A DNA stretch of 64,000 nucleotides, taken from NCBI RefSeq assembly GCF_902459645.1, contig NZ_CABPSK010000004.1:558001-622000 (forward strand). The letters run 5' to 3'. The notes beneath the pieces were generated by a model, which worked only from the letters and a program-made list of their open reading frames with translations, searched no databases and had not been told where the DNA came from. Origin of the DNA: Pandoraea pneumonica (GTDB lineage Bacteria > Pseudomonadota > Gammaproteobacteria > Burkholderiales > Burkholderiaceae). The translations under genes and the position numbers were made by a program. Below are positions 1-64,000 of the stretch, in pieces. Position 1 is the stretch's first letter. Every line of letters begins with the position of its first letter.

Positions 1-477
1 GACCACGTCGAACACGACTGCGTCATCCACGAGGCACGTCTGTGGTGCGACGACGGCTGGACGGCCAAGGTCATCAAGAACGAAGAGGACGACGGCTGGG
101 CGGTGGCGATGTACAAGGACGGCGAGTCTGAACCCGCCCTCGTCGGGCCGTGGACGATGGGCCGCGACAAGAAGAATCCGAAACCGCTCGACGTGGGCGC
201 GTTCAACACGCTGGTGAAAACGGCTGCCGAAGTGCTGCGCCGTCATGAGCAGCAACTGCATGCGCAGTTGCACAAGCGCGTGAGCGTCGACGGGCCCGAT
301 GGCGACATCGACGTCACGCTCGACATCGTGCCGGACGAGTACGATCCGTACGCGACGCTCAGCGCCATCGACCGCTTCGGCGAAACACTCGCTTCGGTGA
401 AAGTGCCGCCGAACTTCAAGCTCTCGCGCAACAGCGCCCAAGCGTGGGTCGCGAACGACTTTCAGCGTCCCCAGTAA
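1..477 (+). CDS. Conserved hypothetical protein, 5' end outside window
   Basis: The frame is open from base 1 to the TAA at 475-477, so at least 158 residues of the C-terminal part are present and the start lies upstream of the window. The visible part is acidic and hydrophilic, has no membrane segment, and holds a helical stretch rich in His, Gln and Arg (around LRRHEQQLHAQLHKR). An in-frame GTG at 103 exists, but the coding signal continues before it. I recognise no named domain. It is transcribed away from the following VOC gene by a 170-bp gap, so it is probably a separate unit. Confidence 0.7.
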   Translation, partial: DHVEHDCVIHEARLWCDDGWTAKVIKNEEDDGWAVAMYKDGESEPALVGPWTMGRDKKNPKPLDVGAFNTLVKTAAEVLRRHEQQLHAQLHKRVSVDGPDGDIDVTLDIVPDEYDPYATLSAIDRFGETLASVKVPPNFKLSRNSAQAWVANDFQRPQ

Positions 478-651
478 GCACCCGCTAACGCGCAACACCC
501 ACGAATACCCCATCACTTCGGGTACCGGGATAACGCGCCATCTGGTTAGTCGTTTCAACGTCTCCTACGATCTGTGAAGTCGACGCGCTGCATGAGAAGC
601 AACCACTCGCTCACCTCGCCGCGTCCGATCGTCACCAACAACGGAGATCCC

Positions 652-1014
652 ATGAAACGCTTTCACATCGCGCTTGCTGTGCGCGACCTCGACCAATCCA
701 TCGACGATTATTCGGTCCGGCTCGGGCAAGCGCCCTCGGCCGTGGTGCCCGGTGCTTACGCCATGTGGCGCACCGATCTGCTGAACTTCTCGATCAATCA
801 GTCTCCGTCACGGGCAGGGGAGTTGCGCCACGTCGGCTTCGAAGACGACGCCGCCCCGGAATACAGCAGCAGCACCGATTGCAACGGCCTGCTCTGGGAG
901 GCATTCTCCGCCGCCGAGCAAGACCGTCGCATAGTGAGCACTTACGGGGTGGCGGTACGTCCCGTTGCGCCCGCCCCTGCATCGGACGACGCGGCAAAGC
1001 GCCGCCCCGCATAG
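652..1014 (+). CDS. VOC (glyoxalase/bleomycin resistance) superfamily protein
   Basis: A 120-residue protein opening MKRFHIALAVRDLDQSIDDY, the typical first beta-strand and helix of a vicinal-oxygen-chelate domain. One such domain usually spans 110-130 residues, so it is complete. The start at 652 is chosen because GGAGAT sits five bases upstream; an upstream in-frame ATG at 574 has no such site. The C-terminal 25 residues are low-complexity (Ala, Pro, Asp) and overlap the 3' end of the convergent DUF815 ATPase gene by 73 bp. Substrate unknown; related short proteins detoxify, bind metals or bind antibiotics. Confidence 0.7.
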   Translation: MKRFHIALAVRDLDQSIDDYSVRLGQAPSAVVPGAYAMWRTDLLNFSINQSPSRAGELRHVGFEDDAAPEYSSSTDCNGLLWEAFSAAEQDRRIVSTYGVAVRPVAPAPASDDAAKRRPA

Positions 1015-1982
1015 TCACGCGCGAATTGCGCCGCGATACGCCCGGAGCGAGCGCCCCGGGTGAGCGCCCACTGCAAGGCGGCTTCTCGTGCTTCGGCGAT
1101 TTGCTCGGCGTCGAAGCCTTGATGCCCCAGCCATAGCGCGACCGCCGCGAGATATTCGTCTTGCGAGAAGCCGTAGAACGTCAGCCACAGGCCGAAACGC
1201 TCCGAGAGCGAGATCTTCTCCTCCACCGCGTCGCCCGGGTGTAGCTCGCCGTTCGCCCCTGCGTGCGTATCGAGATTGTCGCTGGCCGTCTCCGGCACCA
1301 GATGCCGCCGGTTCGACGTCGCGTACACCAGCACATTCGCCGCGCCGCCCGAGACCGAGCCATCAAGTGCCGTCTTCAATCCCTTGTAGCTCGACTCGCC
1401 CGGCTCGAACGACAAATCGTCGCAGAACAGCACGAAGCGTTCGGGCCGCGCGCGTAGCAAGCCCACGATATGCGGCAGGTCATCAAGATCGGCCTTGTCG
1501 ACTTCCACCAGCCTCAGGCCCTGCGGTGCGAACTGATGCAGACACGCTTTGACCAGCGACGATTTGCCCGTACCGCGTGCGCCGGTGAGCAAGACATTGT
1601 TCGCAGGATGGCCAGCCACGAACTGCGCCGTGTTGCGCTCGATGACTTCGCGCTGGCGCGAGACGTTACGCAAATCGTCGAACGAAATGAGTTGCGGATC
1701 GATCACGGGCACCAGGGCTGCCCCGCCCTGTCCGCCGCGCGAACCGCGCCAATGGAAGGCCACTGACGCCTGCCAGTCGACGGCAGGCGACGCGCCGCCC
1801 GTGAGCCACTGCTCGACCAATGCCGTGAGGCGATCGAGCCGGGCACACAACGGCGCGAGTCCGTCGCCGCCAACGGCGTTGGCGGCGTTGCCCGCGTCGA
1901 CAGATGGCGAAGCCTGTGCTGCCGACGCCCGCGCCACGGGCGAGGCGCTCCCCGGTGCCTGCTGCCACGCGGTACTTTTCAT
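942..1982 (-). CDS. DUF815 family AAA+-type ATP-binding protein
   Basis: A 346-residue protein with a P-loop GARGTGKS at about residues 134-141, a Walker B-like FVLFCDDL at about 183-190 and a sensor-1-like YATSNRRHL at about 220. This is the organisation of the DUF815 (PF05673) ATPases found throughout proteobacteria, whose cellular role is unsettled. The first 90 residues are Ala/Ser/Gly-rich and probably flexible. Its ATG overlaps the stop of the upstream EamA transporter by four bases (ATGA), so the two are co-transcribed and translationally coupled. The 3' end runs 73 bp into the convergent VOC gene. Confidence 0.85.
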   Translation of the reverse strand: MKSTAWQQAPGSASPVARASAAQASPSVDAGNAANAVGGDGLAPLCARLDRLTALVEQWLTGGASPAVDWQASVAFHWRGSRGGQGGAALVPVIDPQLISFDDLRNVSRQREVIERNTAQFVAGHPANNVLLTGARGTGKSSLVKACLHQFAPQGLRLVEVDKADLDDLPHIVGLLRARPERFVLFCDDLSFEPGESSYKGLKTALDGSVSGGAANVLVYATSNRRHLVPETASDNLDTHAGANGELHPGDAVEEKISLSERFGLWLTFYGFSQDEYLAAVALWLGHQGFDAEQIAEAREAALQWALTRGARSGRIAAQFARDYAGRRFAASSDAGAGATGRTATP

Positions 1983-2902
1983 GCTGGCACCTCATCCGAA
2001 TCGGGTGCTTCGTCCGCGCCAAACCCGGGCAACGGGCGTTTCCAGCGTTGTGCGATGGCCACGCCGATCAGCGCCACGCCCCCGCCCACGATATGGAAGA
2101 CATGCAGTTGCTCGCCGAGCAGCAGCACCGCCAGCGCCGCCGTCATCACCGGCAGCACGTTGATGAACATGCTGCAACGGTTCGGGCCGAGATGGCGAAT
2201 GCCCTGAATCCACAGAATCGGCAGCACGATCGACGCGCCCAGCCCCGCATACAACACGAGCGGCACCGTCGCCACGTTGAGTTGCGCCTGCCCGGCAGGC
2301 ACCAGCGCCACCATCGGAATCATCGTGAACAGCGCCGCCCAAGCTTGCACATAGGTCGACTGCGCTGGCGGCACCGCCACATGCCAGCGGCGCAGCAGCA
2401 CGCTATAGAGCCCGTAGGATGCCGACGCAATCAGCATCAGCACGTCGCCCAGATGGATGCCGCCATCGAGCAGCGTGCTCGGGTGTCCGCGCCCGATCAG
2501 ATACACCAACCCCGCGAGCGACAACAAGCCGCCCACGAGCATGCCGAGTGTCGGCGGCTCACGCAGCAGCGCCACACTCCAAAGCAGCGTGAGCAGCGGC
2601 GCGAGCGCCGTCACAATCGCCATATTCGTCGCCGTGGTGCTGTGCGCCGCGAGATACGACAGGCTTTGATAAAACGACATGCTCAGAAAACCGAGGAAGG
2701 CGAGCTTCGCAAGCTGCGGTCGCACGTGCGACCAATTGCGCATGAGCGGCCGGATGACGAATGGGGTCATGACCACCACGGCTAGCACTAGCCGGTAGAA
2801 CGTGATGGCCGAGGGCGCGATGGCACTGGCAGAGAGTTTGGAGACGATGACGTTGCCGGCCCATAACAGCATGGCGCCCAACGGATACAGGATGTACCCC
2901 AT
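1979..2902 (-). CDS. EamA/DMT-family inner-membrane transporter
   Basis: A 307-residue protein with about ten hydrophobic segments arranged as two EamA repeats; the first begins MGYILYPLGAMLLWAGNVIV and the second near the middle (LLDGGIHLGDVLMLIASASYGLYS follows a polar loop). DMT family members export amino acids, metabolites or drugs from the cytoplasm. The gene faces an AraC-type regulator across a 107-bp divergent promoter region, which is the common pattern of a regulator controlling its exporter. It heads a two-gene operon with the DUF815 ATPase. Substrate cannot be read from the sequence. Confidence 0.85.
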   Translation of the reverse strand: MGYILYPLGAMLLWAGNVIVSKLSASAIAPSAITFYRLVLAVVVMTPFVIRPLMRNWSHVRPQLAKLAFLGFLSMSFYQSLSYLAAHSTTATNMAIVTALAPLLTLLWSVALLREPPTLGMLVGGLLSLAGLVYLIGRGHPSTLLDGGIHLGDVLMLIASASYGLYSVLLRRWHVAVPPAQSTYVQAWAALFTMIPMVALVPAGQAQLNVATVPLVLYAGLGASIVLPILWIQGIRHLGPNRCSMFINVLPVMTAALAVLLLGEQLHVFHIVGGGVALIGVAIAQRWKRPLPGFGADEAPDSDEVPA

Positions 2903-2936
2903 GACGATTCCCGCGAAAGTGAGAAAAAGGAAGGGC

Positions 2937-2950
2937 TATCGTCGGCGATA
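2937..2950. promoter_or_regulatory. Inverted repeat in the EamA/AraC divergent promoter
   Basis: TATCG-TCGG-CGATA forms perfect 5-bp arms around a 4-base centre, about 35 bp upstream of the EamA start and 60 bp upstream of the AraC-type gene. The position suits an operator for the neighbouring regulator, but only one clear copy is visible, so this is a suggestion. Confidence 0.35.
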
Positions 2951-3009
2951 TCGTTTTGGGTGTCTCACGCTAAAATGACCGCACCTATCTCAAAAAAGAC
3001 ATCGCCAAC

Positions 3010-3792
3010 GTGCCGACACCGCCGATGGATCTGATCTCGACCGACCACTTGCGCTTCGAACGCACCCCCATGCCCATGGCGGCGATGGCGGTCGATTACG
3101 CGCATAACACGTTCATTGCGTCGCACCGGCACCGGCGCGCGCAACTGCTCTATGCGATCGAAGGGGTGATGATTATTGCGGCGCCGTCGGGGCGTTGGGT
3201 CGTGCCGCCCACACGCGGGGTATGGCTGGCCGCAGGTCTCGAACACACTGTGCAGATGAGCGGCAACGTGAAAATGCGCACGGTGTTTGTCGAACCCGAT
3301 GCGGCGAAGCTGCCCGAAGCCAGTTGCGTGGTGGAAATCTCGCCGCTCGTGCGCGAACTGATTCTGGCGGCCATCGACATTCCGCTCGATTACGCGCCCG
3401 GCTCACGTAACGCCCGGCTCATGCACCTGTTACTCGACGAATTGATCGCCTTACCGGTGTTGCCGCTGTACCTGCCGTGGCCGCGCGATGCCCGGCTCGC
3501 CCGCGTATGCGACCGCCTCGTGCAGACGCCGAGCGAGGCCGCCACCCTCGAAGACTGGGCAAGCGAAGTGGGCATGTCGGGCAAGACGTTTCAACGGCGC
3601 TTCGCCTCGGAGACCGGCATTACCTTCGGGCGCTGGCGCCAGCAGGCACGTTTGCTACAGGCGCTCGAAGCCCTCGCGCATGGCGAGAAGATCGTGAACG
3701 TGGCGCTCGATCATGGCTATGCTAGTCAAAGCGCCTTTGCGGCGATGTTCAAACGGCACTTCGGTGTGCCCCCTTCAGCGTTCTATCGCTGA
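3010..3792 (+). CDS. AraC family transcriptional regulator (cupin-type sensor domain)
   Basis: A 260-residue protein. The N-terminal half is a cupin-like sensor (HRHRRAQLLYAIEGVMII, then WVVPPTRGVWLAAGLEH) and the C-terminal 90 residues carry the two AraC helix-turn-helix motifs, ending in NVALDHGYASQSAFAAMF and RHFGVPPSAFYR. This arrangement matches the small AraC group that includes NimR-type regulators. GTG at 3010 is used here; ATG at 3025 is an alternative. It is divergent from the EamA exporter and probably controls it. The YCII gene follows 24 bp downstream and may share its transcript. Confidence 0.85.
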   Translation: MPTPPMDLISTDHLRFERTPMPMAAMAVDYAHNTFIASHRHRRAQLLYAIEGVMIIAAPSGRWVVPPTRGVWLAAGLEHTVQMSGNVKMRTVFVEPDAAKLPEASCVVEISPLVRELILAAIDIPLDYAPGSRNARLMHLLLDELIALPVLPLYLPWPRDARLARVCDRLVQTPSEAATLEDWASEVGMSGKTFQRRFASETGITFGRWRQQARLLQALEALAHGEKIVNVALDHGYASQSAFAAMFKRHFGVPPSAFYR

Positions 3793-3816
3793 ATAACGGA
3801 GAACGGAGACTCTCTC

Positions 3817-4113
3817 ATGCATTACCTGTTGATTTACGACCTTGTCGACGACTATCTCGACCGGCGCGCCGAATTTCGCGACGCGCATCTGGCGCTCGCG
3901 TGGCAGGCGGCAGACCGGGGCGACTTGTTGCTCGCGGGTGCGTTGGAAGACCCCGTCGACACGGCAGCGTTGTTGTTCGAAGGAGAAAGCGCAGCTTCGG
4001 CAGAAGCGTTCGCCAATGCCGATCCGTATGTGCGCAATGGACTCGTGAAGTCTTGGCGTGTGCGGCCGTGGAAAACTGTCGTGGGGAAATTGGCGAGTAC
4101 GCCGGTGCGCTGA
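3817..4113 (+). CDS. YCII/YciI family protein
   Basis: A 98-residue protein matching the YCII fold: it opens MHYLLIYDLVDDYLDRR, has the conserved HL...ADRGDLLLAGAL segment (the family's active-site His/Asp region) and ends with the ...ADPYVRNGLVKSWRVRPW block. Family members are small dimeric ferredoxin-like proteins; some are dehydrochlorinase-like enzymes, most have no assigned reaction. The start is supported by GGAGAC nine bases upstream. It lies 24 bp after the AraC regulator and ends 48 bp before the bidirectional-looking hairpin at 4162. Confidence 0.85.
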   Translation: MHYLLIYDLVDDYLDRRAEFRDAHLALAWQAADRGDLLLAGALEDPVDTAALLFEGESAASAEAFANADPYVRNGLVKSWRVRPWKTVVGKLASTPVR

Positions 4114-4161
4114 ACGATGCGGGGGTGTGCGGCGACGATGAAAATCCGTCGCACAAAAACA

Positions 4162-4193
4162 AAACGCGCTTGGCGGTGAAGCCAAGCGCGTTT
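4162..4193 (-). terminator. Rho-independent terminator of the tRNA operon
   Basis: Perfect 13-bp stem (AAACGCGCTTGGC with its complement) and a 6-base loop. On the minus strand it is followed by TTTTGTTTTT, so it ends the tRNA-Ala/tRNA-Glu transcript. On the plus strand only three T follow, but it may also stop the YCII transcript. Confidence 0.9.
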
Positions 4194-4252
4194 GCCGACG
4201 TCCGATTATCTATCGTGCATTCGGAACTAACCGAATGTCACGCCGATGAATC

Positions 4253-4328
4253 TGGCGTCCCCTAGGGGATTCGAACCCCTGTACTCACCGTGAAAGGGTG
4301 ATGTCCTAGGCCTCTAGACGAAGGGGAC
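4253..4328 (-). tRNA. tRNA-Glu (anticodon TTC)
   Basis: Read on the minus strand the gene starts GTCCCCTTCGTCTAGAGG, has anticodon loop CTTTCAC (anticodon TTC), T-arm GGTTCGAATCC and acceptor arms GTCCCCT/AGGGGAC. Discriminator G and an encoded CCA are present, giving 76 nt. It lies 16 bp downstream of tRNA-Ala in the same transcript. Confidence 0.97.
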
Positions 4329-4344
4329 TTAAAGTCTTCCGTTT

Positions 4345-4420
<76 letters not shown>

Positions 4421-4438
4421 GTGCGGCGAAGAAGTGAG

Positions 4439-4467
4439 ACTATAGCGCAGCTTTTTGAAGTTGTGAA
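4439..4467 (-). promoter_or_regulatory. Sigma-70 promoter of the tRNA operon
   Basis: On the minus strand TTCACA and TATAGT are separated by exactly 17 bp; the -10 box ends 19 bp before the tRNA-Ala 5' end, so the transcript would start about 12 bp upstream of it. Confidence 0.75.
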
Positions 4468-4536
4468 GCCCCCTCTCCAAAATTTTTGGAGAATTCTCGA
4501 CACTTTCTCAGGCCGCCTCTGTTGCCGCCCCTGCCC

Positions 4537-5718
4537 TCACTGGCTCAGTCCGCGCGCCTCGATCGGCCAGAGCGCCTCGACCCGGCCATGCCGTACCGCG
4601 ACGTACCGATCGTACAAATTGACCGTCGGGTCGCAGTGCCCCGGTACCAACAAGATCGTCTCGCCCAGCCACGGCGCGCTGTCTTCCCCGGGCGATGCCA
4701 GATCGAGCACGCCATGTTCGTCGGACGCCGTACGGTAGTGCGGCTTGCCTGCCTGCTGCGACGACCAAAAGCGCGGCAAGCCCGAATCGGTGGCCACACT
4801 CTTGAGCCCCGCGTCGCACACGATGACGCCCGGACGCGCCGTACTCATCACCGTCGACGCGAGAAACAACCCATGCTTGAAGCGCCAGTCGTCGCGCCAT
4901 TCGAGCGAGCCGTAGTGCCCGTCGAGAAACACGTACGACCCCGGCTGAATCTCGGTGTACACCCCGCTCTCGATATCGAACTCCGCCGTGCCGGTGCCGC
5001 CCCCTGTCACGACCGGGCACGTAATGCCGCGCGCTTCGAGAAACCCGACGTACGCCGCCGCTTTGTCCGCCGCCTGTCGCGCTGTGTCGCGCCGCTCGTC
5101 CCAGTTGGCAATATGCTGCGCACTGCCGTGATACGCCTGCAAGCCGCCGAAGTGCAGCCCTTCGTAATGATCGATGGCATCGACCAACTTCGCCACACCA
5201 TCGGTCGAAGCCACGCCACAACGGCCCTGCCCCACGTCGACCTCCGGCAGCACCGAGATACGCACCCCGGCACGCTTGGCCGCGATGCCCAACGGCGCGA
5301 CCTGACGTACATCGTCGACGCAAACCGACAACGTCACACGCGCGGCCATCGCCACGGCCAGTGCGACACGTGCCTCGCCGACGAACTCGTTGCTGATGTG
5401 AATATTGCCGATACCGGCATTGACGAACGGAATGGCCTCGGTCACTTTCTGGCAGCAAACACCAACCGCCCCCGCAGCCATCTGCGCACGCGCAATCGAC
5501 GTTGACTTGTGCGCCTTAGCGTGCGGCCGCACCGCAACGCCCCGCGCCGCCGCCGCACTCGCCATGCGCGCGACGTTGGCGTCGAAGGCGTCCAAATCGA
5601 GCAGCAACGAAGGCGTCGCGACCTGGGCGAGCGCATCGCCCACCTTCGCTACCGGCGGCACGGCGATACCGCCAGCCGCCGGGGAAACCAGAGAAGCACT
5701 TTTAACCGAATCGGGCAT
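4537..5718 (-). CDS. DSD1-family PLP enzyme (D-threonine / 3-hydroxyaspartate aldolase type)
   Basis: A 393-residue alanine-racemase-like (fold III) PLP enzyme. RPHAKAHKS at about residue 65 holds the PLP lysine; the VTGGGTGT motif near residue 240 binds the phosphate; the C-terminal PGHCDPTVNLYD supplies the His and Asp/Cys ligands of the divalent metal used by D-threonine aldolases, 3-hydroxyaspartate aldolases and D-serine dehydratases. It cleaves or dehydrates a beta-hydroxy amino acid. AAAGGA precedes the ATG. It is the last gene of a four-gene operon with an aminotransferase, MFS importer and FAD dehydrogenase. BhcC of the beta-hydroxyaspartate cycle belongs to this family, but exact substrate is inference. 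Confidence 0.85.
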   Translation of the reverse strand: MPDSVKSASLVSPAAGGIAVPPVAKVGDALAQVATPSLLLDLDAFDANVARMASAAAARGVAVRPHAKAHKSTSIARAQMAAGAVGVCCQKVTEAIPFVNAGIGNIHISNEFVGEARVALAVAMAARVTLSVCVDDVRQVAPLGIAAKRAGVRISVLPEVDVGQGRCGVASTDGVAKLVDAIDHYEGLHFGGLQAYHGSAQHIANWDERRDTARQAADKAAAYVGFLEARGITCPVVTGGGTGTAEFDIESGVYTEIQPGSYVFLDGHYGSLEWRDDWRFKHGLFLASTVMSTARPGVIVCDAGLKSVATDSGLPRFWSSQQAGKPHYRTASDEHGVLDLASPGEDSAPWLGETILLVPGHCDPTVNLYDRYVAVRHGRVEALWPIEARGLSQ

Positions 5719-5726
5719 GAGAATCC

Positions 5727-5750
5727 TTTGACGGGAGCTTTGACGGGAGC
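5727..5750. repeat. Perfect tandem duplication of 12 bp
   Basis: TTTGACGGGAGC occurs twice head to tail between the FAD dehydrogenase stop and the aldolase ribosome-binding site. It lengthens the spacer by one unit and looks like replication slippage. Confidence 0.9.
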
Positions 5751-5760
5751 GCGCGGCACA

Positions 5761-8700
5761 TTACGCGGATGTCGATGCGGGCAGCGCCTGCGCCAGCACA
5801 CGCGCCACGTGTAGCGCCTGCGCTTGCGCACCGTCGTGAATCTGATGTCGGCAACTGGTGCCGTCAGCCACGACGATGGCATCGGCGTTACGTTGCCGAA
5901 CCGCCGGCAACAGCGACAATTCGGCCATCGCGCGCGAGGTGTCGTAATGCTCGGCCTCGTAACCGAAACTGCCCGCCATGCCGCAGCATGACGATTCGAT
6001 CGATGATACCTTCAGCCCCGGCAGCCAACCAAGCACTGCCGTGACCGGTGAAAACGCATCGAATGCCTTCTGATGGCAATGGCCATGCACCAGCGCTTCG
6101 CCGACGCCGTCGGGCAGCGCCTGCCAGTTCACTGAAAAACGTCCGGCTTTCTGTTCGCGAACCAGAAACTCCTCAAAGAGGAACGCGTTGTCGGCCACTT
6201 TGCGCGCGGTGTCGCCAAAGCCGTAGCCGAGCACTTCGTCGCGCAGCGACAACAGGCACGACGGCTCCAGCCCCACGATCGGCACACCGCGCTCGATGTA
6301 CGGCAGCACCGCATCAAGCAAGCGCCGCGCTTCGGCTTTCGCTTCGTCCACCAACCCGGCGGCGAGGAATGTCCGCCCGCAACACAACGGGCGTTCGCCT
6401 TCGCGACGGTTCACGTGCACCGTGTAGCCCGCCGCTTCGAGCACCTGCTTGGCGGCGAGTGCGTTCTCCGGCTCCATGTAGTTGTTGAACGTATCGACGA
6501 AGAGCAGCACTTCGCGGCCACTCTGTCCCGGCGTCACACCTGTCATGCCTGCGCCATGCGCGAGCGGCGCCTGCGTATCGAGAAACGACCGCTTCAACGC
6601 AGGCACGGAACGCTCCAGCGCGAGACCCAGCCAACGCTTCGCAGCGTTACCGCCCGGCAAACGTTGCGCCGCGTCGAGCAGCCCACCGATGCGGCTAGCC
6701 CACGGGGCGTAGCGCGGCAGGTACGCGACCATCTTGTCGCGCAACGACACGCCGTGCCGCTTCGCCCGCGCATGCCGCGCTTCGATTTTGAAGCGGGCCA
6801 TATCGATCCCCGTGGGGCAATCGCGCTTGCAGCCCTTGCACGACACGCACAGGTCGAGCGCTTCCTTGACGTCGTCGCTAGCCAGCCCGTCCTCGCCCAA
6901 TTGCCCCGACACCGCGAGGCGCAACGTGTTGGCGCGCCCGCGCGTCACATGCTGCTCGTCGCGCGTGACGCGATAACTCGGGCACATCGTGCCCGCATCG
7001 AACTTGCGGCAATGGCCGTTGTTGTTGCACATCTCCACGGCCGACGCGAGGCCGTTCGACGCATCGCTGCCGGTGCCCGGCGCGGTCTGCTCGCCGGTGA
7101 GCGCGTCGCGTTTCACGTTCCACGCGCTCCAGTCCAGCGCCGGCGTGAGCGGCTTGGCCGCGTAGCCCGGTGCGAAACGGAACAACTCGCGTGAGTCCAT
7201 TTTCGGCGGGCGCACCATCTTGTCGGGGTTGAAACGGTTTTCCGGATCGAACAGTTGCTTGATCTCACCGAACGCCGCGTTGATGCGCGGCCCGTATTGC
7301 CAAGCCACCCATTCGCCACGGCACAGACCGTCGCCATGCTCGCCTGAATAAGCGCCCTTGTACTCGCGCACCAGCGCCGCCGCTTCCTCGGCAATCTCGC
7401 GCATCTTGTGCGCGCCGTCGCGGCGCATGTCGAGGATTGGGCGCACGTGCAGCGTGCCGACGCTCGCATGCGCGTACCACGTGCCCTCGGTGTCGTGACG
7501 ATGGAACACTTCCGTCAGACGCCGCGTGTATTCCGCCAGATGCTCGAGCGGCACGGCGCAGTCTTCGATGAAGGACACCGGCTTGCCGTCGCCCTTCATG
7601 CTCATCATGATGTTCAGCCCAGCCTTGCGCACTTCCCAGAGCGCCTTCTGCGGCCCGGCCTCGGGCATCTTCACGACGCTGTCGGGCAAACCGAGATCGC
7701 CCATCAGCGTGGCGAGATCGTCGAGCCGCGCGCGCAACGCGGCGGCATCGTCGCCCGCAAATTCCACGAGCAAAATCGCCTGCGGATCGCCCACCAGCGC
7801 TTTCTCGATCACCGGCCGAAACGCCGCGTTATCCATGGCCAGATCGATCATCGTGCGATCGACCAACTCCACGGCCACCGGCCCCAGCTTGACGATGTGC
7901 TGCGTGAGATCCATCGCCTTATAGAACGTGGGGAAGTTCACCACGCCGAGCGTCTTGTGCACCGGCAGCGGCGCGAGCTTGAGCGTGATCTGGCGGCTGT
8001 AGGCAAGCGTGCCCTCCGAGCCGACGAGCAGGTGCGAGAGGTTCGCCACGCCGTCGTCGGTATAAGCACGCGGGTTCAGACAATCGAACAAATCGAGGTT
8101 GTACCCTGCCACGCGGCGCAGCACACGCGGCACACGCTCGCGCAGTTCTTCCTGCTCACGGACGGCAATCTCGCGCACGCGGTCCAGCATCGCCGTGGTG
8201 CGCACGTCGGCCGGCGGCGTATGGAGCGAGCCGAAATGCAGTTGCGCGCCATCGGCCAGCACCGCGTCGATGCCCAGCACGTTGTGCACCATGTTGCCGT
8301 ACTCGATGGAGCGTGAACCGCACGAGTTATTCCCGGTCATGCCGCCGATGGTGCATTGCGCGGCGGTCGAAACATCCACCGGAAACCACAAACCGTGCGG
8401 CTTGAGCCACGCGTTCAGGTGATCGAGCACGATGCCGGGCTCGACCGTCACCGTGCGCGCCTCGGCGTCGAACGCAACCACACGGTTGAGCCACTTGCTG
8501 TTGTCGATGACGAGCGCTTCGCCGATGGTCTGGCCGCACTGACTCGTCCCCGCGCCACGCGCGAGCACGGGCACATGCTGATCGCGCGCGATATCCAGCG
8601 CACGAATCAGGTCCTCCTGATCGCGCGGCACCACTACGCCGATCGGGAAAATTTGATAGATCGACGCGTCGGTGGCGTAGCGGCCACGACTCGCGCGGTC

Positions 8701-8835
8701 GAACAGCACCTCGCCGCGCAGCTCGCGGCGCAGGCGATCCTGCAACGGGGTCAGGGCCACGCCGCCGCGTTGCATCGGCATCAGATGCACGGGCTGGAGA
8801 ACGGAGGAAGCGGACGATTTCGATTGCGGATTCAT
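5761..8835 (-). CDS. FAD- and 4Fe-4S-containing D-2-hydroxyacid dehydrogenase (YdiJ-like)
   Basis: A 1,024-residue three-part enzyme. Residues about 50-270 are a PCMH FAD-binding domain (LARGAGTSQCGQ, then GGMTGNNSCGSRS); the middle is a C-terminal FAD-oxidase domain ending in HGDGLCRGEW. Around residue 600 is CNNNGHCRK..GTMCP and around 660 CVSCKGCKRDCP, cysteines for Fe-S clusters. Two CCG motifs follow at about 816 (CCGRTFLAAG) and 948 (SSCCGMAGSFGYE). Length and order match E. coli YdiJ, a membrane-associated D-2-hydroxyglutarate dehydrogenase feeding the quinone pool. In this operon it may oxidise a hydroxy acid made or imported with its neighbours. Substrate is not determined. Confidence 0.88.
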   Translation of the reverse strand: MNPQSKSSASSVLQPVHLMPMQRGGVALTPLQDRLRRELRGEVLFDRASRGRYATDASIYQIFPIGVVVPRDQEDLIRALDIARDQHVPVLARGAGTSQCGQTIGEALVIDNSKWLNRVVAFDAEARTVTVEPGIVLDHLNAWLKPHGLWFPVDVSTAAQCTIGGMTGNNSCGSRSIEYGNMVHNVLGIDAVLADGAQLHFGSLHTPPADVRTTAMLDRVREIAVREQEELRERVPRVLRRVAGYNLDLFDCLNPRAYTDDGVANLSHLLVGSEGTLAYSRQITLKLAPLPVHKTLGVVNFPTFYKAMDLTQHIVKLGPVAVELVDRTMIDLAMDNAAFRPVIEKALVGDPQAILLVEFAGDDAAALRARLDDLATLMGDLGLPDSVVKMPEAGPQKALWEVRKAGLNIMMSMKGDGKPVSFIEDCAVPLEHLAEYTRRLTEVFHRHDTEGTWYAHASVGTLHVRPILDMRRDGAHKMREIAEEAAALVREYKGAYSGEHGDGLCRGEWVAWQYGPRINAAFGEIKQLFDPENRFNPDKMVRPPKMDSRELFRFAPGYAAKPLTPALDWSAWNVKRDALTGEQTAPGTGSDASNGLASAVEMCNNNGHCRKFDAGTMCPSYRVTRDEQHVTRGRANTLRLAVSGQLGEDGLASDDVKEALDLCVSCKGCKRDCPTGIDMARFKIEARHARAKRHGVSLRDKMVAYLPRYAPWASRIGGLLDAAQRLPGGNAAKRWLGLALERSVPALKRSFLDTQAPLAHGAGMTGVTPGQSGREVLLFVDTFNNYMEPENALAAKQVLEAAGYTVHVNRREGERPLCCGRTFLAAGLVDEAKAEARRLLDAVLPYIERGVPIVGLEPSCLLSLRDEVLGYGFGDTARKVADNAFLFEEFLVREQKAGRFSVNWQALPDGVGEALVHGHCHQKAFDAFSPVTAVLGWLPGLKVSSIESSCCGMAGSFGYEAEHYDTSRAMAELSLLPAVRQRNADAIVVADGTSCRHQIHDGAQAQALHVARVLAQALPASTSA

Positions 8836-8921
8836 GGCGTTGCTGGCTGTGGGCTGGCCGGTGGTGTCGCTGCACGGGCGGGCCGATGCCGCCCGCGCAG
8901 GAAGTGTGGCTTAGGGAAGAC

Positions 8922-10199
8922 TTATGCCGGCTGGCGCGCGTTGCTCGCGCTCTTGGCTTCACCGGCGCTCGAGAACTTGCTCTCGGGCTGCATGCGGAAG
9001 GCGAGGATCACACCGACGCCCATGAGAATCATGCTGCCCAGGAACGGCAGTTCCCAGTTACCCGTGCGGTCGATCAAATACCCCGAGAGCACCGGCGAGA
9101 TGATGGCGGCGAGTGCCGAGCCCGTGTTCATCATGCCGCTGGCCGTGCCCGAGTATTCCGGCGCGATATCCATCGGAATGGCCCACATCGGCCCAATCGT
9201 CATTTCGGCGAAGAAGAAACCGAACGCGAGGCATGCCATCGACACATACAGATGGTGCGTGAACATCATCGGCACGAGCGAAATCAGCGTGAGCAGCATG
9301 CACACCGACACCATCCAGCTACGCGCTTTCTTGAGGTTGCCCGTGCGCTCGTAGAGCTTGTCCGTCACGATGCCGCCGAGCGTATCGCCGATCACGCCAG
9401 CGAAGAACACGCTCGATGCAAACAGCGCCGACTTTTTCAGATCGAGGTCGTAGCTATGCAGGAAGTATTGCGGAATCCACGACAGGAAGAGCCACAACGT
9501 CCAGCCGTAACAGAAGTACACGATCGTCACCGGTGCCATGCGCTTGAACAGCGGGCCCCAGGGCACCGAGCCGCTCTTGGCTTTCAGCGCGGGCAGCACC
9601 GCGATTTCTTCGGGCGTGATGCGCGGATGATCTTGCGGACGCTCCGTGAACGTGAACGCCCACAGCACCACCCACACCAGACTCACGATGCCGCACAGAT
9701 AGAACGACTCGCGCCAGCCGTGCGTGGCCATGATGAAGACGACCAACGCCGGGGCCACCGCGTTACCGATACGCGAGGCGGCGTGCGTGATGCCCTGCGC
9801 GAAACCGCGCTTCTCTTTGGGAATCCAGCGCGACATCGCGGACGTGGCCGCCGGGAACGTGGCACCTTCGCCCAGACCGAGCAGCAGGCGGGCGAGCAAC
9901 AGCGTGACGAGACCACCCGCCATGCCGGTGAGAATCGTCGCCACGGCCCACAACGCGCCGCACACGAGCAGCGTACGTTTGGCGCCGAAGCGATCGCTCA
10001 CCCAGCCGCCGATGATTTGGAATACGAGATACGGATAGGCAAAGGCCGAAAAGACCAGACCAATTTCGGTCTTATTGAGATTGAATTCCTTACCGAAGCC
10101 GGCAGCGGCCGTACTGACGTTGACGCGATCTAGGTAGGTGATGAAATACATGACGCATAGCATCACCAGCACGACTCTTGTCGCTCTGAAAAGCTTCAT
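8922..10199 (-). CDS. MFS transporter, anion:cation symporter (ACS) type
   Basis: A 425-residue protein with about 12 membrane segments. It opens MKLFRATRVVLVMLCVMYFI and has the loop-2 signature GGWVSDRFGAKR and the segment LLLARLLLGLGEGATFP typical of the hexuronate/phthalate-type ACS subfamily, which import organic anions with protons. AGGAGA precedes the ATG by six bases. It sits between the aminotransferase and the FAD dehydrogenase and probably imports the carboxylic or amino acid that the operon degrades. The C-terminal tail is Ser/Ala-rich and cytoplasmic. Confidence 0.88.
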   Translation of the reverse strand: MKLFRATRVVLVMLCVMYFITYLDRVNVSTAAAGFGKEFNLNKTEIGLVFSAFAYPYLVFQIIGGWVSDRFGAKRTLLVCGALWAVATILTGMAGGLVTLLLARLLLGLGEGATFPAATSAMSRWIPKEKRGFAQGITHAASRIGNAVAPALVVFIMATHGWRESFYLCGIVSLVWVVLWAFTFTERPQDHPRITPEEIAVLPALKAKSGSVPWGPLFKRMAPVTIVYFCYGWTLWLFLSWIPQYFLHSYDLDLKKSALFASSVFFAGVIGDTLGGIVTDKLYERTGNLKKARSWMVSVCMLLTLISLVPMMFTHHLYVSMACLAFGFFFAEMTIGPMWAIPMDIAPEYSGTASGMMNTGSALAAIISPVLSGYLIDRTGNWELPFLGSMILMGVGVILAFRMQPESKFSSAGEAKSASNARQPA

Positions 10200-10369
10200 T
10201 GCATGTCTCCTGAAACAGCCCGTGAGGCGCGCCCGTTCGCAGCGGGCAACGCGTGAGGTGTTGCGGCGGCACGGGGCATTCTGCGACGCCCCGGTGTCCG
10301 CTCAATTGCAAGCAAAGCATTCACTGCCGGGGTGCGCTCGAGGCACACCCCGTTATTTCAGGCGACCGA

Positions 10370-11590
10370 TTAAGCGGCGGCCTTGAGCGACGGCGTGCTC
10401 TTGGCTTCGGCCAGATAGGCCATTGCCGCCACCACGCCCGAGTCGGCCAGTTTCACACCCGAGAGTTGCAGCCCCATTTCGCAACCGGCCAGCGTGGCCA
10501 TGAGCGTGAGGTCGTTGCAATCGCCGAGATGGCCGATACGGAACATCGTGCCGCGAATCTTGCCCAGCGCCTGACCGAGCGACATGTCGAAGCGCTCGTA
10601 AATGCGCTTGCGCACTTCGTCGGCATCGACGCCTTGCGGCATCACCACCCCCGTGAGCACCGGGCTGTACACCGCCGGGTCTTGGCACTGAATCTCGAGG
10701 CCCCATGCACGCACGGCACGGCGCGTGGCTTCGGCCAGACGCTGGTGACGCGCAAACACGTTATCCAGCCCTTCTTCGAGAATCATGTCGAGCGCTTCCG
10801 ACAGGCCGTACAGCAGGTTCGTGTTCGGCGTGTACGGCCAGTAGCCGTTCTTGTTCGCTTCGATGATTTCCTGCCAGCCCCAGAACGCACGCGGCATCTT
10901 GGCGTGACGGCCAGCTTCGAGCGCCTTCGGCGAGATCGCGTTGAAGCTGATTCCCGGCGGCAGCATCAGGCCCTTTTGCGAGCCCGAGACGGTGACGTCG
11001 ACACCCCATTCGTCGTGACGATAGTCGGCGGAGGCCAGACCCGAGATCGTGTCGACGAGCAGCAGCGCCGGGTGGCCTGCGGCGTCGATGGCGCGGCGCA
11101 CGGCGGCGATGTCCGACGTCACACCGGTCGAGGTTTCGTTATGCACGACGCACACAGCCTTGATGCCGTGTGCGGTGTCGGCGCGCAAACGCGCTTCGAT
11201 CATGTCGGCCTTCACGCCCTGACGCCATCCGTCGGTGCCCGGCAAGCCGATGAACTCAGGCTTCAGGCCGAGGTTCTCGGCCATCTTCTTCCACAGCGTG
11301 GCGAAGTGCCCCGTCTCGAACATCAGCACGGTGTCGCCCGGCGAGAGCGTGTTGGAGAGCGCCGCTTCCCATGCGCCCGTGCCCGACGCCGGGTAAATCA
11401 CCACCGGCTGTTCGGTCTTGAAAATCTTCTTGATGTCGGTGAGCACCTTACGACCGAGCGCGCCGAACTCCGGGCCGCGGTGGTCGATGGTCGGATAGCT
11501 CATGGCGCGCAGAATGCGATCGGGCACCGGGCTAGGGCCGGGGATCTGGAGGAAATGGCGCCCCGAGGGGTGGAAATCGAGCTTCAACAT
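10370..11590 (-). CDS. Class V aminotransferase, serine/aspartate/alanine-glyoxylate type
   Basis: A 406-residue fold-I PLP aminotransferase. IPGPSPVPDRILRAM near the N-terminus, YPASGTGAWEAALSN (PLP phosphate binding), DTISGLASADYR and SGSQKGLMLPPG with the PLP lysine near residue 205 are the family's hallmarks. Glyoxylate is the usual amino acceptor. The start at 11590 follows AAAGGAGA; an upstream in-frame ATG at 11623 lies inside the operator palindrome and has no ribosome site. It is the first gene of the four-gene operon, transcribed divergently from the GntR regulator. BhcA, the aspartate-glyoxylate aminotransferase that works with BhcC, is in the same family. Confidence 0.9.
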   Translation of the reverse strand: MLKLDFHPSGRHFLQIPGPSPVPDRILRAMSYPTIDHRGPEFGALGRKVLTDIKKIFKTEQPVVIYPASGTGAWEAALSNTLSPGDTVLMFETGHFATLWKKMAENLGLKPEFIGLPGTDGWRQGVKADMIEARLRADTAHGIKAVCVVHNETSTGVTSDIAAVRRAIDAAGHPALLLVDTISGLASADYRHDEWGVDVTVSGSQKGLMLPPGISFNAISPKALEAGRHAKMPRAFWGWQEIIEANKNGYWPYTPNTNLLYGLSEALDMILEEGLDNVFARHQRLAEATRRAVRAWGLEIQCQDPAVYSPVLTGVVMPQGVDADEVRKRIYERFDMSLGQALGKIRGTMFRIGHLGDCNDLTLMATLAGCEMGLQLSGVKLADSGVVAAMAYLAEAKSTPSLKAAA

Positions 11591-11610
11591 GAACGACTCT
11601 CTCCTTTTGA

Positions 11611-11626
11611 ATTTTGCATGCAAAAT
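11611..11626 (-). promoter_or_regulatory. GntR-type operator at the catabolic operon promoter
   Basis: ATTTTGCATGCAAAAT is a perfect 16-bp palindrome directly abutting the -10 box, so bound repressor would cover the transcription start. A near-identical copy lies at the start of the divergent GntR gene. Confidence 0.75.
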
Positions 11627-11654
11627 ACTTTAGCAGAGCCGAAGATTCTCGCAA
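11627..11654 (-). promoter_or_regulatory. Predicted promoter of the aminotransferase operon
   Basis: On the minus strand TTGCGA and TAAAGT are 16 bp apart, with the palindromic operator immediately downstream of the -10 box. Confidence 0.55.
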
Positions 11655-11745
11655 GGGGCGAGAAACACTTTTAATACAGGTGTTTACCCGAGCGGGACGA
11701 GACCCGGATGCAGTACGGTACAATCGCCGCCATGAAGGTTTAATG

Positions 11746-11761
11746 ATTTTGAATGCAAAAG
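11746..11761 (+). promoter_or_regulatory. Second GntR-type operator, overlapping the regulator's start codon
   Basis: ATTTTGAATGCAAAAG matches the operator at 11611 in 14 of 16 positions and overlaps the ATG at 11753. TACAAT at 11719-11724 could be the regulator's -10 box, placing the site about 20 bp into the transcript: a simple autorepression layout. Confidence 0.65.
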
Positions 11762-12469
11762 ATGGAAGACTTGCCGACCATTGCCGGAACCGAGATCCCA
11801 CGTGTGGAACGTTTGCGTTTGCACGACACCGTGGTCGACCACCTGCGCAAGCTGATCATCGAGGGCGTGCTCTCGCCGGGCGTGAAGCTCAACGAACGCG
11901 AGCTATGCGAGACCCTTGGCATTTCACGCACGCCGTTGCGCGAAGCGTTCAAGGTGCTCGCTGCCGAAGGGCTGATCGAGATCGCGCCGAATCGCGGCGC
12001 GAGCGTGGCACGCATGACGGAAAAAGAGATCTGGGAGACGTTCGAGTTGATGAGTGCGCTCGAAGGGTTTTCCGGCGAACTAGCCGCCGAGCGCATGACC
12101 GCCGTCGAACTGGCCGAGATCAAGGCACTGCACTACGCCATGCTCGCTTGCCGTGCGCAGCAGGACTTGCCCGGGTACTACGCACGCAATCAAGAGATTC
12201 ACGATCGCATCAATGAAGCGGCGCGTAACGGGGCGTTGCGCCAGACTTACATTTCGATCAATCGCCGCTTGATGGCGCTGCGCTTTCGCTCGAACTTCCG
12301 CACCGACAAGTGGGATCGCGCCATCGACGAGCACGAGCAAATGATTGCCGCGCTCGAAGCGAAGGACGGCAAGCGCTTGTCGGAAATTCTGCGCAAGCAC
12401 CTGCTCGCCAAACGCGATGCGGTTTTGCAGATTCATGCGGAGCCGGTGGGAGACGCGCGCAACGACTGA
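11753..12469 (+). CDS. GntR family regulator, FadR/FCD subfamily
   Basis: A 238-residue protein with an N-terminal winged helix (residues about 20-85: LIIEGVLSPGVKLNERELCE, then ISRTPLREAFKVLAAEGLIE) and a C-terminal all-helical FCD ligand domain with the metal-site pattern EIHDRINEAARN and EHEQMIAAL. ATG at 11753 is inside the second operator palindrome; ATG at 11762 is a possible alternative start. It faces the aminotransferase operon, and the matching palindromes at both promoters make it the likely repressor of that operon and of itself, released by an organic acid effector. Confidence 0.9.
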   Translation: MQKMEDLPTIAGTEIPRVERLRLHDTVVDHLRKLIIEGVLSPGVKLNERELCETLGISRTPLREAFKVLAAEGLIEIAPNRGASVARMTEKEIWETFELMSALEGFSGELAAERMTAVELAEIKALHYAMLACRAQQDLPGYYARNQEIHDRINEAARNGALRQTYISINRRLMALRFRSNFRTDKWDRAIDEHEQMIAALEAKDGKRLSEILRKHLLAKRDAVLQIHAEPVGDARND

Positions 12470-12477
12470 GGCGGCTG

Positions 12478-12503
12478 CGCGCACGAGCGTTTAAGCGTGC
12501 GCG
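12478..12503 (+). terminator. Hairpin after the GntR gene
   Basis: Perfect 8-bp GC stem (CGCGCACG/CGTGCGCG) with a 10-base loop, 9 bp past the GntR stop. No T-run follows, so termination would be weak or Rho-assisted. Confidence 0.4.
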
Positions 12504-12567
12504 AATTCTGAAAGTGACGGAGCCGAGACCGGGCGCAGGATACCCACTCACTCTCGCAAGGAGCCGT

Positions 12568-13242
12568 ATGGTCCTCCCGTCACCTGCGCCGCAAATCGTT
12601 ATTACCCCTCCCACACCGCCCCTCCCGGCGCAAAGTGTCATGCCGTCGGACAGGCTCCACACCGGCATCAAGGAAACGTTGCAACGCGTGTTAGCCGACA
12701 AGTACGTCGTTCTGATCGACTATCGGAGCGAGCGCGGCATGCCGCCCGCCGACGTGTTGCAACGCTTGCCGCACGATCTGCGCGTCGTACTCGACCGGGC
12801 GGCCGTGGCAGATGCGGAGATACCCGCCAATGCACTAGCCATCGCCTACGCTGGCGAAGTGCCATTCAGCAGTATTCGAGGCGCCCTCGCTGGAACGATG
12901 CCCACCGTGGGTTTCGTGCAAGACAGCGGCAATCCGGTGGTGTTTGTCGATATCGACGATGCCCGCCACCTCATCCAGCGAAATCCGCACACCGCGACGA
13001 CGTTCGTCAACTCCGCACTGTGTATTGCGAAGGAATGTGGCAAAGGCGCGGAAGTCGTGTCCTACGACGGCGCTTTGACGCAGGCCGCCGTCGACGAAGG
13101 TTTCAATGCCACGTTCCCGCTGCGCGAATGGTCGGCCCAGCCGTCGAGGCTCGAATGGGCAACGTCTGGACTGCGCTCGATGGCGGACACTTTGCGCCGC
13201 TCGCTGACGTCGAGTTCGAACGAACGCCGCGCCACGCCGTAA
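12568..13242 (+). CDS. Hypothetical protein, 224 residues
   Basis: I do not recognise this protein. AAGGAG lies five bases before the ATG at 12568; the reading frame is open further upstream but that part lies in another frame of the GntR gene. The first 30 residues are Pro-rich (ITPPTPPLPAQ), then a soluble alpha/beta-like sequence follows with segments YVVLIDYRSERGMPPADV and PVVFVDIDDARHLI. There is no signal peptide or membrane segment; the C-terminus is Ser/Arg-rich. It stands alone between the GntR gene and a strong terminator, so context says little about its job. Confidence 0.65.
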   Translation: MVLPSPAPQIVITPPTPPLPAQSVMPSDRLHTGIKETLQRVLADKYVVLIDYRSERGMPPADVLQRLPHDLRVVLDRAAVADAEIPANALAIAYAGEVPFSSIRGALAGTMPTVGFVQDSGNPVVFVDIDDARHLIQRNPHTATTFVNSALCIAKECGKGAEVVSYDGALTQAAVDEGFNATFPLREWSAQPSRLEWATSGLRSMADTLRRSLTSSSNERRATP

Positions 13243-13266
13243 CGCGCATCACGTCCCGAAGTCCAA

Positions 13267-13308
13267 AAAAAAGCGTGGGCACCCATCGATCGGGCCTCAC
13301 GCTTTTTT
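13267..13308. terminator. Bidirectional rho-independent terminator
   Basis: AAAAAAGCGTG pairs perfectly with CACGCTTTTTT, with a partly paired GGC/GCC inner part. T-runs on both strands let it serve the hypothetical gene and the convergent flavodoxin-like gene. Confidence 0.9.
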
Positions 13309-13365
13309 CATTCCGTCTCGACGCCAACACGCGCCGAATCACCTTGCGCCAGTATGGCGCGCGCC

Positions 13366-14004
13366 TCACAGCCGACGCTCGGCAGCCTCCAGCGCACGGC
13401 GCGCGAGCACCGCGGGCGACTCCAACACTTCGCCTGCCAGGCGGGCGACCAGCCCCGCCACACTGCGACCGTATTGCTTACCGGCGATGACATCGGCCGG
13501 ATCGAGGGCATACGCGGCGTCGGCTTCCACGCCTTGACCGGTCACGCTCACGAAGTCTTTGAGACGGCGGGCATGCAAGCCGTCGTCCGGCGTTTCCGGG
13601 TCTTCCGGATCGGCCCACACCATGCCGTGCTTGGCAGCGAGGGCAGCGAAGTAGTCGAGCGTGTTGCGCTTGTCGTCGCCCGGACGGTAGCTGAACGAAA
13701 ACCCGCCCGCGACCTTGTTGCGCCAACTGCGTGCGCGCCACATATCCATGGTCGCGTCGGCAAAGGCCTTCAACGGCCCGGCAACACCGCCTTGAAGGGC
13801 CGGGGCACCGAAGATAATGGCGTCGGCCGAGGCCAGACGTGCAAGCATCATTTCGTCGTGCCACTGACCGTCGATCAGTTGATGCGGCTCGATACTGAGC
13901 AATTGTGCGTGTGCACCGGCGTCGTTGACGCCTTGGGCAACCGAATGGGCAATCATGGCGGTTGCGCCGCCCTGCGAGTAGTAAACGATTGCGATATTGG
14001 ACAT
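13366..14004 (-). CDS. Flavodoxin-like NAD(P)H-dependent oxidoreductase
   Basis: A 212-residue protein with a flavodoxin fold: MSNIAIVYYSQGGATAMIA is the FMN phosphate loop, and IIFGAPALQGGVAGPLKAFADA the second FMN-binding segment, as in WrbA-type quinone reductases and FMN reductases. It probably reduces quinones or flavins in the cytoplasm using NAD(P)H. It is a single-gene unit ending 57 bp before the shared terminator. Confidence 0.8.
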   Translation of the reverse strand: MSNIAIVYYSQGGATAMIAHSVAQGVNDAGAHAQLLSIEPHQLIDGQWHDEMMLARLASADAIIFGAPALQGGVAGPLKAFADATMDMWRARSWRNKVAGGFSFSYRPGDDKRNTLDYFAALAAKHGMVWADPEDPETPDDGLHARRLKDFVSVTGQGVEADAAYALDPADVIAGKQYGRSVAGLVARLAGEVLESPAVLARRALEAAERRL

Positions 14005-14303
14005 GGCGTAGTGCTTCCTAACTCAGGATGTCCGCCCCATGGCACCGCCCGGATCGCGCTTCCCTTCGCTTCCGCTGGCTGTCTGGACATCAGTCAAGGC
14101 CAGATGATGCCAGCGATAACCCTTAGGGGATAGCCCGCATTCGTGAACATGACTGTTCCGTAAACGATAACAATCGAACCTCCTCACGACGCTGTCCGGG
14201 CCATTACATTGTCCTGACAGAAAAATGGCGCGAAGCTGACAGCCTTCGCGCCCTGCATTTCCCACCATCACACCGATAACCCTGCCCGCCGTCGGGCCAT
14301 TCC
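14005..14303. other. Intergenic region between flavodoxin-like and IclR genes
   Basis: 299 bp. It holds the promoter of the flavodoxin-like gene and the terminator of the IclR gene (next entry). No convincing short gene or further site was seen. Confidence 0.6.
14221..14252 (-). terminator. Rho-independent terminator of the IclR gene
   Basis: On the minus strand a perfect 9-bp stem GGCGCGAAG/CTTCGCGCC with an 8-base loop is followed by ATTTTT, 51 bp past the IclR stop. Confidence 0.85.
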
Positions 14304-15143
14304 TCAACGCCGGGCCGGTGCCCCCAGCCGGATCGACAACTGGTCGGCCAGTTCTCGCATCTGCCTGCCGATGCGCTCGCCCGTCACGGCATCGATTTCG
14401 TTGGTCAGAAAACTCACCGCCAGCCCCGCCACGGCGCGCTCGCCCGTCGCATCGAACACCGGCGCACCGAAGCAAATCATCCCTTCACGCATCTGACCGT
14501 TATCGATGGAATACCCATCGCGGCGCACCTGCGCCATCTCGTCGGACAGCGCCGGGTACGTCGCCACACTCGCCTTGGTCAGCGGCGTAGGCCATGCGCC
14601 TGCCAGCAAATCGGCCACTTCATGCGCGGGCAGCGTCGAGAGCATCGCCTTCCCCGTAGCCGTGTACGGCGCGGGCAAGCGCATGCCGATACGAAACGTC
14701 ACGCCCAGCGGCCGGTTGCCGTTGTGACAGGCGAGATAGATCACGTCGGCGCCGTCGAGCACGGAGAGCGTGACGGTCTCCTGAGCAAACGCGCGCGAAT
14801 CCTCCCACACGGCGCGGAATTCTTCGGTGATGTTCGTCTGCGACAGGAAGGCATTGGCCCACCCCATCACATACGAGCCCATCGTCATGCCGCCATTGGC
14901 GTGGCGTTTCACCAGCCGCAACTTGACCAGCGTGTCGCACAGCCCGTGCAGCGTGCTTTTGGGCACGCCCGTCTCGCGCGCCAGATCGGCCAGACCCACA
15001 GGCTCGGTCGACGCCGCAATCACATCGAGGATATGCACCGCACGGACCACAGCCGGGGCGGTGGTCTTGAGCGGTTCTGCCTCGGCAGTGGCATGGGCGG
15101 CGAGAGTCGCGTTAGCGGGGACGTCGAGTTTGCGCTTGGGCAT
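14304..15143 (-). CDS. IclR family transcriptional regulator
   Basis: A 279-residue protein. An N-terminal winged helix (residues about 35-95: AVHILDVIAASTEPVGLADL, GVPKSTLHGLCDTLVKLRLV) precedes the IclR effector domain with PAPYTATGKAMLS and the conserved REGMICFGAPVFD ... AVAGLAVSF. The first 30 residues are an Ala-rich extension. ATG at 15143 is preferred over a TTG at 15179. It is divergent from the succinate-semialdehyde dehydrogenase, and the three repeats between them are its likely binding sites. IclR proteins act as activators or repressors responding to small carboxylates or aromatics. Confidence 0.88.
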   Translation of the reverse strand: MPKRKLDVPANATLAAHATAEAEPLKTTAPAVVRAVHILDVIAASTEPVGLADLARETGVPKSTLHGLCDTLVKLRLVKRHANGGMTMGSYVMGWANAFLSQTNITEEFRAVWEDSRAFAQETVTLSVLDGADVIYLACHNGNRPLGVTFRIGMRLPAPYTATGKAMLSTLPAHEVADLLAGAWPTPLTKASVATYPALSDEMAQVRRDGYSIDNGQMREGMICFGAPVFDATGERAVAGLAVSFLTNEIDAVTGERIGRQMRELADQLSIRLGAPARR

Positions 15144-15273
15144 GAATCGGAAATCGGCTTCTGGGAAGTGAGGGGTCAATTAGACAACGGCTCGCCGGCG
15201 GCGTGCCGCCAGCATGGTACGGGGAACGCATTCTCATTCCGCCCTAGGAAAACCACCTAGTTGCACCGATACC

Positions 15274-15328
15274 GTTCAATACGTAGAATTTGATTCAATA
15301 CATAGAATACCATTCAATAGATGGAACG
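15274..15328. promoter_or_regulatory. Three 19-bp-spaced repeats, likely IclR operator
   Basis: TTCAATA-N2-TAGAA-like units start at 15275, 15294 and 15313, exactly 19 bp apart; the middle one reads ATTCAATACATAGAAT with ATTC/GAAT ends in inverted orientation. The third is less conserved (TTCAATAGATGGAA). The array occupies the divergent IclR/dehydrogenase promoter, just upstream of the dehydrogenase start. Confidence 0.7.
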
Positions 15329-15362
15329 GCAAGTCGTTAGCCGAGATCACGGACCCATCCAA

Positions 15363-16811
15363 ATGCAACTCAAAGACACCACCCTCTTCAAGCAACTCGC
15401 CTGGGTCGACGGTCAGTGGATCGCCGCCGACAGCGGCAAGACCTTCGACGTGCTCGACCCGGCCACGGGCGAAGTGCTGGCCCAGGTGCCGGAGCTCGGC
15501 GCGGAAGAAACCACGCGCGCCGTCATTGCCGCCGAGGCCGCCCAGAAGCCGTGGGCTGCCCGCACCGGCAAGGAGCGCGCCACGGTGCTGCGCCGCTGGT
15601 TCGACCTGATGATCGCCAACACCGACGATCTGGCCTATTTGATGACTCGCGAACAGGGCAAGCCGCTGGCGGAATCGCGCGGCGAAATTGCCTACGCGGC
15701 CAGCTTCATCGAGTGGTTTGCCGAAGAAGCCAAGCGCGTGGACGGCGACGTGCTCGCAACCCCTGCCGCCGACAAGCGTCTCGTCACGATCAAGCAACCG
15801 GTCGGCGTGTGCGCTGCCATCACGCCGTGGAATTTCCCCGCGGCGATGATCACCCGCAAGGTGGCCCCCGCGTTGGCGGCCGGTTGCGCCATCGTCGTGA
15901 AGCCGTCGGAACTCACACCGCTGTCCGCCTTCGCGCTGGCCGAACTGGCCCATCGCGCCGGTATTCCGGCGGGTGTGTTCCAAGTGGTGACGGGCGACGC
16001 CCGTGCCGTAGGCGGCGTGCTCACCGCCCACCCGAGCGTGCGCAAGCTGTCGTTCACCGGCTCGACCGGCGTAGGCCGCCTGCTCATGGCGCAGTGCGCA
16101 CCGACCATCAAGCGTCTGTCGCTGGAACTGGGCGGTAACGCCCCGTTCATCGTGTTCGACGACGCCGATCTCGACGCCGCCGTCGAAGGCGCCATTGCTG
16201 CGAAGTACCGCAACGGCGGCCAGACGTGCGTGTGCGCCAACCGCTTCTATATTCAGGACGGCGTGTACGACGCCTTCGCCGAGAAGTTCGCCAAGCGTGT
16301 GGCCGAGATGAAAGTCGGCAACGGTCTGGAAGACGGTGTGGTCATCGGCCCGCTGATCGAAGGCAAGGCGGTCGACAAGGTCGTGACGCTGGTCGAAGAC
16401 GCTAAGGCACGCGGTGGCCGTGTGCTCGTGGGCGGTGACGCGCATGCCTTGGGCGGCACGTATTACACGCCGACGGTGATCGCCGACGCGACCTCGCAAA
16501 TGCGCGTGGCCCGCGAAGAAATCTTCGGCCCGGTCGCCCCGCTGTTCCGCTTCACGCGCGACATCGACGCCGTGGCACTCGCCAACGACACCGAATTCGG
16601 TCTGGCCGCTTATCTGTACACGCGCGACATCGCGCGCGCATGGCGCACCGCCGAAGCCCTCGAATACGGCATGGTCGGCTTGAACACCGGCCTGATCTCC
16701 AACGAAGTCGCGCCGTTCGGCGGCATCAAGCAATCCGGGGTGGGCCGCGAAGGCTCGCACTACGGCATCGAGGAATACCTCGAACTGAAGTATCTGTGCC
16801 TGCAAGTGTGA
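15363..16811 (+). CDS. gabD: NAD(P)-dependent succinate-semialdehyde dehydrogenase
   Basis: A 482-residue aldehyde dehydrogenase closely fitting the GabD subfamily. Seen are TPWNFPAAMI (catalytic Asn), the cofactor loop FTGSTGVGRLL, ELGGNAPFIVFDDADLD with the general base Glu, NGGQTCVCANRF with the nucleophilic Cys, and the C-terminal GGIKQSGVGREGSHYGIEEY. It oxidises succinic semialdehyde to succinate. ATG at 15363 gives the usual length; an ATG at 15321 lies inside the operator. It heads a run of genes continuing with a branched-chain-type ABC importer and an iron alcohol dehydrogenase. Confidence 0.88.
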   Translation: MQLKDTTLFKQLAWVDGQWIAADSGKTFDVLDPATGEVLAQVPELGAEETTRAVIAAEAAQKPWAARTGKERATVLRRWFDLMIANTDDLAYLMTREQGKPLAESRGEIAYAASFIEWFAEEAKRVDGDVLATPAADKRLVTIKQPVGVCAAITPWNFPAAMITRKVAPALAAGCAIVVKPSELTPLSAFALAELAHRAGIPAGVFQVVTGDARAVGGVLTAHPSVRKLSFTGSTGVGRLLMAQCAPTIKRLSLELGGNAPFIVFDDADLDAAVEGAIAAKYRNGGQTCVCANRFYIQDGVYDAFAEKFAKRVAEMKVGNGLEDGVVIGPLIEGKAVDKVVTLVEDAKARGGRVLVGGDAHALGGTYYTPTVIADATSQMRVAREEIFGPVAPLFRFTRDIDAVALANDTEFGLAAYLYTRDIARAWRTAEALEYGMVGLNTGLISNEVAPFGGIKQSGVGREGSHYGIEEYLELKYLCLQV

Positions 16812-16818
16812 TGCTCGA

Positions 16819-16840
16819 AGGGTCTGGGCGACCAGACCCT
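16819..16840 (+). other. Intercistronic hairpin
   Basis: Perfect 9-bp stem AGGGTCTGG/CCAGACCCT closed by a GCGA tetraloop, 8 bp after the dehydrogenase stop and without a T-run. It may be an attenuator or an mRNA-end stabiliser before the ABC genes. Confidence 0.55.
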
Positions 16841-16912
16841 AACGAGACTCGCATAACGGCACAAGACCGATAACTCGACAGACAAGTCGCAACACCACCA
16901 AAGGAAACCAGT

Positions 16913-18214
16913 ATGAAGCGCGTGATCCAGCGCGGCATGAAGCCGCTCGCCCTCGCTATTGCAGCCGGTGCCGCCATCGCCTCGGTTGCCGCTACGGCAC
17001 AAGCCCAAACGCCCGCCGCGAAGCCGATCAAGATCGGTATCGTCACCTTCATGTCGGGCGCCGCCGCCGGTCCGTTCGGCGTGCCCGCCAAGAACGCCGC
17101 CGAAGTGACGGCTGCCGAACTCAACGCAGGCAAAGTGCCCACCCCGTACGCCACCAAGGGTTTCGGCGGCGCACCGATCGAGCTCGTCTACATCGACGAA
17201 GCCGGTAGCACCAGCAAGCAAGTGAGCGAGTACCGCAACCTGTTGAATCAGGGCGTGGACTACGTCGTCGGCTACACGTCGTCGGGCAACTGCCTGGCGA
17301 TCGCCCCGGTGGCTGAAGAAATGAAGAAGGTCACGCTGTTCTTCGATTGCGGCACGCCGCGCGTGTTCGAAGACGCGAGCTTCAAGTACGTCTTCCGTCC
17401 GGTCGCCACCGCCACGATGGACAACGTGGGCGCTGCCCGCTATGTCGCCGAGCGCAAGCCCGACCTGCAAACGTACGCCGGTATCAACCAGAACTACGCA
17501 TGGGGTCAAGACGCGTGGGCCGACTTCGAAGGCACGCTGAAGTCGCTCAAGCCGAACGCCAAGGCGGTGAGCTCGCAAATGCCGCAACTGGGCGCAGGCC
17601 AATACAACGCAGGCATCTCGAGCCTGCTGGCCGCTCACCCCGACGTGCTGCACTCCAGCTTCTGGGGTGGCGATCTGGAAGGTCTCGTGGTGCAGGCTGG
17701 TCCGCGCGATCTGTTCAAGAAGTCGCTCACGGTGCTCACAGCCGGTGAGACGGCCACGCACGGCAAGACCCGTCTGCCCGACGGCGTGATCATCGGTGCA
17801 CGCGGGATGTACGGCATGTTCGCGCCGGACAACGCGCTGAACCGTTGGCTGCGCACGGCCTACAGCGCCAAGTTCAACGACACGCCGAGCTACCCCTCGT
17901 ACAAGATGAACCAGAGCATTCTCGCGCTCAAGGCCGCTTACGAGAAGGCACAAGCCGCTAACGGCGGCAAGCAGCCGACGCCCGAGCAAGTCATCGCCTC
18001 GTTCGAACATCTGGCCTTCGAAGCTCCGGCTGGCAAGATCGGCCTGACGCTGGGCAAGGGTCACCAGGCGGCGCAAGGCACGGCGTTCGGCATTGTGAAG
18101 AACGTGAACGGCAAGGTCACCGTGACCGACGTGAAGCAGTACTCGATCGCGGAAGTCACGCCGCCCGAAGGCGTGAAGTCGGCCGACTGGATCAAGGGCG
18201 GCCTGAAGCACTAA
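16913..18214 (+). CDS. Branched-chain-amino-acid-type ABC transporter, periplasmic binding protein
   Basis: A 433-residue Periplasmic-binding-protein type I (LivK/UrtA-like) protein. A Sec signal peptide covers about residues 1-32, with cleavage after ...VAATAQA. The mature protein begins PIKIGIVTFMSGAAAGPFGVP and has the usual VDYVVGYTSSGNCLAIAPVA ligand region and NYAWGQDAWADFE. It captures the ligand in the periplasm for the permeases and ATPases that follow. It is longer than LivJ/LivK (~370), as in the family that binds carboxylates or aromatics. Its ligand is probably the compound degraded by the flanking dehydrogenases. Confidence 0.88.
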   Translation: MKRVIQRGMKPLALAIAAGAAIASVAATAQAQTPAAKPIKIGIVTFMSGAAAGPFGVPAKNAAEVTAAELNAGKVPTPYATKGFGGAPIELVYIDEAGSTSKQVSEYRNLLNQGVDYVVGYTSSGNCLAIAPVAEEMKKVTLFFDCGTPRVFEDASFKYVFRPVATATMDNVGAARYVAERKPDLQTYAGINQNYAWGQDAWADFEGTLKSLKPNAKAVSSQMPQLGAGQYNAGISSLLAAHPDVLHSSFWGGDLEGLVVQAGPRDLFKKSLTVLTAGETATHGKTRLPDGVIIGARGMYGMFAPDNALNRWLRTAYSAKFNDTPSYPSYKMNQSILALKAAYEKAQAANGGKQPTPEQVIASFEHLAFEAPAGKIGLTLGKGHQAAQGTAFGIVKNVNGKVTVTDVKQYSIAEVTPPEGVKSADWIKGGLKH

Positions 18215-18266
18215 GGGCATTGCGCTCCCACCGCTTCAACGTAACAAAGCAAGCTTGAGTCGTACC

Positions 18267-18307
18267 CGCAAGGCAGGCAGCGCCCATCGTGCGCTGCCCG
18301 CTTTGCG
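18267..18307 (+). other. Large intercistronic hairpin in the ABC operon
   Basis: Two 17-base arms (CGCAAGGCAGGCAGCGC and its complement) pair at 15 positions around a 7-base loop, between the binding-protein and permease genes. Such hairpins commonly protect the upstream mRNA and raise binding-protein yield. Confidence 0.75.
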
Positions 18308-18325
18308 TTCCAAGGAGAATGCGAG

Positions 18326-19222
18326 ATGTCGCAGATCTACGCCGTCCTGGTGGACGGGGTGATGTACGCCGCGTGGCTGTTCCTGGTTGCTCTGGGACTG
18401 ACCCTCGTCTATGGCGTGCTGAAAATCTTGAATATGGCGCACGGCAGCCTCTACGCGCTGGGCGCGTACGCTGGCGTGACACTGATCGGCCCGTGGGTTG
18501 CGCAAGGCGGCAACCTCTACGTGAGCTACCTGTTGCTCGTGCTGGCCGCCATGGTCGCGGGCGGCGCGATTGGCTTCATCATGGAGCGCGGCGTGCTCAA
18601 GCGCTTCTACGGGCAAGACCCCGTGGTGCTGTTGCTCGTCACCTATGCGCTTTTCCTCATCATGGAAGACGCGATCAAGCTCGTGTGGGGCGTCGACCCG
18701 TACACGGTCTCCGAACCGTACAGCTTCCTCGGCAACTTCGAGTTGGGCGATCTCTCGTACCCCAACTACAACTTCCTAATCGTAGGCGTGGCGCTCATCG
18801 CTGGCATCGGTCTCACCGCGTTCTTGAAATTCACCCGCAGCGGCCGTTTGCTGCGCGCAGTGATTCACGACCGTGAAGTCAGCCAGGCGCTGGGCATTCG
18901 TGTGAGCCGCTACTTCGTCATCACGTTCATGGCCGGTGCAGTGCTCGCAGCCATCGGCGGCGCGCTCACGGCACCGACCGTATCGGTCGCCCCCGGCATG
19001 GGCGTCGAAATCGTGGTGCTGACCTTTGCCGTGGTGGTCATTGGCGGACTGGGCTCGCTGCCCGGTGCCGCGTTTGGCGCGCTGCTCGTCGGGCTGGTGC
19101 GCGCGAGCGCCGTGCATTACTGGCCGCAAGGCGAATTGTTCTCGATCTATATCGTTATGGCGCTGGTGCTGGCGGTGCGTCCGAAAGGCATCTTCGCGCC
19201 GCTGGAGGCTCGCAAAATATGA
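18326..19222 (+). CDS. Branched-chain-type ABC transporter permease (LivH family)
   Basis: A 298-residue inner-membrane protein with about eight hydrophobic segments. It opens MSQIYAVLVDGVMYAAWLFL and has the LivH-type GLTLVYGVLKILNMAHGSLY and the late TFAVVVIGGLGSLPGAAFGA motif that contacts the ATPase. AAGGAG precedes the ATG. Its stop overlaps the next permease start by four bases. Confidence 0.92.
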   Translation: MSQIYAVLVDGVMYAAWLFLVALGLTLVYGVLKILNMAHGSLYALGAYAGVTLIGPWVAQGGNLYVSYLLLVLAAMVAGGAIGFIMERGVLKRFYGQDPVVLLLVTYALFLIMEDAIKLVWGVDPYTVSEPYSFLGNFELGDLSYPNYNFLIVGVALIAGIGLTAFLKFTRSGRLLRAVIHDREVSQALGIRVSRYFVITFMAGAVLAAIGGALTAPTVSVAPGMGVEIVVLTFAVVVIGGLGSLPGAAFGALLVGLVRASAVHYWPQGELFSIYIVMALVLAVRPKGIFAPLEARKI

Positions 19223-20232
19223 GTTCCGCAATCTGTTCACACCTGCGCGCGCCCGGCACGTGGCTCGCGATCATCGGCTTCGTCGTCATCGGCGCGGCGG
19301 GTCTGGCGCTGCCGCAGTGGCAGTTTCTCGTCTCGGTCGCACTGTCGAAAGGCATCGTGGCACTCGGTCTGGCGCTGTTGTTGCGCACGGGTCTCGCGTC
19401 GTTCGGTCAGGCGTTGTTCTTCGCGGTCGGCGCGTATTGCGTGGGCCTCGGCATGAACTTTTACGGCCTCACGGAATTGTTCGCGCTGCTCGCGTTGTCG
19501 ATGATCGTGTCGGCACTGCTCGCGTTCGTGCTCGGCTTCCTGCTCGCGCGCTATCGCGACATCTTCTTCGCCATGCTCACGCTGGCCTTGTCGATGATTT
19601 GCTACGGCCTGCTGCTCAACAACGTTGAACTGGGCGGTAGCGACGGCTTCAACGTGAACGCGCCGACGCTCGGCAGCAGCGCACAGCCGTGGCAACTCAC
19701 GGGCACAAATCTGTTCGCTGTGGGCTTTATCGCTGCGATCGTGTGCGTGATGGTCGTCGCGATGTATATGCGCTCCACCCCGGGACGTCTCGGTCCGGCG
19801 ATCAAGGACAACGAAATCCGCGTGGAATATCTGGGCACCTCGGCGCGTCAGAACATTCACCTGACGTACATCATCGCCGGTGCACTGGCAGGCTTGGGCG
19901 GCGCGTTGCAGGCGTTCAACATCGGCCACATCGATCCGGACATGGCGTTCTGGACGACCTCGGGTGAATTCGTCTTCATCGCGGTGCTCTCGGGCACACG
20001 CTTCGCGTTCTCGCCGTTCATCGGCGCACTGCTGCTCGAAGTGGCGCGTGCGATGGCGTATCGCTACGCCCCGAACACGTGGCAGATCGTGATGGGCGCG
20101 ATCATGCTGGCGATCATCGCGTTCCTGCCGGGCGGGCTCACGAGCCTTGGGCTGGGCCGTCGTAAAACGGCAGCGGCACATCCGGTCACGCAAACGAAGA
20201 CGGCGCGCGCCTCGGGCGACGCGACGGCATGA
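19219..20232 (+). CDS. Branched-chain-type ABC transporter permease (LivM family)
   Basis: A 337-residue membrane protein, second permease of the importer. LivM features are the LLRTGLASFGQALFFAVGAY segment, FAMLTLALSMICYGLLL, and the GRLGPAIKDNEIRVEYLGTS cytoplasmic loop. The last 35 residues are a polar tail (Thr/Ala-rich). It is coupled by ATGA to both the LivH gene before and the ATPase reading frame after it. Confidence 0.92.
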   Translation: MSSAICSHLRAPGTWLAIIGFVVIGAAGLALPQWQFLVSVALSKGIVALGLALLLRTGLASFGQALFFAVGAYCVGLGMNFYGLTELFALLALSMIVSALLAFVLGFLLARYRDIFFAMLTLALSMICYGLLLNNVELGGSDGFNVNAPTLGSSAQPWQLTGTNLFAVGFIAAIVCVMVVAMYMRSTPGRLGPAIKDNEIRVEYLGTSARQNIHLTYIIAGALAGLGGALQAFNIGHIDPDMAFWTTSGEFVFIAVLSGTRFAFSPFIGALLLEVARAMAYRYAPNTWQIVMGAIMLAIIAFLPGGLTSLGLGRRKTAAAHPVTQTKTARASGDATA

Positions 20233-20243
20233 GGGCTGGCGAG

Positions 20244-21017
20244 ATGGCATCGAAACACATCATTGAGGCCACGGGCCTGTACAAGACCTTCGGCAGCGTG
20301 ACGCCCGCCAAGGACATCACCGTCAACATCGACGCGCAGAGCGTGGTCGGGCTGATCGGGACGAACGGCGCGGGCAAGACCACGTTCGTGAACATGCTCA
20401 CCGGCTACATCAAGCCGGATCGCGGCGAGATCGTATTTCGCGGCAAGCGCATCACGGGCCTCGCACCGCGCAAGATCACACGCTTGGGCATTGCCCGCTC
20501 GTTCCAGATTCCGCAGTTGTTCGGCTCGCAGACGGCGCGCGAGAACATCGAGATTGCATTGGCAATTTCGGGGCTTTCCGCCGATCTGGCGAACGAAAGT
20601 CTGGCGCGTCTGGGCGTGTTGGAATTTGCCGACATGATTTCGGGCACGTTGCCGGAAGGCGTGCGCAAGCTGCTGGATATTGCGCTCGCGATGGTCTGCA
20701 AGCCGGAAGTGCTGTTGCTCGACGAGCCGACGTCCGGCGTGGCCGCCGAAGAGAAGTTCGACGTGATGAACCGCGTGTTGGATGCAGCGCGCGTGCTCGG
20801 CATTACGGTGTTGTTCGTGGAACACGATATGGAAATCGTGCGCCGCTACAGCGACCGCGTGCTGGCATTCTGCGACGGGCGCATTCTCGCCGACGGCACA
20901 CCCGACGTGGTACTGGCCGACGCGCAAGTGCGCGAGTTGATCATCGGTGAAACCGTGGCGGTAGTGCCGTCGTCCGGCAACACCGCCAACGCCGCAGGCG
21001 AGGTGGCCCATGCTTGA
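20244..21017 (+). CDS. Branched-chain-type ABC transporter ATPase (LivG family)
   Basis: A 257-residue ATPase with Walker A GTNGAGKTTFVNML, Walker B LLLDEPTSGVAAEEK and His-switch FVEHDME. The C-loop is ATLPEGVRKLLDIALA rather than the usual LSGGQ, an altered signature also seen in some LivG proteins. The ATG at 20244 follows GAGG at a good distance; an ATG at 20229 overlaps the LivM stop and would add five residues. The stop overlaps the next ATPase by eight bases. Confidence 0.88.
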   Translation: MASKHIIEATGLYKTFGSVTPAKDITVNIDAQSVVGLIGTNGAGKTTFVNMLTGYIKPDRGEIVFRGKRITGLAPRKITRLGIARSFQIPQLFGSQTARENIEIALAISGLSADLANESLARLGVLEFADMISGTLPEGVRKLLDIALAMVCKPEVLLLDEPTSGVAAEEKFDVMNRVLDAARVLGITVLFVEHDMEIVRRYSDRVLAFCDGRILADGTPDVVLADAQVRELIIGETVAVVPSSGNTANAAGEVAHA

Positions 21018-21654
21018 AGTCAAGAATCTGAATGTGCGCTTCGGCGCGACGGACATTCTGCGCGGCGTGCAGTTCTCGGTGCCCAAGGGCGCCATTGTCG
21101 GGCTGATCGGCCGTAACGGCGCGGGCAAGACGACGACGCTGCGCGCGATCATGGGGCTGGTGAAACCGGCGTCGGGCACGCTCACGTTCGACAACGTAGA
21201 TCTGGTGCGTGCGCCGTCGCATCAGCGCACGTCGCTCGGTATCGGCTATGCGCCGGAAGATCGTCGTCTGATTCCCGACATGACGGTCGAAGAGAACCTT
21301 TGCGTGCCCGCGTGGGCGCTCAAGGCGAAGGACGTGCAAGCGCGTCTGGACGAGGTCTATCGCATCATTCCCGAAGCGCGCGAATGGGCGCCGCGACGTG
21401 CCTTGCAATTGTCCGGGGGCCAGCAGAAACTGGTGGCCGTCGGCCGCGCCATGATGACGAGCTCGCGCCTGCTGATGCTCGACGAGCCGTTTGAAGGCGT
21501 GGCCCCGGCCCTCTCGAAGCGCATTGCCGAAGTGATCGGTCAGATGCGCAGCGCAGGTCTTGCGGTGATCTTGTCGGGCGCCGATTTGCAGCACGCTGGC
21601 GCGGTGTTGGATAACGTCTACCGCATCGATCGCGGGCAGATGGTGGCCGCCTAA
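21010..21654 (+). CDS. Branched-chain-type ABC transporter ATPase (LivF family)
   Basis: A 214-residue ATPase with Walker A GRNGAGKTTTLRAIMG, signature LSGGQQKLVAVGRAM and Walker B LLMLDEPFEGVAPAL. The usual His of the switch region is replaced: the segment reads VILSGADLQHA. It is slightly shorter than the typical 235 residues because the C-terminus is trimmed. It pairs with the LivG-type ATPase, which has the opposite defect (changed signature, normal His), so the two ATP sites are probably asymmetric. Confidence 0.9.
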   Translation: MLEVKNLNVRFGATDILRGVQFSVPKGAIVGLIGRNGAGKTTTLRAIMGLVKPASGTLTFDNVDLVRAPSHQRTSLGIGYAPEDRRLIPDMTVEENLCVPAWALKAKDVQARLDEVYRIIPEAREWAPRRALQLSGGQQKLVAVGRAMMTSSRLLMLDEPFEGVAPALSKRIAEVIGQMRSAGLAVILSGADLQHAGAVLDNVYRIDRGQMVAA

Positions 21655-21710
21655 TTTTTCGCGCATGGCCCCCGAAGCGTGAGCCATGCGCAGTCATTAA
21701 GAGGAAAACG

Positions 21711-22874
21711 ATGATGAATCCTTTTCGTTTCCAGACGGTCCCCACCGTCGTCGTGGAATTTGGTGCAGCCCGCCGTCTTGGCGCGCTGCTACGTGAGCAG
21801 TATCCGCAGGGCAAGCGTCTGTGCGTGGTCACGGACGGCTTTTTGCACAAGAGCGGTCTGCTGAGCCCTGCCCTGGCCGATCTGGCAAAGCACGACTGGC
21901 AGGTCTCCGTGATCGACGATGTGATTGCCGATCCGCCTGAGCATGTCGTGCTCGAAGCCGCCGAACGTGCGCGCGCGGGCGATGCGGAAATCGTGCTGGG
22001 TTTGGGCGGCGGTTCGTCGATGGACGTGGCGAAGCTGCTTGCCGTGTTGTTGCCGGGCACCCAGTCGCTGGGAGACATGTATGGCGTGAAGAAGGTGACG
22101 GGCTCGCGTCTGCCGCTGGTGCAAATGCCGACGACTGCGGGTACTGGCTCGGAAGTGACTGCCGTCTCGATCGTGACGACCGGCGAAACGACGAAGATGG
22201 GCGTGGTTTCGCCGCAACTTTTCGCCGATCTGGCGATTCTCGATGCCGAACTCACGCTCGGCCTGCCGCGCGCAGCGACCGCGGCCACGGGTATCGACGC
22301 GATGGTGCACGCCATCGAAGCCTATACGTCGGCCCATTTGAAGAACCCTGTCTCGGACATGCTCGCGGTCAAGGCGCTCGAACTGCTCTCGCGCAACCTG
22401 CTGCCCGCCTGCAACGACGGCAGCAACCGCGACGCGCGCGAAGCGATGCTCGTGGGCGCGATGTTCGCAGGTCAGTCGTTCGCCAACTCGCCGGTGGCTG
22501 CCGTGCACGCGCTGGCGTACCCGATTGGCGGCATCTTCCACGTGGCGCACGGGTTGTCCAACGCGCTGGTGCTCTCGCATGTGATGCGTTTCAACGCCCC
22601 CGCCGCGAGCAAGCTTTACGCGGAACTGGCCGACGTGATCCTGCGCGATGGCGCCACCGGCAGCGATGAAGCCAAGACCGATGCCCTGATCCGCCACATC
22701 GAATCGATGATCGTCGAGACCGCGATTCCGCGCACGCTGCGCGAAGTCGGCGTCAAACAAGACGACATTGCGCGCATGGCGAGCGATGCGATGCTGCAAA
22801 CCCGCCTGCTGGTGAATAACCCGCGCGAAGTGAAAGAGGCAGACGCTTTCGCGATCTACTCTGCGGCGTTCTAA
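21711..22874 (+). CDS. Iron-containing (group III) alcohol dehydrogenase
   Basis: A 387-residue Fe-ADH. NAD-binding GLGGGSSMDVAKL, MPTTAGTGSEVT, and metal ligands in ATGIDAMVHAIEAYTS and HALAYPIGGIFHVAHG are all present. Fe-ADHs interconvert alcohols and aldehydes; 4-hydroxybutyrate dehydrogenases belong here. Following a succinate-semialdehyde dehydrogenase and an importer, a role in oxidising 4-hydroxybutyrate or a similar hydroxy acid to its semialdehyde fits, but is inferred. AGAGGAAAACG precedes the ATG at 21711; 21714 is equally possible. The unit ends at a terminator at 22925. Confidence 0.88.
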   Translation: MMNPFRFQTVPTVVVEFGAARRLGALLREQYPQGKRLCVVTDGFLHKSGLLSPALADLAKHDWQVSVIDDVIADPPEHVVLEAAERARAGDAEIVLGLGGGSSMDVAKLLAVLLPGTQSLGDMYGVKKVTGSRLPLVQMPTTAGTGSEVTAVSIVTTGETTKMGVVSPQLFADLAILDAELTLGLPRAATAATGIDAMVHAIEAYTSAHLKNPVSDMLAVKALELLSRNLLPACNDGSNRDAREAMLVGAMFAGQSFANSPVAAVHALAYPIGGIFHVAHGLSNALVLSHVMRFNAPAASKLYAELADVILRDGATGSDEAKTDALIRHIESMIVETAIPRTLREVGVKQDDIARMASDAMLQTRLLVNNPREVKEADAFAIYSAAF

Positions 22875-22924
22875 CCCCGACGTGCTCTGATTCAGGCGCT
22901 TTGATTCGGGCGCTTTGACGCGCA

Positions 22925-22963
22925 CCCAGTCCTTCCTCCGGGAGGGGCTGGGGGCCTCTTTTT
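22925..22963 (+). terminator. Terminator of the IclR-controlled operon
   Basis: CCCAG...CTGGG stem with a pyrimidine/purine-rich inner pairing, then CCTCTTTTTC, 50 bp after the Fe-ADH stop. Confidence 0.65.
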
Positions 22964-23032
22964 CTCCCCTCCCCCGCCGACATACAATCGGGACTCCCGA
23001 GCGCCCGCCGCGCTCACCCTTCGGAGTGCCCT

Positions 23033-23416
23033 ATGTCGAAGTCCCCGCAGGATCCCGCGCAAGACGCCTCCGCGCTCATCGACGCGCGCATCGCTGAACT
23101 CGATGACTGGCGCGGCGAAATGCTCGCCCATCTGCGCACTATCATCACGAAAGCCAATCCCGAGATCGTCGAAGAATGGAAGTGGCGTGTGCCGGTGTGG
23201 TCGCTCGGCGGCATCCTCTGCACCGGCGAATCCTATAAGCAAGCGGTCAAACTAACGTTCGCCAAAGGCGCATCGCTGCCCGATCCGACCGGACTCTTCA
23301 ACGCCAGTCTCGAAGGCAACACACGCCGCGCCATCGATTTCCACGCAGGCGACAAAGTCGATGCGAAGGCCCTCACTGCGCTCATTCGCGCCGCCATTGC
23401 AGCCAATCAACGCTGA
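23033..23416 (+). CDS. DUF1801 domain protein
   Basis: A 127-residue protein with the DUF1801 (YdhG-like) fold: ARIAELDDWRGEMLAHLRTI, then IVEEWKWRVPVWSLGGIL and the YKQAVKLTFAKGASLPDP block, ending with a basic helix. The family resembles a frataxin-like fold and its role is unsettled. The next gene follows 12 bp downstream, so the two form a small operon. Confidence 0.82.
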   Translation: MSKSPQDPAQDASALIDARIAELDDWRGEMLAHLRTIITKANPEIVEEWKWRVPVWSLGGILCTGESYKQAVKLTFAKGASLPDPTGLFNASLEGNTRRAIDFHAGDKVDAKALTALIRAAIAANQR

Positions 23417-23428
23417 TTCCACACCCCA

Positions 23429-23818
23429 ATGCCTCAAGCCCTCAATCCCCGCGATGAAATCATCGCCATCGACAACGTCCCCCTGCTCGTTTGGAACGCC
23501 CCAGCGAATGCCATCGCGCGTGAAGCGGATGTGAACGAGCTGCTCGCCGCCGCGTGGGAAAACGATGTGACGTGGGTCGCCGTGCACACCGACGTGTTGC
23601 ACGACGACTTCTATCGGCTCGAAACGGGCCTTGCCGGTGCCATGCTGCAAAAGCTCGTGAACTACGGCGTCAAGCTAGCCGTGATCGGCGACATCACGCC
23701 ATGGCTCGCACGCAGCGAAGCATTCTCGGCTTTTGTCCGCGAAGCCAATCGTGGACGCACAACCGCATTTACCACAACACTCGAAGCGCTCAAGCGGCAT
23801 GCCACTAAAAACTTATAA
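23429..23818 (+). CDS. DUF4180 domain protein
   Basis: A 129-residue protein matching DUF4180: LHDDFYRLETGLAGAMLQKL, NYGVKLAVIGDITPWLARS and FVREANRGRTTAF are the family's conserved blocks. No function is established. It is the second gene of a pair with the DUF1801 protein; the distance of 12 bp suggests joint transcription. It is followed by a long AT-rich spacer. Confidence 0.82.
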   Translation: MPQALNPRDEIIAIDNVPLLVWNAPANAIAREADVNELLAAAWENDVTWVAVHTDVLHDDFYRLETGLAGAMLQKLVNYGVKLAVIGDITPWLARSEAFSAFVREANRGRTTAFTTTLEALKRHATKNL

Positions 23819-24432
23819 GCATCTATTTAATAAATGAAATACAGACCCTAATAAAAAACTAATTTGTTTCAGAAAACTGCTTATTATTTTTAATTTTATA
23901 AATTCCCCGGAAGTACTAAGCAATTGTTTTACTCATCGAAAAACCATGCGTGGGCGCGGCTTACAAAGGGGTTCGATCACCTGAAAAATGCCCCCAACAC
24001 CCCCCTCATGCCGCCAGATTTTCGGGGAAATAAGAAGCATTCTCTTAATGTGTAACGACCCGCTGTTAACCTCTCGATGTGCGAGACAATGTCTTTAGAA
24101 ACAAGAAAATATCGCATTGACTCTCTGAATACCGGTTGATATTCTTCATCACATCGATGTAGAAAATTTCGTGATTCGCAGAAATAACAAGCGAGCAAAA
24201 ATTTAAATACATCAATCGGTGCAGCACTCGCACCGCGTATGCGACTCGATTGTCGGGGTTTGCGGGAACCCTTCAGTTACGCCCTTTGTTCGTTTCAAGT
24301 CCGACGTGAATGCACGCCTCAAGGCCGACGCGACCAAGATCGCGGTGGGAGCGTGCGCGCGATGCAATCAGGGTGCCGCGAGCCAGGCAGTCATCTGAAA
24401 GACCATGGAAGTACTCTGCCCCCGGAGTCATC
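23819..24432. other. 614-bp AT-rich spacer upstream of luxR
   Basis: The first ~400 bp are far richer in A and T than anything else in the window (runs such as TTATTATTTTTAATTTTATAA near 23880). No lux-box-like CTG-N10-CAG palindrome of the type found elsewhere is present. A 73-codon minus-strand frame at 23977-24198 has no ribosome site or recognisable domain and is not called. The region probably holds the luxR promoter and may be H-NS-type silenced DNA. Confidence 0.6.
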
Positions 24433-25146
24433 ATGTCTGCTCTGATGCACCTGCTCGAAACAATTCATGACGACTGTCATGACATTGCCGACGCGGAGAA
24501 ATTGTTCCTTCGCATCGTCAACTTTTCTAGCCGCATCGGCTTCGAATATTGCTGCTACGGTTTTCGAAGTCACCGTAGCGCAACGCAAGCCGATATTCGC
24601 GTCTTCGACACTTACCCCAGCGGCTGGATGCAGCACTACGGGGAACGCGGCTTTCTCAACGTCGATCCGACCGTGCTTGTCGGCGCGCACAGCGACACAT
24701 TGCTGAAATGGCGCGACCCAGAGATGCCGCAGGCCGACCAGTTTTGGCGAGAAGCCGCTGATTTCGGTCTGAATCACGGCGTGGGGCGTTCCAGTTGGGG
24801 GCCGCATGGTGAATTCGGTCTGCTGAGTTTCGGGCGCACGTACGACGCGCTAACCCCCTCGGAAATCCATTCGCTCGATGTGGGCATGGGGGTGTTGTCG
24901 AACTACACGCACGAGGCCATGAGCCGCCTGCTGCGCCCGGAACACCCACCCTTCGATATTGAATCGCTATCGGTGCGCGAGCGCGAAGTGCTGCTCTGGA
25001 CCGCCGAAGGAAAGACTGCCGACGAGATCGGCGACATCCTCGGTATCTCCACGCGCACGGTCAACTTTCACATCAGAAATTGTCTGGACAAGACCGGTTG
25101 CCGCAACAAGGTTCAGAGTGCGATCCGGTTGGTGATGTGGCGTTGA
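24433..25146 (+). CDS. ppnR: LuxR-type acyl-homoserine-lactone-responsive regulator
   Basis: A 237-residue quorum-sensing regulator. The autoinducer domain (about 15-165) has the conserved WMQHYGERGFLNVDPTVL (Trp, Tyr and Asp-Pro of the pocket) and SSWGPHGEFGLLSFGR with the invariant Gly. The C-terminal GerE helix-turn-helix runs from LSVREREVLLWTAEGKTADE to NKVQSAIRLV. CCGGAG precedes the ATG at 24433. It converges with luxI with 46 bp between the stops. Symbol follows the Pandoraea LuxR named PpnR, recalled not searched. It is the obvious reader of the five lux-box palindromes at 25.9-42.9 kb. Confidence 0.9.
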   Translation: MSALMHLLETIHDDCHDIADAEKLFLRIVNFSSRIGFEYCCYGFRSHRSATQADIRVFDTYPSGWMQHYGERGFLNVDPTVLVGAHSDTLLKWRDPEMPQADQFWREAADFGLNHGVGRSSWGPHGEFGLLSFGRTYDALTPSEIHSLDVGMGVLSNYTHEAMSRLLRPEHPPFDIESLSVREREVLLWTAEGKTADEIGDILGISTRTVNFHIRNCLDKTGCRNKVQSAIRLVMWR

Positions 25147-25192
25147 TTGGCGCAGGCAGTCCTGCTTAGCAGCTGCGCTCGACAGCGGTGAT

Positions 25193-25867
25193 TCAAGCGA
25201 GTCCGAGCGCGGCCAGCCCAATTTCGTCGATATCGATTCGATACGCCGCGACCCAGCGGCCGTCGATCTTATAAGCCACGCCGAGCTTGTGTGTCGGCAC
25301 ACCTAAGCGCTCGAATAACCGCGCGAGGCTGACGTACGTCACGCCGATGAGCCTGCGTGCACCCAATGCGTGTGCGGTGAACATCGCCGCGCGCAGCAAC
25401 TCGCGCGCGCCTTGCGTGGACCGTTGCGTTGCTGCCTTTGAGCGCGAATCGGTGTCTTCGCTCGATGCCAACGCGAAGCGCGACAGCTCCCACACAGTTC
25501 CCGGGCTCTCCCGATCGCGCGCTAGGTGTGGCGTATCGGAGTCGTCTGATCGCATAGCGTCATCGAAGACCACAGCCCCCGGCATGTCGTCGACGAGATG
25601 GCGGAAGTGATCGCCGAGCAGGAAATGGCGCGTCGCAGGCAACAATCGGGCACATCCGACGAGCGCGTCGCCATCGCCTCGCAGGGTCACGTAGACGGTG
25701 TCGTCGTGATCGTACTCGTCGGACTCCTCGCCGTTGCCCGGCACCGACGCCGGTGACCTCGGCACACACCATCCCAGCTTCTGAACAAAAACGCGATGCC
25801 GGAAACGCGCAATTTCCGCGCGCGTCGCCGGCATCATCTGAGCACCTCTGAGGACATCGACCCGCAT
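25193..25867 (-). CDS. ppnI: LuxI-type acyl-homoserine-lactone synthase
   Basis: A 224-residue autoinducer synthase making an acyl-homoserine lactone from S-adenosylmethionine and an acyl carrier. Conserved residues are visible: RFRHRVFVQKLGW (Arg, Phe, Trp), DEYDHDDTVYV (Glu/Asp pair), GCARLLPATR (catalytic Arg) and ELSRFAL. GGAGAC precedes the ATG at 25867; the longer upstream frame lies in the promoter. A lux-box palindrome is centred about 70 bp upstream, giving positive feedback. Pandoraea PpnI is reported to make C8-HSL; the product here is inferred. Confidence 0.92.
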   Translation of the reverse strand: MRVDVLRGAQMMPATRAEIARFRHRVFVQKLGWCVPRSPASVPGNGEESDEYDHDDTVYVTLRGDGDALVGCARLLPATRHFLLGDHFRHLVDDMPGAVVFDDAMRSDDSDTPHLARDRESPGTVWELSRFALASSEDTDSRSKAATQRSTQGARELLRAAMFTAHALGARRLIGVTYVSLARLFERLGVPTHKLGVAYKIDGRWVAAYRIDIDEIGLAALGLA

Positions 25868-25928
25868 CGTATGTCTCCGGTGGTTGGTAGGATCAAGCGA
25901 GCGTATCGGCTTTGCGATCCGCCGATAA

Positions 25929-25944
25929 CTGTCAACGTTGACAG
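25929..25944 (-). promoter_or_regulatory. lux box of luxI
   Basis: Perfect palindrome CTGTCAACGTTGACAG, 62 bp upstream of the luxI ATG. One of five identical 16-bp cores in the window; it fits the CTG-N10-CAG form of LuxR binding sites. Confidence 0.88.
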
Positions 25945-25948
25945 GTGC

Positions 25949-25976
25949 GCCGGTACCCACGGGGAGTGGGTCCGGC
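25949..25976 (-). terminator. Hairpin between repeat-protein gene 1 and luxI
   Basis: GCCGG and ACCCAC pair with GTGGGT and CCGGC around a short loop with one bulged T (11 bp). It has no T-run. It lies just before the luxI lux box and resembles the hairpin at 29888, so it probably insulates luxI from read-through. Confidence 0.55.
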
Positions 25977-26026
25977 GGTTTATGCACAAGAAAACGACGG
26001 CAAGCCTCTAAGCAGAATAGGTCGAA

Positions 26027-29000
26027 TTAGCCGTTTTTGGGGACAAGGCAGACGGCCTTCGTCAAGAACGCCGTTGAAGGGTCATGACAACCATAGCTCA
26101 AATACGCTGTATCGAAAGTCAGACTCCTCGGTGCCACACAACCACTCAGTTCGCACGCCCAATGGAAGTAGCCACCTGGCGGTCTCTCGCCACTCGTGTA
26201 CAGCGACCAGATCAGTTGCATCGTAGTCATGTCGATCCCGATTGCGCCAGGGATGGTGTTTTTCCAGGCGACGGCCTGCTGGGGGCTCATGATGGAATCG
26301 TTCCATCGGAACTCAAATACGTTGCTGACTACCACAGCGTAAGAGGTTGTGCTCCCTGCACTATCCCGGATGGTGATCGTCGTGCGGCCGTTGCGTTGCC
26401 CGATGACAGTACCCGATGCGTTGACGGTTGCGATCGCTGCATTGCCTGACGTGTAGGTGTACGGTGGCACCCCGCCGGTCGCCGCACGCGTCTCCCAATT
26501 TCCCGGTGCCTCAGTACCGGTACGCGGCCAGTTTTGCTTCACCGCAAGGCCGTTGAGAATCATCTCCTCGGTCGAAGGCACCTCCAACTCCGGCAGCACT
26601 TCAATCGTCACCCGAAGTTCCGGGAACAACGTCGCCTGCGCTTCGTTCGTACCGCCATCGAACGCCACCGTCAGTTCGACCACCAGATTCGACTCGTTCC
26701 TCAGCGCTTCAAGCCGCGCCCGTGGAATCGCCTCGCTCAGCCCTTGCGCCGCTTGCAGTGCCGTCACCTCATGCGCCTGCAACAGCACGATGGTGTCGTT
26801 AGCGTCACTCTCGAGCGTGCCGTAGCATCGCAGCCACACTCGCTGCCCCACGGCAATCAGCGGCCACGGTGCCACGTCTACCGTCGGATCTCCTTCGAAC
26901 GACGACAACTTCAACATGCCGTCCTCGGCCTCGGGAATCTCCGGCGTCGGCAGCACCTCATCAGCAAACTCCCCTACCACCAGACTCAGAATCCCAGACG
27001 CGCTAACAACGCCATTGCGCGTCACCGTGTAATGCACCGGCACCGTCTGCCCGACGTACGGTGCGATTCGATTGGCTGGCACTGGGATATCTACCTGCCC
27101 GTCTGCGCTCCCCGGATGCGGCCCAATACCGCCCACACCATCCAAGAACACTTCGATCTCGTCACCCGTCGTCATTCCGTCGTAGGCGACGCGCACCGTT
27201 ACGCCATCAAGCGCATCGGCCGGGTCGAGCACACCATCCGGGGCTTCGAGCACGACTGGCGCCTGCAATAACAACGCAACCCGAAGATGAAGCACCTCGG
27301 ACTGCATCACCGTGCCGCCTCGTGTAAGCGTGTAGCGCACCGGCACTACCGTGCCGTACCACCTGTCCACGACCGCTTTGGGCACCGTGAACGGGAAGTC
27401 CATTGGCACCACAATCGGAATCGCATCGTGGTACTCGCGTGCCCCGTCGCCCCAATACAGGTCGATCATGTCCCCGGCCGTCATCTCGGGATGTTGGTGC
27501 ACCACCGTTGTCGCCCCCCGGGGATAGGCTCCGTCAGGCAAATAATCGCCTTCGGCTTCGGTCACGGTCGGCGCGGGCAAGAGCACGTGCGAGCGCACGT
27601 TCAGCACCAGATCTTTCGAATCGGTCTCGCCGTTTGCGGTCGTGACGGTGTAGTTCACCGTCACCGTTCTGCCTTCGAAGAACTCCACCTTCGCCTTCGG
27701 CACGAACATCTGTACCGTCCGGCCGACCATGGACGCGGTAATCGGAATCGTCGCGATGTGCTCACCCGGCCCCGAGCCCGCCCCGAAACGCACGGTCAGC
27801 ACTTCGCCGAACGTCATGCCCGGATAGGGCAACACGCTCACCGTTGCGTCGACGTCGACATCGGCAGGATCGAGGACATCACCGTTCGCCTCCTCCACGA
27901 TCGGCGGATCGAACCTGAGCGCAGGTAACGGCAGCACCTTAAACACCCGCGCCAACGACGTGAGGCTCGTGCCGCCCACCCGCGTGATTTCGTACAACGC
28001 ACTGACGGTATCGCCACCGTTGGCATTGATTTCGATCACGCCGCGCGGCACGGTGACCGTCACCGGCCCCACCTCTGTGACCGTAATCGTGCCAGTGGCC
28101 TGTCCGCCTGCCGACGTTCCCAGCCAGAACCACGTCACGCTGTCGCCGACAGCCATTTCAGGCCATGCGGGCAGGGTCATCGTCGCCCCGTCCGGGACCA
28201 GTTCAGGATCTAATTCGCCTCCCATTTCGCCCTGCACAAACGGCGGCGCCAACTGCACGATGGCTAAGACGTTGAGAGGCAGATGCTGCGATTCGCGCGA
28301 CCCTTGTCCCGCTTGCACGGTGTAGTACACGTCGGCGCGTCCGCCCGCGAAAGCCGCTACATCGTTGTACGGCACCAAGAACGTTACCGTATCGCCGACA
28401 TCGCCCGCCTCCAAGAATCGATAATCCGTATAAGACACCGGCGCGCCCCCACCCGATGTGCCCACCCAATGCATCGTGACCGTATCGCCCGCCGCCATAC
28501 CCGACCATGCGGCGATATCGACCGTCGCGCCGTTGGCGACATTCGCGGGGTCCAGCGTGCCGCCCACGGCTTCTCGCACGTGGGGGGCGGGCAGCGACAC
28601 CGGCGTGCCGGTCAGCGTGAACGATGTTCTCGAAGACCGCCCTTTTGCTGCGCCACCGGCCCCCGTCACGCGGTAAAACACGGAACCTTGGCCCGGCACC
28701 GACTGCCCCAGAATGTCGTTGGGAATTTGGAACAACATCGAATTGCCGGTCAGCGTCTTGGTATCGGAGTACGTCACGTCATGCCCACCGAACGCGTGCC
28801 CTTCGAAGATCAGTTCCACTGAATCGCCGGTCGCCATGTCGCCATTGCGGATGACAATCGCTGACGCGACATCGCCGTTCAGTGAATCGAAGTCGAGGGT
28901 GTCGTCGATGAGGTCGATCACATCAGGCGCGAGATAATTCGAGCCGCCCACGTCGACTTCAATGTAGGCGTTAGGTGCCCATTTCGACCAGTTGTTGACG

Positions 29001-29734
29001 ATGTCTCGAATGTCGTAGGAAACGGGCATGTTCTCGCTATCGCCCGCGTCGTCGATGACCTGCTCGCTGACCATTACTACTAAGTCCTGGCCCACTTGCG
29101 AAGCATCGAGCGGCGGGACGGGCACGCTTTGCGAGCCCCAGCGCAAGATCAGCCGATCCCCTTCGGCCATGTTTTCCCACGCCAGAATGGTCACTGGCAG
29201 GCCTTGCGCAGGAATTGGCTTCTGAATCGGCCCGGGAGGCAGGATGGCTGGCGCGAGGTTCTCGTTGATCGGCGTGGTCTGATCCGGGTCGAAACCGCCC
29301 GGGACGGTGATCTTGACTCTGACGGTCGTGCGCGGCGACGGCACCGGCACCTCGTCGAACGGCGAGACGCGCTCGTACCAGACTTCGATTTCGCCTTCGC
29401 CCGCTTCGATCACTTTCGGCACCGGCGCACGAATCGTACGCATGGGCGCGTTGGGATCTTCGCCGATGATGACGTCGACAACATCGCCCTCGATGCCCCA
29501 GTACAAGCGAAAGACGTCGCCCTTGAGGAAAACGATGTTCCACGGGATCTGTACATCGATCCATCCCTCAGGGTCGATCAGGTCGACGTAGCGAATGCCG
29601 CCGTTGGCGACCGCGAGCGGCACGACGGGCGCGAGCAAGTTGCGAGGTAGCGCATCGCGATACGGCGATTTGCGCACGTCGCGCGGCACTTGAGCAATTG
29701 ACTCTTGGGGAGCCAAGGGATCTCGAAAATTCAT
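26027..29734 (-). CDS. Large Ig-like repeat protein 1 (quorum-sensing regulated)
   Basis: A 1,235-residue protein starting MNFRDPLAPQESIAQ after a strong GGAGG. No signal peptide or membrane segment is visible. After a ~165-residue N-terminal domain come about eight degenerate 100-115-residue beta-rich repeats, each with a pattern like LPAPxVxEAxGGxLDP...GATVxxxxWxxMxxGDxVTM and ending ...VYYTV...LxLNV. Near residue 1,090 a BIG2-like domain follows (GGVPPYTYTSGNAAIATVNA...VIGQRNGRTTITI). The last ~95 residues hold four Cys (WACELSGC, YGC, AVCLVPKNG). Looks like an adhesin or surface rod, though its export route is unknown. 80% or more similar by eye to the next gene; a lux box lies 131 bp upstream. 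Confidence 0.85.
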   Translation of the reverse strand: MNFRDPLAPQESIAQVPRDVRKSPYRDALPRNLLAPVVPLAVANGGIRYVDLIDPEGWIDVQIPWNIVFLKGDVFRLYWGIEGDVVDVIIGEDPNAPMRTIRAPVPKVIEAGEGEIEVWYERVSPFDEVPVPSPRTTVRVKITVPGGFDPDQTTPINENLAPAILPPGPIQKPIPAQGLPVTILAWENMAEGDRLILRWGSQSVPVPPLDASQVGQDLVVMVSEQVIDDAGDSENMPVSYDIRDIVNNWSKWAPNAYIEVDVGGSNYLAPDVIDLIDDTLDFDSLNGDVASAIVIRNGDMATGDSVELIFEGHAFGGHDVTYSDTKTLTGNSMLFQIPNDILGQSVPGQGSVFYRVTGAGGAAKGRSSRTSFTLTGTPVSLPAPHVREAVGGTLDPANVANGATVDIAAWSGMAAGDTVTMHWVGTSGGGAPVSYTDYRFLEAGDVGDTVTFLVPYNDVAAFAGGRADVYYTVQAGQGSRESQHLPLNVLAIVQLAPPFVQGEMGGELDPELVPDGATMTLPAWPEMAVGDSVTWFWLGTSAGGQATGTITVTEVGPVTVTVPRGVIEINANGGDTVSALYEITRVGGTSLTSLARVFKVLPLPALRFDPPIVEEANGDVLDPADVDVDATVSVLPYPGMTFGEVLTVRFGAGSGPGEHIATIPITASMVGRTVQMFVPKAKVEFFEGRTVTVNYTVTTANGETDSKDLVLNVRSHVLLPAPTVTEAEGDYLPDGAYPRGATTVVHQHPEMTAGDMIDLYWGDGAREYHDAIPIVVPMDFPFTVPKAVVDRWYGTVVPVRYTLTRGGTVMQSEVLHLRVALLLQAPVVLEAPDGVLDPADALDGVTVRVAYDGMTTGDEIEVFLDGVGGIGPHPGSADGQVDIPVPANRIAPYVGQTVPVHYTVTRNGVVSASGILSLVVGEFADEVLPTPEIPEAEDGMLKLSSFEGDPTVDVAPWPLIAVGQRVWLRCYGTLESDANDTIVLLQAHEVTALQAAQGLSEAIPRARLEALRNESNLVVELTVAFDGGTNEAQATLFPELRVTIEVLPELEVPSTEEMILNGLAVKQNWPRTGTEAPGNWETRAATGGVPPYTYTSGNAAIATVNASGTVIGQRNGRTTITIRDSAGSTTSYAVVVSNVFEFRWNDSIMSPQQAVAWKNTIPGAIGIDMTTMQLIWSLYTSGERPPGGYFHWACELSGCVAPRSLTFDTAYLSYGCHDPSTAFLTKAVCLVPKNG

Positions 29735-29864
29735 GGTGAACCTCCACAGGGGAAAGTCGGTGGCCGCTGTCGATGGCACAGCAACGCCGTCAGATCGCGA
29801 GTGCTATGCGCTGCCGCAGCCCACGACACACCCTCATCTCGCCACCGAAACCGTCGCCCGCCAA

Positions 29865-29880
29865 CTGTCAACGTTGACAG
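29865..29880 (-). promoter_or_regulatory. lux box of repeat-protein gene 1
   Basis: Same 16-bp core, extended here to the 20-bp perfect palindrome AACTGTCAACGTTGACAGTT, 131 bp upstream of the start codon. Confidence 0.88.
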
Positions 29881-29887
29881 TTAAGCT

Positions 29888-29916
29888 GCCGGTGCCCATG
29901 GGATGTGGGCACCGGC
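29888..29916 (-). terminator. Hairpin between the two repeat-protein genes
   Basis: Perfect 11-bp stem GCCGGTGCCCA/TGGGCACCGGC with a 7-base loop, 52 bp past the stop of gene 2 and 8 bp before the lux box of gene 1. No T-run. Homologous to the hairpin at 25949. Confidence 0.6.
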
Positions 29917-29967
29917 GTAGCTATGTGCTGAGGGATGACAGGAAGCCGCTAGGCAGGACAGGCGGGG

Positions 29968-32900
29968 CTAGCCGTTCTTAGGGACGAGGCAGACGGCCCT
30001 GTTCAAGAACTCTATTTCCGGGTGGCCGCATCCAAGTAACAACCTTTCTGAGGTGTAAGTTGGTCTTCTTGTCCCCTCACAGCCTGCCAATTGACAGGCC
30101 CAGTAGGTGAAACCACCCGAAGGTTTTTCGCCGCTCGTATATATCGACCTCACCAGTGCAGCCACGTCCGGGTCGATCCCAATCGCACCGGGAATGCTGT
30201 TCTTCCACGCGACGGCTTGCTCTGGGGTCGCGCTGGAATCAAGCCACATGAATTGGAATACATTACTGACGATTACCCTGTACCAAGTCGCAGTCCCTCG
30301 ACTATCTCGGACGGTGATTGTCGTGGTGCCGTTACCTTGCCCGATGACGGTGCCCACCGCGTTGACCGTGGCGATCCCCGCATTGCCCGACGTGTAGGTG
30401 TACGGTGGCACCCCTCCAGTGGCAGGACGTGCTTCCCAATTCCCCGGCGCCTCTGCTCCGGTCCGCGGCCAGGTCTGCTTCACTGCACGACCGTTGAGAA
30501 TCATGTCGGTATTTGGCACCTCAAACTCCGGCAACACCTCAATCGTCAACCGAAGCTCAGGGAACAACGTCGCTTGCGCCTCGTCATCGCCGCCGTCGAA
30601 TGTCACCGTCAGTTCGACAACCAAAGGCGACTCGTTCCTCAGTGCCTCCAGCCGTGCCCGTGGGATCCGCTGACTCAGCCCTCGCGTCGCTTCCAAAGCT
30701 GTCAGTGAATGCCCCTGCAACAGCACGATGGTGTCATTCCCGCCGTTTTCCAGCGTCGCATAGCATCGCAGCCACACCTTCTGCCCCGCAGCGATGAGCG
30801 GCCACGGCGACACTGTCACCGAGGGATCGCCATCGAAAGAGGACAGTTTCAACATCCCGTCTTCGGCCTCGGGAATCACCGGCGTCGGCAGCGCGTCTTC
30901 GGCAAACTCACCCACGACCAAACTCAGAATTCCAGACGCACTGACACGTCCATTGCGCGTGACCGTGTAATGCACCGGCACGGTCTGCCCAACATACGGC
31001 GCAATCCGATTAGCTGGCACCGCAATACTCACTTGGCCATTCGCGTTGCCCGGATGCTTTCCGAACCCACTGCCCCCGTCCAAGAACAACTCGATCTCGT
31101 CACCCGTGGTCATCCCTTCGTAGGCAACCCGCACCGTCACGCCCTCCTGCGCATCGACCGGGTCGAGTACGCCGTCCGGGGCTTCTAGCACTTCAGGCGC
31201 AGGCAGCGGCAACGCAACCCGCAGACTCAACACTTCCGAGTGCATCACCGTGTTACCCCGAGTGATGGTGTAGCGCACCGGCACCACGGTGCCGAACCAC
31301 CGGTCCACGACGTCTTTCGGTACTGAAAACGGGAAGTCCATCGGCACGATGATGGGTACGTCATCGTGATACTCGCGCGCGCCCTCGCCCCAATACAAAT
31401 CGATCCGATCTCCCGCCGCCATCTCCGGGTGCTGATGGATCACCGTGGTGACGCCTCGGGTATACGCATCTTCAGGCAGATAATCGCCCTCGGCCTCAGT
31501 CACGCTCGGTGGGGGCAAAAGCACTTGTGAGCGCACTGTCAGCACCAGATCTCGCGAATCGATCTCGCCTGACGACGTGCGCACGGAGTAGTTCACCGTG
31601 ACCGTTCTGCCTTCGAAGAACTCCACCTTCGCCTTCGGCACGAACATTTGCACGGTGCGGCCGACGTTACTGCCGGTAATCAAAACCGATGCGGTGTGTT
31701 CGCCCGCGCCCGTGCCCGCACCAAAGCGCATCGTCACCAGCTGGCCTGATTCCATGCCGGGATAGGGAGCGACGCTCACGGTAGCGTCGACGTCGACATT
31801 GGCAGGATCGAGTACGCCATCGATTGCCTCCTCCACCACCGGTGGATCCAACATGAGTGCAGGTAATGGCAACACCTTGAACACGCGCGCCAACGACGTG
31901 AGGCTCGTGCCCCCGACTCTCGTGATTTCGTACAACGCACTGACGGTATCGCCACCGTTGGCATTGATCTCGATCACGCCGCGCGGCACGGTGACCGTCA
32001 CCGGCCCCACCTCTGTGACCGTAATCGTGCCAGTGGCCTGTCCGCCTGCCGACGTCCCCAGCCAGAACCACGTCACGCTGTCGCCCGGCGTCATCTCCGG
32101 CCAAGCGGGCATGGTCAGCGATGCACCGTCGGGCACGAGTTCAGGATCCAGCTCCCCGCCGACTTCGCCGCCCACAAACGGTGGCGCCAACTGCACGATC
32201 GCCAGGACGTTGAGCGGCAGATGCTGCGACTCGCGCGACCCTTGCCCCGCCTGCACCGTGTAATACACGTCGGCGCGTCCGCCCGCGAACGCGGCAATGT
32301 TGTTGTACGGCACCAGGAACGTCACCGTATTGCCGACGTCGCCTGTGTCTAAAGACCGGTAGTCCGTGTAGCTGACCGGTGCGCCTCCGGCGTTTGTCCC
32401 CACCCAATGCATCGTGACCGTATCGCCCACCGCCATACCCGCCCACGCGGCGATATCGACCGTTGCGCCGTTAGCCGCATTCGCGGGATCAAGCGTCCCA
32501 CCCACCGCTTCGCGTACGCCGGGTGCGGGCAGCGACACCGGCGTGCCCGTCATGGTGAACGACGTTCTGGAAGAGCGCCCTTTGGCCACGCCACCGGCAC
32601 CACTCACTCGGTAATACACCGAACCTTGCCCCGGCACTGCCTGCCCCAGCACATCGTTGGGCAGCGGGAATAGCAGCGAATTGGCGGTCAGCGTTTTGGT
32701 GTCGGTGTACGTCACGTCATGGCCGCCGAAGGCGTGTCCTTCGAATGTCAGCTCAACCGAGTCCCCCGCCGCCATATCCGCATTGCGAATGACAACTGCG
32801 GTTGCGTCACCGCCGTTCAACGCGTCGAAGTCGAGTTCGTCGCCGACGAGCTCGTTCACGTCGGGTGCCATGTAGTTCGAGCCGCCAACATCGACCTCGA

Positions 32901-33672
32901 TATATGCGTTCGGGGCCCATTTCGACCAGTTGTTGACGATGTCTCGAATGTCGTACGAGACGGGCATGTTCTCGCTGTCGCCCGCGTCGTCGATGACCTG
33001 CTCGCTGACCATCACCACTAAGTCCTGCCCCACTTGCGAGGCGTCCAGCGGCGGGACGGGTACGCTTTGCGAGCCCCAGCGCAAGATCAATCGATCCCCT
33101 TCAGCCATGTTTTCCCAAGCAAGAATCGTCACTGGGAGGCCTTGCGCAGGAATCGGCTTCTGAATCGGCCCGGGCGGCAGGATGGCAGGCGCGAGGTTCT
33201 CGTTGATCGGTGTCGTTTGATCTGGATCGAAACCGCCCGGGACGGTGATCTTGACTCTGACAGTCGTGCGCGGCGACGGCACCGGAACCTCATCGAACGG
33301 CGACACGCGCTCGTACCAGACTTCGATATCACCCTCTCCCGCTTCGATCACTTTCGGCACCGGCGCACGAATCGTGCGCATCGGCGCGTTGGGATCTTCA
33401 CCAATGATCACATCAACGACATCGCCCTCGATGCCCCAGTACAAGCGAAAGACGTCGCCCTTGAGGAAAACGATGTTCCGCGGGATCTGTACATCGATCC
33501 ATCCCGCAGGGTCGATCACGTCGACGTAGCGAATGCCGCCGTTGGCAACCGCGAGCGGCACGACGGGCGCGAGCAAGTTGCGAGGTAGCGCCTCGCGATA
33601 CGGCGATTTGCGCACGTCGCGCGGCGCTTGAGCAATTGACTGTTGGGGAGCCAATGGATCTCGAAAATTCAT
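29968..33672 (-). CDS. Large Ig-like repeat protein 2 (quorum-sensing regulated paralogue)
   Basis: A 1,234-residue tandem paralogue of the preceding entry, with the same start MNFRDPLAPQQSIAQ, same GGAGG site, the same eight-repeat layout, BIG2-like domain and C-terminal four-Cys domain ending AVCLVPKNG. N-terminal ~290 residues are nearly identical; divergence rises toward the C-terminus (for example WACQLAGCEGTRRP against WACELSGCVAPRSL). The longer upstream frame is not coding. Its lux box is 132 bp upstream, matching the 131 bp of gene 1, so promoter and gene were duplicated together. No signal peptide; location in the cell is unknown. Confidence 0.85.
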   Translation of the reverse strand: MNFRDPLAPQQSIAQAPRDVRKSPYREALPRNLLAPVVPLAVANGGIRYVDVIDPAGWIDVQIPRNIVFLKGDVFRLYWGIEGDVVDVIIGEDPNAPMRTIRAPVPKVIEAGEGDIEVWYERVSPFDEVPVPSPRTTVRVKITVPGGFDPDQTTPINENLAPAILPPGPIQKPIPAQGLPVTILAWENMAEGDRLILRWGSQSVPVPPLDASQVGQDLVVMVSEQVIDDAGDSENMPVSYDIRDIVNNWSKWAPNAYIEVDVGGSNYMAPDVNELVGDELDFDALNGGDATAVVIRNADMAAGDSVELTFEGHAFGGHDVTYTDTKTLTANSLLFPLPNDVLGQAVPGQGSVYYRVSGAGGVAKGRSSRTSFTMTGTPVSLPAPGVREAVGGTLDPANAANGATVDIAAWAGMAVGDTVTMHWVGTNAGGAPVSYTDYRSLDTGDVGNTVTFLVPYNNIAAFAGGRADVYYTVQAGQGSRESQHLPLNVLAIVQLAPPFVGGEVGGELDPELVPDGASLTMPAWPEMTPGDSVTWFWLGTSAGGQATGTITVTEVGPVTVTVPRGVIEINANGGDTVSALYEITRVGGTSLTSLARVFKVLPLPALMLDPPVVEEAIDGVLDPANVDVDATVSVAPYPGMESGQLVTMRFGAGTGAGEHTASVLITGSNVGRTVQMFVPKAKVEFFEGRTVTVNYSVRTSSGEIDSRDLVLTVRSQVLLPPPSVTEAEGDYLPEDAYTRGVTTVIHQHPEMAAGDRIDLYWGEGAREYHDDVPIIVPMDFPFSVPKDVVDRWFGTVVPVRYTITRGNTVMHSEVLSLRVALPLPAPEVLEAPDGVLDPVDAQEGVTVRVAYEGMTTGDEIELFLDGGSGFGKHPGNANGQVSIAVPANRIAPYVGQTVPVHYTVTRNGRVSASGILSLVVGEFAEDALPTPVIPEAEDGMLKLSSFDGDPSVTVSPWPLIAAGQKVWLRCYATLENGGNDTIVLLQGHSLTALEATRGLSQRIPRARLEALRNESPLVVELTVTFDGGDDEAQATLFPELRLTIEVLPEFEVPNTDMILNGRAVKQTWPRTGAEAPGNWEARPATGGVPPYTYTSGNAGIATVNAVGTVIGQGNGTTTITVRDSRGTATWYRVIVSNVFQFMWLDSSATPEQAVAWKNSIPGAIGIDPDVAALVRSIYTSGEKPSGGFTYWACQLAGCEGTRRPTYTSERLLLGCGHPEIEFLNRAVCLVPKNG

Positions 33673-33803
33673 GGTGAACCTCCACAGGAGTAAGCCGGTG
33701 GCCGCTGTCGATTGCCCAGCATTGCCATCGAAAACGCGTGATCTGCGCTTGGTCGCAGCCCACGACATTCCCCCATCACGACACCGAATTCCTCGCCCGC
33801 CAA

Positions 33804-33819
33804 CTGTCAACGTTGACAG
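33804..33819 (-). promoter_or_regulatory. lux box of repeat-protein gene 2
   Basis: Same 16-bp core, 20-bp perfect palindrome AACTGTCAACGTTGACAGTT including flanks, 132 bp upstream of the minus-strand start. Confidence 0.88.
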
Positions 33820-33860
33820 TTACCCCACCCGCTCCATACGCAGCGCGCCTCTCCGGGTGC

Positions 33861-33876
33861 CTGTCAACGTTGACAG
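33861..33876 (+). promoter_or_regulatory. lux box of the divergent 780-residue gene
   Basis: Same 16-bp core, 57 bp from the previous one and 66 bp upstream of the plus-strand start at 33942, close to the 62-bp spacing at luxI. Confidence 0.85.
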
Positions 33877-33941
33877 TTTCCGCCCGCGAATCGCAGCGCC
33901 ACACTTCGCGAACGCACTTCTCCCCCGCCTGGAGGTGGATC

Positions 33942-36284
33942 ATGAAACTGAGTAGCAGCATGCTTCGAAGAAGCGTCGATCCGATGGTAGATGAGCTGAG
34001 CCCACCGGTCGTTCGAGCCGCAAGCGCGCCATCAAAACGATTCGGCAACATGCCGGAGGTCGACCCCGCCGCATTGGCACCCCGACCCGACGACTTTCCC
34101 CCCGATGCCTTTCCCTACAACCTGGTCCTCGAGAGCTGGAGAGACGACCCGCTGGATTTTCACGTCCCGTTGTTGCCGGAGATGATCGCCGGATGGTTTT
34201 ACAAAGTGTCCCTCGATGGCGATATGCGCCCCGAACAGTTGGTGATAACGCCAGAGGATAAGGCCGCGGGCTTCTTTACCATCACGTTGCCAGCTGAGGA
34301 CCGCCCCGTCTCGAACACATACAACCTTCAATACGTATGCCGGAGCCAATTCGACGAAAACTGGAACGACATCACGCCCCCGTATTTCTTCACGATCGAT
34401 TACCTCGTGCCCGGCCGGCCCTTCCCCGGCGAAGCCGAACTTCCCGAGGGGGTGTCTGAAGAGGGACTGACGTCGGGCCGACTTGAGGAGCTGGGCGACG
34501 TACTGCCTTGCGAGATACCGGGTTATCAGGACCGCATTCAAGGCGACACCCTCGTCGGTGTGCTGACGAACGTGGGAAGTGGCGAAACGTTGGAACTGGA
34601 GCCCTACACCATCCCATACGGACAGACGGACGATCCGCTGTTCCTCAACGTCTCGAGAGAGCAGCTCCTCGCGCTCGGCGACGGCCTCATCTGGATGCAG
34701 TATCGAATCACCGACTTGGCAGGCAACGTGTCGGTGTTGTCGGCACCAGTAGACTTCGAGCTGTTCCTCACCGGCGGCATCGATAATCTCGAACCACCGC
34801 TGGTGCCCTTGCATGAAGACGACAGCCTCATCGATGAGGCCGACGCGCGCACGCCCGTCGACGTGCATATCCCGGGGCATCCCGACATCCTATTTGCTGA
34901 CACCGTGGTCGTCCTTTGGGGCAGCCGCCAACAGCCGCCCGTCGTATTCGACGGCCCGGACAGCGACATCGACGTGATTCTCGAGATCCCCGTGCCGTAT
35001 GGCGATGTCCTTGGGGAATGGGCCGACGCCGATCAGGACGAAGACGGCAATGCGACGATCACCGTCAACTATGTCGTCTACCGCGCAGGACGTGAAGTCG
35101 GCAGACCGCGCGATGGCACACCGGTCAGAGTGAATCTGTCGCAGGCCGGCGGCGAAGATCCCGATCCGGATACGCCGGAAAACGAAGCGCTCGGGCGGCC
35201 GATCGTACGCCATTCCCAATGGGAGACGGGCGAGCAAGAGAATTTCATTCCCAATGCTTCGCTTGAGGAAGATCACACGTTCATCATTCCGTGGTTCAAA
35301 CGTGACGCCGACGGTGGCATCACCACCGAAACGGCGTTCAAACTCGGCGACATCCTTGTCTTGAGATATGGCGAGCAAGTGATCGACCCGACCCGCTCGA
35401 TCAACGGTCAGGACATGGCCAACCAGATCGATATCGAAGTGCCCCTGCCGTGGGAGGCCGTCGCCGCCGAAGGCAGCGGGACGCACGAAATTCAATACGT
35501 GGTCACCCGAGTCATCGACGCCGATACGACAAACATCAGCTATTCGCCGCTGGATACGGTCATCGCTGACGATGCGGGCGACTTGCCGGGCGGCGGCGAC
35601 CCGCTCGGCAAGGCCTCCTTCGAGCACATGTACGTCGTCTGGGGCAACGTCGGTCGCAACGGCTTTGAGCGCATCATCGTGCCCCCTTACGCCAACATGC
35701 AAGTGGGCGACATTGTGCGTGTACACGTCACCGCCAACTACTACGATCCGGACGATGCCGAACTCCTCGACCCAGTCCCGGCGGCCGAGTGGGGCGGACC
35801 GTTGAATGTCAACCCTCACCCCGTGTACAACTACGAAATGCATCTCATCGCGGACGATATCGATAACGAACTGTCGTTCTACTGGCCGAAGGAATTGATC
35901 ATGTGGGTGTGGCCATACGGACAATCACGCATTGAATACACGGTGGCACGCGCGGGAGGCACGCCGGTGGTGACGGCTCCCCTTGGAAACGATCATCTGA
36001 CCGACACCACGGGCAACGGGCCGCCTGACGGCGATCGCTCGCCGAGCCGCGGCCTCGCGCTCACCGACATCATGCAGATCAAGTCGGCGAGCGAGCGCCA
36101 GAAAGCGCTCAACGAATGGGGGCGGTATCACCGCACGACACGCGCACAACGGCGAGCGCGTCGAGCGAAACGCGCTACCCCTTTGCGCGTGATGTCCGGC
36201 GACCTTAAAGCCGAGAGTCTGATCGCCAAGAAGCTCGCCCAGATCGCCGCGCGGCCCGTCCCGGAGGCAACGTCAAAGGAGTAA
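33942..36284 (+). CDS. Large acidic repeat protein 3 with basic C-terminal tail
   Basis: A 780-residue protein starting MKLSSSMLRRSVDP after GGAGGTGG; the frame upstream is the lux-box region. I do not recognise a named family. It holds several ~130-150-residue beta-rich units distantly like those in the two neighbours (phrases such as DTVVVLWGS, ITVNYVVYRAGREVG, GDIVRVHVTANYY, RIEYTVARAGG). Most is very acidic; residues ~700-780 instead are strongly basic (RRARRAKR). There is no signal peptide, BIG2 domain or Cys-rich end. It is transcribed divergently from repeat protein 2 with its own lux box, so it is probably a functional partner. Confidence 0.8.
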   Translation: MKLSSSMLRRSVDPMVDELSPPVVRAASAPSKRFGNMPEVDPAALAPRPDDFPPDAFPYNLVLESWRDDPLDFHVPLLPEMIAGWFYKVSLDGDMRPEQLVITPEDKAAGFFTITLPAEDRPVSNTYNLQYVCRSQFDENWNDITPPYFFTIDYLVPGRPFPGEAELPEGVSEEGLTSGRLEELGDVLPCEIPGYQDRIQGDTLVGVLTNVGSGETLELEPYTIPYGQTDDPLFLNVSREQLLALGDGLIWMQYRITDLAGNVSVLSAPVDFELFLTGGIDNLEPPLVPLHEDDSLIDEADARTPVDVHIPGHPDILFADTVVVLWGSRQQPPVVFDGPDSDIDVILEIPVPYGDVLGEWADADQDEDGNATITVNYVVYRAGREVGRPRDGTPVRVNLSQAGGEDPDPDTPENEALGRPIVRHSQWETGEQENFIPNASLEEDHTFIIPWFKRDADGGITTETAFKLGDILVLRYGEQVIDPTRSINGQDMANQIDIEVPLPWEAVAAEGSGTHEIQYVVTRVIDADTTNISYSPLDTVIADDAGDLPGGGDPLGKASFEHMYVVWGNVGRNGFERIIVPPYANMQVGDIVRVHVTANYYDPDDAELLDPVPAAEWGGPLNVNPHPVYNYEMHLIADDIDNELSFYWPKELIMWVWPYGQSRIEYTVARAGGTPVVTAPLGNDHLTDTTGNGPPDGDRSPSRGLALTDIMQIKSASERQKALNEWGRYHRTTRAQRRARRAKRATPLRVMSGDLKAESLIAKKLAQIAARPVPEATSKE

Positions 36285-36301
36285 CATCGAGCAACACCGT
36301 A

Positions 36302-36341
36302 CGCACGGGTCCGGCAACGCAGGTATCGCCGGTCCCGTGCG
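36302..36341 (+). terminator. Hairpin after repeat protein 3
   Basis: 14-base arms (CGCACGGGTCCGGC and its near-complement) pair with one mismatch around a 12-base loop, 18 bp past the stop. Weak T content follows. A second shorter hairpin (CGCCAAG/CTTGGCG, 36364-36388) then CTTTCC lies just before the next gene. Confidence 0.6.
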
Positions 36342-36395
36342 ACGCATTCTCGATTTCCCACTACGCCAAGGCGCGATGCGTCTTGGCGCTTTCCT

Positions 36396-37355
36396 ATGGT
36401 CAAGTTTCTTATCGGTGACGTCGTAGGCTTCGACACCGACACCTTCATGCTGGTCGCGCGCGACGATGCGTCGCTCAGCGTGCCGTTGGGCGCGACCGCT
36501 GGCCGCTGTCTACAGGTGCTGCTCAACGCCGACGGCGAAATCGTGACCAAGCGCTCGCTGCTTGCACAGGGCTGGGAACAATACGGCGCGGTGGTGACGG
36601 AGAACAACCTCAGCCAGTCGATCATGCGTATCCGAAAGGGCTTGCAAGAGCTCGGCGCAGACCCGGCATCGCTCATCACACTGCCCCGCATCGGCTATCG
36701 ATTGATCGGTGTGACACGTGTCACACCGTTCGTCGACGCCATCACTGGCGCCCCCTCATCTACCGAAAATCGACAAAATCCGGCCACATTCGAAAGGGAA
36801 AATACCCAAAATGAATCCCCGCCGAGAGAAATTTCTACGCCGGACGTCGACTCGATTAGCGCAGCGGCGAGTGACGACAACACCGACAACCCCGACAACC
36901 CGAATGGCAGCGAAGCGCCCGTCGTACCGGCAGCGCAAGACGTTGCCGTCACGCCGCCCGAACGCACCGGCGGGCTCCGGCTCGGCTTTGCTACGGGCAT
37001 CTGGTTGGGTGTGGCGGCACTGAGCGCCGCCCTCGCGGGCTGGGTGTTGCCTGACTTACGCGGCGACTTGCGCACGAGTGCGCCCGAAGCGCGATGGGTC
37101 GCCATCGACCCCGCCGCCGACAATCGTGTGTTTGTCTCGCCAAGCTTTCAGCAGAACACCGCCTTCGTTCAAGGACGTCTTGCGCGGCTTGCGGCCACGC
37201 CGCCAACCTCCATCGCCGATGCCAGCGAGCGCTACGTCTATATCAATGGCGCGGGAAGCCTCAACGTTTCGAGCTACTTCCTTTGCAGCGAGCCCATCGG
37301 CCGGGCAACCGCCGACTGCCTGTCCTATTTGTTGATCGACCACGCCAAGCCATGA
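36396..37355 (+). CDS. ToxR/CadC-like membrane-bound winged-helix regulator
   Basis: A 319-residue protein. Residues about 5-105 form an OmpR-type winged helix (LLNADGEIVTKRSLLAQGWE, VVTENNLSQSIMRIRKGLQE, ITLPRIGYRLI). A long Asn/Asp/Pro-rich linker (115-195) leads to one membrane segment (FATGIWLGVAALSAALAGWV, about 205-225) and a ~90-residue periplasmic domain with two Cys, as in ToxR-family one-component sensors. Its stop overlaps the start of a FidL/ToxS-like gene by ATGA. Given the neighbours it may drive the autotransporter at 38013, as MarT drives MisL in Salmonella; that is inference. Confidence 0.82.
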   Translation: MVKFLIGDVVGFDTDTFMLVARDDASLSVPLGATAGRCLQVLLNADGEIVTKRSLLAQGWEQYGAVVTENNLSQSIMRIRKGLQELGADPASLITLPRIGYRLIGVTRVTPFVDAITGAPSSTENRQNPATFERENTQNESPPREISTPDVDSISAAASDDNTDNPDNPNGSEAPVVPAAQDVAVTPPERTGGLRLGFATGIWLGVAALSAALAGWVLPDLRGDLRTSAPEARWVAIDPAADNRVFVSPSFQQNTAFVQGRLARLAATPPTSIADASERYVYINGAGSLNVSSYFLCSEPIGRATADCLSYLLIDHAKP

Positions 37356-37900
37356 ACCGTATCCCTTCACCGTCCTCTGTGTCGTCACTCAGGCGAGCGC
37401 GCGTGGGTATGCGAGGGCTTTGCCTAGGTGTCGCCGCTGCCGTCGTGTTGCCGTGGGTCGCCGCGTGGTGGCTCGTGCCCGACAAGCGCATCGACTGGGA
37501 CTGCCACGCGCACATCGAATTCGACACCCGCACGTCAGCCGGCGAACACGTGCAGGTGTTCGGCTTGATGGAATCGCAATACCACAAGGACGGCAGCGGC
37601 AACGCCCGTTTTTCGGGGCGTGTACAACAAGACGGGAAGTCCACCGTCGTGCATCGCGCGAGCGAATTCAAATACGCCGCGCTCGATCGCTGGGTGCGTG
37701 TGAACACGGTGCACACGAGCCGCTTGCGAGACGACAACTCCCCCGACGATCTCGTCTATCGATTCGTCTATCCGGGCTTTCAACCCGATCACACCGATTA
37801 CTTCGAAGTGATGCGCGTGGGCGATGGCGCCAGCGTTGGCTTTAACGGTCAGCCTCGTGCGTATTGCGCACCTGTAGCACCGCACGCAGTGTCCAGCTAA
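37352..37900 (+). CDS. FidL/ToxS-like inner-membrane protein
   Basis: A 182-residue protein with a short cytoplasmic basic N-terminus, one membrane segment (LCLGVAAAVVLPWVAAWWLV) and a ~140-residue periplasmic domain starting DWDCHAHIEFDTR with a second Cys near the end (RAYCAPV). Size, topology and coupling to a ToxR-like regulator match FidL of Salmonella and ToxS of Vibrio, which assist or stabilise the regulator's periplasmic domain. Sequence resemblance is modest, so the family call rests partly on context. Translation is coupled to the regulator through ATGA at 37352-37355. Confidence 0.68.
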   Translation: MNRIPSPSSVSSLRRARVGMRGLCLGVAAAVVLPWVAAWWLVPDKRIDWDCHAHIEFDTRTSAGEHVQVFGLMESQYHKDGSGNARFSGRVQQDGKSTVVHRASEFKYAALDRWVRVNTVHTSRLRDDNSPDDLVYRFVYPGFQPDHTDYFEVMRVGDGASVGFNGQPRAYCAPVAPHAVSS

Positions 37901-37926
37901 ACGGACGATAAGGACTGCGCCAAACG

Positions 37927-37957
37927 AAAAAAACCCGGTGACCGTTAGGCCACCGGG
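37927..37957 (-). terminator. Rho-independent terminator of autotransporter 1
   Basis: On the minus strand CCCGGTGGCC..GGTCACCGGG is followed by TTTTTTT, 56 bp after the autotransporter stop. Confidence 0.9.
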
Positions 37958-38012
37958 CAAGCCCCAGCTCAAAAAGTCGGGGCGCTTCGTTCTTCGTTAA
38001 GATTCACACGCC

Positions 38013-40331
38013 TCAGAATTGATAGCGCGCGCCGACGTTCACACCCCACGGCTTATCGACGCGAGTGCCTACCGAATAGCTGCCGTCGACATAAACCTGC
38101 AAGCGCTTGGCCATCTGTGCCGCCACACCCGCGCCCACTTCGAATCGCGTGCCGGAGATATCGTTCTTCATCTCGATGCCGTTGACCGTGACCGAGTTGC
38201 TGCCGATGAACTCGTGCGCCACAGCCAGCTTGGCATACGGACGGAACGTGCCCTTCGTGGTTTCGAACGTTTTACCCACGTTCACGCCCAACGTACCGAG
38301 CACCGAACGCGTCGCCGTCGTCTCGGCATGCATGCCGTTATCCAGCGTGAAGTCGCTGCCGCCCGCCCACATACCGGCCACTTGTGCAAACGGTTCGACG
38401 AACCATTGGTTAGGCAGTGCAAACATGCGGCCAACTTCCACCGAAGCGCCGAAACCGTGGCTCGCGAAGTCACCCTTGCTGGGCGTGCCGTCGCTCATGC
38501 GCACATTGATTTCCGACGTATAGCGGTTGTACTTCGCCACCGTGTCGACGTAGAAGCCGTTGTTGCCTAGCCAAGTGGCGTAAAGACCTGCCGTGTGGCT
38601 GTCGATGGAGCCGCGCGAACCGGTATCGAAACGCAGTTGGTTCGAGCTGACACCGGCCATACCACCGACGAGCCAATGCCCGTTGGCGTTACGGCTCACG
38701 ACGCCGTCGGCACCTGCCAACACGCCCCACTGGTCCTGCGAATAACCGGTACCCACGGTCGGACGGGCATTGATGCGCGAGCCATACGTACGCGCCCATG
38801 CACCACCAGTGTCGCCATCGGCAAAGCGCAGTTCGCCCATGCGGGTACGCAGCGCCGTCTGCTCGCCGAGCCAGACGGTCGGCAAGGCACTGTGCACGCC
38901 AATCACGGCTTCGGTGCCCGGCGACACTTCACCGGTACGCTCCAGATACCACGACTGCTCGCCACCGGCTTCGCCCGACGACTTCAACACGTACGTGTAG
39001 ACACCCGCGTCGACCTTGTCACCAACCAGCGAGAATGCCGCATCGTCGCCCGCCTGACTGACCAGTTCATGCGTCTCGACACCGCCTTCGCGGCCAGTGT
39101 TCTGAACGGCCAACTGATAGTTACCGGTGGCATCGCGATCGCTCACGTTGAGCTTGTCGCCCTCGCCGGTCACGAGATCGGCGTGCATGGCGAACGTGCC
39201 TTCGCCCGAGAGCTTGGCAACGTCCAGCGTGTGCCACGTCCCTTGCGATGCGGTGCCGTGAATATCGACGATACCGCCAGCCATCGTGAGGTCGCCGATG
39301 GCGCTGTCTTCCACCAGACGCCACGTGCCCTGATCGCTCAGCGTGAGCTTGTCGGCACCGATGATCCGCCCGGTGAGCGAACCGCCGTTGGTGATTGTCA
39401 CGTCGCTATCGACGCGATCGTGAAAATCGAAGTCGCCTTCGAGCTGGCTGTTATCGACAACGACGTTCAGCGTGATCGGGTCATCGCCTTGCGAGTTGTG
39501 ACCAGCCGAAATCAGCTTGCCGTCTGCGCCGAACAACGTCGAGCCGTTCGCAATCACGATATCGGCGACAAGCGACGTCCCATAAGACTCTTCGTGATCG
39601 ACACGAATTGCCGCGTCTCGCTCGCCCTCGACCCGCGTGTTGGACAGGTACAACTGGTTGACCGTCTCGTCCAGGTGCCTGTAACTGAACATGCCGATAC
39701 CGACCCCGCCGCCCAGCACCGACGAGTTGTGCAAGCGCGCCGTCGAGTGCAGTTGTTGGATGCCATAGTTGTATATCGAGTCGGGATCGTACTGCGCAAC
39801 GATCGTCGAACCTTGGACGGAAAGCTCACTGCCGTGCGAAACCAAGATGGCGCGCTGCACCCCTTTAATGGTGCTGTCGACGATGTGCATCTGCGCCCCT
39901 TCGCCCTCCGGCCGCCCCCCCACCTCGCCACCCACTTTGATGGCGTAGGAGTTTGAGGACTCCAGGTATGAGTTTCGCAACGAGACCTGATTCTTCTCGC
40001 CAACGAACAGCACGCCGTAGCCGTCGGGTGTCGAGTCTCGGTTCCCAATCATCGTCAGGCCGTTGAGATCGGCCCATGCATTGGAACCCGCGCGCAGGTA
40101 GATGTATGCCGGTGACGCATTGGAGGCGCCAGTAATCGTGAGCGACGATCCTTGACCCAGCGTCCAGCCTTCAACGACGTCGGGATGCTCAGGGCCGTCG
40201 ATATAGATGTGTTCGTTAATAATTTCTCGGGCGTTAGCCCACGGTGCCATCCCCCCGACCAGCAGGGCAACGGCCGCGCAAATGGCTCGCGTCCGTTTCG
40301 GAGAAAGAACATGTTGCGGCAAAGTTCGCAT
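38013..40331 (-). CDS. Autotransporter 1 (type Va, pertactin-like passenger)
   Basis: A 772-residue type Va secretion protein. A signal peptide spans about residues 1-34 (ICAAVALLVGGMAPWANA). The passenger is a pertactin-like beta-helix with short repeats of the form xLxLSxxGxWxLxxDS and MxGGxVDIxG (around 330-370), then the autochaperone-like end. From about residue 500 a ~270-residue beta-barrel begins (WARTYGSRINARPTVGTGYS) and ends with the aromatic terminal ...GVNVGARYQF. ATG at 40331 fits the signal peptide; the longer frame does not. It is likely an adhesin or surface protein. Four 10-bp repeats lie upstream; no lux box. Confidence 0.88.
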   Translation of the reverse strand: MRTLPQHVLSPKRTRAICAAVALLVGGMAPWANAREIINEHIYIDGPEHPDVVEGWTLGQGSSLTITGASNASPAYIYLRAGSNAWADLNGLTMIGNRDSTPDGYGVLFVGEKNQVSLRNSYLESSNSYAIKVGGEVGGRPEGEGAQMHIVDSTIKGVQRAILVSHGSELSVQGSTIVAQYDPDSIYNYGIQQLHSTARLHNSSVLGGGVGIGMFSYRHLDETVNQLYLSNTRVEGERDAAIRVDHEESYGTSLVADIVIANGSTLFGADGKLISAGHNSQGDDPITLNVVVDNSQLEGDFDFHDRVDSDVTITNGGSLTGRIIGADKLTLSDQGTWRLVEDSAIGDLTMAGGIVDIHGTASQGTWHTLDVAKLSGEGTFAMHADLVTGEGDKLNVSDRDATGNYQLAVQNTGREGGVETHELVSQAGDDAAFSLVGDKVDAGVYTYVLKSSGEAGGEQSWYLERTGEVSPGTEAVIGVHSALPTVWLGEQTALRTRMGELRFADGDTGGAWARTYGSRINARPTVGTGYSQDQWGVLAGADGVVSRNANGHWLVGGMAGVSSNQLRFDTGSRGSIDSHTAGLYATWLGNNGFYVDTVAKYNRYTSEINVRMSDGTPSKGDFASHGFGASVEVGRMFALPNQWFVEPFAQVAGMWAGGSDFTLDNGMHAETTATRSVLGTLGVNVGKTFETTKGTFRPYAKLAVAHEFIGSNSVTVNGIEMKNDISGTRFEVGAGVAAQMAKRLQVYVDGSYSVGTRVDKPWGVNVGARYQF

Positions 40332-40403
40332 TTCGGTGGCTTTCCATAAATTTGAAAACGACCGAAGCGTATGACGCAAACCTCACGATTTCTCCAAACA
40401 ATC

Positions 40404-40443
40404 ACTGAAAAACACTAATATTCACTGAAATTCATCGAAATTC
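40404..40443 (-). promoter_or_regulatory. Four 10-bp tandem repeats in the autotransporter 1 promoter
   Basis: Plus-strand units CACTGAAAAA, CACTAATATT, CACTGAAATT and CATCGAAATT follow each other without gaps, 73 bp upstream of the start. A ten-bp period places all on one DNA face, as in binding arrays of OmpR/ToxR winged-helix proteins (ToxR consensus TNAAA-N5-TNAAA). Confidence 0.7.
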
Positions 40444-40475
40444 CCCTAATCTAACGCCAAACATCCTGACGACCA

Positions 40476-42719
40476 TCAGAATGTATATCGCACCCCGAGC
40501 TGCACGCCCCACGGTTGATTCACGTGGTGCCCGACGCTCGACTCCACTTCCGAATAGAGCTGAAGGTTCTTGCGCAACTGGCCCGTCACCCCCGCCCCGA
40601 ACTCGAATCGGGTGCCAGATAAGTCGTTGTTGAAGCTCACGCCGTTGACGTTCACCTGATTGCTGTTGATGAATTCCTGCACGATGGCGAGCTTCAGGTA
40701 CGGCTGAATGCTGCCGCCATTCGACAGCGCGACGGTCTTGCCGAAGGCCGCGCCGATCCGGGCCTGTACCGACCCGGTGCGCGAGGTATTCGACTCCATG
40801 CCGTTGGAGAGCGTAAAGTCGTCGCCGCCGACACGCAGCAGGGCAAGCTGCACATACGGTTCGACGAACCAGGCGTTACCGAACGTCAGGTGGCGACCGA
40901 ATTCCAGCGTCATCCCTACGCTGTTCTCGCCAAAGCTCCCGAGCGCCCCCGTGCCGTCGCTCATCACAACGTTGGCATCGTTGGAATAGTGATTGAAGCG
41001 CACGACACCGTCGAAGTAATAGCCGGTCGTCCCAAGCCAAGTGGTGTAGAGGCCGCCGGTGTAGCTATTCACGCCGCCGGTCGATCCGCCGTCGAAGCTC
41101 AGCTTGCTGTGGCTCGTGCCCAGCAGCACCCCGGCGAGCCACGTTCCGCCCCACGCCTTGCCCACCACCATATCGGCCCCGCCGATCACGCCGTACTGCG
41201 TTTGCCGGTAATCGACGCCTGCACTTGGTGTGGCGTGAAACTGCTTGCCGAAGGTGCGAACCCAAACCCCGCTATTGCTCTGGTCCGCCAAACGAATGTC
41301 CCCGAGGCGGCTGCGAAGCACGGCCTGCTCGCCGTACCAGACCGTCGGCGCCACGCCCGAGATGCCGATCACGGTCTTGGTGCCCGGCGAGAGGTCGTCC
41401 TCAGGGTCTTGCGGATCTGTCGCCAACACCCAGTTCGTACCGTCCTGACGCAGGTCGTAGCTGTACACGCCCGCATCGACCTTCCCGCCCACCAGCGAGA
41501 ACGCCGCGCCACCGCCGCCGGTGGTCACCACCGTGAGCGGCGTCAAATTGCTCGGCTGCGCGCCGGAATTGCGCACATGTAGCTGATAGCTTCCTGTCGC
41601 GTTGCCGGTGACCGCAAGCAAGTCGCCGGAATGCGTGGCAATGTTCGTGTCCATCAGGAACGTGCCATTGCCGGAGAGCGTGCCCACTGTCAGTGTGTGG
41701 AAATTGTTGGTGCCTAGCGCCGTGCCCGAGATGTCGATGCTGCCGCCGTTCATGGTGACCGTTGGCACGGTGTTGTTTGCCGTGAGCAACCATTTCGCGT
41801 TCGAGTTCACGGCCAGCGACGTGAGGTTCACGAGTGACCCCGTCAGTGAAGCGTTGTTTTGCAACGTCAGATTGACCGTGGCTGTGCCGTCGCCCGTCAC
41901 GTTGCCCGTCAACTGGGAGTTGTCGACGGTGACATTGGACGTGATCGCGCCGATCGCGTTGACGACGTTGCCATCGCCCCCCGAGACTTTGCTGCCGTTC
42001 TCGATCGTCACCGTAGCGGTGCGGGCGCCGGTGACGCCAGGCTGCGGTTGAATCAGAATCCCCGACCCCGTCGTGCCGGTGACTGTCGCCCCGTTGATCG
42101 TGGTGGTGGACGAAGTGCCCCCAACCGCTGTCGCCACCCAAATACCGTTCACGCCGGTGACCGTGCCGCCGTTCACCGTCACCGTCGAATCGAAATTGAC
42201 GATCCCCGCGTTGAACCCGCCGACATTACCGGTGCCGGACGACACCGTGCTGTTATTGAACGTGAGCGTCCCTTTCGTGCCGACCTGTGCACCGAACGCG
42301 CTACCGGTGATCGTGCTGTTAGTGACGGTCGCCGATGGCGCAATCGTCGACCCACCTGCCGACCCAAGCGACAGCCCAGAACCGCCCGCGCTGCCCACTG
42401 TGGAATTGGTGATGGTGCCCGTCGTGTTGAGGAGCTGGACGCCGGGGTTGAGCCCCGTCGACTGCACTGTGGCCCCGTTGACGGCCAGAATCCCGCCCGT
42501 CCCCACGGTAATCAGGTTGGTGGCTGCGCCGGGTTCTACGGTCAACGACCCGCCGTTCATCACCTGCCACGTTTCAGTCGGGTCGCCTGGTGCGGCTACC
42601 GTTTGTGTCGTCCCGTCGACGACTCCCGCGTGGGCTTGGGCCGCCATGCAGGTCATGAGGACCCCGATGGCATGAGCAATACGATGACGCGATGGCGCCT
42701 TAGGTTTTGACGTTCTCAT
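40476..42719 (-). CDS. Autotransporter 2 (type Va), quorum-sensing regulated
   Basis: A 747-residue autotransporter. Signal peptide about residues 1-31 (AHAIGVLMTCMAAQAHA), Ser/Thr/Gly/Asn-rich beta-helical passenger with many short strands (GGTVTGVNGIWVA, NGATVTGTTGSGILI) and a C-terminal barrel starting near WVRTFGKQFHATPSAGVDY and ending ...GVQLGVRYTF. AAGGGGGC precedes the ATG at 42719; the longer upstream frame is in the leader. The barrel is closely related to that of autotransporter 1; the passenger differs. A lux box lies 218 bp upstream and a long inverted repeat lies in the leader. Confidence 0.9.
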   Translation of the reverse strand: MRTSKPKAPSRHRIAHAIGVLMTCMAAQAHAGVVDGTTQTVAAPGDPTETWQVMNGGSLTVEPGAATNLITVGTGGILAVNGATVQSTGLNPGVQLLNTTGTITNSTVGSAGGSGLSLGSAGGSTIAPSATVTNSTITGSAFGAQVGTKGTLTFNNSTVSSGTGNVGGFNAGIVNFDSTVTVNGGTVTGVNGIWVATAVGGTSSTTTINGATVTGTTGSGILIQPQPGVTGARTATVTIENGSKVSGGDGNVVNAIGAITSNVTVDNSQLTGNVTGDGTATVNLTLQNNASLTGSLVNLTSLAVNSNAKWLLTANNTVPTVTMNGGSIDISGTALGTNNFHTLTVGTLSGNGTFLMDTNIATHSGDLLAVTGNATGSYQLHVRNSGAQPSNLTPLTVVTTGGGGAAFSLVGGKVDAGVYSYDLRQDGTNWVLATDPQDPEDDLSPGTKTVIGISGVAPTVWYGEQAVLRSRLGDIRLADQSNSGVWVRTFGKQFHATPSAGVDYRQTQYGVIGGADMVVGKAWGGTWLAGVLLGTSHSKLSFDGGSTGGVNSYTGGLYTTWLGTTGYYFDGVVRFNHYSNDANVVMSDGTGALGSFGENSVGMTLEFGRHLTFGNAWFVEPYVQLALLRVGGDDFTLSNGMESNTSRTGSVQARIGAAFGKTVALSNGGSIQPYLKLAIVQEFINSNQVNVNGVSFNNDLSGTRFEFGAGVTGQLRKNLQLYSEVESSVGHHVNQPWGVQLGVRYTF

Positions 42720-42842
42720 GGGTGCCCCCTTATGCAGGAAAGACAAACCGACCGATACGACAAGGCCGGCGGCGTAGCGTGATGCCACGTCGGCCGGTAC
42801 AAAACCCTCGGCACAGGACAATGCGGCCTGGATGCAAATCAA

Positions 42843-42886
42843 CCGATTGGCTAACGCATCGTCTGAAACGCTGCGTTAGCTATCGG
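42843..42886 (-). repeat. Long inverted repeat in the autotransporter 2 leader
   Basis: Perfect 9-bp arms GCTAACGCA/TGCGTTAGC around 13 bases, extended outside by CCGAT/ATCGG. It lies between the lux box and the start codon, so it could be an mRNA structure or a second operator. Confidence 0.7.
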
Positions 42887-42936
42887 ATTCGCGGCCCGTA
42901 TGTTGGAAAACTAAGCTTGGGAGTCGAAATTTTCAC

Positions 42937-42952
42937 CTGTCAACGTTGACAG
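42937..42952 (-). promoter_or_regulatory. lux box of autotransporter 2
   Basis: Same 16-bp core, with flanking CAC and GTG making a 22-bp perfect palindrome, the longest of the five. 218 bp upstream of the start codon and 75 bp past the stop of the upstream glycosyltransferase gene. Confidence 0.85.
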
Positions 42953-43026
42953 GTGCCCCATCGGCGGAATCGCGCTATGGTGAGCGCGCCGCCATTACGC
43001 TGAGAAATGACTGGGGATGGGGGTTT

Positions 43027-44157
43027 TCAGCGTTGAGGCGAAGACATCGTGCGCAACGTGTCGATGATGACATCGGCCAATTCAACAGGATCGACCGCGC
43101 TCACATCGCTCTCGGTTTGCAGCGGCGTGGACTGGCAGCCCGGCGTGAGACGCAGATAAGGCGGCTCGGCCTTCGCAAACAGCGTGACGCTCGGTGTTGG
43201 CGTGGTGTGCGCCACGTGCATCAAGCCGCCATCTGCCCCGACGAAGAGCGCTGCGTTGGCAATCACGCGTTTTGCGTCGCGCAGCGAGAGCTCGCCCACG
43301 AACGATGCCAGTTGCAAATGCGTGAATTGCGCTTGCATCAGCGCGATCGCCGCCTCAGCGCCATTTCCCGAACCCAGCAAGACGACCCCTGCGGGCATGC
43401 CGGGCGTATAAGCCTCGTCATAAGCCGCCAGACACTCACGCCAGTGCGCGTAAGTACGGCGTGGCTCGACGCCCCCCATTGCGATCGCAATAAACGGCCG
43501 CTGCGGCAGTTGTTGTTCGATGGCGTCGGGCAGTTCGGTCTCTGCGCGCAAATAAGGCTTGGCGCGTGAAAACAACGCGTCTGGGGCGAGACCCAGCGCG
43601 AAAACATCGTTGACCGCGGCCAGACTGAACTGCGTCTGGTTGCGATCCGGACCGTGGAAGAAGCGGAACAGGCACGCGAACGGCAGCGCCGGAAAATGGC
43701 GCCGCTTGATGCGCAGCGTCGGATAGTTGAATTCCTGCATCACGACGACGTCGTAATCGGCCGCGTTCACCGCTGCCGGATCGTCGTAGACGTGACGGAA
43801 GATGTCGTCGCCCTCGAAGACCGCTTTCAGACTCGGGGCAATCAGCAGATCGACAGGGGCTTCGCGCCCGCGCAGCAACGCACGTCCTGAGAGATCCATC
43901 ACCGCATCGCCCACCGAAGCCTTGCCGCCGTAAATCCACAACACGCGTGCATTCTCAGCGACGTGTTGCACCTCACGACTCGCCTGACCGCTCAACGCGA
44001 GGCGCAGACGGCGATGCAGATATTTCTTAGCAACGGAGACATGCGACGTGCGTTGCAGAAAGACGTCGGGTTCGTGATACACCCACGCGTACGGAATACG
44101 CGTGCTCGGCTCAGTGAGGGCACCCAATCGGCGGGCAATGAAGCGCTGCAATGGCAT
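43027..44157 (-). CDS. Glycosyltransferase family 9 (heptosyltransferase-like)
   Basis: A 376-residue protein. The C-terminal half has the GT9 nucleotide-sugar site (FVGELSLRDAKRVIANAALF, then VGADGGLMHVAHTTPTPSVTLFA) and GVVLLGSGNGAEAAI; the N-terminal half has WIYGGKASVGDAVMDLSGR, like the acceptor domain of heptosyltransferases. The family transfers heptose or related sugars to lipopolysaccharide core or, in the Aah/TibC group, to autotransporters. It lies directly upstream of, and on the same strand as, a quorum-regulated autotransporter, but its own promoter is separate. The acceptor is unknown. Confidence 0.75.
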   Translation of the reverse strand: MPLQRFIARRLGALTEPSTRIPYAWVYHEPDVFLQRTSHVSVAKKYLHRRLRLALSGQASREVQHVAENARVLWIYGGKASVGDAVMDLSGRALLRGREAPVDLLIAPSLKAVFEGDDIFRHVYDDPAAVNAADYDVVVMQEFNYPTLRIKRRHFPALPFACLFRFFHGPDRNQTQFSLAAVNDVFALGLAPDALFSRAKPYLRAETELPDAIEQQLPQRPFIAIAMGGVEPRRTYAHWRECLAAYDEAYTPGMPAGVVLLGSGNGAEAAIALMQAQFTHLQLASFVGELSLRDAKRVIANAALFVGADGGLMHVAHTTPTPSVTLFAKAEPPYLRLTPGCQSTPLQTESDVSAVDPVELADVIIDTLRTMSSPQR

Positions 44158-44261
44158 GGTCGAATCGGAAAGCGAGCGAGTCGCCGCACCGGCCCACCGA
44201 TACCTCGATGGACCCGCCGGCGACCTCTGAAGAACCGGAGTATGCCACGCCTGCCGCAGCG

Positions 44262-45920
44262 TTAGATCACGCGAAAGCCGTGCGTGCCGTCGCGATGCAG
44301 TTGATCGACCAGCCCAAACTCCCAGTCGAGATACGCCTGCATCGCTTCAGCCGCGTTGTCGGTGCCTTCATACGGGCGGCGATACCGGTCGTCGCGCGCA
44401 CTGGCCAGACGCGTTTCGCCCTTCTCCAGCGGCAACCCCTCGTTGATCCACGCTTGTGTGCCGCCTTCGAGCACGACGATCTCGGCATCGGTGAGATGTC
44501 GTAAGTCTGCCGCGGCAAAGCGCGCGAGCAGGCTCGATCCGCACGTGAGCACATAGCGCTGTGCCGGACCGACCGCGCGCAACGCGTCAGCCAGCCGTGC
44601 GCGAATGACGAACCACGCGCCCGGAACGTGGCGCTTGACGTAATTGGCGCTCGCCGTGAAATCGAGTACGGCAATCTCACCGGGTTTCGCGTCGTCGAGC
44701 CACCGTGCCAGCAATGCTGGCGTAACCGATGCGACGTCCGGTGCGCTCGGCGTGTGCAACGGCCAGCCGCCTTGGGCGCTGCGTACGTGCGCGCTGTGCG
44801 GATCGACCACGTAGACCGTCCATCCCATCTGCGCCAGCCACGAGCCGGTCATGTCGGCGCGCACGCCATCGTCGTCGGCCAGCACGATCCATGCGCCACG
44901 CACGGGCGCTTGATGATCGGTTTCCTGCACCAACTGGCCGCCCGGTGCGCTCGCAAAATCCGGGAGATGGCCTGCGGCATATTCTTCCGGCGTGCGCACG
45001 TCGAAGCGATACACCGTGCGCCCCGGGGCGTTCAGTGACGCCACGTCATCAAGCGCGATGCGTTGCACGCCCGCACGGTCTGCCACGGCGCGTGCGCCTT
45101 CCCGCGCGACCGCCAGCGTGGCTTCGCGCACCTGCGCCGGATGACGGCGTTGCGCGCCGCGCTCAAGCGTCTGCCCTGCCAGCGTCCAGCCGATCGTGCC
45201 GTTGCGCAACGCGGCGACCGGGTTGGGCAGGCCCGCGTTCACCAGCGACTGCGTGCCGATGATGCTGCGCGTGCGGCCCGCGCAATTGACGATCACCCGC
45301 GTGGCCGGATCGGGCGCAAGTTCGCGCACACGCAGCACGAGTTCAGCCCCCGGCACGCTCGTCGAACCGGGGATATTCATCGTCTGGTATTCGTCGAAAC
45401 GGCGGGCATCCACCACGACCACGTCGGCTTCCGCATCGAGCAATGCCTGCACTTCTTGTGCGGAGAGCGATGGCGTATGACGCAGCCCTTCGACCCATTC
45501 GCCAAACGACTTGCTCGGCACATTCACGTCACGAAACACTTCACCGCCAGCGGCAATCCAGCCATCGAGGCCGCCCGCGAGTAGGTTCACATCGCGATAG
45601 CCCAACTTGCGCAACACGGCGGCGGCGCGCGGTGCCAGATCGTCGCCCTGATGCTCGCCGTAGACGACGACACGCGTATCGCGGCGCGGAATACGCGCCC
45701 ACGCTTCGATCTCGACGCGAGAGAGCGGCAGGTTGGCGGCCCACAGCGGATGCGACTGCGCGAACGGATCTTCCTCGCGCACATCCAACAGCGCTATCTC
45801 CTGCCCGGCCAGCAATGCCGCACGAACCTCGGCAAAGGTCAGTTGGGGAAATGTGAAAGGCTCGGCGCCAGATGCGGTATCGGCCGTCTGCGACGGCACG
45901 TCAGTGGAGTGATCGGACAC
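44262..45920 (-). CDS. Four-domain rhodanese-like protein
   Basis: A 552-residue protein from GTG at 45920 (AAGGA six bases before it). Four rhodanese modules are visible: ~25-120 (ALLDVREEDPFAQSHPLWAA), ~135-240 (VVVDARRFDEYQTMNIPGS), ~285-390 (RFDVRTPEEYAAGHLPDF) and ~395-505. Only domains 2 (VNCAGRTRS) and 4 (LTCGSSLLA) keep the active-site Cys; domain 1 and 3 have Gly/Asp there (VVYGEHQ, VLADDD), so they are probably structural. Rhodaneses carry sulfane sulfur as a Cys persulfide. It sits downstream of a thiol dioxygenase in a sulfur operon, and may handle sulfur released there. Confidence 0.85.
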   Translation of the reverse strand: MSDHSTDVPSQTADTASGAEPFTFPQLTFAEVRAALLAGQEIALLDVREEDPFAQSHPLWAANLPLSRVEIEAWARIPRRDTRVVVYGEHQGDDLAPRAAAVLRKLGYRDVNLLAGGLDGWIAAGGEVFRDVNVPSKSFGEWVEGLRHTPSLSAQEVQALLDAEADVVVVDARRFDEYQTMNIPGSTSVPGAELVLRVRELAPDPATRVIVNCAGRTRSIIGTQSLVNAGLPNPVAALRNGTIGWTLAGQTLERGAQRRHPAQVREATLAVAREGARAVADRAGVQRIALDDVASLNAPGRTVYRFDVRTPEEYAAGHLPDFASAPGGQLVQETDHQAPVRGAWIVLADDDGVRADMTGSWLAQMGWTVYVVDPHSAHVRSAQGGWPLHTPSAPDVASVTPALLARWLDDAKPGEIAVLDFTASANYVKRHVPGAWFVIRARLADALRAVGPAQRYVLTCGSSLLARFAAADLRHLTDAEIVVLEGGTQAWINEGLPLEKGETRLASARDDRYRRPYEGTDNAAEAMQAYLDWEFGLVDQLHRDGTHGFRVI

Positions 45921-46058
45921 GGCAAATCCTTGAATTCGGAAAGTGAGGAAGCGTGCAAAGTGGGCAATGGCTTGTGCAGCCAGACGGCCATTGTGGCAGA
46001 AGCCTCGGCGGCGCGTGCCGCGCGCTGTGATGCGCTGCGGCATGCCACAACGGCAAGG

Positions 46059-46721
46059 TTAGACGCGCTGCGCCGCCCTGCCCCACGGATTCGGTAATTG
46101 CGCGTTGGCGTAGCCGGAGACAAAGCCCTTGCGCTCGCCCGCTTCGGTGAACACGCTGCGGTGCACCGCGCCGATGTTCGCGCCGTACACGTGAATGCTC
46201 ACAGACACGCGATCGTCGAACGCGTTGCTGACGCGGTGAATGTCGCCAAGGCGCGGCGAGAGAATTTCCACATCGCCCGGCGTGAGCCGTACCGGGTCAC
46301 CCGCTTCGACGGGGACGCCCTTCGCATCGAGCACATACGGCAGCGAATCTTCCGCGCCACGCAGCATGCCGATCAGCCCCCACACGGTGTGATCGTGAAT
46401 CGGCGTGCGCTGGTCCGGCCCCCAGACAAAGCTCACGATGCTAAAGCGCTGCCCCGAATCGCAATGCAACAGGTATTGCTGATAGTGCGACGGGTGCGGC
46501 GTGGCAAAGGCGTCAGGCAGCCAATCGTCGCGTGCAACCAGTTGGGCGAGCAGTCCCGCGCCCTCTTCGAGCAGCGTCGTCTCATGCGGACGGCGCTCTA
46601 GCAGCCGCGAAAACGCGGCGACAAAGGTGCGCAACGGATCGAGCGCGTCGTAGTCGTGCGCGGATAGATCGACAACGTCCGAGACGTTGGGCGGAGTGAT
46701 GTCAGCCAAAGCAGCAGTCAT
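46059..46721 (-). CDS. Cysteine dioxygenase-type thiol dioxygenase
   Basis: A 220-residue cupin. PIHDHTVWGLIGMLRGAED carries two of the three iron-binding His, and RLGDIHRVSNAF the third, as in cysteine dioxygenase and 3-mercaptopropionate dioxygenase (PF05995). These oxidise a thiol to a sulfinate with O2. The start at 46721 overlaps the stop of the flavin monooxygenase by ATGA; the longer frame upstream is only a shadow inside that gene. Bacterial members include both cysteine and 3-mercaptopropionate types and I cannot tell which. In this operon it joins sulfur scavenging. Confidence 0.85.
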   Translation of the reverse strand: MTAALADITPPNVSDVVDLSAHDYDALDPLRTFVAAFSRLLERRPHETTLLEEGAGLLAQLVARDDWLPDAFATPHPSHYQQYLLHCDSGQRFSIVSFVWGPDQRTPIHDHTVWGLIGMLRGAEDSLPYVLDAKGVPVEAGDPVRLTPGDVEILSPRLGDIHRVSNAFDDRVSVSIHVYGANIGAVHRSVFTEAGERKGFVSGYANAQLPNPWGRAAQRV

Positions 46722-48043
46722 GCGTGAACCTGAAAAGCGGCGAGCGCGCGCCGACCGGCCGCGCTCAGGATGGTGTCGTTTTGCGGCGTGTGTATGCGGC
46801 TGCACAACACGTCGCGGTGATGGCGCTCCAGCGGATTGTTGCGCGACAGCCCGTGATTGCCAGTGAGTTGCAAAGCCAGTTCCAGCACGCGAATGGCATT
46901 GCCCGTCACGGTGAATTTGAGTGCCCCGCTGGCAATGTCGTCTTCGGGATTGCCAGCGTCTGCCGCCGCCGCTGCCGCATCTAGCAAGCGCTGATTGACG
47001 TGCAGTAGTGTCGCGATCTCGCCAACGGTTTCCTGCACACGCGGCACGCTCGCGAGCGGCGCGCCCAGATTTCCCGGCACACGGGTATTGAGGAACGTGA
47101 CGAGCCAGTCGGTCCCCGCGCGCGCCACGGCGTCGTAGAGCGTGCCCAGCAGCACACTCATCCACGCTTGTTGTTCGATATGCGCGTCGTTGTCGCGTTG
47201 GCCGATGCCTGCGGGTGCCCACTCGTGCAGCGGTCGGATATCGACCGCATTGCCGAACGGCAAATCGATGTCTTCGAGAATGACTTCGTGGCTGCCCGAC
47301 GCGCGCAAGCCAAGGTGGTCCCAATTGGGCACGACACGAATGCCGGGACGATTCAGCTCTGACCCAACGGGCCGCGGCACGAGAAACACCCCAACGCGCG
47401 GTTCGGCTTCGTCGGTGCGCGCCCACACGGACAGCCAGCGAAGCGCAGGAATGCCGGTGCAATACAGCTTGCGGCCCGACAGCCGCCACCCCGTTTCGGT
47501 ACGTCGTGCGATGGTCGACGGCAAACCGCCGCGCGCCGGTGTGCCCAGATCCGGCTCGACGCGCAGCGCGTTGATCAGCGCACCGTCGTCGACGGCGCTG
47601 CGAAACACCTCGTTGCGCTGCGCGTCCGGCCATCGCGTGCTGGTTCGTACCAGCGCGCGATGTTGCAGATACGTCATCGTTAGTACGAGCGCCGTGGCCG
47701 ATTCGCCCGCCGCCACCGCCGCCAGGATGCGGCGTGCCTGCGCAAGCCCCGCGCCGTGGCCGCCATGGGCACGCGGCACAACCGCGGCCACCAAGCCATG
47801 GCGATGCAACTGCGCGAAATTGTCGAACGGGAACCGGGCGTCGCGATCGAGCGCCGCAGCACCTGCCGCGAAATCGCGCGTGAGCGCGGGCAGCACGGCA
47901 TCGAGCAAGCGGGCGAACTCACCGGCTTGGGGCGCATCGCCATGCGGCCTCGCCAGATGCAGCACAGCGCCAGAAGCGCTGGAAGCGCCGGTGCGGTCGT
48001 CGCCCGGCGCGGCCAACTCGGAAGGTTGAGCAACGGTAGACAT
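46718..48043 (-). CDS. Acyl-CoA dehydrogenase-fold flavin monooxygenase (SfnB/DszC type)
   Basis: A 441-residue acyl-CoA dehydrogenase-fold protein. VPRAHGGHGAGLAQARRILA, a middle beta domain with GWRLSGRKLYCTGIPAL and WDHLGLRASGSHEVILEDI, and a C-terminal helical domain with TGNHGLSRNNPLERHHRDV are seen. The ...HRDV end and lack of the catalytic Glu are typical of FMNH2-dependent oxygenases such as SfnB and DszC acting on organosulfur compounds. The ATG at 48043 is used. First gene of a three-gene operon divergent from the SsuD-like monooxygenase, separated by a 189-bp promoter region. Confidence 0.82.
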   Translation of the reverse strand: MSTVAQPSELAAPGDDRTGASSASGAVLHLARPHGDAPQAGEFARLLDAVLPALTRDFAAGAAALDRDARFPFDNFAQLHRHGLVAAVVPRAHGGHGAGLAQARRILAAVAAGESATALVLTMTYLQHRALVRTSTRWPDAQRNEVFRSAVDDGALINALRVEPDLGTPARGGLPSTIARRTETGWRLSGRKLYCTGIPALRWLSVWARTDEAEPRVGVFLVPRPVGSELNRPGIRVVPNWDHLGLRASGSHEVILEDIDLPFGNAVDIRPLHEWAPAGIGQRDNDAHIEQQAWMSVLLGTLYDAVARAGTDWLVTFLNTRVPGNLGAPLASVPRVQETVGEIATLLHVNQRLLDAAAAAADAGNPEDDIASGALKFTVTGNAIRVLELALQLTGNHGLSRNNPLERHHRDVLCSRIHTPQNDTILSAAGRRALAAFQVHA

Positions 48044-48232
48044 GAGATTTGGAATAAGCAAATACGCGCTCGGCACAGGACGCGCCGAGTGTCACGCAAG
48101 GCCCCTAGCGTAAGACGCAGGCGGCATAAGCCCAACCATCCATATCGAATAATCTTTGCGGAAATGGTTATTTAACGGCCGGTAATTGTTTGCGTAGGCT
48201 CATTTCGTTCACCGTCTAAGGAAGGAGCGCAT

Positions 48233-49330
48233 ATGAGCGTCGAAATCATCGGCATGATCCAAAGCAGTAAGCAATCCGAAATTCATCCGAAGAGCGGGCC
48301 GGTCGTCGACCGCGACTACGTGCGCACGTTCTCCCGCGCGCACGAGCAATCGGGTTTCGATCGCATTCTCGTGCCACACCACTCCACCAGCCCGTCGGCC
48401 ACGCTCACCATCGCCTATGCCTCGACGGTGACGGAAAACATTCACTTCATGCTCGCGCATCGCCCGGGCTTCACGGTCCCGACGCTTGCGGCGCGCCAGA
48501 TCGCCACGCTCGATCAATTCAGCGGCGGACGGCTCGGCGTGCACTTCATCTCCGGCGGCTCGGACGAAGAACAAGCGCGCGATGGCGACTTCCTCTCGCA
48601 CGACGAGCGCTACGCGCGCACCGACGAGTATCTGAGCATTCTTCGCCGCATCTGGACGGAAGACACGCCGTTCGATCACGACGGCAAGTATTACCGCTTT
48701 AAGCAAGGCTTCTCGGAAGTCAAACCCGTGCAGCAACCGCACGTGCCGATCTTCTTCGGCGGCGCCTCCGGTGCCGCGCTCGAAGTCGCAGGCAAGCATG
48801 CCGATATCTATGCGCTGTGGGGCGAATCGCTGGATCAGGTACGCGAACTGACCACCCGCGTGCGCGCAGCCGCCGCAGTGCACGGCCGCACGCCGCGCTT
48901 CTCCGTTTCGTTCCGCCCGATTCTGGCCGAGACGGAAGCGAAGGCTTGGGCGCGTGCCGATCAAATTCTGGCGCAAGCCAAAGCCATTCGCGCTGCGGCA
49001 GGCTTGCCGCAAGGCTCCGCGTTGCAAAGCGAAGGCGCACGCCGCCTGCTGGCCGCTGCCGAAAAGGGGGCCCGTCTCGACAAGGTGCTGTGGACCGAAA
49101 TCGCCGGACTCATCGGCGGCCGCTCGAATTCGACGGCCTTGGTCGGCACGCCCGAGCAAGTCGCCGACGCGCTGCTCGATTACTACGACCTTGGCGTGAC
49201 CACCTTCCTCATCCGTGGCTTCGACCCGCTGGGCGACGCCATCGACTATGGCCGCGAGTTGATTCCGCGTCTGCGCACGCTCGTCGCCGAACGCGACCGC
49301 CAGAACGGCACCGCGCGCCGCGCCGCCTGA
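48233..49330 (+). CDS. LLM-class flavin monooxygenase, alkanesulfonate monooxygenase (SsuD) type
   Basis: A 365-residue TIM-barrel monooxygenase using FMNH2 and O2. IGMIQSSKQSEIHPKSGPVV opens it; FMLAHRPGFTVPTLAARQIA and FSGGRLGVHFISGGSDEEQ are the SsuD flavin/substrate segments, and PIFFGGASGAALEVAGKHAD the later conserved block. It desulfonates alkanesulfonates to aldehyde and sulfite. AGGAAGGAGCGCAT places its start. It begins a seven-gene plus-strand cluster with a class II aldolase, an ABC importer, a cytochrome c and another binding protein. Confidence 0.88.
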   Translation: MSVEIIGMIQSSKQSEIHPKSGPVVDRDYVRTFSRAHEQSGFDRILVPHHSTSPSATLTIAYASTVTENIHFMLAHRPGFTVPTLAARQIATLDQFSGGRLGVHFISGGSDEEQARDGDFLSHDERYARTDEYLSILRRIWTEDTPFDHDGKYYRFKQGFSEVKPVQQPHVPIFFGGASGAALEVAGKHADIYALWGESLDQVRELTTRVRAAAAVHGRTPRFSVSFRPILAETEAKAWARADQILAQAKAIRAAAGLPQGSALQSEGARRLLAAAEKGARLDKVLWTEIAGLIGGRSNSTALVGTPEQVADALLDYYDLGVTTFLIRGFDPLGDAIDYGRELIPRLRTLVAERDRQNGTARRAA

Positions 49331-49359
49331 ACACGTTTCGTCGAATAAAGGAAAAGGAA

Positions 49360-50250
49360 ATGGCTGCCGTATTGCCCGTCGATCTCACCCCGTATGCCCG
49401 TAATGACCACGCGGCCGGTGCACCCACGACACACACTACGCCCACCGGCCTGGTGCTAAACGCCGCGCCGCAACAGCGCTTCTGGTTCGACGCCCCGCCC
49501 GCGCGCAGCGACGTACTCGCCGAGCGCCGTCACCGCCAAACCCGTCTTGCCGCGGCGTTTCGCATCTTCGCGCGTCATGGCTTCGATCTCGGTCTTGCCG
49601 GGCACATCACCGCGCGCGATCCCGAGTTGACCGACCACTTTTGGGTCAATCCGCTTGGCGTGCATTTCTCGCGCATCAAGGTCTCCGATCTGCTGCTCGT
49701 GAATGCGAAAGGCGAGACGGTGATCGGCGATCGTCCGCTGAACAAGGCCGCGTTCGCCATTCACGCCGCCATTCACGAAGCGCACCCGCATCTGGTCGCG
49801 GCGGCCCACACGCACTCGACTTACGGCAAGGCTTGGTCGACGCTGGGCCGCGCGCTCGATCCGCTCACGCAGGACTCGTGCGGCTTCTTTGAAGACCACG
49901 CGCTGTTCGACGATTTCACCGGCATGGTGGTCGACGACAGCGAAGGACAACGCATTGCGCATGCACTCAACAAACCCGACGGCAGCGGCACGGTCAAGGG
50001 CGTGATTCTCAAGAACCACGGCATTCTCACCGCAGGCCCGACCGTGGAGGCCGCCGCGTGGTGGTACATCGCGCTGGAAAACGTCGCGCACACGCAGTTG
50101 CTCGCCGAAGCCGCAGGCACGCCGCAGCCCATCGACGAAGCCACTGCGCGTCACACACACAGTCAGGTCGGCGGCCCCGAAGGCGCGCTGTATTCGTTCG
50201 AGAGCCTGTACGAAGGACTCGTCGAAGCCGAGCCTGACTTGCTCGACTGA
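49360..50250 (+). CDS. Class II aldolase/adducin family protein
   Basis: A 296-residue protein with the class II aldolase core (about 70-270): NPLGVHFSRIKVSDLLLVNA, metal-binding AAHTHSTYGKAW, FTGMVVDD, and ILKNHGILTAGPTVEAA. Such proteins cleave phospho-sugars or act as decarboxylases or epimerases with Zn2+. The first ~50 residues are a Thr/Ala/Pro-rich extension. It starts 29 bp after the SsuD-like gene, with AAAGGAAA just before the ATG. In this setting it may process the aldehyde left after sulfite release, an inference from neighbours only. Confidence 0.85.
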   Translation: MAAVLPVDLTPYARNDHAAGAPTTHTTPTGLVLNAAPQQRFWFDAPPARSDVLAERRHRQTRLAAAFRIFARHGFDLGLAGHITARDPELTDHFWVNPLGVHFSRIKVSDLLLVNAKGETVIGDRPLNKAAFAIHAAIHEAHPHLVAAAHTHSTYGKAWSTLGRALDPLTQDSCGFFEDHALFDDFTGMVVDDSEGQRIAHALNKPDGSGTVKGVILKNHGILTAGPTVEAAAWWYIALENVAHTQLLAEAAGTPQPIDEATARHTHSQVGGPEGALYSFESLYEGLVEAEPDLLD

Positions 50251-50309
50251 TCAGCCGCTTTGGCACCAGTGCAAACCCATCATCAAAAACAAACAGGGGA
50301 ATCGTCGCT

Positions 50310-51353
50310 ATGAAGTTTCGGGAAACGGGGAATATCGCGCAGTCGCCAGCCATCGACAACGTGCAGACGGGCCGCCGCAAGTTGCTGCGCGCCGGGGGTG
50401 CCGTGGCGCTTGCCGCCCCCGCACTGCTACTGGGCCGCAAGGCGTGGTCGCAACCGCGCAAGCTCACGTTCGCGTGGAATCAGAACTCGTTCTGCTTGAC
50501 GCCCATCGTCGCCGCGCAAGAGCGTGGGTTCTTCGAGAAGAACGGGCTTCAGGTCGACCTCATCAACTACAGCGGCTCGACCGATCAACTGCTCGAGTCG
50601 ATTGCCACGGGTAAGGCCGATGCGGCTGTCGGCATGATTCACCGCTGGCTCAAGCCGCTCGAAGCCGGGTTCGATGTGAAGATCATCGGCAGCTCGCACG
50701 GCGGCTGCGTGCGGTTGCTCGGCTCGAAAGCGGCAGGCATTACCTCGCTCGCATCGCTCAAGGGAAAGACCGTCGGCGTGTCCGATCTCGCCGCGCCGGG
50801 CAAACACTTCTTCCAGATTCTGCTCTCGAAACACGGTATCGACGCCGAGCGCGACATCACGTGGCGGCAGTATCCGGCCGACCTGCTCGGCGTCGCGGTC
50901 GACAAGGGCGAGATTCAAGCCATTGCCGACGGCGACCCGAATCTGTATCTGCTGGAGAAGCGCACCAACGGTGCCTATGTCGAATTGGCCACCAACCTCT
51001 CGGGCGAGTACGCACGCAAGGTGTGCTGCGTGATCGGCGCGCGTGGGGAATTGGTGCGCAACGACCGTGCGGCGGCCAGTGCACTGGCGCGCTCGATCGT
51101 GCAGGCGACCGAGTTCGTCAACGAGAACCCGAACGAAGCCGCCAAGATCTTCGCGAAGTACTCGCCGAAGATCAGCCCCGAAGACCTGCGCAAGCTCTAC
51201 GCCACGCTCACTTACTCGCACCATCCGACCGGTGTCGATTTGCGCGACGAGATCGCGTTCTTCGCCGACGACTTCCGCCGCATCGGCGTTCTGAAAAAGA
51301 CGACCGATCCGCAGAAACTGGCGCAGCACGTCTACGCCAATGTCCTTGGATAA
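50310..51353 (+). CDS. ABC transporter substrate-binding protein (SsuA/NMT1-like)
   Basis: A 347-residue periplasmic protein. A twin-arginine signal (TGRRKLLRAGGAVALAAPALL, about 25-45) precedes the mature SsuA/NrtA-type domain: LTFAWNQNSFCLTPIVAAQE, RGFFEKNGLQVDLINYSG, SIATGKADAAVGMI and LKGKTVGVSDLAAPGK. It delivers a sulfonate-type compound to the permease that begins 6 bp after its stop. Export as a folded protein by Tat is common for this group in Burkholderiales. Confidence 0.86.
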   Translation: MKFRETGNIAQSPAIDNVQTGRRKLLRAGGAVALAAPALLLGRKAWSQPRKLTFAWNQNSFCLTPIVAAQERGFFEKNGLQVDLINYSGSTDQLLESIATGKADAAVGMIHRWLKPLEAGFDVKIIGSSHGGCVRLLGSKAAGITSLASLKGKTVGVSDLAAPGKHFFQILLSKHGIDAERDITWRQYPADLLGVAVDKGEIQAIADGDPNLYLLEKRTNGAYVELATNLSGEYARKVCCVIGARGELVRNDRAAASALARSIVQATEFVNENPNEAAKIFAKYSPKISPEDLRKLYATLTYSHHPTGVDLRDEIAFFADDFRRIGVLKKTTDPQKLAQHVYANVLG

Positions 51354-51359
51354 CCCATC

Positions 51360-52514
51360 ATGAGTGCCATTCTCGACAACGCCGCACTGCGCGGCGCGAG
51401 CCCTGCCGGTGCGTTGGAACTTGCCGAACAAGCCGACGGCGCACCGCTGCGCGAGCGCGTACAAAGCGCCGCTGCCGCAGCCGCCGCAACGGCGGGCCGC
51501 GCCTTCGACGACACCAGCATCGACCAGCTTTTCGCCGCCCCCCGCACGCCGCCGCTGTGGGGCGTCGGTTTTGTCGCCGCACTCGCGTGGGCTGCGCTCG
51601 GCGCCATCACGTTGCGTTGGCCGAACAAGGTCGTCGGTTTTTCCGATTGGGCTTTCACCGATGAACTGGGCGTGGTGGCGTTGGTGGTGGCTGGCGCATT
51701 GGCGGTGTTGTCGGTGGCTGGGCGCACCACGTCGCCCCTGTTGCGCCTGCGCGAAGCCTTGACCGGTAGCGGGCCGTGGCTCGTCGCCATCGCGCTCGTG
51801 CTTGCGGGCTGGGAAATCCTGACCGCGAAGACGGCCTCACTGCCCACGCCATTCTTCGCACCGCCGCAAGCGCTCATCGAGGTCTACACCGACGATTGGC
51901 AGCGGCTTGGCGACAGCGCACTCAACACGTTGCGGCTGCTCGGTCTAGGCTTCGGCTTCGGCGCCGTGGCGGGCTTTTTGATCGGTGTCTCGATCGGCTG
52001 GTCGCGGGCCATCGGCTACTGGGTGCACCCGGTGTTACGCGTGCTCGGCCCGGTACCTGCGACGGCACTGCTGCCGCTCACGTTCTACTTCTTCCCGTCG
52101 AGCTATTCCGCCGCCGTGTTTCTGATCGCGCTCTCGACCGCGTTCCCGGTGGCGGTGCTCACATGGTCGGGTGTCGCCAGCGTGAACAAGAGCTACTACG
52201 ACGTGGCGCGCACGCTCGGAGCTTCCGACGCGTTTCTCGTTTTGCGCGTGGCCATTCCTGCGGCGCTGCCCAACGTTTTCGTGGGCTTGTTCATGGGACT
52301 GGGGGCGTCGTTCTCGGTGCTGGTCACGGCCGAAATGATGGGCGTGAAGTCCGGCCTCGGCTGGTACCTCACTTGGGCGCAAGGCTGGGCCTCGTACGTG
52401 AACATGTACGCCGCGCTCATCGTCATGGCGTTGCTGTTCTCGGGCGTCATCACCCTGCTCTTCACCGTTCGCGACCGCGCGCTGGCTTGGCAGAAAGGAA
52501 CCGTCAAATGGTAA
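51360..52514 (+). CDS. ABC transporter permease (SsuC-like) with extended N-terminus
   Basis: A 384-residue inner-membrane protein, about 120 residues longer than SsuC. The extra N-terminal part has a polar first 70 residues and two to three hydrophobic segments (GFVAALAWAALGAITLRW, LGVVALVVAGALAVLSVAG). The C-terminal two thirds are a standard BPD_transp_1 domain with GPVPATALLPLTFYFFPSS and the coupling loop VARTLGASDAFLVLRVAIPAALP. It overlaps the ATPase start by 7 bp. Confidence 0.88.
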   Translation: MSAILDNAALRGASPAGALELAEQADGAPLRERVQSAAAAAAATAGRAFDDTSIDQLFAAPRTPPLWGVGFVAALAWAALGAITLRWPNKVVGFSDWAFTDELGVVALVVAGALAVLSVAGRTTSPLLRLREALTGSGPWLVAIALVLAGWEILTAKTASLPTPFFAPPQALIEVYTDDWQRLGDSALNTLRLLGLGFGFGAVAGFLIGVSIGWSRAIGYWVHPVLRVLGPVPATALLPLTFYFFPSSYSAAVFLIALSTAFPVAVLTWSGVASVNKSYYDVARTLGASDAFLVLRVAIPAALPNVFVGLFMGLGASFSVLVTAEMMGVKSGLGWYLTWAQGWASYVNMYAALIVMALLFSGVITLLFTVRDRALAWQKGTVKW

Positions 52515-53359
52515 GCACCGCCACTTCCGAGATTTCGGACAAGGTTATCGCCGGTGCACAACACGCCGCGCTGCGGGATCAATCGCAGATAGCCGCCAAC
52601 AACACCGGGGCACGCATCGACATCTGTGGCGTCAGTCACTGGTTCGGCACGCGCCAATCGCCGTTACAGGTGCTCGATGGTGTCGATCTGAGCGTGGCGC
52701 CCGGCGAGTTCGTCGCCTTGCTCGGGCCGAGCGGCTGCGGCAAGTCGACGCTGCTGCGACTGGTCGCCGGTCTCGAGACGGCAACGCGCGGCACGATCAC
52801 GCAAGACGGCACGGCGATCACCCGCCCCGACCCGTCGCGCATCGTGGTGTTTCAAGACCCCACGCTCTACCCGTGGCGTCGCGTGCGCGACAACGTCGCG
52901 CTCGGGCTGCAAGCGCGCGGTGTACTGGCGCGTGAACGCGACCGGGTCGACGCGGCACTCGCCCGCGTGGGGCTGTCGGAATTTGCCGATGCGTTTCCGC
53001 ACCAGCTCTCCGGCGGTATGGCCCAGCGTGTCGCGCTTGCACGCGCGCTCGTGAACGATCCGCGTCTGCTCGTGCTCGACGAACCGCTCGGCAAACTCGA
53101 TTCGCTCACACGGCTCGCCATGCAGAGCGAACTCGTCGAACTGTGGCAACGCGCCGGGTTCTCGTCGCTGCTTGTGACGCACGATGTTGAAGAAGCCCTC
53201 TTCCTCGCCCAGCGCGTCGTCATCTTCAGCCCGCGTCCCGCACGCATCGTGGCCGAATTGCGCGTCGATCTGCCTTACCCACGTCATCGCGGCGATGCGC
53301 GCATTACCGAATTGCGTCATGAGGCGCTGCGACATCTGGGGCTCGATGCAAGCTGGTAA
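52508..53359 (+). CDS. ABC transporter ATPase (SsuB-like)
   Basis: A 283-residue ATPase: Walker A GPSGCGKSTLLRLVAG, Q-loop VVFQDPTLYPWRRV, signature LSGGMAQRVALARAL, Walker B LLVLDEPLGKLD and switch VTHDVEEALFLAQRV. It powers import of a sulfonate or related anion. ATG at 52508 lies inside the permease's last codons (translational coupling); the longer frame to the left is shadow. A ~45-residue polar N-terminal extension precedes the usual domain. Confidence 0.9.
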   Translation: MVSTATSEISDKVIAGAQHAALRDQSQIAANNTGARIDICGVSHWFGTRQSPLQVLDGVDLSVAPGEFVALLGPSGCGKSTLLRLVAGLETATRGTITQDGTAITRPDPSRIVVFQDPTLYPWRRVRDNVALGLQARGVLARERDRVDAALARVGLSEFADAFPHQLSGGMAQRVALARALVNDPRLLVLDEPLGKLDSLTRLAMQSELVELWQRAGFSSLLVTHDVEEALFLAQRVVIFSPRPARIVAELRVDLPYPRHRGDARITELRHEALRHLGLDASW

Positions 53360-53392
53360 CTCTGTGACGGGCGCGCCACCGGAGCGCGCCCG

Positions 53393-54721
53393 ATGACACT
53401 GCCTCCGACACACGTTTGGCTCAACGCGCTTCTGCTCGGCCTGCAATCGGTGCAGGCCGCGTTGTTGTGGGGACTGCATGCCCTGGGCATCGCCGGTGAC
53501 TCGCACGGCGCCCCCGCATGGCCGTGGAATGTTCGCATCGCGGGCGAGAACCTCGTCATCGACGTGGCGTTGGCCCGCCAGTTCGCATGGATGTTGGCGG
53601 CGTTGGCGTTCGCCCTCGTTTGCGTGCTGATCGCGATTGGCTGGCGACGGGCGCGCCGATGGGCGTTGGCAGCGGCCATCGCAGCGCTTGTTTTCGCGCC
53701 GTGGCCATCGCCGTCGCTGTGGCTCACAGCAGCAGTGCCGACGAGTTTTCATCCCAACCCGAGCGGCTTCACCGTCGAGAGCATCGCGCGAGGTTCGCAC
53801 GTTTATACCGCGCAGTGCGCGGCGTGCCATGGCGCGGACGGCCGCGGCGAAGGACCGCAAGCCGCGGCACTGCGACGCTGGCCGCCAACGATGGCGAGCG
53901 CACTGCTTAGCCGTCGCGCCGACGGCGAGTTGTTCTGGCATGTGCTTTACGGCATGCGCGACGACGCGGGCGTGACGATGCCCGGCTTTGCCGGGCGGCT
54001 GAGCGACAAGGAAATCTGGGCCGCCCTCGACTACATGCGCGTGCTGTCGGCATCGGCCGGGATGGCCGCAGGCGGAAGCTGGCCCGTGCCGATCGCACTG
54101 CCCGCGTTGACGGTGAAGTGTGGTGACACACCCGCACGCAGCCTCGCGCAATGGCGCGGCACGCAGCGCGTGCGCGTGGTCGCTGTGGATGCACGCCATC
54201 CGCCGCCGTTCGAAGATCCGCGATTCCTAACGCTGCTGATTCGGCGCGACGAAACCGGTGTCTTCGACACGCGGCTGAAAGCTTCGCCGGGACTCGCCTC
54301 GGGTGTGCGCCGTGTGTCGGCACCGCTTGCGGACGGTCTGCGCGCGAGCGCACGTCCGGCCCTTTCGACGGCCCTGGCGACCGTGACGGCCCCGACGGCC
54401 CCGTCGGCCCGCACGACGACGCTGGGCGCGCGCGCCGATTGCCTTGCCGATTCCCCCGACGCGTGGCCTGTGTTTGCACAGATCGCCGGTACGTCTGAGG
54501 CCGACCTTGCTGGCACCGAATGGCTCGCAGACCGCGACGGTTGGCTGCGTGCCCTCGCGCCAGCGGGAAAACGCGGTTGGGCCGACGGCGGCTTGCTGTG
54601 CACCACGTCAACGGCAGCCGCGTCGCTCCCCGCATCTGCCGCCCGTGACCCGCTGACCGACACGCTACGCCAGATGGACGGCGAGCCAGTGCGGTTTATC
54701 AAAGGCGGTTTCGTGCATTAA
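53393..54721 (+). CDS. Membrane-anchored c-type cytochrome
   Basis: A 442-residue protein. Three hydrophobic segments lie in the first 115 residues (LNALLLGLQSVQAALLWGL, FAWMLAALAFALVCVLIAIG, LAAAIAALVFAPWP). A single c-heme site CAACH at about residue 140 is followed by GADGRGEGPQ and a distal Met in DDAGVTMPGFAG; DKEIWAALDYMRVL completes a class I cytochrome c. The last ~230 residues (with KCGDTP, ADCLAD, GLLCTTS cysteines) resemble no family I know. It sits inside the sulfur ABC cluster, 33 bp after the ATPase, so it may pass electrons from a periplasmic sulfur oxidation step. Confidence 0.78.
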   Translation: MTLPPTHVWLNALLLGLQSVQAALLWGLHALGIAGDSHGAPAWPWNVRIAGENLVIDVALARQFAWMLAALAFALVCVLIAIGWRRARRWALAAAIAALVFAPWPSPSLWLTAAVPTSFHPNPSGFTVESIARGSHVYTAQCAACHGADGRGEGPQAAALRRWPPTMASALLSRRADGELFWHVLYGMRDDAGVTMPGFAGRLSDKEIWAALDYMRVLSASAGMAAGGSWPVPIALPALTVKCGDTPARSLAQWRGTQRVRVVAVDARHPPPFEDPRFLTLLIRRDETGVFDTRLKASPGLASGVRRVSAPLADGLRASARPALSTALATVTAPTAPSARTTTLGARADCLADSPDAWPVFAQIAGTSEADLAGTEWLADRDGWLRALAPAGKRGWADGGLLCTTSTAAASLPASAARDPLTDTLRQMDGEPVRFIKGGFVH

Positions 54722-54796
54722 CGCGCGGCCCACGCCTGCACATCCCACACCTCACGCACATCGTTCGATATTCCTCTCTCACAACCGACTTCAATC

Positions 54797-55765
54797 ATGA
54801 CGATCTCCCGCCGCCGCTTTCTCCAATACGTGACGACATCGAGCGCCGCCGGTGCGCTCACCACACTTGTACAGCCGGGAACTGCGCTCGCGCAAAATGG
54901 CCGACCGTTGCTCAAAGCGGGCGATCAGAAAGGCGGGCTGCGCGCACTGCTCGAAGCGGCCGATGAACTCAAACAGTTGCCCTACGACATCCAGTGGACG
55001 GAGTTTCCTGCCGCCGCGCCCTTGGCCGAAGCGCTCAATGCAGGCGCGGTCGATTGCGGCCCGATTGGCGATGCGCCGGTCATCTTTGCGCTCTCGGCGG
55101 GGGCCGCCATCAAGATCATCGGTGCGAACCGATCGGACGCCTATGGCACCGCCGTGCTCGTGTCACCCGACTCGCCGCTGCGCACCGCTGCCGATCTCAA
55201 GGGCAAGAACATCGGCACGACGCGTGGCTCGATCGGGCACTTTGTGACGCTCAAGGCGATTACCGCCGCAGGCCTCAAACCGTCTGACGTGAATTTCCGC
55301 TTCCTGCCGCCCGCAGACACCATCACGGCGCTGGCGAGCGGCTCGGTCGATGCGTGGGCGACGTGGGAGCCGTACACCGCCGTGGCGGAGACGACCCGTC
55401 GCGCACGCGTGCTCGTCAACGGGCGTGGCTTGTGGTCGGGCCTGAGTTATCTGGCGGCCACCGATGCCGCCATCGCTGCGAAACGCGAAGTGCTGCGCGA
55501 CTTTCTCTCGCGCGTGGTGCGCGCGCAGGTCTGGTCGTATCAGCACGTCGACGCCTTCTCGGCCGCCATGGCGCGCATCATCGGCATTCCTCCCGAAGCG
55601 GCGCAATTGCAGTTCTCGCGGCGCGCAACCAAGTGGCGCAACATCGACGACGCCCTCATCGCCGAGCAACAAACCACGGCCGACTTTTATTCACTCGTGG
55701 GCCTGCTGCGCCAACCGCTCCTCGTGCAGCCGACGTTCGATCGACGGTTTCCGATCTCGCTATAG
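54797..55765 (+). CDS. ABC transporter substrate-binding protein (aliphatic sulfonate, SsuA type)
   Basis: A 322-residue periplasmic protein, second binding protein of the cluster. A Tat-like signal (MTISRRRFLQYVTTSSAAGA) ends after ...TALA. The mature part follows SsuA: KAGDQKGGLRALLEAADE, LPYDIQWTEFPAAAPLAEAL, DCGPIGDAPVIFALSAGA, LKGKNIGTTRGSIGHF and VDAWATWEPY. No dedicated permease follows, so it probably feeds the permease/ATPase upstream and widens its substrate range. A 75-bp gap separates it from the cytochrome. Confidence 0.88.
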   Translation: MTISRRRFLQYVTTSSAAGALTTLVQPGTALAQNGRPLLKAGDQKGGLRALLEAADELKQLPYDIQWTEFPAAAPLAEALNAGAVDCGPIGDAPVIFALSAGAAIKIIGANRSDAYGTAVLVSPDSPLRTAADLKGKNIGTTRGSIGHFVTLKAITAAGLKPSDVNFRFLPPADTITALASGSVDAWATWEPYTAVAETTRRARVLVNGRGLWSGLSYLAATDAAIAAKREVLRDFLSRVVRAQVWSYQHVDAFSAAMARIIGIPPEAAQLQFSRRATKWRNIDDALIAEQQTTADFYSLVGLLRQPLLVQPTFDRRFPISL

Positions 55766-55792
55766 CCGGAATATTTCGCCGGAAAAATTCCA

Positions 55793-55821
55793 TTGACCGA
55801 CGGTCAGTCGACAAATAAGAT
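55793..55821 (+). promoter_or_regulatory. Promoter of the DHA2 exporter with embedded palindrome
   Basis: TTGACC and TAAGAT are spaced by exactly 17 bp. TGACCGACGGTCA, a perfect 13-base palindrome at 55794-55806, overlaps the -35 box, as expected for a TetR-type repressor site. No TetR gene is adjacent. Confidence 0.7.
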
Positions 55822-55835
55822 GAGAACCATTCTCA
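55821..55835 (+). promoter_or_regulatory. Fur-box-like inverted repeat
   Basis: TGAGAACCATTCTCA has 6-bp perfect arms and fits the 7-1-7 Fur pattern (TGAGAAT-N-ATTCTCA variant) with one change. It starts at the last base of the -10 box, so binding would block transcription. Confidence 0.5.
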
Positions 55836-55860
55836 ATTTATCGACCACCGGGATGTCACC

Positions 55861-57417
55861 ATGCAACCCTCTCGCCGCCGCGCATTAGTCTGCGCGGCTT
55901 ACCTCGGCACGTTCCTCGCGTCACTCGATATCAGCATCGTCAACGTGGCGCTGCCCACGCTTCAGCTTCGTCTGCACACGGACATGGCCGGTTTGCAGTG
56001 GGTGGTGAACGCCTATGCCATCGCCATTTCGGCATTCATGTTGAGTGCCGGTCCCCTCGGCGACCGTTACGGTCACAAGCCGGTCTGGAGCGCGAGCGTT
56101 GCGCTCTTCACACTGGGATCGGCCGTCTGCGCGTGCGCCGACAGCCTGACCCCGCTGCTCGTCGGGCGCACGATTCAAGGGTTGGCCGGTGCGTTGCTGA
56201 TTCCGAGCGCGATGCCGATTCTCACGCATGCGTTCCCCGATTCACGCGAGCGCGCGCGCGTCATCGGCGGCTGGTCGGCGTTCAGTGCGCTGGCCCTGAT
56301 TCTCGGGCCGCTGCTCGGCGGGCTGCTCGTCGAGCACTTCGGCTGGCAAAGCATCTTTCTTGTGAACGAACCGCTGGGCCTCATTGCGCTGGCGCTCGGT
56401 ATCTGGGGGATTCCGTCGCGCGAAGCCAACCCTCATGGCGTGTTCGACCCGGCAGGGCAAGCATTGAGTGTGCTCTGTCTCGGCACGTTGACCTACGGGT
56501 TGATTCAACTCGGCGAACCGGATGCGTCTGGCGACCGTCTGGCCGTGATTTTCGGTATCGCTATCGTCGCGTTCTTGGCATTTATTTGGGTGGAGCGGCG
56601 CGTGACGCGTCCGCTGCTGCCTGTGGCGCTGCTGCGCGATCCGCACATGCACATGGTCAATATCGCGTCGTTTGCACTGGGGTTCGCGGGGTACAGCAGC
56701 CTGTTCTTCCTTTCGCTGTTTCTCCAGCAGGCGCAGGGCCATGCGCCCGCCGCGACCGGCTGGCAGATGATGCCGCAGTTCGTGCTGATGGGCGTCACGT
56801 CGCTGCTGTTCGGGCGCATCGCGCATCGCATCGCCCTGCCCGTGCTGATGGTGACGGGATACGGGACCATCGGGCTGACGATGTGCGCGATGGCTGCTTT
56901 CACGCCCGACACACCGTTCTGGATCGTCGGCACGGCGTTCGCCGTTCTCGGTGTCGGGATGGGGCTTTCCGTCCCTGCGACGGGCATGACCGTGATGGGA
57001 CTGGCGCCCGCGCACGCCACGGGGATGGCCTCTGCGACGATGAACGCGCTGCGTCAGACCGGCATGACGATGGGCATCGCGTTGCTCGGTAGTTTGATGA
57101 GCCTGCGTGCAACGCAAGGGCTCGTCGCGATGGCGCGTGAGCACGGGGCCGCCGATGCCCCGGCGTTGGCGCAATCGGCGGTCACTGCGCATGTCATGGA
57201 CGGCCATTACGACTGGTTGCCGCGCGCGTATCAGGTGGCGATGACGCAAGGGTTTGCGCTGGCGATGATCGGTGGCGGCATCACTTGCGTTGTGATGGCA
57301 GCGGTGTTGCTGCGCTATCGTCACCATGCGCCGGACGCGGCTCCGGGTGGGCGCGGCAACGGTCACAAGCGGCTGGTGACTGGCTCGACTGGCTCGACTG
57401 GCTCGGTCGGAAAGTGA
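55861..57417 (+). CDS. MFS exporter, DHA2 (EmrB/QacA) family
   Basis: A 518-residue protein with about 14 membrane segments. FLASLDISIVNVALPTLQLR is the DHA2 motif D1, followed by GPLGDRYGHKPVW (motif A) and GRTIQGLAGALLIPSAMPIL (motif C region). These proton antiporters export drugs, dyes or siderophores. The C-terminal tail has a short Gly-Ser-Thr repeat. A strong promoter, a Fur-like box and a 13-bp palindrome lie upstream, so it is regulated; iron control would suggest siderophore export. It stands alone without the EmrA-type adaptor. Confidence 0.88.
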   Translation: MQPSRRRALVCAAYLGTFLASLDISIVNVALPTLQLRLHTDMAGLQWVVNAYAIAISAFMLSAGPLGDRYGHKPVWSASVALFTLGSAVCACADSLTPLLVGRTIQGLAGALLIPSAMPILTHAFPDSRERARVIGGWSAFSALALILGPLLGGLLVEHFGWQSIFLVNEPLGLIALALGIWGIPSREANPHGVFDPAGQALSVLCLGTLTYGLIQLGEPDASGDRLAVIFGIAIVAFLAFIWVERRVTRPLLPVALLRDPHMHMVNIASFALGFAGYSSLFFLSLFLQQAQGHAPAATGWQMMPQFVLMGVTSLLFGRIAHRIALPVLMVTGYGTIGLTMCAMAAFTPDTPFWIVGTAFAVLGVGMGLSVPATGMTVMGLAPAHATGMASATMNALRQTGMTMGIALLGSLMSLRATQGLVAMAREHGAADAPALAQSAVTAHVMDGHYDWLPRAYQVAMTQGFALAMIGGGITCVVMAAVLLRYRHHAPDAAPGGRGNGHKRLVTGSTGSTGSVGK

Positions 57418-57502
57418 AGAACTGTCTATGGCGCGGTGACGCCGGGACATCGACACTGCGGTGATTCCCCTCACCGACGACGCACAACGCACGAGGCACG
57501 CA

Positions 57503-58132
57503 ATGGCGGATGTCAGCTTTCTCTCTGCCAATCTGGCAATGGCCTACACGGCCTACTTCATCGGCACGGCAAGCCCGGGGCCGAGCAATCTGGCCATCAT
57601 GTCGATTGCCGCGAACCACGGGCGCAAGCCAGCGCTCGCGTTTGCCGTCGGCGTCATCTCGGGTTCGATGTGTTGGGCGATGATTGCCACGCTCGGGGTA
57701 TCGGCGGCATTGATCGCGTATTCGCAGTTTCTCGTGGCGCTCAAGATTTTCGGCGGCGCGTATTTGCTGTGGCTCGCGTTCAAATCGGGGCGTGCCGCCC
57801 TGCTGCCCGCGTCGGCGAAATCAGCGGTATCGATCGACGGCGTTCGGCTGAAAAACATCTATCTGCGCGGCGTGTTGCTGCATTTGACGAACCCGAAGGC
57901 GGTGCTGAGCTGGGTGTCGATTGTTGCGCTGTCGTCGCACGACGGCACCGTGCAATCGGCCGTGGTGCCGGGCTGCGCCAGCATCAGCGTCACAGTGTTC
58001 TGCGGCTATGCGTTGCTGTTCTCGACGCCGACGGCGCGGCGCGTTTATCTACGGATGCGGCGCTGGCTCGATGGCGGGCTTGCCGTGGTGTTCGGTGTGG
58101 CCGGGTGGCGGTTGCTCAGTTCGCGCACATGA
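57503..58132 (+). CDS. LysE family translocator
   Basis: A 209-residue inner-membrane protein with about six hydrophobic segments. YFIGTASPGPSNLAIMSIAA holds the family's conserved SPGP motif, and HLTNPKAVLSWVSIVAL the NPK motif of RhtB/LysE exporters, which remove amino acids or related metabolites. GAGG precedes the ATG at 57503, so the 14 upstream in-frame residues are not used. It starts 85 bp after the DHA2 exporter. Substrate unknown. Confidence 0.87.
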   Translation: MADVSFLSANLAMAYTAYFIGTASPGPSNLAIMSIAANHGRKPALAFAVGVISGSMCWAMIATLGVSAALIAYSQFLVALKIFGGAYLLWLAFKSGRAALLPASAKSAVSIDGVRLKNIYLRGVLLHLTNPKAVLSWVSIVALSSHDGTVQSAVVPGCASISVTVFCGYALLFSTPTARRVYLRMRRWLDGGLAVVFGVAGWRLLSSRT

Positions 58133-58206
58133 TGCACATGGGGCGCATGGGGATGTGATAGCGTGGCGCTTTGTGCGACGTTCGCGCGCTCACGCTACTG
58201 CCTCAC

Positions 58207-58440
58207 ATGATCGAATTCGACGCCGACGCGCTGATGAAGCTCGTCACCACCCCGATGCCGTACGGCAAACATAAGGGCACGATGATCGCCGACCTGCCCG
58301 CCAACTACCTGAGTTGGTTCGCCCGCGAAGGCTTTCCTACGGGCGAGATCGGTCGCCTGCTCGCGTTGATGTACGAAATCGATCACAACGCGCTGGGCGA
58401 CCTGCTCAAGCCACTCAAATCAGCGCGCGGCCCCGCGTGA
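58207..58440 (+). CDS. DUF3820 family protein
   Basis: A 77-residue protein matching DUF3820: MPYGKHKGTMIADLPANYLSWF, then GFPTGEIGRLLALMYEI and the LGDLLKPL end. This small family is linked to exonuclease-like DNA proteins, and function here is unproven. ATG at 58207 matches the family's length; no good ribosome site is seen, and a GTG at 58171 is possible. It overlaps the convergent amidase by 21 bp. Confidence 0.8.
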   Translation: MIEFDADALMKLVTTPMPYGKHKGTMIADLPANYLSWFAREGFPTGEIGRLLALMYEIDHNALGDLLKPLKSARGPA

Positions 58441-59982
58441 CCCGAGCATGGCAGGCGCGACGCGGCGCACCCATTGCGTGCGTTGCTCGTGCGCATGCGC
58501 GAGTTGCAACACCGCCAGATCCGCCTGTGCCGGGCCAATGATTTGCAATCCCATCGGCAGCCCGCGCGCATCGAACCCGACCGGCACGCTGATCGCTGGC
58601 AATCCTGCCAACGTCGGGCCGATCACGACTTCCATCCATCGGTGATACGTGTCCATCGGCTTGCCCGCTACCGACGTCGGCCAGTGGGTCTCTGCCTCGA
58701 ACGGGAAAACCTGCGCCGACGGCAGCAACAGAAAGTCGTAGCGCTCGAACAAGCGCGCGAGCGAGCGATACCACTCGCTGCGGTCGATCGACGCCCGGAA
58801 CACATCCGAGGCACGCAGCGATTCTCCGCCTGCAACTTCCCACTGCGCCTCCGGCTTGAGTTTGTCGCGCCGCGCCGGGTCGGCGTACATCTCGCCGAGC
58901 GATCCGTTGACGAGCCAATGCCGCAGCGTGAGCCACGTCTGCCACAGGCGATCCATCGAAAAATCGGGCGCACACGGCTCGACCTCGCAGCCCATGTCGG
59001 TGAAGTCGCGCAACGACGCTTCGCACAGCGCCATCACGCCGTCTTCCACCGGCAGATGGCCGCCGTAGTCGCCTAGCCACCCCAAACGCAAGCCCTTTAC
59101 ATCACGATCCAGCGCCCCTGCGAACTGTGCCGGGTCGTGAGCGAGCGAGAGCGGGCTGCGGGCGTCGTACCCCGCTTGCGTCGCGAGCAGGCGCGCCACG
59201 TCGGCCACCGTGCGTCCCATCGGCCCCTCAGTGCTCAACTGCTGCACGAAGACTTCCGGTGCGGGGCCATAAGGCACCCGCCCTTGCGACGGACGAAATC
59301 CGTACACATTGCCGAACGCCGCCGGGTTGCGTAGCGACCCCATCATGTCGCTGCCATCGGCCACGGGGAGCATGCGCATTGCGAGCGCGCTGGCCGCGCC
59401 GCCGCTGCTGCCGCCTGCGATACGGCTGGTGTCGTAGGCGTTACGCGTGATGCCGAAGACCGGGTTGTAACTGTGCGAGCCGAGACCGAATTCAGAGACG
59501 TTGGTCTTGCCGATAAAGATGGCGCCCGCTGCACGGATGCGCGAAACGCTGATGCTGTCTTGTGTGTCGGGTGCAGAAGAGGTCAGCGGCGAGCCCTTGC
59601 GTGTGGGCAGCCCCGCGCACGACGCGAGGTCTTTCACCGCCTGCGGCATACCGTGCATCCAGCCGAGATACTCGCCCTGTGCGAGTTGCCGGTCGCGCTC
59701 GTCAGCTTCGCGCAGCAGCGTATCGGCATCGCGCAGTGACACGATGGCATTCACCGATGCATTGTGTTGTGCGATGTGCGCGAGATACGCCTGCATGACT
59801 TCGCGACACGACAGACGGCGCGTACGAATCGCGTCGGACAGCGCTAATGCGTCGAGCGAGACGATGTCGTTGAGCGGGGCGTGGGAATCGGTCGTGCGAG
59901 GGGAATGTGCGGATGCACCCGCATGCGAATCGACGTCTGCCGGCGTTGGCGTCGCGGTCGGCATCTGCGGCACTGAGGCCAT
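58420..59982 (-). CDS. Amidase (amidase signature family)
   Basis: A 520-residue enzyme. GMPQAVKDLASCAG holds the catalytic Lys, GGSSGGAASALAMRMLPVAD the signature with the cis-Ser, and GSDMMGSLRNPAAFGNVYGF the nucleophile region (Ser-cisSer-Lys triad). It hydrolyses a C-N amide bond in the cytoplasm. The N-terminal 30 residues are Ala/Thr/His-rich. GGAGAGAG precedes the ATG. An 8-bp hairpin (60002-60024) and an inverted repeat lie in its leader and promoter. Substrate cannot be told; relatives act on aliphatic and aryl amides. Confidence 0.87.
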   Translation of the reverse strand: MASVPQMPTATPTPADVDSHAGASAHSPRTTDSHAPLNDIVSLDALALSDAIRTRRLSCREVMQAYLAHIAQHNASVNAIVSLRDADTLLREADERDRQLAQGEYLGWMHGMPQAVKDLASCAGLPTRKGSPLTSSAPDTQDSISVSRIRAAGAIFIGKTNVSEFGLGSHSYNPVFGITRNAYDTSRIAGGSSGGAASALAMRMLPVADGSDMMGSLRNPAAFGNVYGFRPSQGRVPYGPAPEVFVQQLSTEGPMGRTVADVARLLATQAGYDARSPLSLAHDPAQFAGALDRDVKGLRLGWLGDYGGHLPVEDGVMALCEASLRDFTDMGCEVEPCAPDFSMDRLWQTWLTLRHWLVNGSLGEMYADPARRDKLKPEAQWEVAGGESLRASDVFRASIDRSEWYRSLARLFERYDFLLLPSAQVFPFEAETHWPTSVAGKPMDTYHRWMEVVIGPTLAGLPAISVPVGFDARGLPMGLQIIGPAQADLAVLQLAHAHEQRTQWVRRVAPAMLGSRGAAR

Positions 59983-60028
59983 GTGTCTCTCTCCTTAGCG
60001 GGGCGTCGCTCGATTGGCGACGCCGTTG

Positions 60029-60052
60029 TTTGACACGACATTGTCGGTCAAA
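60029..60052 (-). promoter_or_regulatory. Inverted repeat upstream of the amidase
   Basis: TTTGAC-A-CGAC-ATT-GTCG-GTCAAA forms 10 paired bases with one bulged A. It contains the TGACCGAC/GTCGGTCA element also seen in the palindrome at 55794, so both could bind the same or a related TetR-type regulator. Confidence 0.45.
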
Positions 60053-60111
60053 CCCGCCTCGGATGCCGAGAGGAAAAATTTCGCTCCCGGCGTTTTTGTT
60101 ACTTTATTAAC

Positions 60112-60912
60112 TTAATGCGTCAGGGCATCGAGGCCCGTCGATTCCACATCCTTAGCCGCAGCCGGTGCCGCCATATACATCAGCATCTTTTTGGCTTCTT
60201 CCGGATGCGGTGCATTCACCGGCACGCCACCGGCAAAGCGTGTGACCGATTGCAGCGACTCGGGAATCTTGCCCGCAAACGCGATGCCCTTGACCGGCAG
60301 CAACTCGCTCACCTGTTGCAAGCCCAGTGCATAGTCGCCTGCCGCAACCTTCTCGGCAACCGGCGTCTTCTGCACCATCACGGCCTTGCCATGCATCTGA
60401 TCGGCAATGCCCAGCTTCTTGAACAGTTCACGCTCGACATACACGCCGCTGGCGCTGTCCGAGTACGCCACCGACTTGGCGGCGAGCAGCGCGGCTTTCA
60501 ACTTCTCCGGCGTGCTGACGTCGGGCACCACCTCGCCCGCCTTCACCACGACACCAATGCGTGAATCGGCCAGATCGACGCGCGAATCGGCACGCACCTT
60601 GCCAGCTTTGATGAGATCGTCGAGCGCGTAGCCGACCATGATGACCGCGTCGGCCGACTCGCCGCGTGCCAGACGATTGGGAATGGCCTCAGGTGCCTTG
60701 CCCATCGACGGGCCCCACGCGGTGTCGACGTGGTCGCCAGTCGCCGCTTCGAACTTCGGCAGCAACACTTTGTAGGCGGCAGTGAAGCCACCGGAGTTCA
60801 TCACGCGCAGATCTTCTGCGCTGGCCGACGTCGCACCGAGTGCGGTGGCCATCAGCAGACCGGCACCAGCGGCGCTCAGCAAACGGCGCGCCTTGAAAGT
60901 CAGGACATTCAT
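60112..60912 (-). CDS. Periplasmic substrate-binding protein, ModA-like fold
   Basis: A 266-residue protein of the SBP type 2 fold. A signal peptide covers about residues 1-31 (LLSAAGAGLLMATALGATSASA). The mature part (LRVMNSGGFTAAYKVLLPKF, TAWGPSMGKAPEAIPNRLAR, GESADAVIMVGYALDDLIKA) resembles molybdate-binding-like proteins that in Burkholderiales accompany organic acid transporters instead of ModBC. GGAGA precedes the ATG at 60912. It lies 54 bp after a citrate-type MFS symporter on the same strand, with no ABC permease nearby, so molybdate uptake is unlikely. Confidence 0.8.
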   Translation of the reverse strand: MNVLTFKARRLLSAAGAGLLMATALGATSASAEDLRVMNSGGFTAAYKVLLPKFEAATGDHVDTAWGPSMGKAPEAIPNRLARGESADAVIMVGYALDDLIKAGKVRADSRVDLADSRIGVVVKAGEVVPDVSTPEKLKAALLAAKSVAYSDSASGVYVERELFKKLGIADQMHGKAVMVQKTPVAEKVAAGDYALGLQQVSELLPVKGIAFAGKIPESLQSVTRFAGGVPVNAPHPEEAKKMLMYMAAPAAAKDVESTGLDALTH

Positions 60913-60966
60913 GCGTTGTCTCCTCGCGTTGTATCTACGCGTTGTTTCGTCACGTTGTTTGGTCAA

Positions 60967-62289
60967 TTAACCGGCAGTGCGCAGATCGGTGCGCGTCTGA
61001 CCTTGGCCACCGGTGCGGCCGCGATACAGCGCAAGCGTCGCGCAAATCGCGCACAGGGCAGCAAAGCTCATCCAGTAACCGGGGGCCGCTTTATCGCCCG
61101 TGGCGTGAATCAGATACGTCGACAAGGCAGGCGTGAAACCACCGAACAGCGCCGTTGCGATGCTGTACGCCAGCGAGAAACCCGCCACGCGCACGTCGGG
61201 CGGCATGACTTCCGTGAGCGCCGGAATCATCGCGCCGTTGTACATGCCGTACAGGAACGACAGCCAGAGCAACGCAATCAACATGCGGCTGAAGCTCGGG
61301 GCCTGCACGAGGAACGACAGCACCGGGTAGGCCGTCACGAGCGTCAGGCCTGCGAACAGCAACAACACCGGACGGCGGCCAATACGGTCGGACAACGTGC
61401 CACCGATCGGCAGCCAGATGAAGTTCGACACGCCCACGCACAACGTGACCAGCAGCGCATCGGTGCTCGACAGGTGCAGCACGCTCTTGCCGAAGGTCGG
61501 CGCGTAGACGGTGATCAGGTAAAACGCGGTGGTGGTCAGCGCCACGAGCAGCGCGCCGCCGATCACGACACCGGCGTTCGCGGCCATCGAGCGGAAGACT
61601 TCGCCGACCGACGGGTGACGCTTGCGTTGCTTGAACTCGTCGCTTTCCTGAAGCGAGCGGCGCAGCGCGAAGATGACCGGCACGATCATGCAGCCCACGA
61701 AGAACGGCAGACGCCAGCCCCATTCGCTAATTTGCTGCGCGGTGAGCGTGAGCGAGAGGATGTAACCCAGCGCCGCCGAGACAACGATGGCGACCTGCTG
61801 GCTAGCCGACTGCCAGCTCGTGTAGAAACCCTTGCGGCCCGGCGTGGCGATTTCCGCCAGATACACGGACACGCCGCCGAGTTCGGCACCGGCCGAGAAG
61901 CCTTGCAACAGACGGCCGAGCAACACGAGTACCGGGGCAGCCAGACCAATGGTTTGGTAGCCGGGCACGAACGCGATGAGGATCGTGCCGCTCGCCATGA
62001 TGCCGAGCGTGGTGACGAGGCCCTTGCGGCGGCCCACGTTGTCGATATACGCGCCCAGCACGATGGCACCGAGCGGTCGCATCAGGAAGCCTGCGCCGAA
62101 CACGGCGAAGGTCAGCATGAGCGAGGCAAACTCACTGTCCGTCGGGAAGAAGACGCGGGAAATTTGGGTGGCGTAGAAACCGAACAGGAAAAAATCGAAC
62201 TGCTCGAGAAAATTGCCGGCGGTGACGCGCAGTACCGCGCCGGCTTTCGAGGGTCGACGCGAAATCGCGTCCTGGGGGCGCTGTGGCAT
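60967..62289 (-). CDS. MFS transporter, citrate/tricarballylate:proton symporter type
   Basis: A 440-residue protein with about 12 membrane segments. [18 protein letters not shown] at the N-terminus is the hallmark of CitA/TcuC-type metabolite:proton symporters; [17 protein letters not shown] and [20 protein letters not shown] are MFS loop motifs. It takes up a tricarboxylate or similar organic acid. GGAGACAGCGC precedes the ATG at 62289, so the 59 upstream in-frame residues are not used. It forms an operon with the following binding protein and faces a LysR regulator across 354 bp. Confidence 0.87.
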
Positions 62290-62643
62290 GCGCTGTCTCC
62301 GTGTTGCCTGCGGCCCGGGGGGTCGGTCCGCAAAAATCGTCGCAATGCTGCGCCTCTGCCAGAGGGGACGTGTCGAAACCGTCGTGGGCGCTTTTTTGAA
62401 GCCGCCAATGTTGCGCCGGAAGTTCCTCGCTTGTGAATTGCAAGTTTTGGAAAGATTGATGCGCACACGCTATCAATCGTAGGATGCTGATGCACCGACC
62501 GAGCGGTAACACGGTAGACTCGCGGACCCTCATGAACCCCTCATGAAACCTTATGGCACGGGGGGTTTTGCGTGGTTTTATCAGGCGCAACACCGCCGAT
62601 CTGAGTCCCCCGTCAACGACATGCCTTCTTTCCCCCCGACGTC
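62290..62643. other. Divergent promoter region of the MFS and LysR genes
   Basis: 354 bp without a supported gene. Several short AT-richer stretches are visible (near 62395 and 62450), where the promoters probably lie. No clear palindrome of LysR type (T-N11-A with long arms) was confirmed by eye. Confidence 0.5.
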
Positions 62644-63567
62644 ATGGCGATCAACTTCGATCTGAACGATTTACAGGCTTTTCGCGCCGTCGCGCAGCTT
62701 TCCAGTTTCCGGCGCGCGGCGGAGTCCATCCACCTTTCGCAACCTGCCCTGTCGCGACGTATCGACAAGCTCGAAGAAGCGCTGGGCGTGAAGCTCTTCG
62801 AGCGCAGCACGCGCCGCGTAGCGCTCACCAACGTGGGCCGGGCGTTTGCCCGCGATGCGGAGCGCATTCTCGACGATCTCGATAACGCGCTGCTCGGCAT
62901 TCGCGACGTGGCGTCGACTAGCCTCGGGCACGTGACGATCGCCTGTGTCCCGTCGGCGGCCTACTACTTCATGCCGCAAGTGATTTCGCGGTATCACAAG
63001 GCGTTTCCGCGCATTCGCATTTCGGTGCTCGATGCGAGCGCCAACGAAGTGCTGGCGGCAGTGGTCAATGGCGATGCGGATTTCGGTCTCAACTTCATCG
63101 GCAGTCAGGAACCGAACATCGAGTTCAAGCTGCTGTTGCAAGAGCGGTATGTGGCTGCGTGCCGGCGCGATCATCCGTTGGCCGGAAAAAAACGCGTGAC
63201 GTGGCGTGAGCTTTACGAGTACGACTACATCACCGTAGGCAAGGTGTCGGGCAACCGTTTGTTGCTCGATCAGGCACTGACCGGACTGCCGCAACGCCCG
63301 CCGAGCATCTGCGAGACGCAGCACGTGACGACGATGCTCGGTCTGGTGGAAGCGGGTCTTGGGGTGGCGGCGGTTCCCACGATGGCAATGCCGGGGGCGG
63401 ACCATCCGCTGCTGACGAGCGTGCCGCTGATCGACCCGGTGGTTACGCGCCGTGTGGGGATGATTCGCAGCAAAGGGCGACCGCTCTCCCCCGCAGCGGC
63501 GCAGCTTTACCGGTTTGTGGCAGAGATGAAAGTGAGCTCGCGTCGGCGGGTGGATGCGCCAATATAA
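62644..63567 (+). CDS. LysR family transcriptional regulator
   Basis: A 307-residue LysR-type regulator. The N-terminal helix-turn-helix reads FDLNDLQAFRAVAQLSSFRR, AAESIHLSQPALSRRIDKLE, ALGVKLFERSTRRVALT. The effector domain begins near residue 95 (LGHVTIACVPSAAYYFMPQV) and has VNGDADFGLNFIG and the late VEAGLGVAAVPTMAMP. It is divergent from the citrate-type symporter operon, so it most likely controls uptake of the imported acid. The start at 62644 has no strong ribosome site but gives the standard family start. Confidence 0.88.
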   Translation: MAINFDLNDLQAFRAVAQLSSFRRAAESIHLSQPALSRRIDKLEEALGVKLFERSTRRVALTNVGRAFARDAERILDDLDNALLGIRDVASTSLGHVTIACVPSAAYYFMPQVISRYHKAFPRIRISVLDASANEVLAAVVNGDADFGLNFIGSQEPNIEFKLLLQERYVAACRRDHPLAGKKRVTWRELYEYDYITVGKVSGNRLLLDQALTGLPQRPPSICETQHVTTMLGLVEAGLGVAAVPTMAMPGADHPLLTSVPLIDPVVTRRVGMIRSKGRPLSPAAAQLYRFVAEMKVSSRRRVDAPI

Positions 63568-63701
63568 CCAATCCGCCCTGAGGTCACGCTGCGATACATT
63601 TTGTTACCCGTCTTACGAAAGATGAAACATTGAGGTACGGGCAGTGCGGCGACGTCTCTTTATACTTGGCTGCGCGATTAACCCGAAACGACTCAAGCCT
63701 C

Positions 63702-64000
63702 ATGTTCAAGCGAATTTTCCCGATGTTGGCCTTGGCTGCACTGGCTGCAACCACTTCCCTGACGGCCACGGCCAGTGATATGAACAATGCCCTCGGCGGT
63801 GCGCTGGGCGGTGTCGCGGGGGCAGCCGTGGGCGGTGCGCTCGGCGGCAGCACGGGCGCGGTGGTGGGTGGCGCGGTCGGCGGCGGCGCCGGTGGCGCGA
63901 TCACGTCGAACCGTCGCGAGCGCACGGGTGCGATTCTTGGCGGCGCGTTGGGCGGCGGTGCCGGCACGGCCGCAGGCAATGCGATGGGCGGCCGCTCCGG
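63702..64000 (+). CDS. Glycine-zipper secreted or outer-membrane protein, 3' end outside window
   Basis: The frame from ATG at 63702 stays open to the window end (at least 99 residues). A signal peptide (MFKRIFPMLALAALAATTSL...ATA, about 1-24) is followed by Gly/Ala-rich zipper repeats (GGALGGVAGAAVGGALGGS, VVGGAVGGGAGGAI), a short polar break SNRRERTG, then more zipper. Such proteins insert in the outer membrane or associate with it (for example the SlyB/Rickettsia 17-kDa-like group). A TATACT at 63661 is a possible -10 box. The minus-strand frame opposite is a shadow. Confidence 0.75.
   Translation, partial: MFKRIFPMLALAALAATTSLTATASDMNNALGGALGGVAGAAVGGALGGSTGAVVGGAVGGGAGGAITSNRRERTGAILGGALGGGAGTAAGNAMGGRS

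Follow-up and report, generated by a model that had tools for sequence, protein, structure and literature searches.

The stretch of Pandoraea pneumonica DNA analysed here (the window, 64,000 nucleotides) lies on contig C4 of a genome of 5.85 Mb and carries a convergent luxI/luxR pair together with genes for large repeat proteins and autotransporters (Table 1). The luxR product, known as LuxR1 in Pandoraea, contains an autoinducer-binding domain (PF03472, Autoind_bind, 1.1e-30) and a GerE domain (PF00196, 1.5e-17), both above cut-off, and LuxI matched PF00765 (Autoind_synth, 1.3e-12) with 48.1 bits against a cut-off of 24. Two features of LuxI/LuxR quorum sensing, a two-domain LuxR-type protein and an adjacent LuxI-type synthase, were present. 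Among proteins of solved structure, the best match to LuxR1 was an engineered RhlR (E = 4.7e-43; natural RhlR, 5.1e-30), with the similarity spanning residues 9 to 231 of 237. RhlR of Pseudomonas aeruginosa, the closest solved relative over most of the length of LuxR1, differs from it in host, signal, and targets.

Using a profile built from six RP1 modules, which match it by construction, eight modules of ~105 to 115 aa were detected in each of RP1 and RP2 (six of the eight being strong) and three weak modules in RP3; the layout of RP1 is completed by a weak Big_2-like stretch and a unique C terminus. The Big_2-like stretch lies near residues 1083 to 1138 in both RP1 and RP2, and its resemblance to Big_2 and intimin modules is weak and below curated cut-offs (17.4 and 16.9 bits for Big_2 against a cut-off of 22.8; E = 0.0043 for RP1), whereas the main modules matched no Pfam or NCBIfam family over cut-off. 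RP3 had no Big_2 match, and none of RP1, RP2, and RP3 matched a bacterial Ig-like family above its cut-off. No Pfam match and no NCBIfam match was found for RP3 at a threshold of 0.1, and blastp aligned its residues 282 to 542 with residues 32 to 290 of RP1 (26% identity, E = 1.7e-10). Both AT1 and AT2 end in the C-terminal beta-domain of type V autotransporters (PF03797 and TIGR01414). As a gauge of signal peptides, a crude hydropathy measure (1.76 for RP1 and RP2 vs. 1.51 for AT2) did not separate the three repeat proteins from the autotransporters. The hairpin 3' of RP3 was counted as weak because the terminator scan returned fewer sites than expected by chance (12 vs. 14.7 in shuffles).

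Table 1. Genes, palindromic boxes, and predicted promoter elements of the window (distances run from box end to start codon)
Feature	Position	Strand	Description
luxR (luxR1)	24433..25146	+	237 aa; predicted AHL receptor and activator; PF03472, PF00196
luxI	25193..25867	-	224 aa; predicted AHL synthase, convergent with luxR; PF00765
Predicted -10 of luxI	25900..25905	-	TACGCT; candidate phased element, 24 to 29 nt past the box
lux box 1 (luxI)	25929..25944		exact palindrome; 61 bp 5' of luxI start
RP1	26027..29734	-	1235 aa; modular repeat protein; module profile
Predicted -10 of RP1	29836..29841	-	CGAGAT; candidate phased element, weak (2/6)
lux box 2 (RP1)	29865..29880		exact palindrome; 130 bp 5' of RP1 start
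RP2	29968..33672	-	1234 aa; tandem duplicate of RP1, 83% identical
Predicted -10 of RP2	33775..33780	-	CGTGAT; candidate element
lux box 3 (RP2)	33804..33819		exact palindrome; 131 bp 5' of RP2 start; T-final hexamer at expected place on RP2 side only
lux box 4 (RP3)	33861..33876		exact palindrome; 65 bp 5' of RP3 start; T-final hexamer at expected place on RP3 side only
Predicted -10 of RP3	33900..33905	+	CACACT; candidate element
RP3	33942..36284	+	780 aa; divergent from RP2; distant relative of RP1
Terminator-like hairpin	36364..36388	+	3' of RP3; terminator scan, weak
AT1	38013..40331	-	autotransporter without own box; 144 bp downstream of AT2, same strand; PF03797, PF03212
AT2	40476..42719	-	747 aa; autotransporter, pertactin-like passenger; PF03797 (7.6e-47), PF03212 (1.4e-31)
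Predicted -10 of AT2	42908..42913	-	TAGTTT; candidate phased element
lux box 5 (AT2)	42937..42952		exact palindrome; 217 bp 5' of AT2 start

The 16-bp palindrome CTGTCAACGTTGACAG occurs five times in the window, 5' of luxI, RP1, RP2, RP3, and AT2, and all five copies, which an earlier note on this DNA had described as identical, are exact and lie at the positions given there. Allowing up to three mismatches returned just the same five sites in the 64-kb window; dinucleotide shuffles of the window gave a mean of 0.29 and a maximum of 2 sites at this setting (100 shuffles). In form and location the palindrome corresponds to a lux box, being part of a dyad of ~20 bp with the pattern CTG-N10-CAG and lying 5' of a synthase gene. 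At AT2, the box and its flanks make up a perfect 20-bp palindrome, ACCTGTCAACGTTGACAGGT (42935 to 42954), and AC...GT flanks were found in all 14 aligned autotransporter sites of Pandoraea genomes. No box was found 5' of AT1 at up to three mismatches in the window, and AT1 was set aside as a direct target on that ground; no terminator-like site lies on the coding strand in the gap between AT2 and AT1, and AT1 may be cotranscribed by read-through from AT2.

Scanning the whole genome with up to two mismatches, as the earlier note had proposed, recovered nine exact, one one-mismatch, and three two-mismatch sites, against 0.0008, 0.04, and 1.0 expected per genome from base composition (63% G+C assumed). 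The three two-mismatch sites may be due to chance. The regulon is not the compact one within 17 kb that the earlier note envisaged: The genome holds at least 10 sites, five of them outside the window. These five (four exact, one with a single mismatch) are all on contig C1, each 5' of a gene. The exact sites precede genes for a 148-aa protein of no known kind (114 bp), a cold-shock protein (at a distance of 60 bp by visual count; the protein was named from reading its sequence), a delta-60 repeat protein (TIGR02608; 56 bp), and a 320-aa protein (61 bp), with the gene for a 1635-aa RHS-repeat protein coming next; the one-mismatch site precedes the gene for a 197-aa protein with no Pfam match. 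A palindrome common throughout the genome without promoter context, which the earlier note had named as a finding that would refute its reading, was not what we found.

We then compared the distribution of the box with that of luxI in 32 Pandoraea genomes. The exact 16-mer was found at 91 sites in 15 genomes, and a reversed-pattern control gave no site in any of the 32. Homologs of luxI were present in 17 genomes, comprising the 15 with an exact box, G026, and G028. At up to one mismatch (131 sites, 91 exact vs. 40 one-mismatch, in 17 genomes), every one of the 17 luxI carriers had a box and the 15 noncarriers had none. LuxR1 orthologs (at least 64% identity) were found in 16 of the 17 carriers and in no noncarrier; G026, whose assembly is 89% complete, has luxI and one box, and no LuxR1 ortholog was found in it. 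A box lies 54 to 63 bp 5' of luxI in 16 of the 17 carriers (10 exact, four with one mismatch, two with two). In the 17th (G004), the first 43 residues and the promoter of luxI are missing and the gene lies at a junction with autotransporter-like sequence, yet this genome retains luxR1 and seven exact boxes. Two genomes that have the repeat genes and no luxI (G014 and G021) had no box at up to one mismatch, and in the stretches examined no palindrome of the lux-box kind stood in its place. Two G021 regions have a short stretch in common. Mapped on an rpoB tree, the luxI label requires five changes, three of them forced by well-supported branches, and the box tracks luxI in all three (sign test, p = 0.25, significance being unreachable with so few changes); the co-occurrence of box and luxI rests on few independent events. 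A chance origin of the boxes was rejected on the shuffles, the genome counts, and this co-occurrence.

The exact 16-mer was found in 28 of 398 genomes of the family, 15 of them Pandoraea and 13 among the 366 others, which have one exact site each. Five of these 13 loci were inspected (L131 to L135). In three (L132, L134, and L135), luxI starts 60 or 61 bp past the box (57 bp in L132 if an earlier ATG is taken), TGTAAT occupies positions +24 to +29 past the box, and luxR is divergent from luxI; in L131 and L133, no luxI was found within the 3 kb examined. In the single pair compared, L134 against the window, the LuxR proteins are 45% and the LuxI proteins 38% identical.

We regard it as very likely that the palindrome serves the Pandoraea LuxI/LuxR1 system as its lux box and defines a regulon of at least 10 promoters. 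Another regulator could instead bind the palindrome, for example a LuxR solo (LuxR2 or LuxR3), with luxI just one of its targets. Such proteins are at hand, since most of the genomes encode more distant LuxR homologs and LuxR solos have been reported in nearly all Pandoraea (PMC6691176), and the presence of luxI and a box in G026, where no LuxR1 was found, would fit. However, 11 genomes that have distant LuxR homologs and lack both luxI and LuxR1 are boxless even at one mismatch, and the same box lies 5' of luxI in the three non-Pandoraea loci, one of which (L134) encodes the LuxR1 relative mentioned above. We consider binding by another regulator very unlikely.

To characterize the promoters, all 91 exact sites were fetched, and 77 were oriented by plausible gene position before any -10 element was inspected; the 14 sites without a clear downstream gene were left out of the alignment. 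The 77 sites were sorted by hand into 17 target groups. One site (L065), labeled RP1/RP2-like, was aligned on its RP3-like side and has an RP1-like gene on the other. A T at +29 was found in 59 of the 77 oriented sites, or 12.7 of 17 when weighted by group, compared with 8.2 of 17 for the next best T position past +6. The pattern NANNNT had its maximum at +24 (6.8 of 17 groups), a value reached by none of 2000 circular-shift shuffles. In a looser test, in which a hexamer qualified with a final T and at least three of six matches to TATAAT, 71 of the 77 sites had such a hexamer within 2 nt of +24, while seven control positions gave 8 to 38 of 77. The -10 elements were judged weak because a strict orientation-free test (A at position 2, T at position 6, and at least four of six matches to TATAAT) returned 9 of 91 sites at +24 and equally 9 of 91 at +55. 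Among the 14 omitted sites, 13 had T at +29 in at least one orientation, a post hoc count with two tries per site. No two-hexamer promoter of the sigma-70 type was found between 25100 and 43100, where shuffles gave 4.5.

Taking the last T of the hexamer as -7 would place the transcription start at about +36 and the box center at about -43.5, which implies a center near -43, as in LuxR-type activation. The lux box of Vibrio fischeri, ACCTGTAGGATCGTACAGGT, is centered at -42.5, about one base from the center estimated here. Its outer arms, ACCTGT...ACAGGT, are the same as those of the AT2 box, whereas its inner bases differ and its target genes are unrelated. LuxR1 might nevertheless repress at some boxes, or sit there without activating; the sequence data do not give the sign of regulation, and for CepIR of Burkholderia, regulation in both directions, positive and negative, has been reported (PMC1766932). 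A center near -43, a weak -10, and the lack of a sigma-70-type promoter between 25100 and 43100 fit activation better than occlusion, and we hold repression or idle binding to be highly improbable.

By group, the 77 Pandoraea sites comprised 14 at autotransporters, 10 at luxI, 10 at RP1/RP2-like genes (one of them mislabeled), seven at RP3-like genes, seven at genes of a 313- to 337-aa family, and six at other repeat proteins, with the remaining groups holding three sites or fewer each. The small groups include RHS-repeat proteins, delta-60 repeat proteins, a cold-shock protein, and a family that combines a VRP1 domain with Ig-like modules; the names are our own, and one member each of the RHS-repeat and VRP1/Ig-like groups was scanned. 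From 30 nt before to 75 nt after the box, what the target groups share is little more than the box itself, some nine bases flanking it, and the -10-like element. Alternatively, a mobile or repeat-associated element might have left copies of itself at these sites as it spread with the repeat genes, without regulatory meaning; this idea draws on the similar upstream regions of the tandem duplicates RP1 and RP2, but we rejected it as having a negligible probability, given this flank alignment, the boxless repeat genes of G014 and G021, both without luxI, and the boxes upstream of unrelated genes.

The divergent RP2 and RP3 genes of the window are separated by two boxes, and in nine relatives a single exact box lies between RP2-like and RP3-like divergent genes. 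A T-final hexamer at +24 to +29 was found on both sides of the single box in four of the nine (G001, G006, G007, and G012) and on one side only in two (G002 and G020); in the other three (G015, G016, and G022), neither side has it at the exact offset and the sequence appears shifted by one base. The two-sided pattern is thus absent at the exact offset from five of the nine single-box relatives. G020 may also contain a second, degraded box. Two boxes are present in the window and likewise in G031, each with a T-final hexamer only toward its own gene. From these patterns, the ancestral state was probably one bidirectional box that was later divided into two. Together with the co-occurrence, the phased -10, and the loci outside the genus, the two-sided hexamers support the promoter-like positions and the lux-box identity that the earlier note had assigned to the palindromes.

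Parts of the system have been described before. A convergent luxI/luxR1 pair, LuxR solos, and a 20-bp lux box 5' of luxI have been reported in Pandoraea, with C8-HSL the sole AHL detected, in four of nine type strains (PMC6691176), and the Pandoraea LuxI/LuxR1 system has also been described as PpnI/PpnR1 (PMC4556143). The pair in the window matches in genus and convergent arrangement, and the published 20-bp box has 14 of 20 positions in common with ours; the parts of PMC6691176 and PMC4556143 available to us name no target other than luxI. The earlier note, which knew of no named system of this composition, was partly mistaken, since luxI/luxR1, C8-HSL, and the luxI lux box are published (PMC6691176). 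The regulon itself appears to be new: In the literature searched, titles and opening lines of abstracts on Pandoraea quorum sensing, luxI, regulons, lux boxes, and transcriptomes held no description of it. Nor was the exact 16-mer CTGTCAACGTTGACAG found in the literature searched, and a search for work that links quorum sensing and lux boxes with toxin complexes and Rhs gave nothing.

A related box is that of CepI/CepR of Burkholderia cenocepacia, for which the consensus CTGTAAAAGTTACCAGTT has been given (PMC1766932); CTGTCAACGTTGACAGTT agrees with it at 14 of 18 positions by our own count. There, too, a box lies 5' of the synthase gene and a motif-based genome search for targets was carried out (PMC1766932). 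Unlike the Pandoraea sites, with 91 perfect palindromes against 40 with one mismatch, cep boxes are imperfect: Putative boxes were assigned to 30 of 89 library genes and as a rule matched the consensus at 50 to 60% identity (PMC1766932). Another lux box from Burkholderia, also of the cep type, has been reported (PMC4540015), and what was accessible of PMC5717390 held nothing decisive.

We propose that LuxI would synthesize an acyl-homoserine lactone and that signal-bound LuxR1 would recognize the 16-bp box, extended to the 20-bp AC...GT palindrome at autotransporter promoters. Bound with the box center ~43 bp before the start, LuxR1 would substitute for the -35 element, with RNA polymerase at the weak -10, and a single signal would boost its own synthase and a genomic regulon of at least 10 promoters. 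From the boxes, their positions, spacing, and co-occurrence as seen in the sequence, we infer binding and activation by LuxR1, dependence on the signal, and the predicted transcription starts. The proposed targets are luxI, RP1, RP2, RP3, and AT2 in the window and, outside it, the genes for the 148-aa protein, the cold-shock protein, the delta-60 repeat protein, the 320-aa protein together with the 1635-aa RHS-repeat protein downstream of it, and the 197-aa protein. As a weak guess, the output of the regulon would be a set of surface- or contact-active proteins, comprising adhesin-like modular proteins and proteins of the Rhs type. Since most sites share one perfect palindrome and keep it at a constant distance from the -10, the regulon could be of nearly a single affinity, with LuxR1 switching all promoters together and not in graded order. 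This tentative reading, which we think doubtful as a whole, includes the repeated recruitment of genus-restricted giant modular and Rhs-/VRP1-type proteins as a shared arsenal for the surface or for contact, which would be gained and lost as a unit with luxI and luxR1.

The luxI and luxR1 genes of Pandoraea and their signal were already known; the candidate targets, the spacing, and the distribution are new here. For 15 genomes, the box yields a set of candidate direct targets. Among them is an uncharacterized family of giant repeat proteins found almost solely in Pandoraea (of 249 genomes of the bacterial family, 19 had relatives of RP1, and 18 of the 19 were Pandoraea), which becomes a candidate for control by cell density. 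These genomes also offer a clean case in which to follow the behavior of a regulon with nearly identical sites, and the way in which one box between divergent genes may become two.

Five loci carry an exact copy of the 16-bp palindrome, the candidate lux box, with an AAT-ending hexamer at +24 to +29 after it and a clear gene absent (L061, L071, L082, L096, and L110). These boxes perhaps serve small genes or small RNAs. Large genes are preceded by the box in L142 and L146 (genomes G001 and G012); of these two, the L142 gene was scanned for domains, and its product contains Big_1 modules along with a VRP1 domain (PF03538).

Within the window, G+C content was 60.5% at 24001-32000 and 61.6% at 32001-40000, the remaining 8-kb windows spanning 62.6-64.8%; the lower values at 24001-40000 could reflect acquired DNA or the make-up of the repeat genes. 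One protein encoded between RP3 and AT1 carries a Trans_reg_C DNA-binding domain, and its N-terminal start is closely resembled by that of a protein near luxI in G020 (L015).

Features located by coordinates
Feature	Location	Observation
Trans_reg_C protein	window 36396-37355	
luxI	G015:C7:127471-128142	one internal stop codon (homologue search)
luxR	G002:C3:189046-189756	one internal stop codon (homologue search)

G021 and G014 keep repeat genes (L119, L120, and L121) without luxI, LuxR1, or any box, and G021 additionally retains an AT2-like autotransporter despite these absences. Because a more distant LuxR homologue (26-27% identity) is encoded near these genes, their control may have been rewired. 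In G026 (L124), luxI is present with a one-mismatch box, while a search of this 89% complete assembly found neither a LuxR1 orthologue nor RP1 relatives. In L144 (G004) and L054 (Pandoraea aquatica), the first 43 luxI residues and the luxI promoter are missing, and the truncated gene adjoins autotransporter-like sequence at the junction. luxR1 and seven exact boxes are still present, and these loci represent a natural loss of the synthase.
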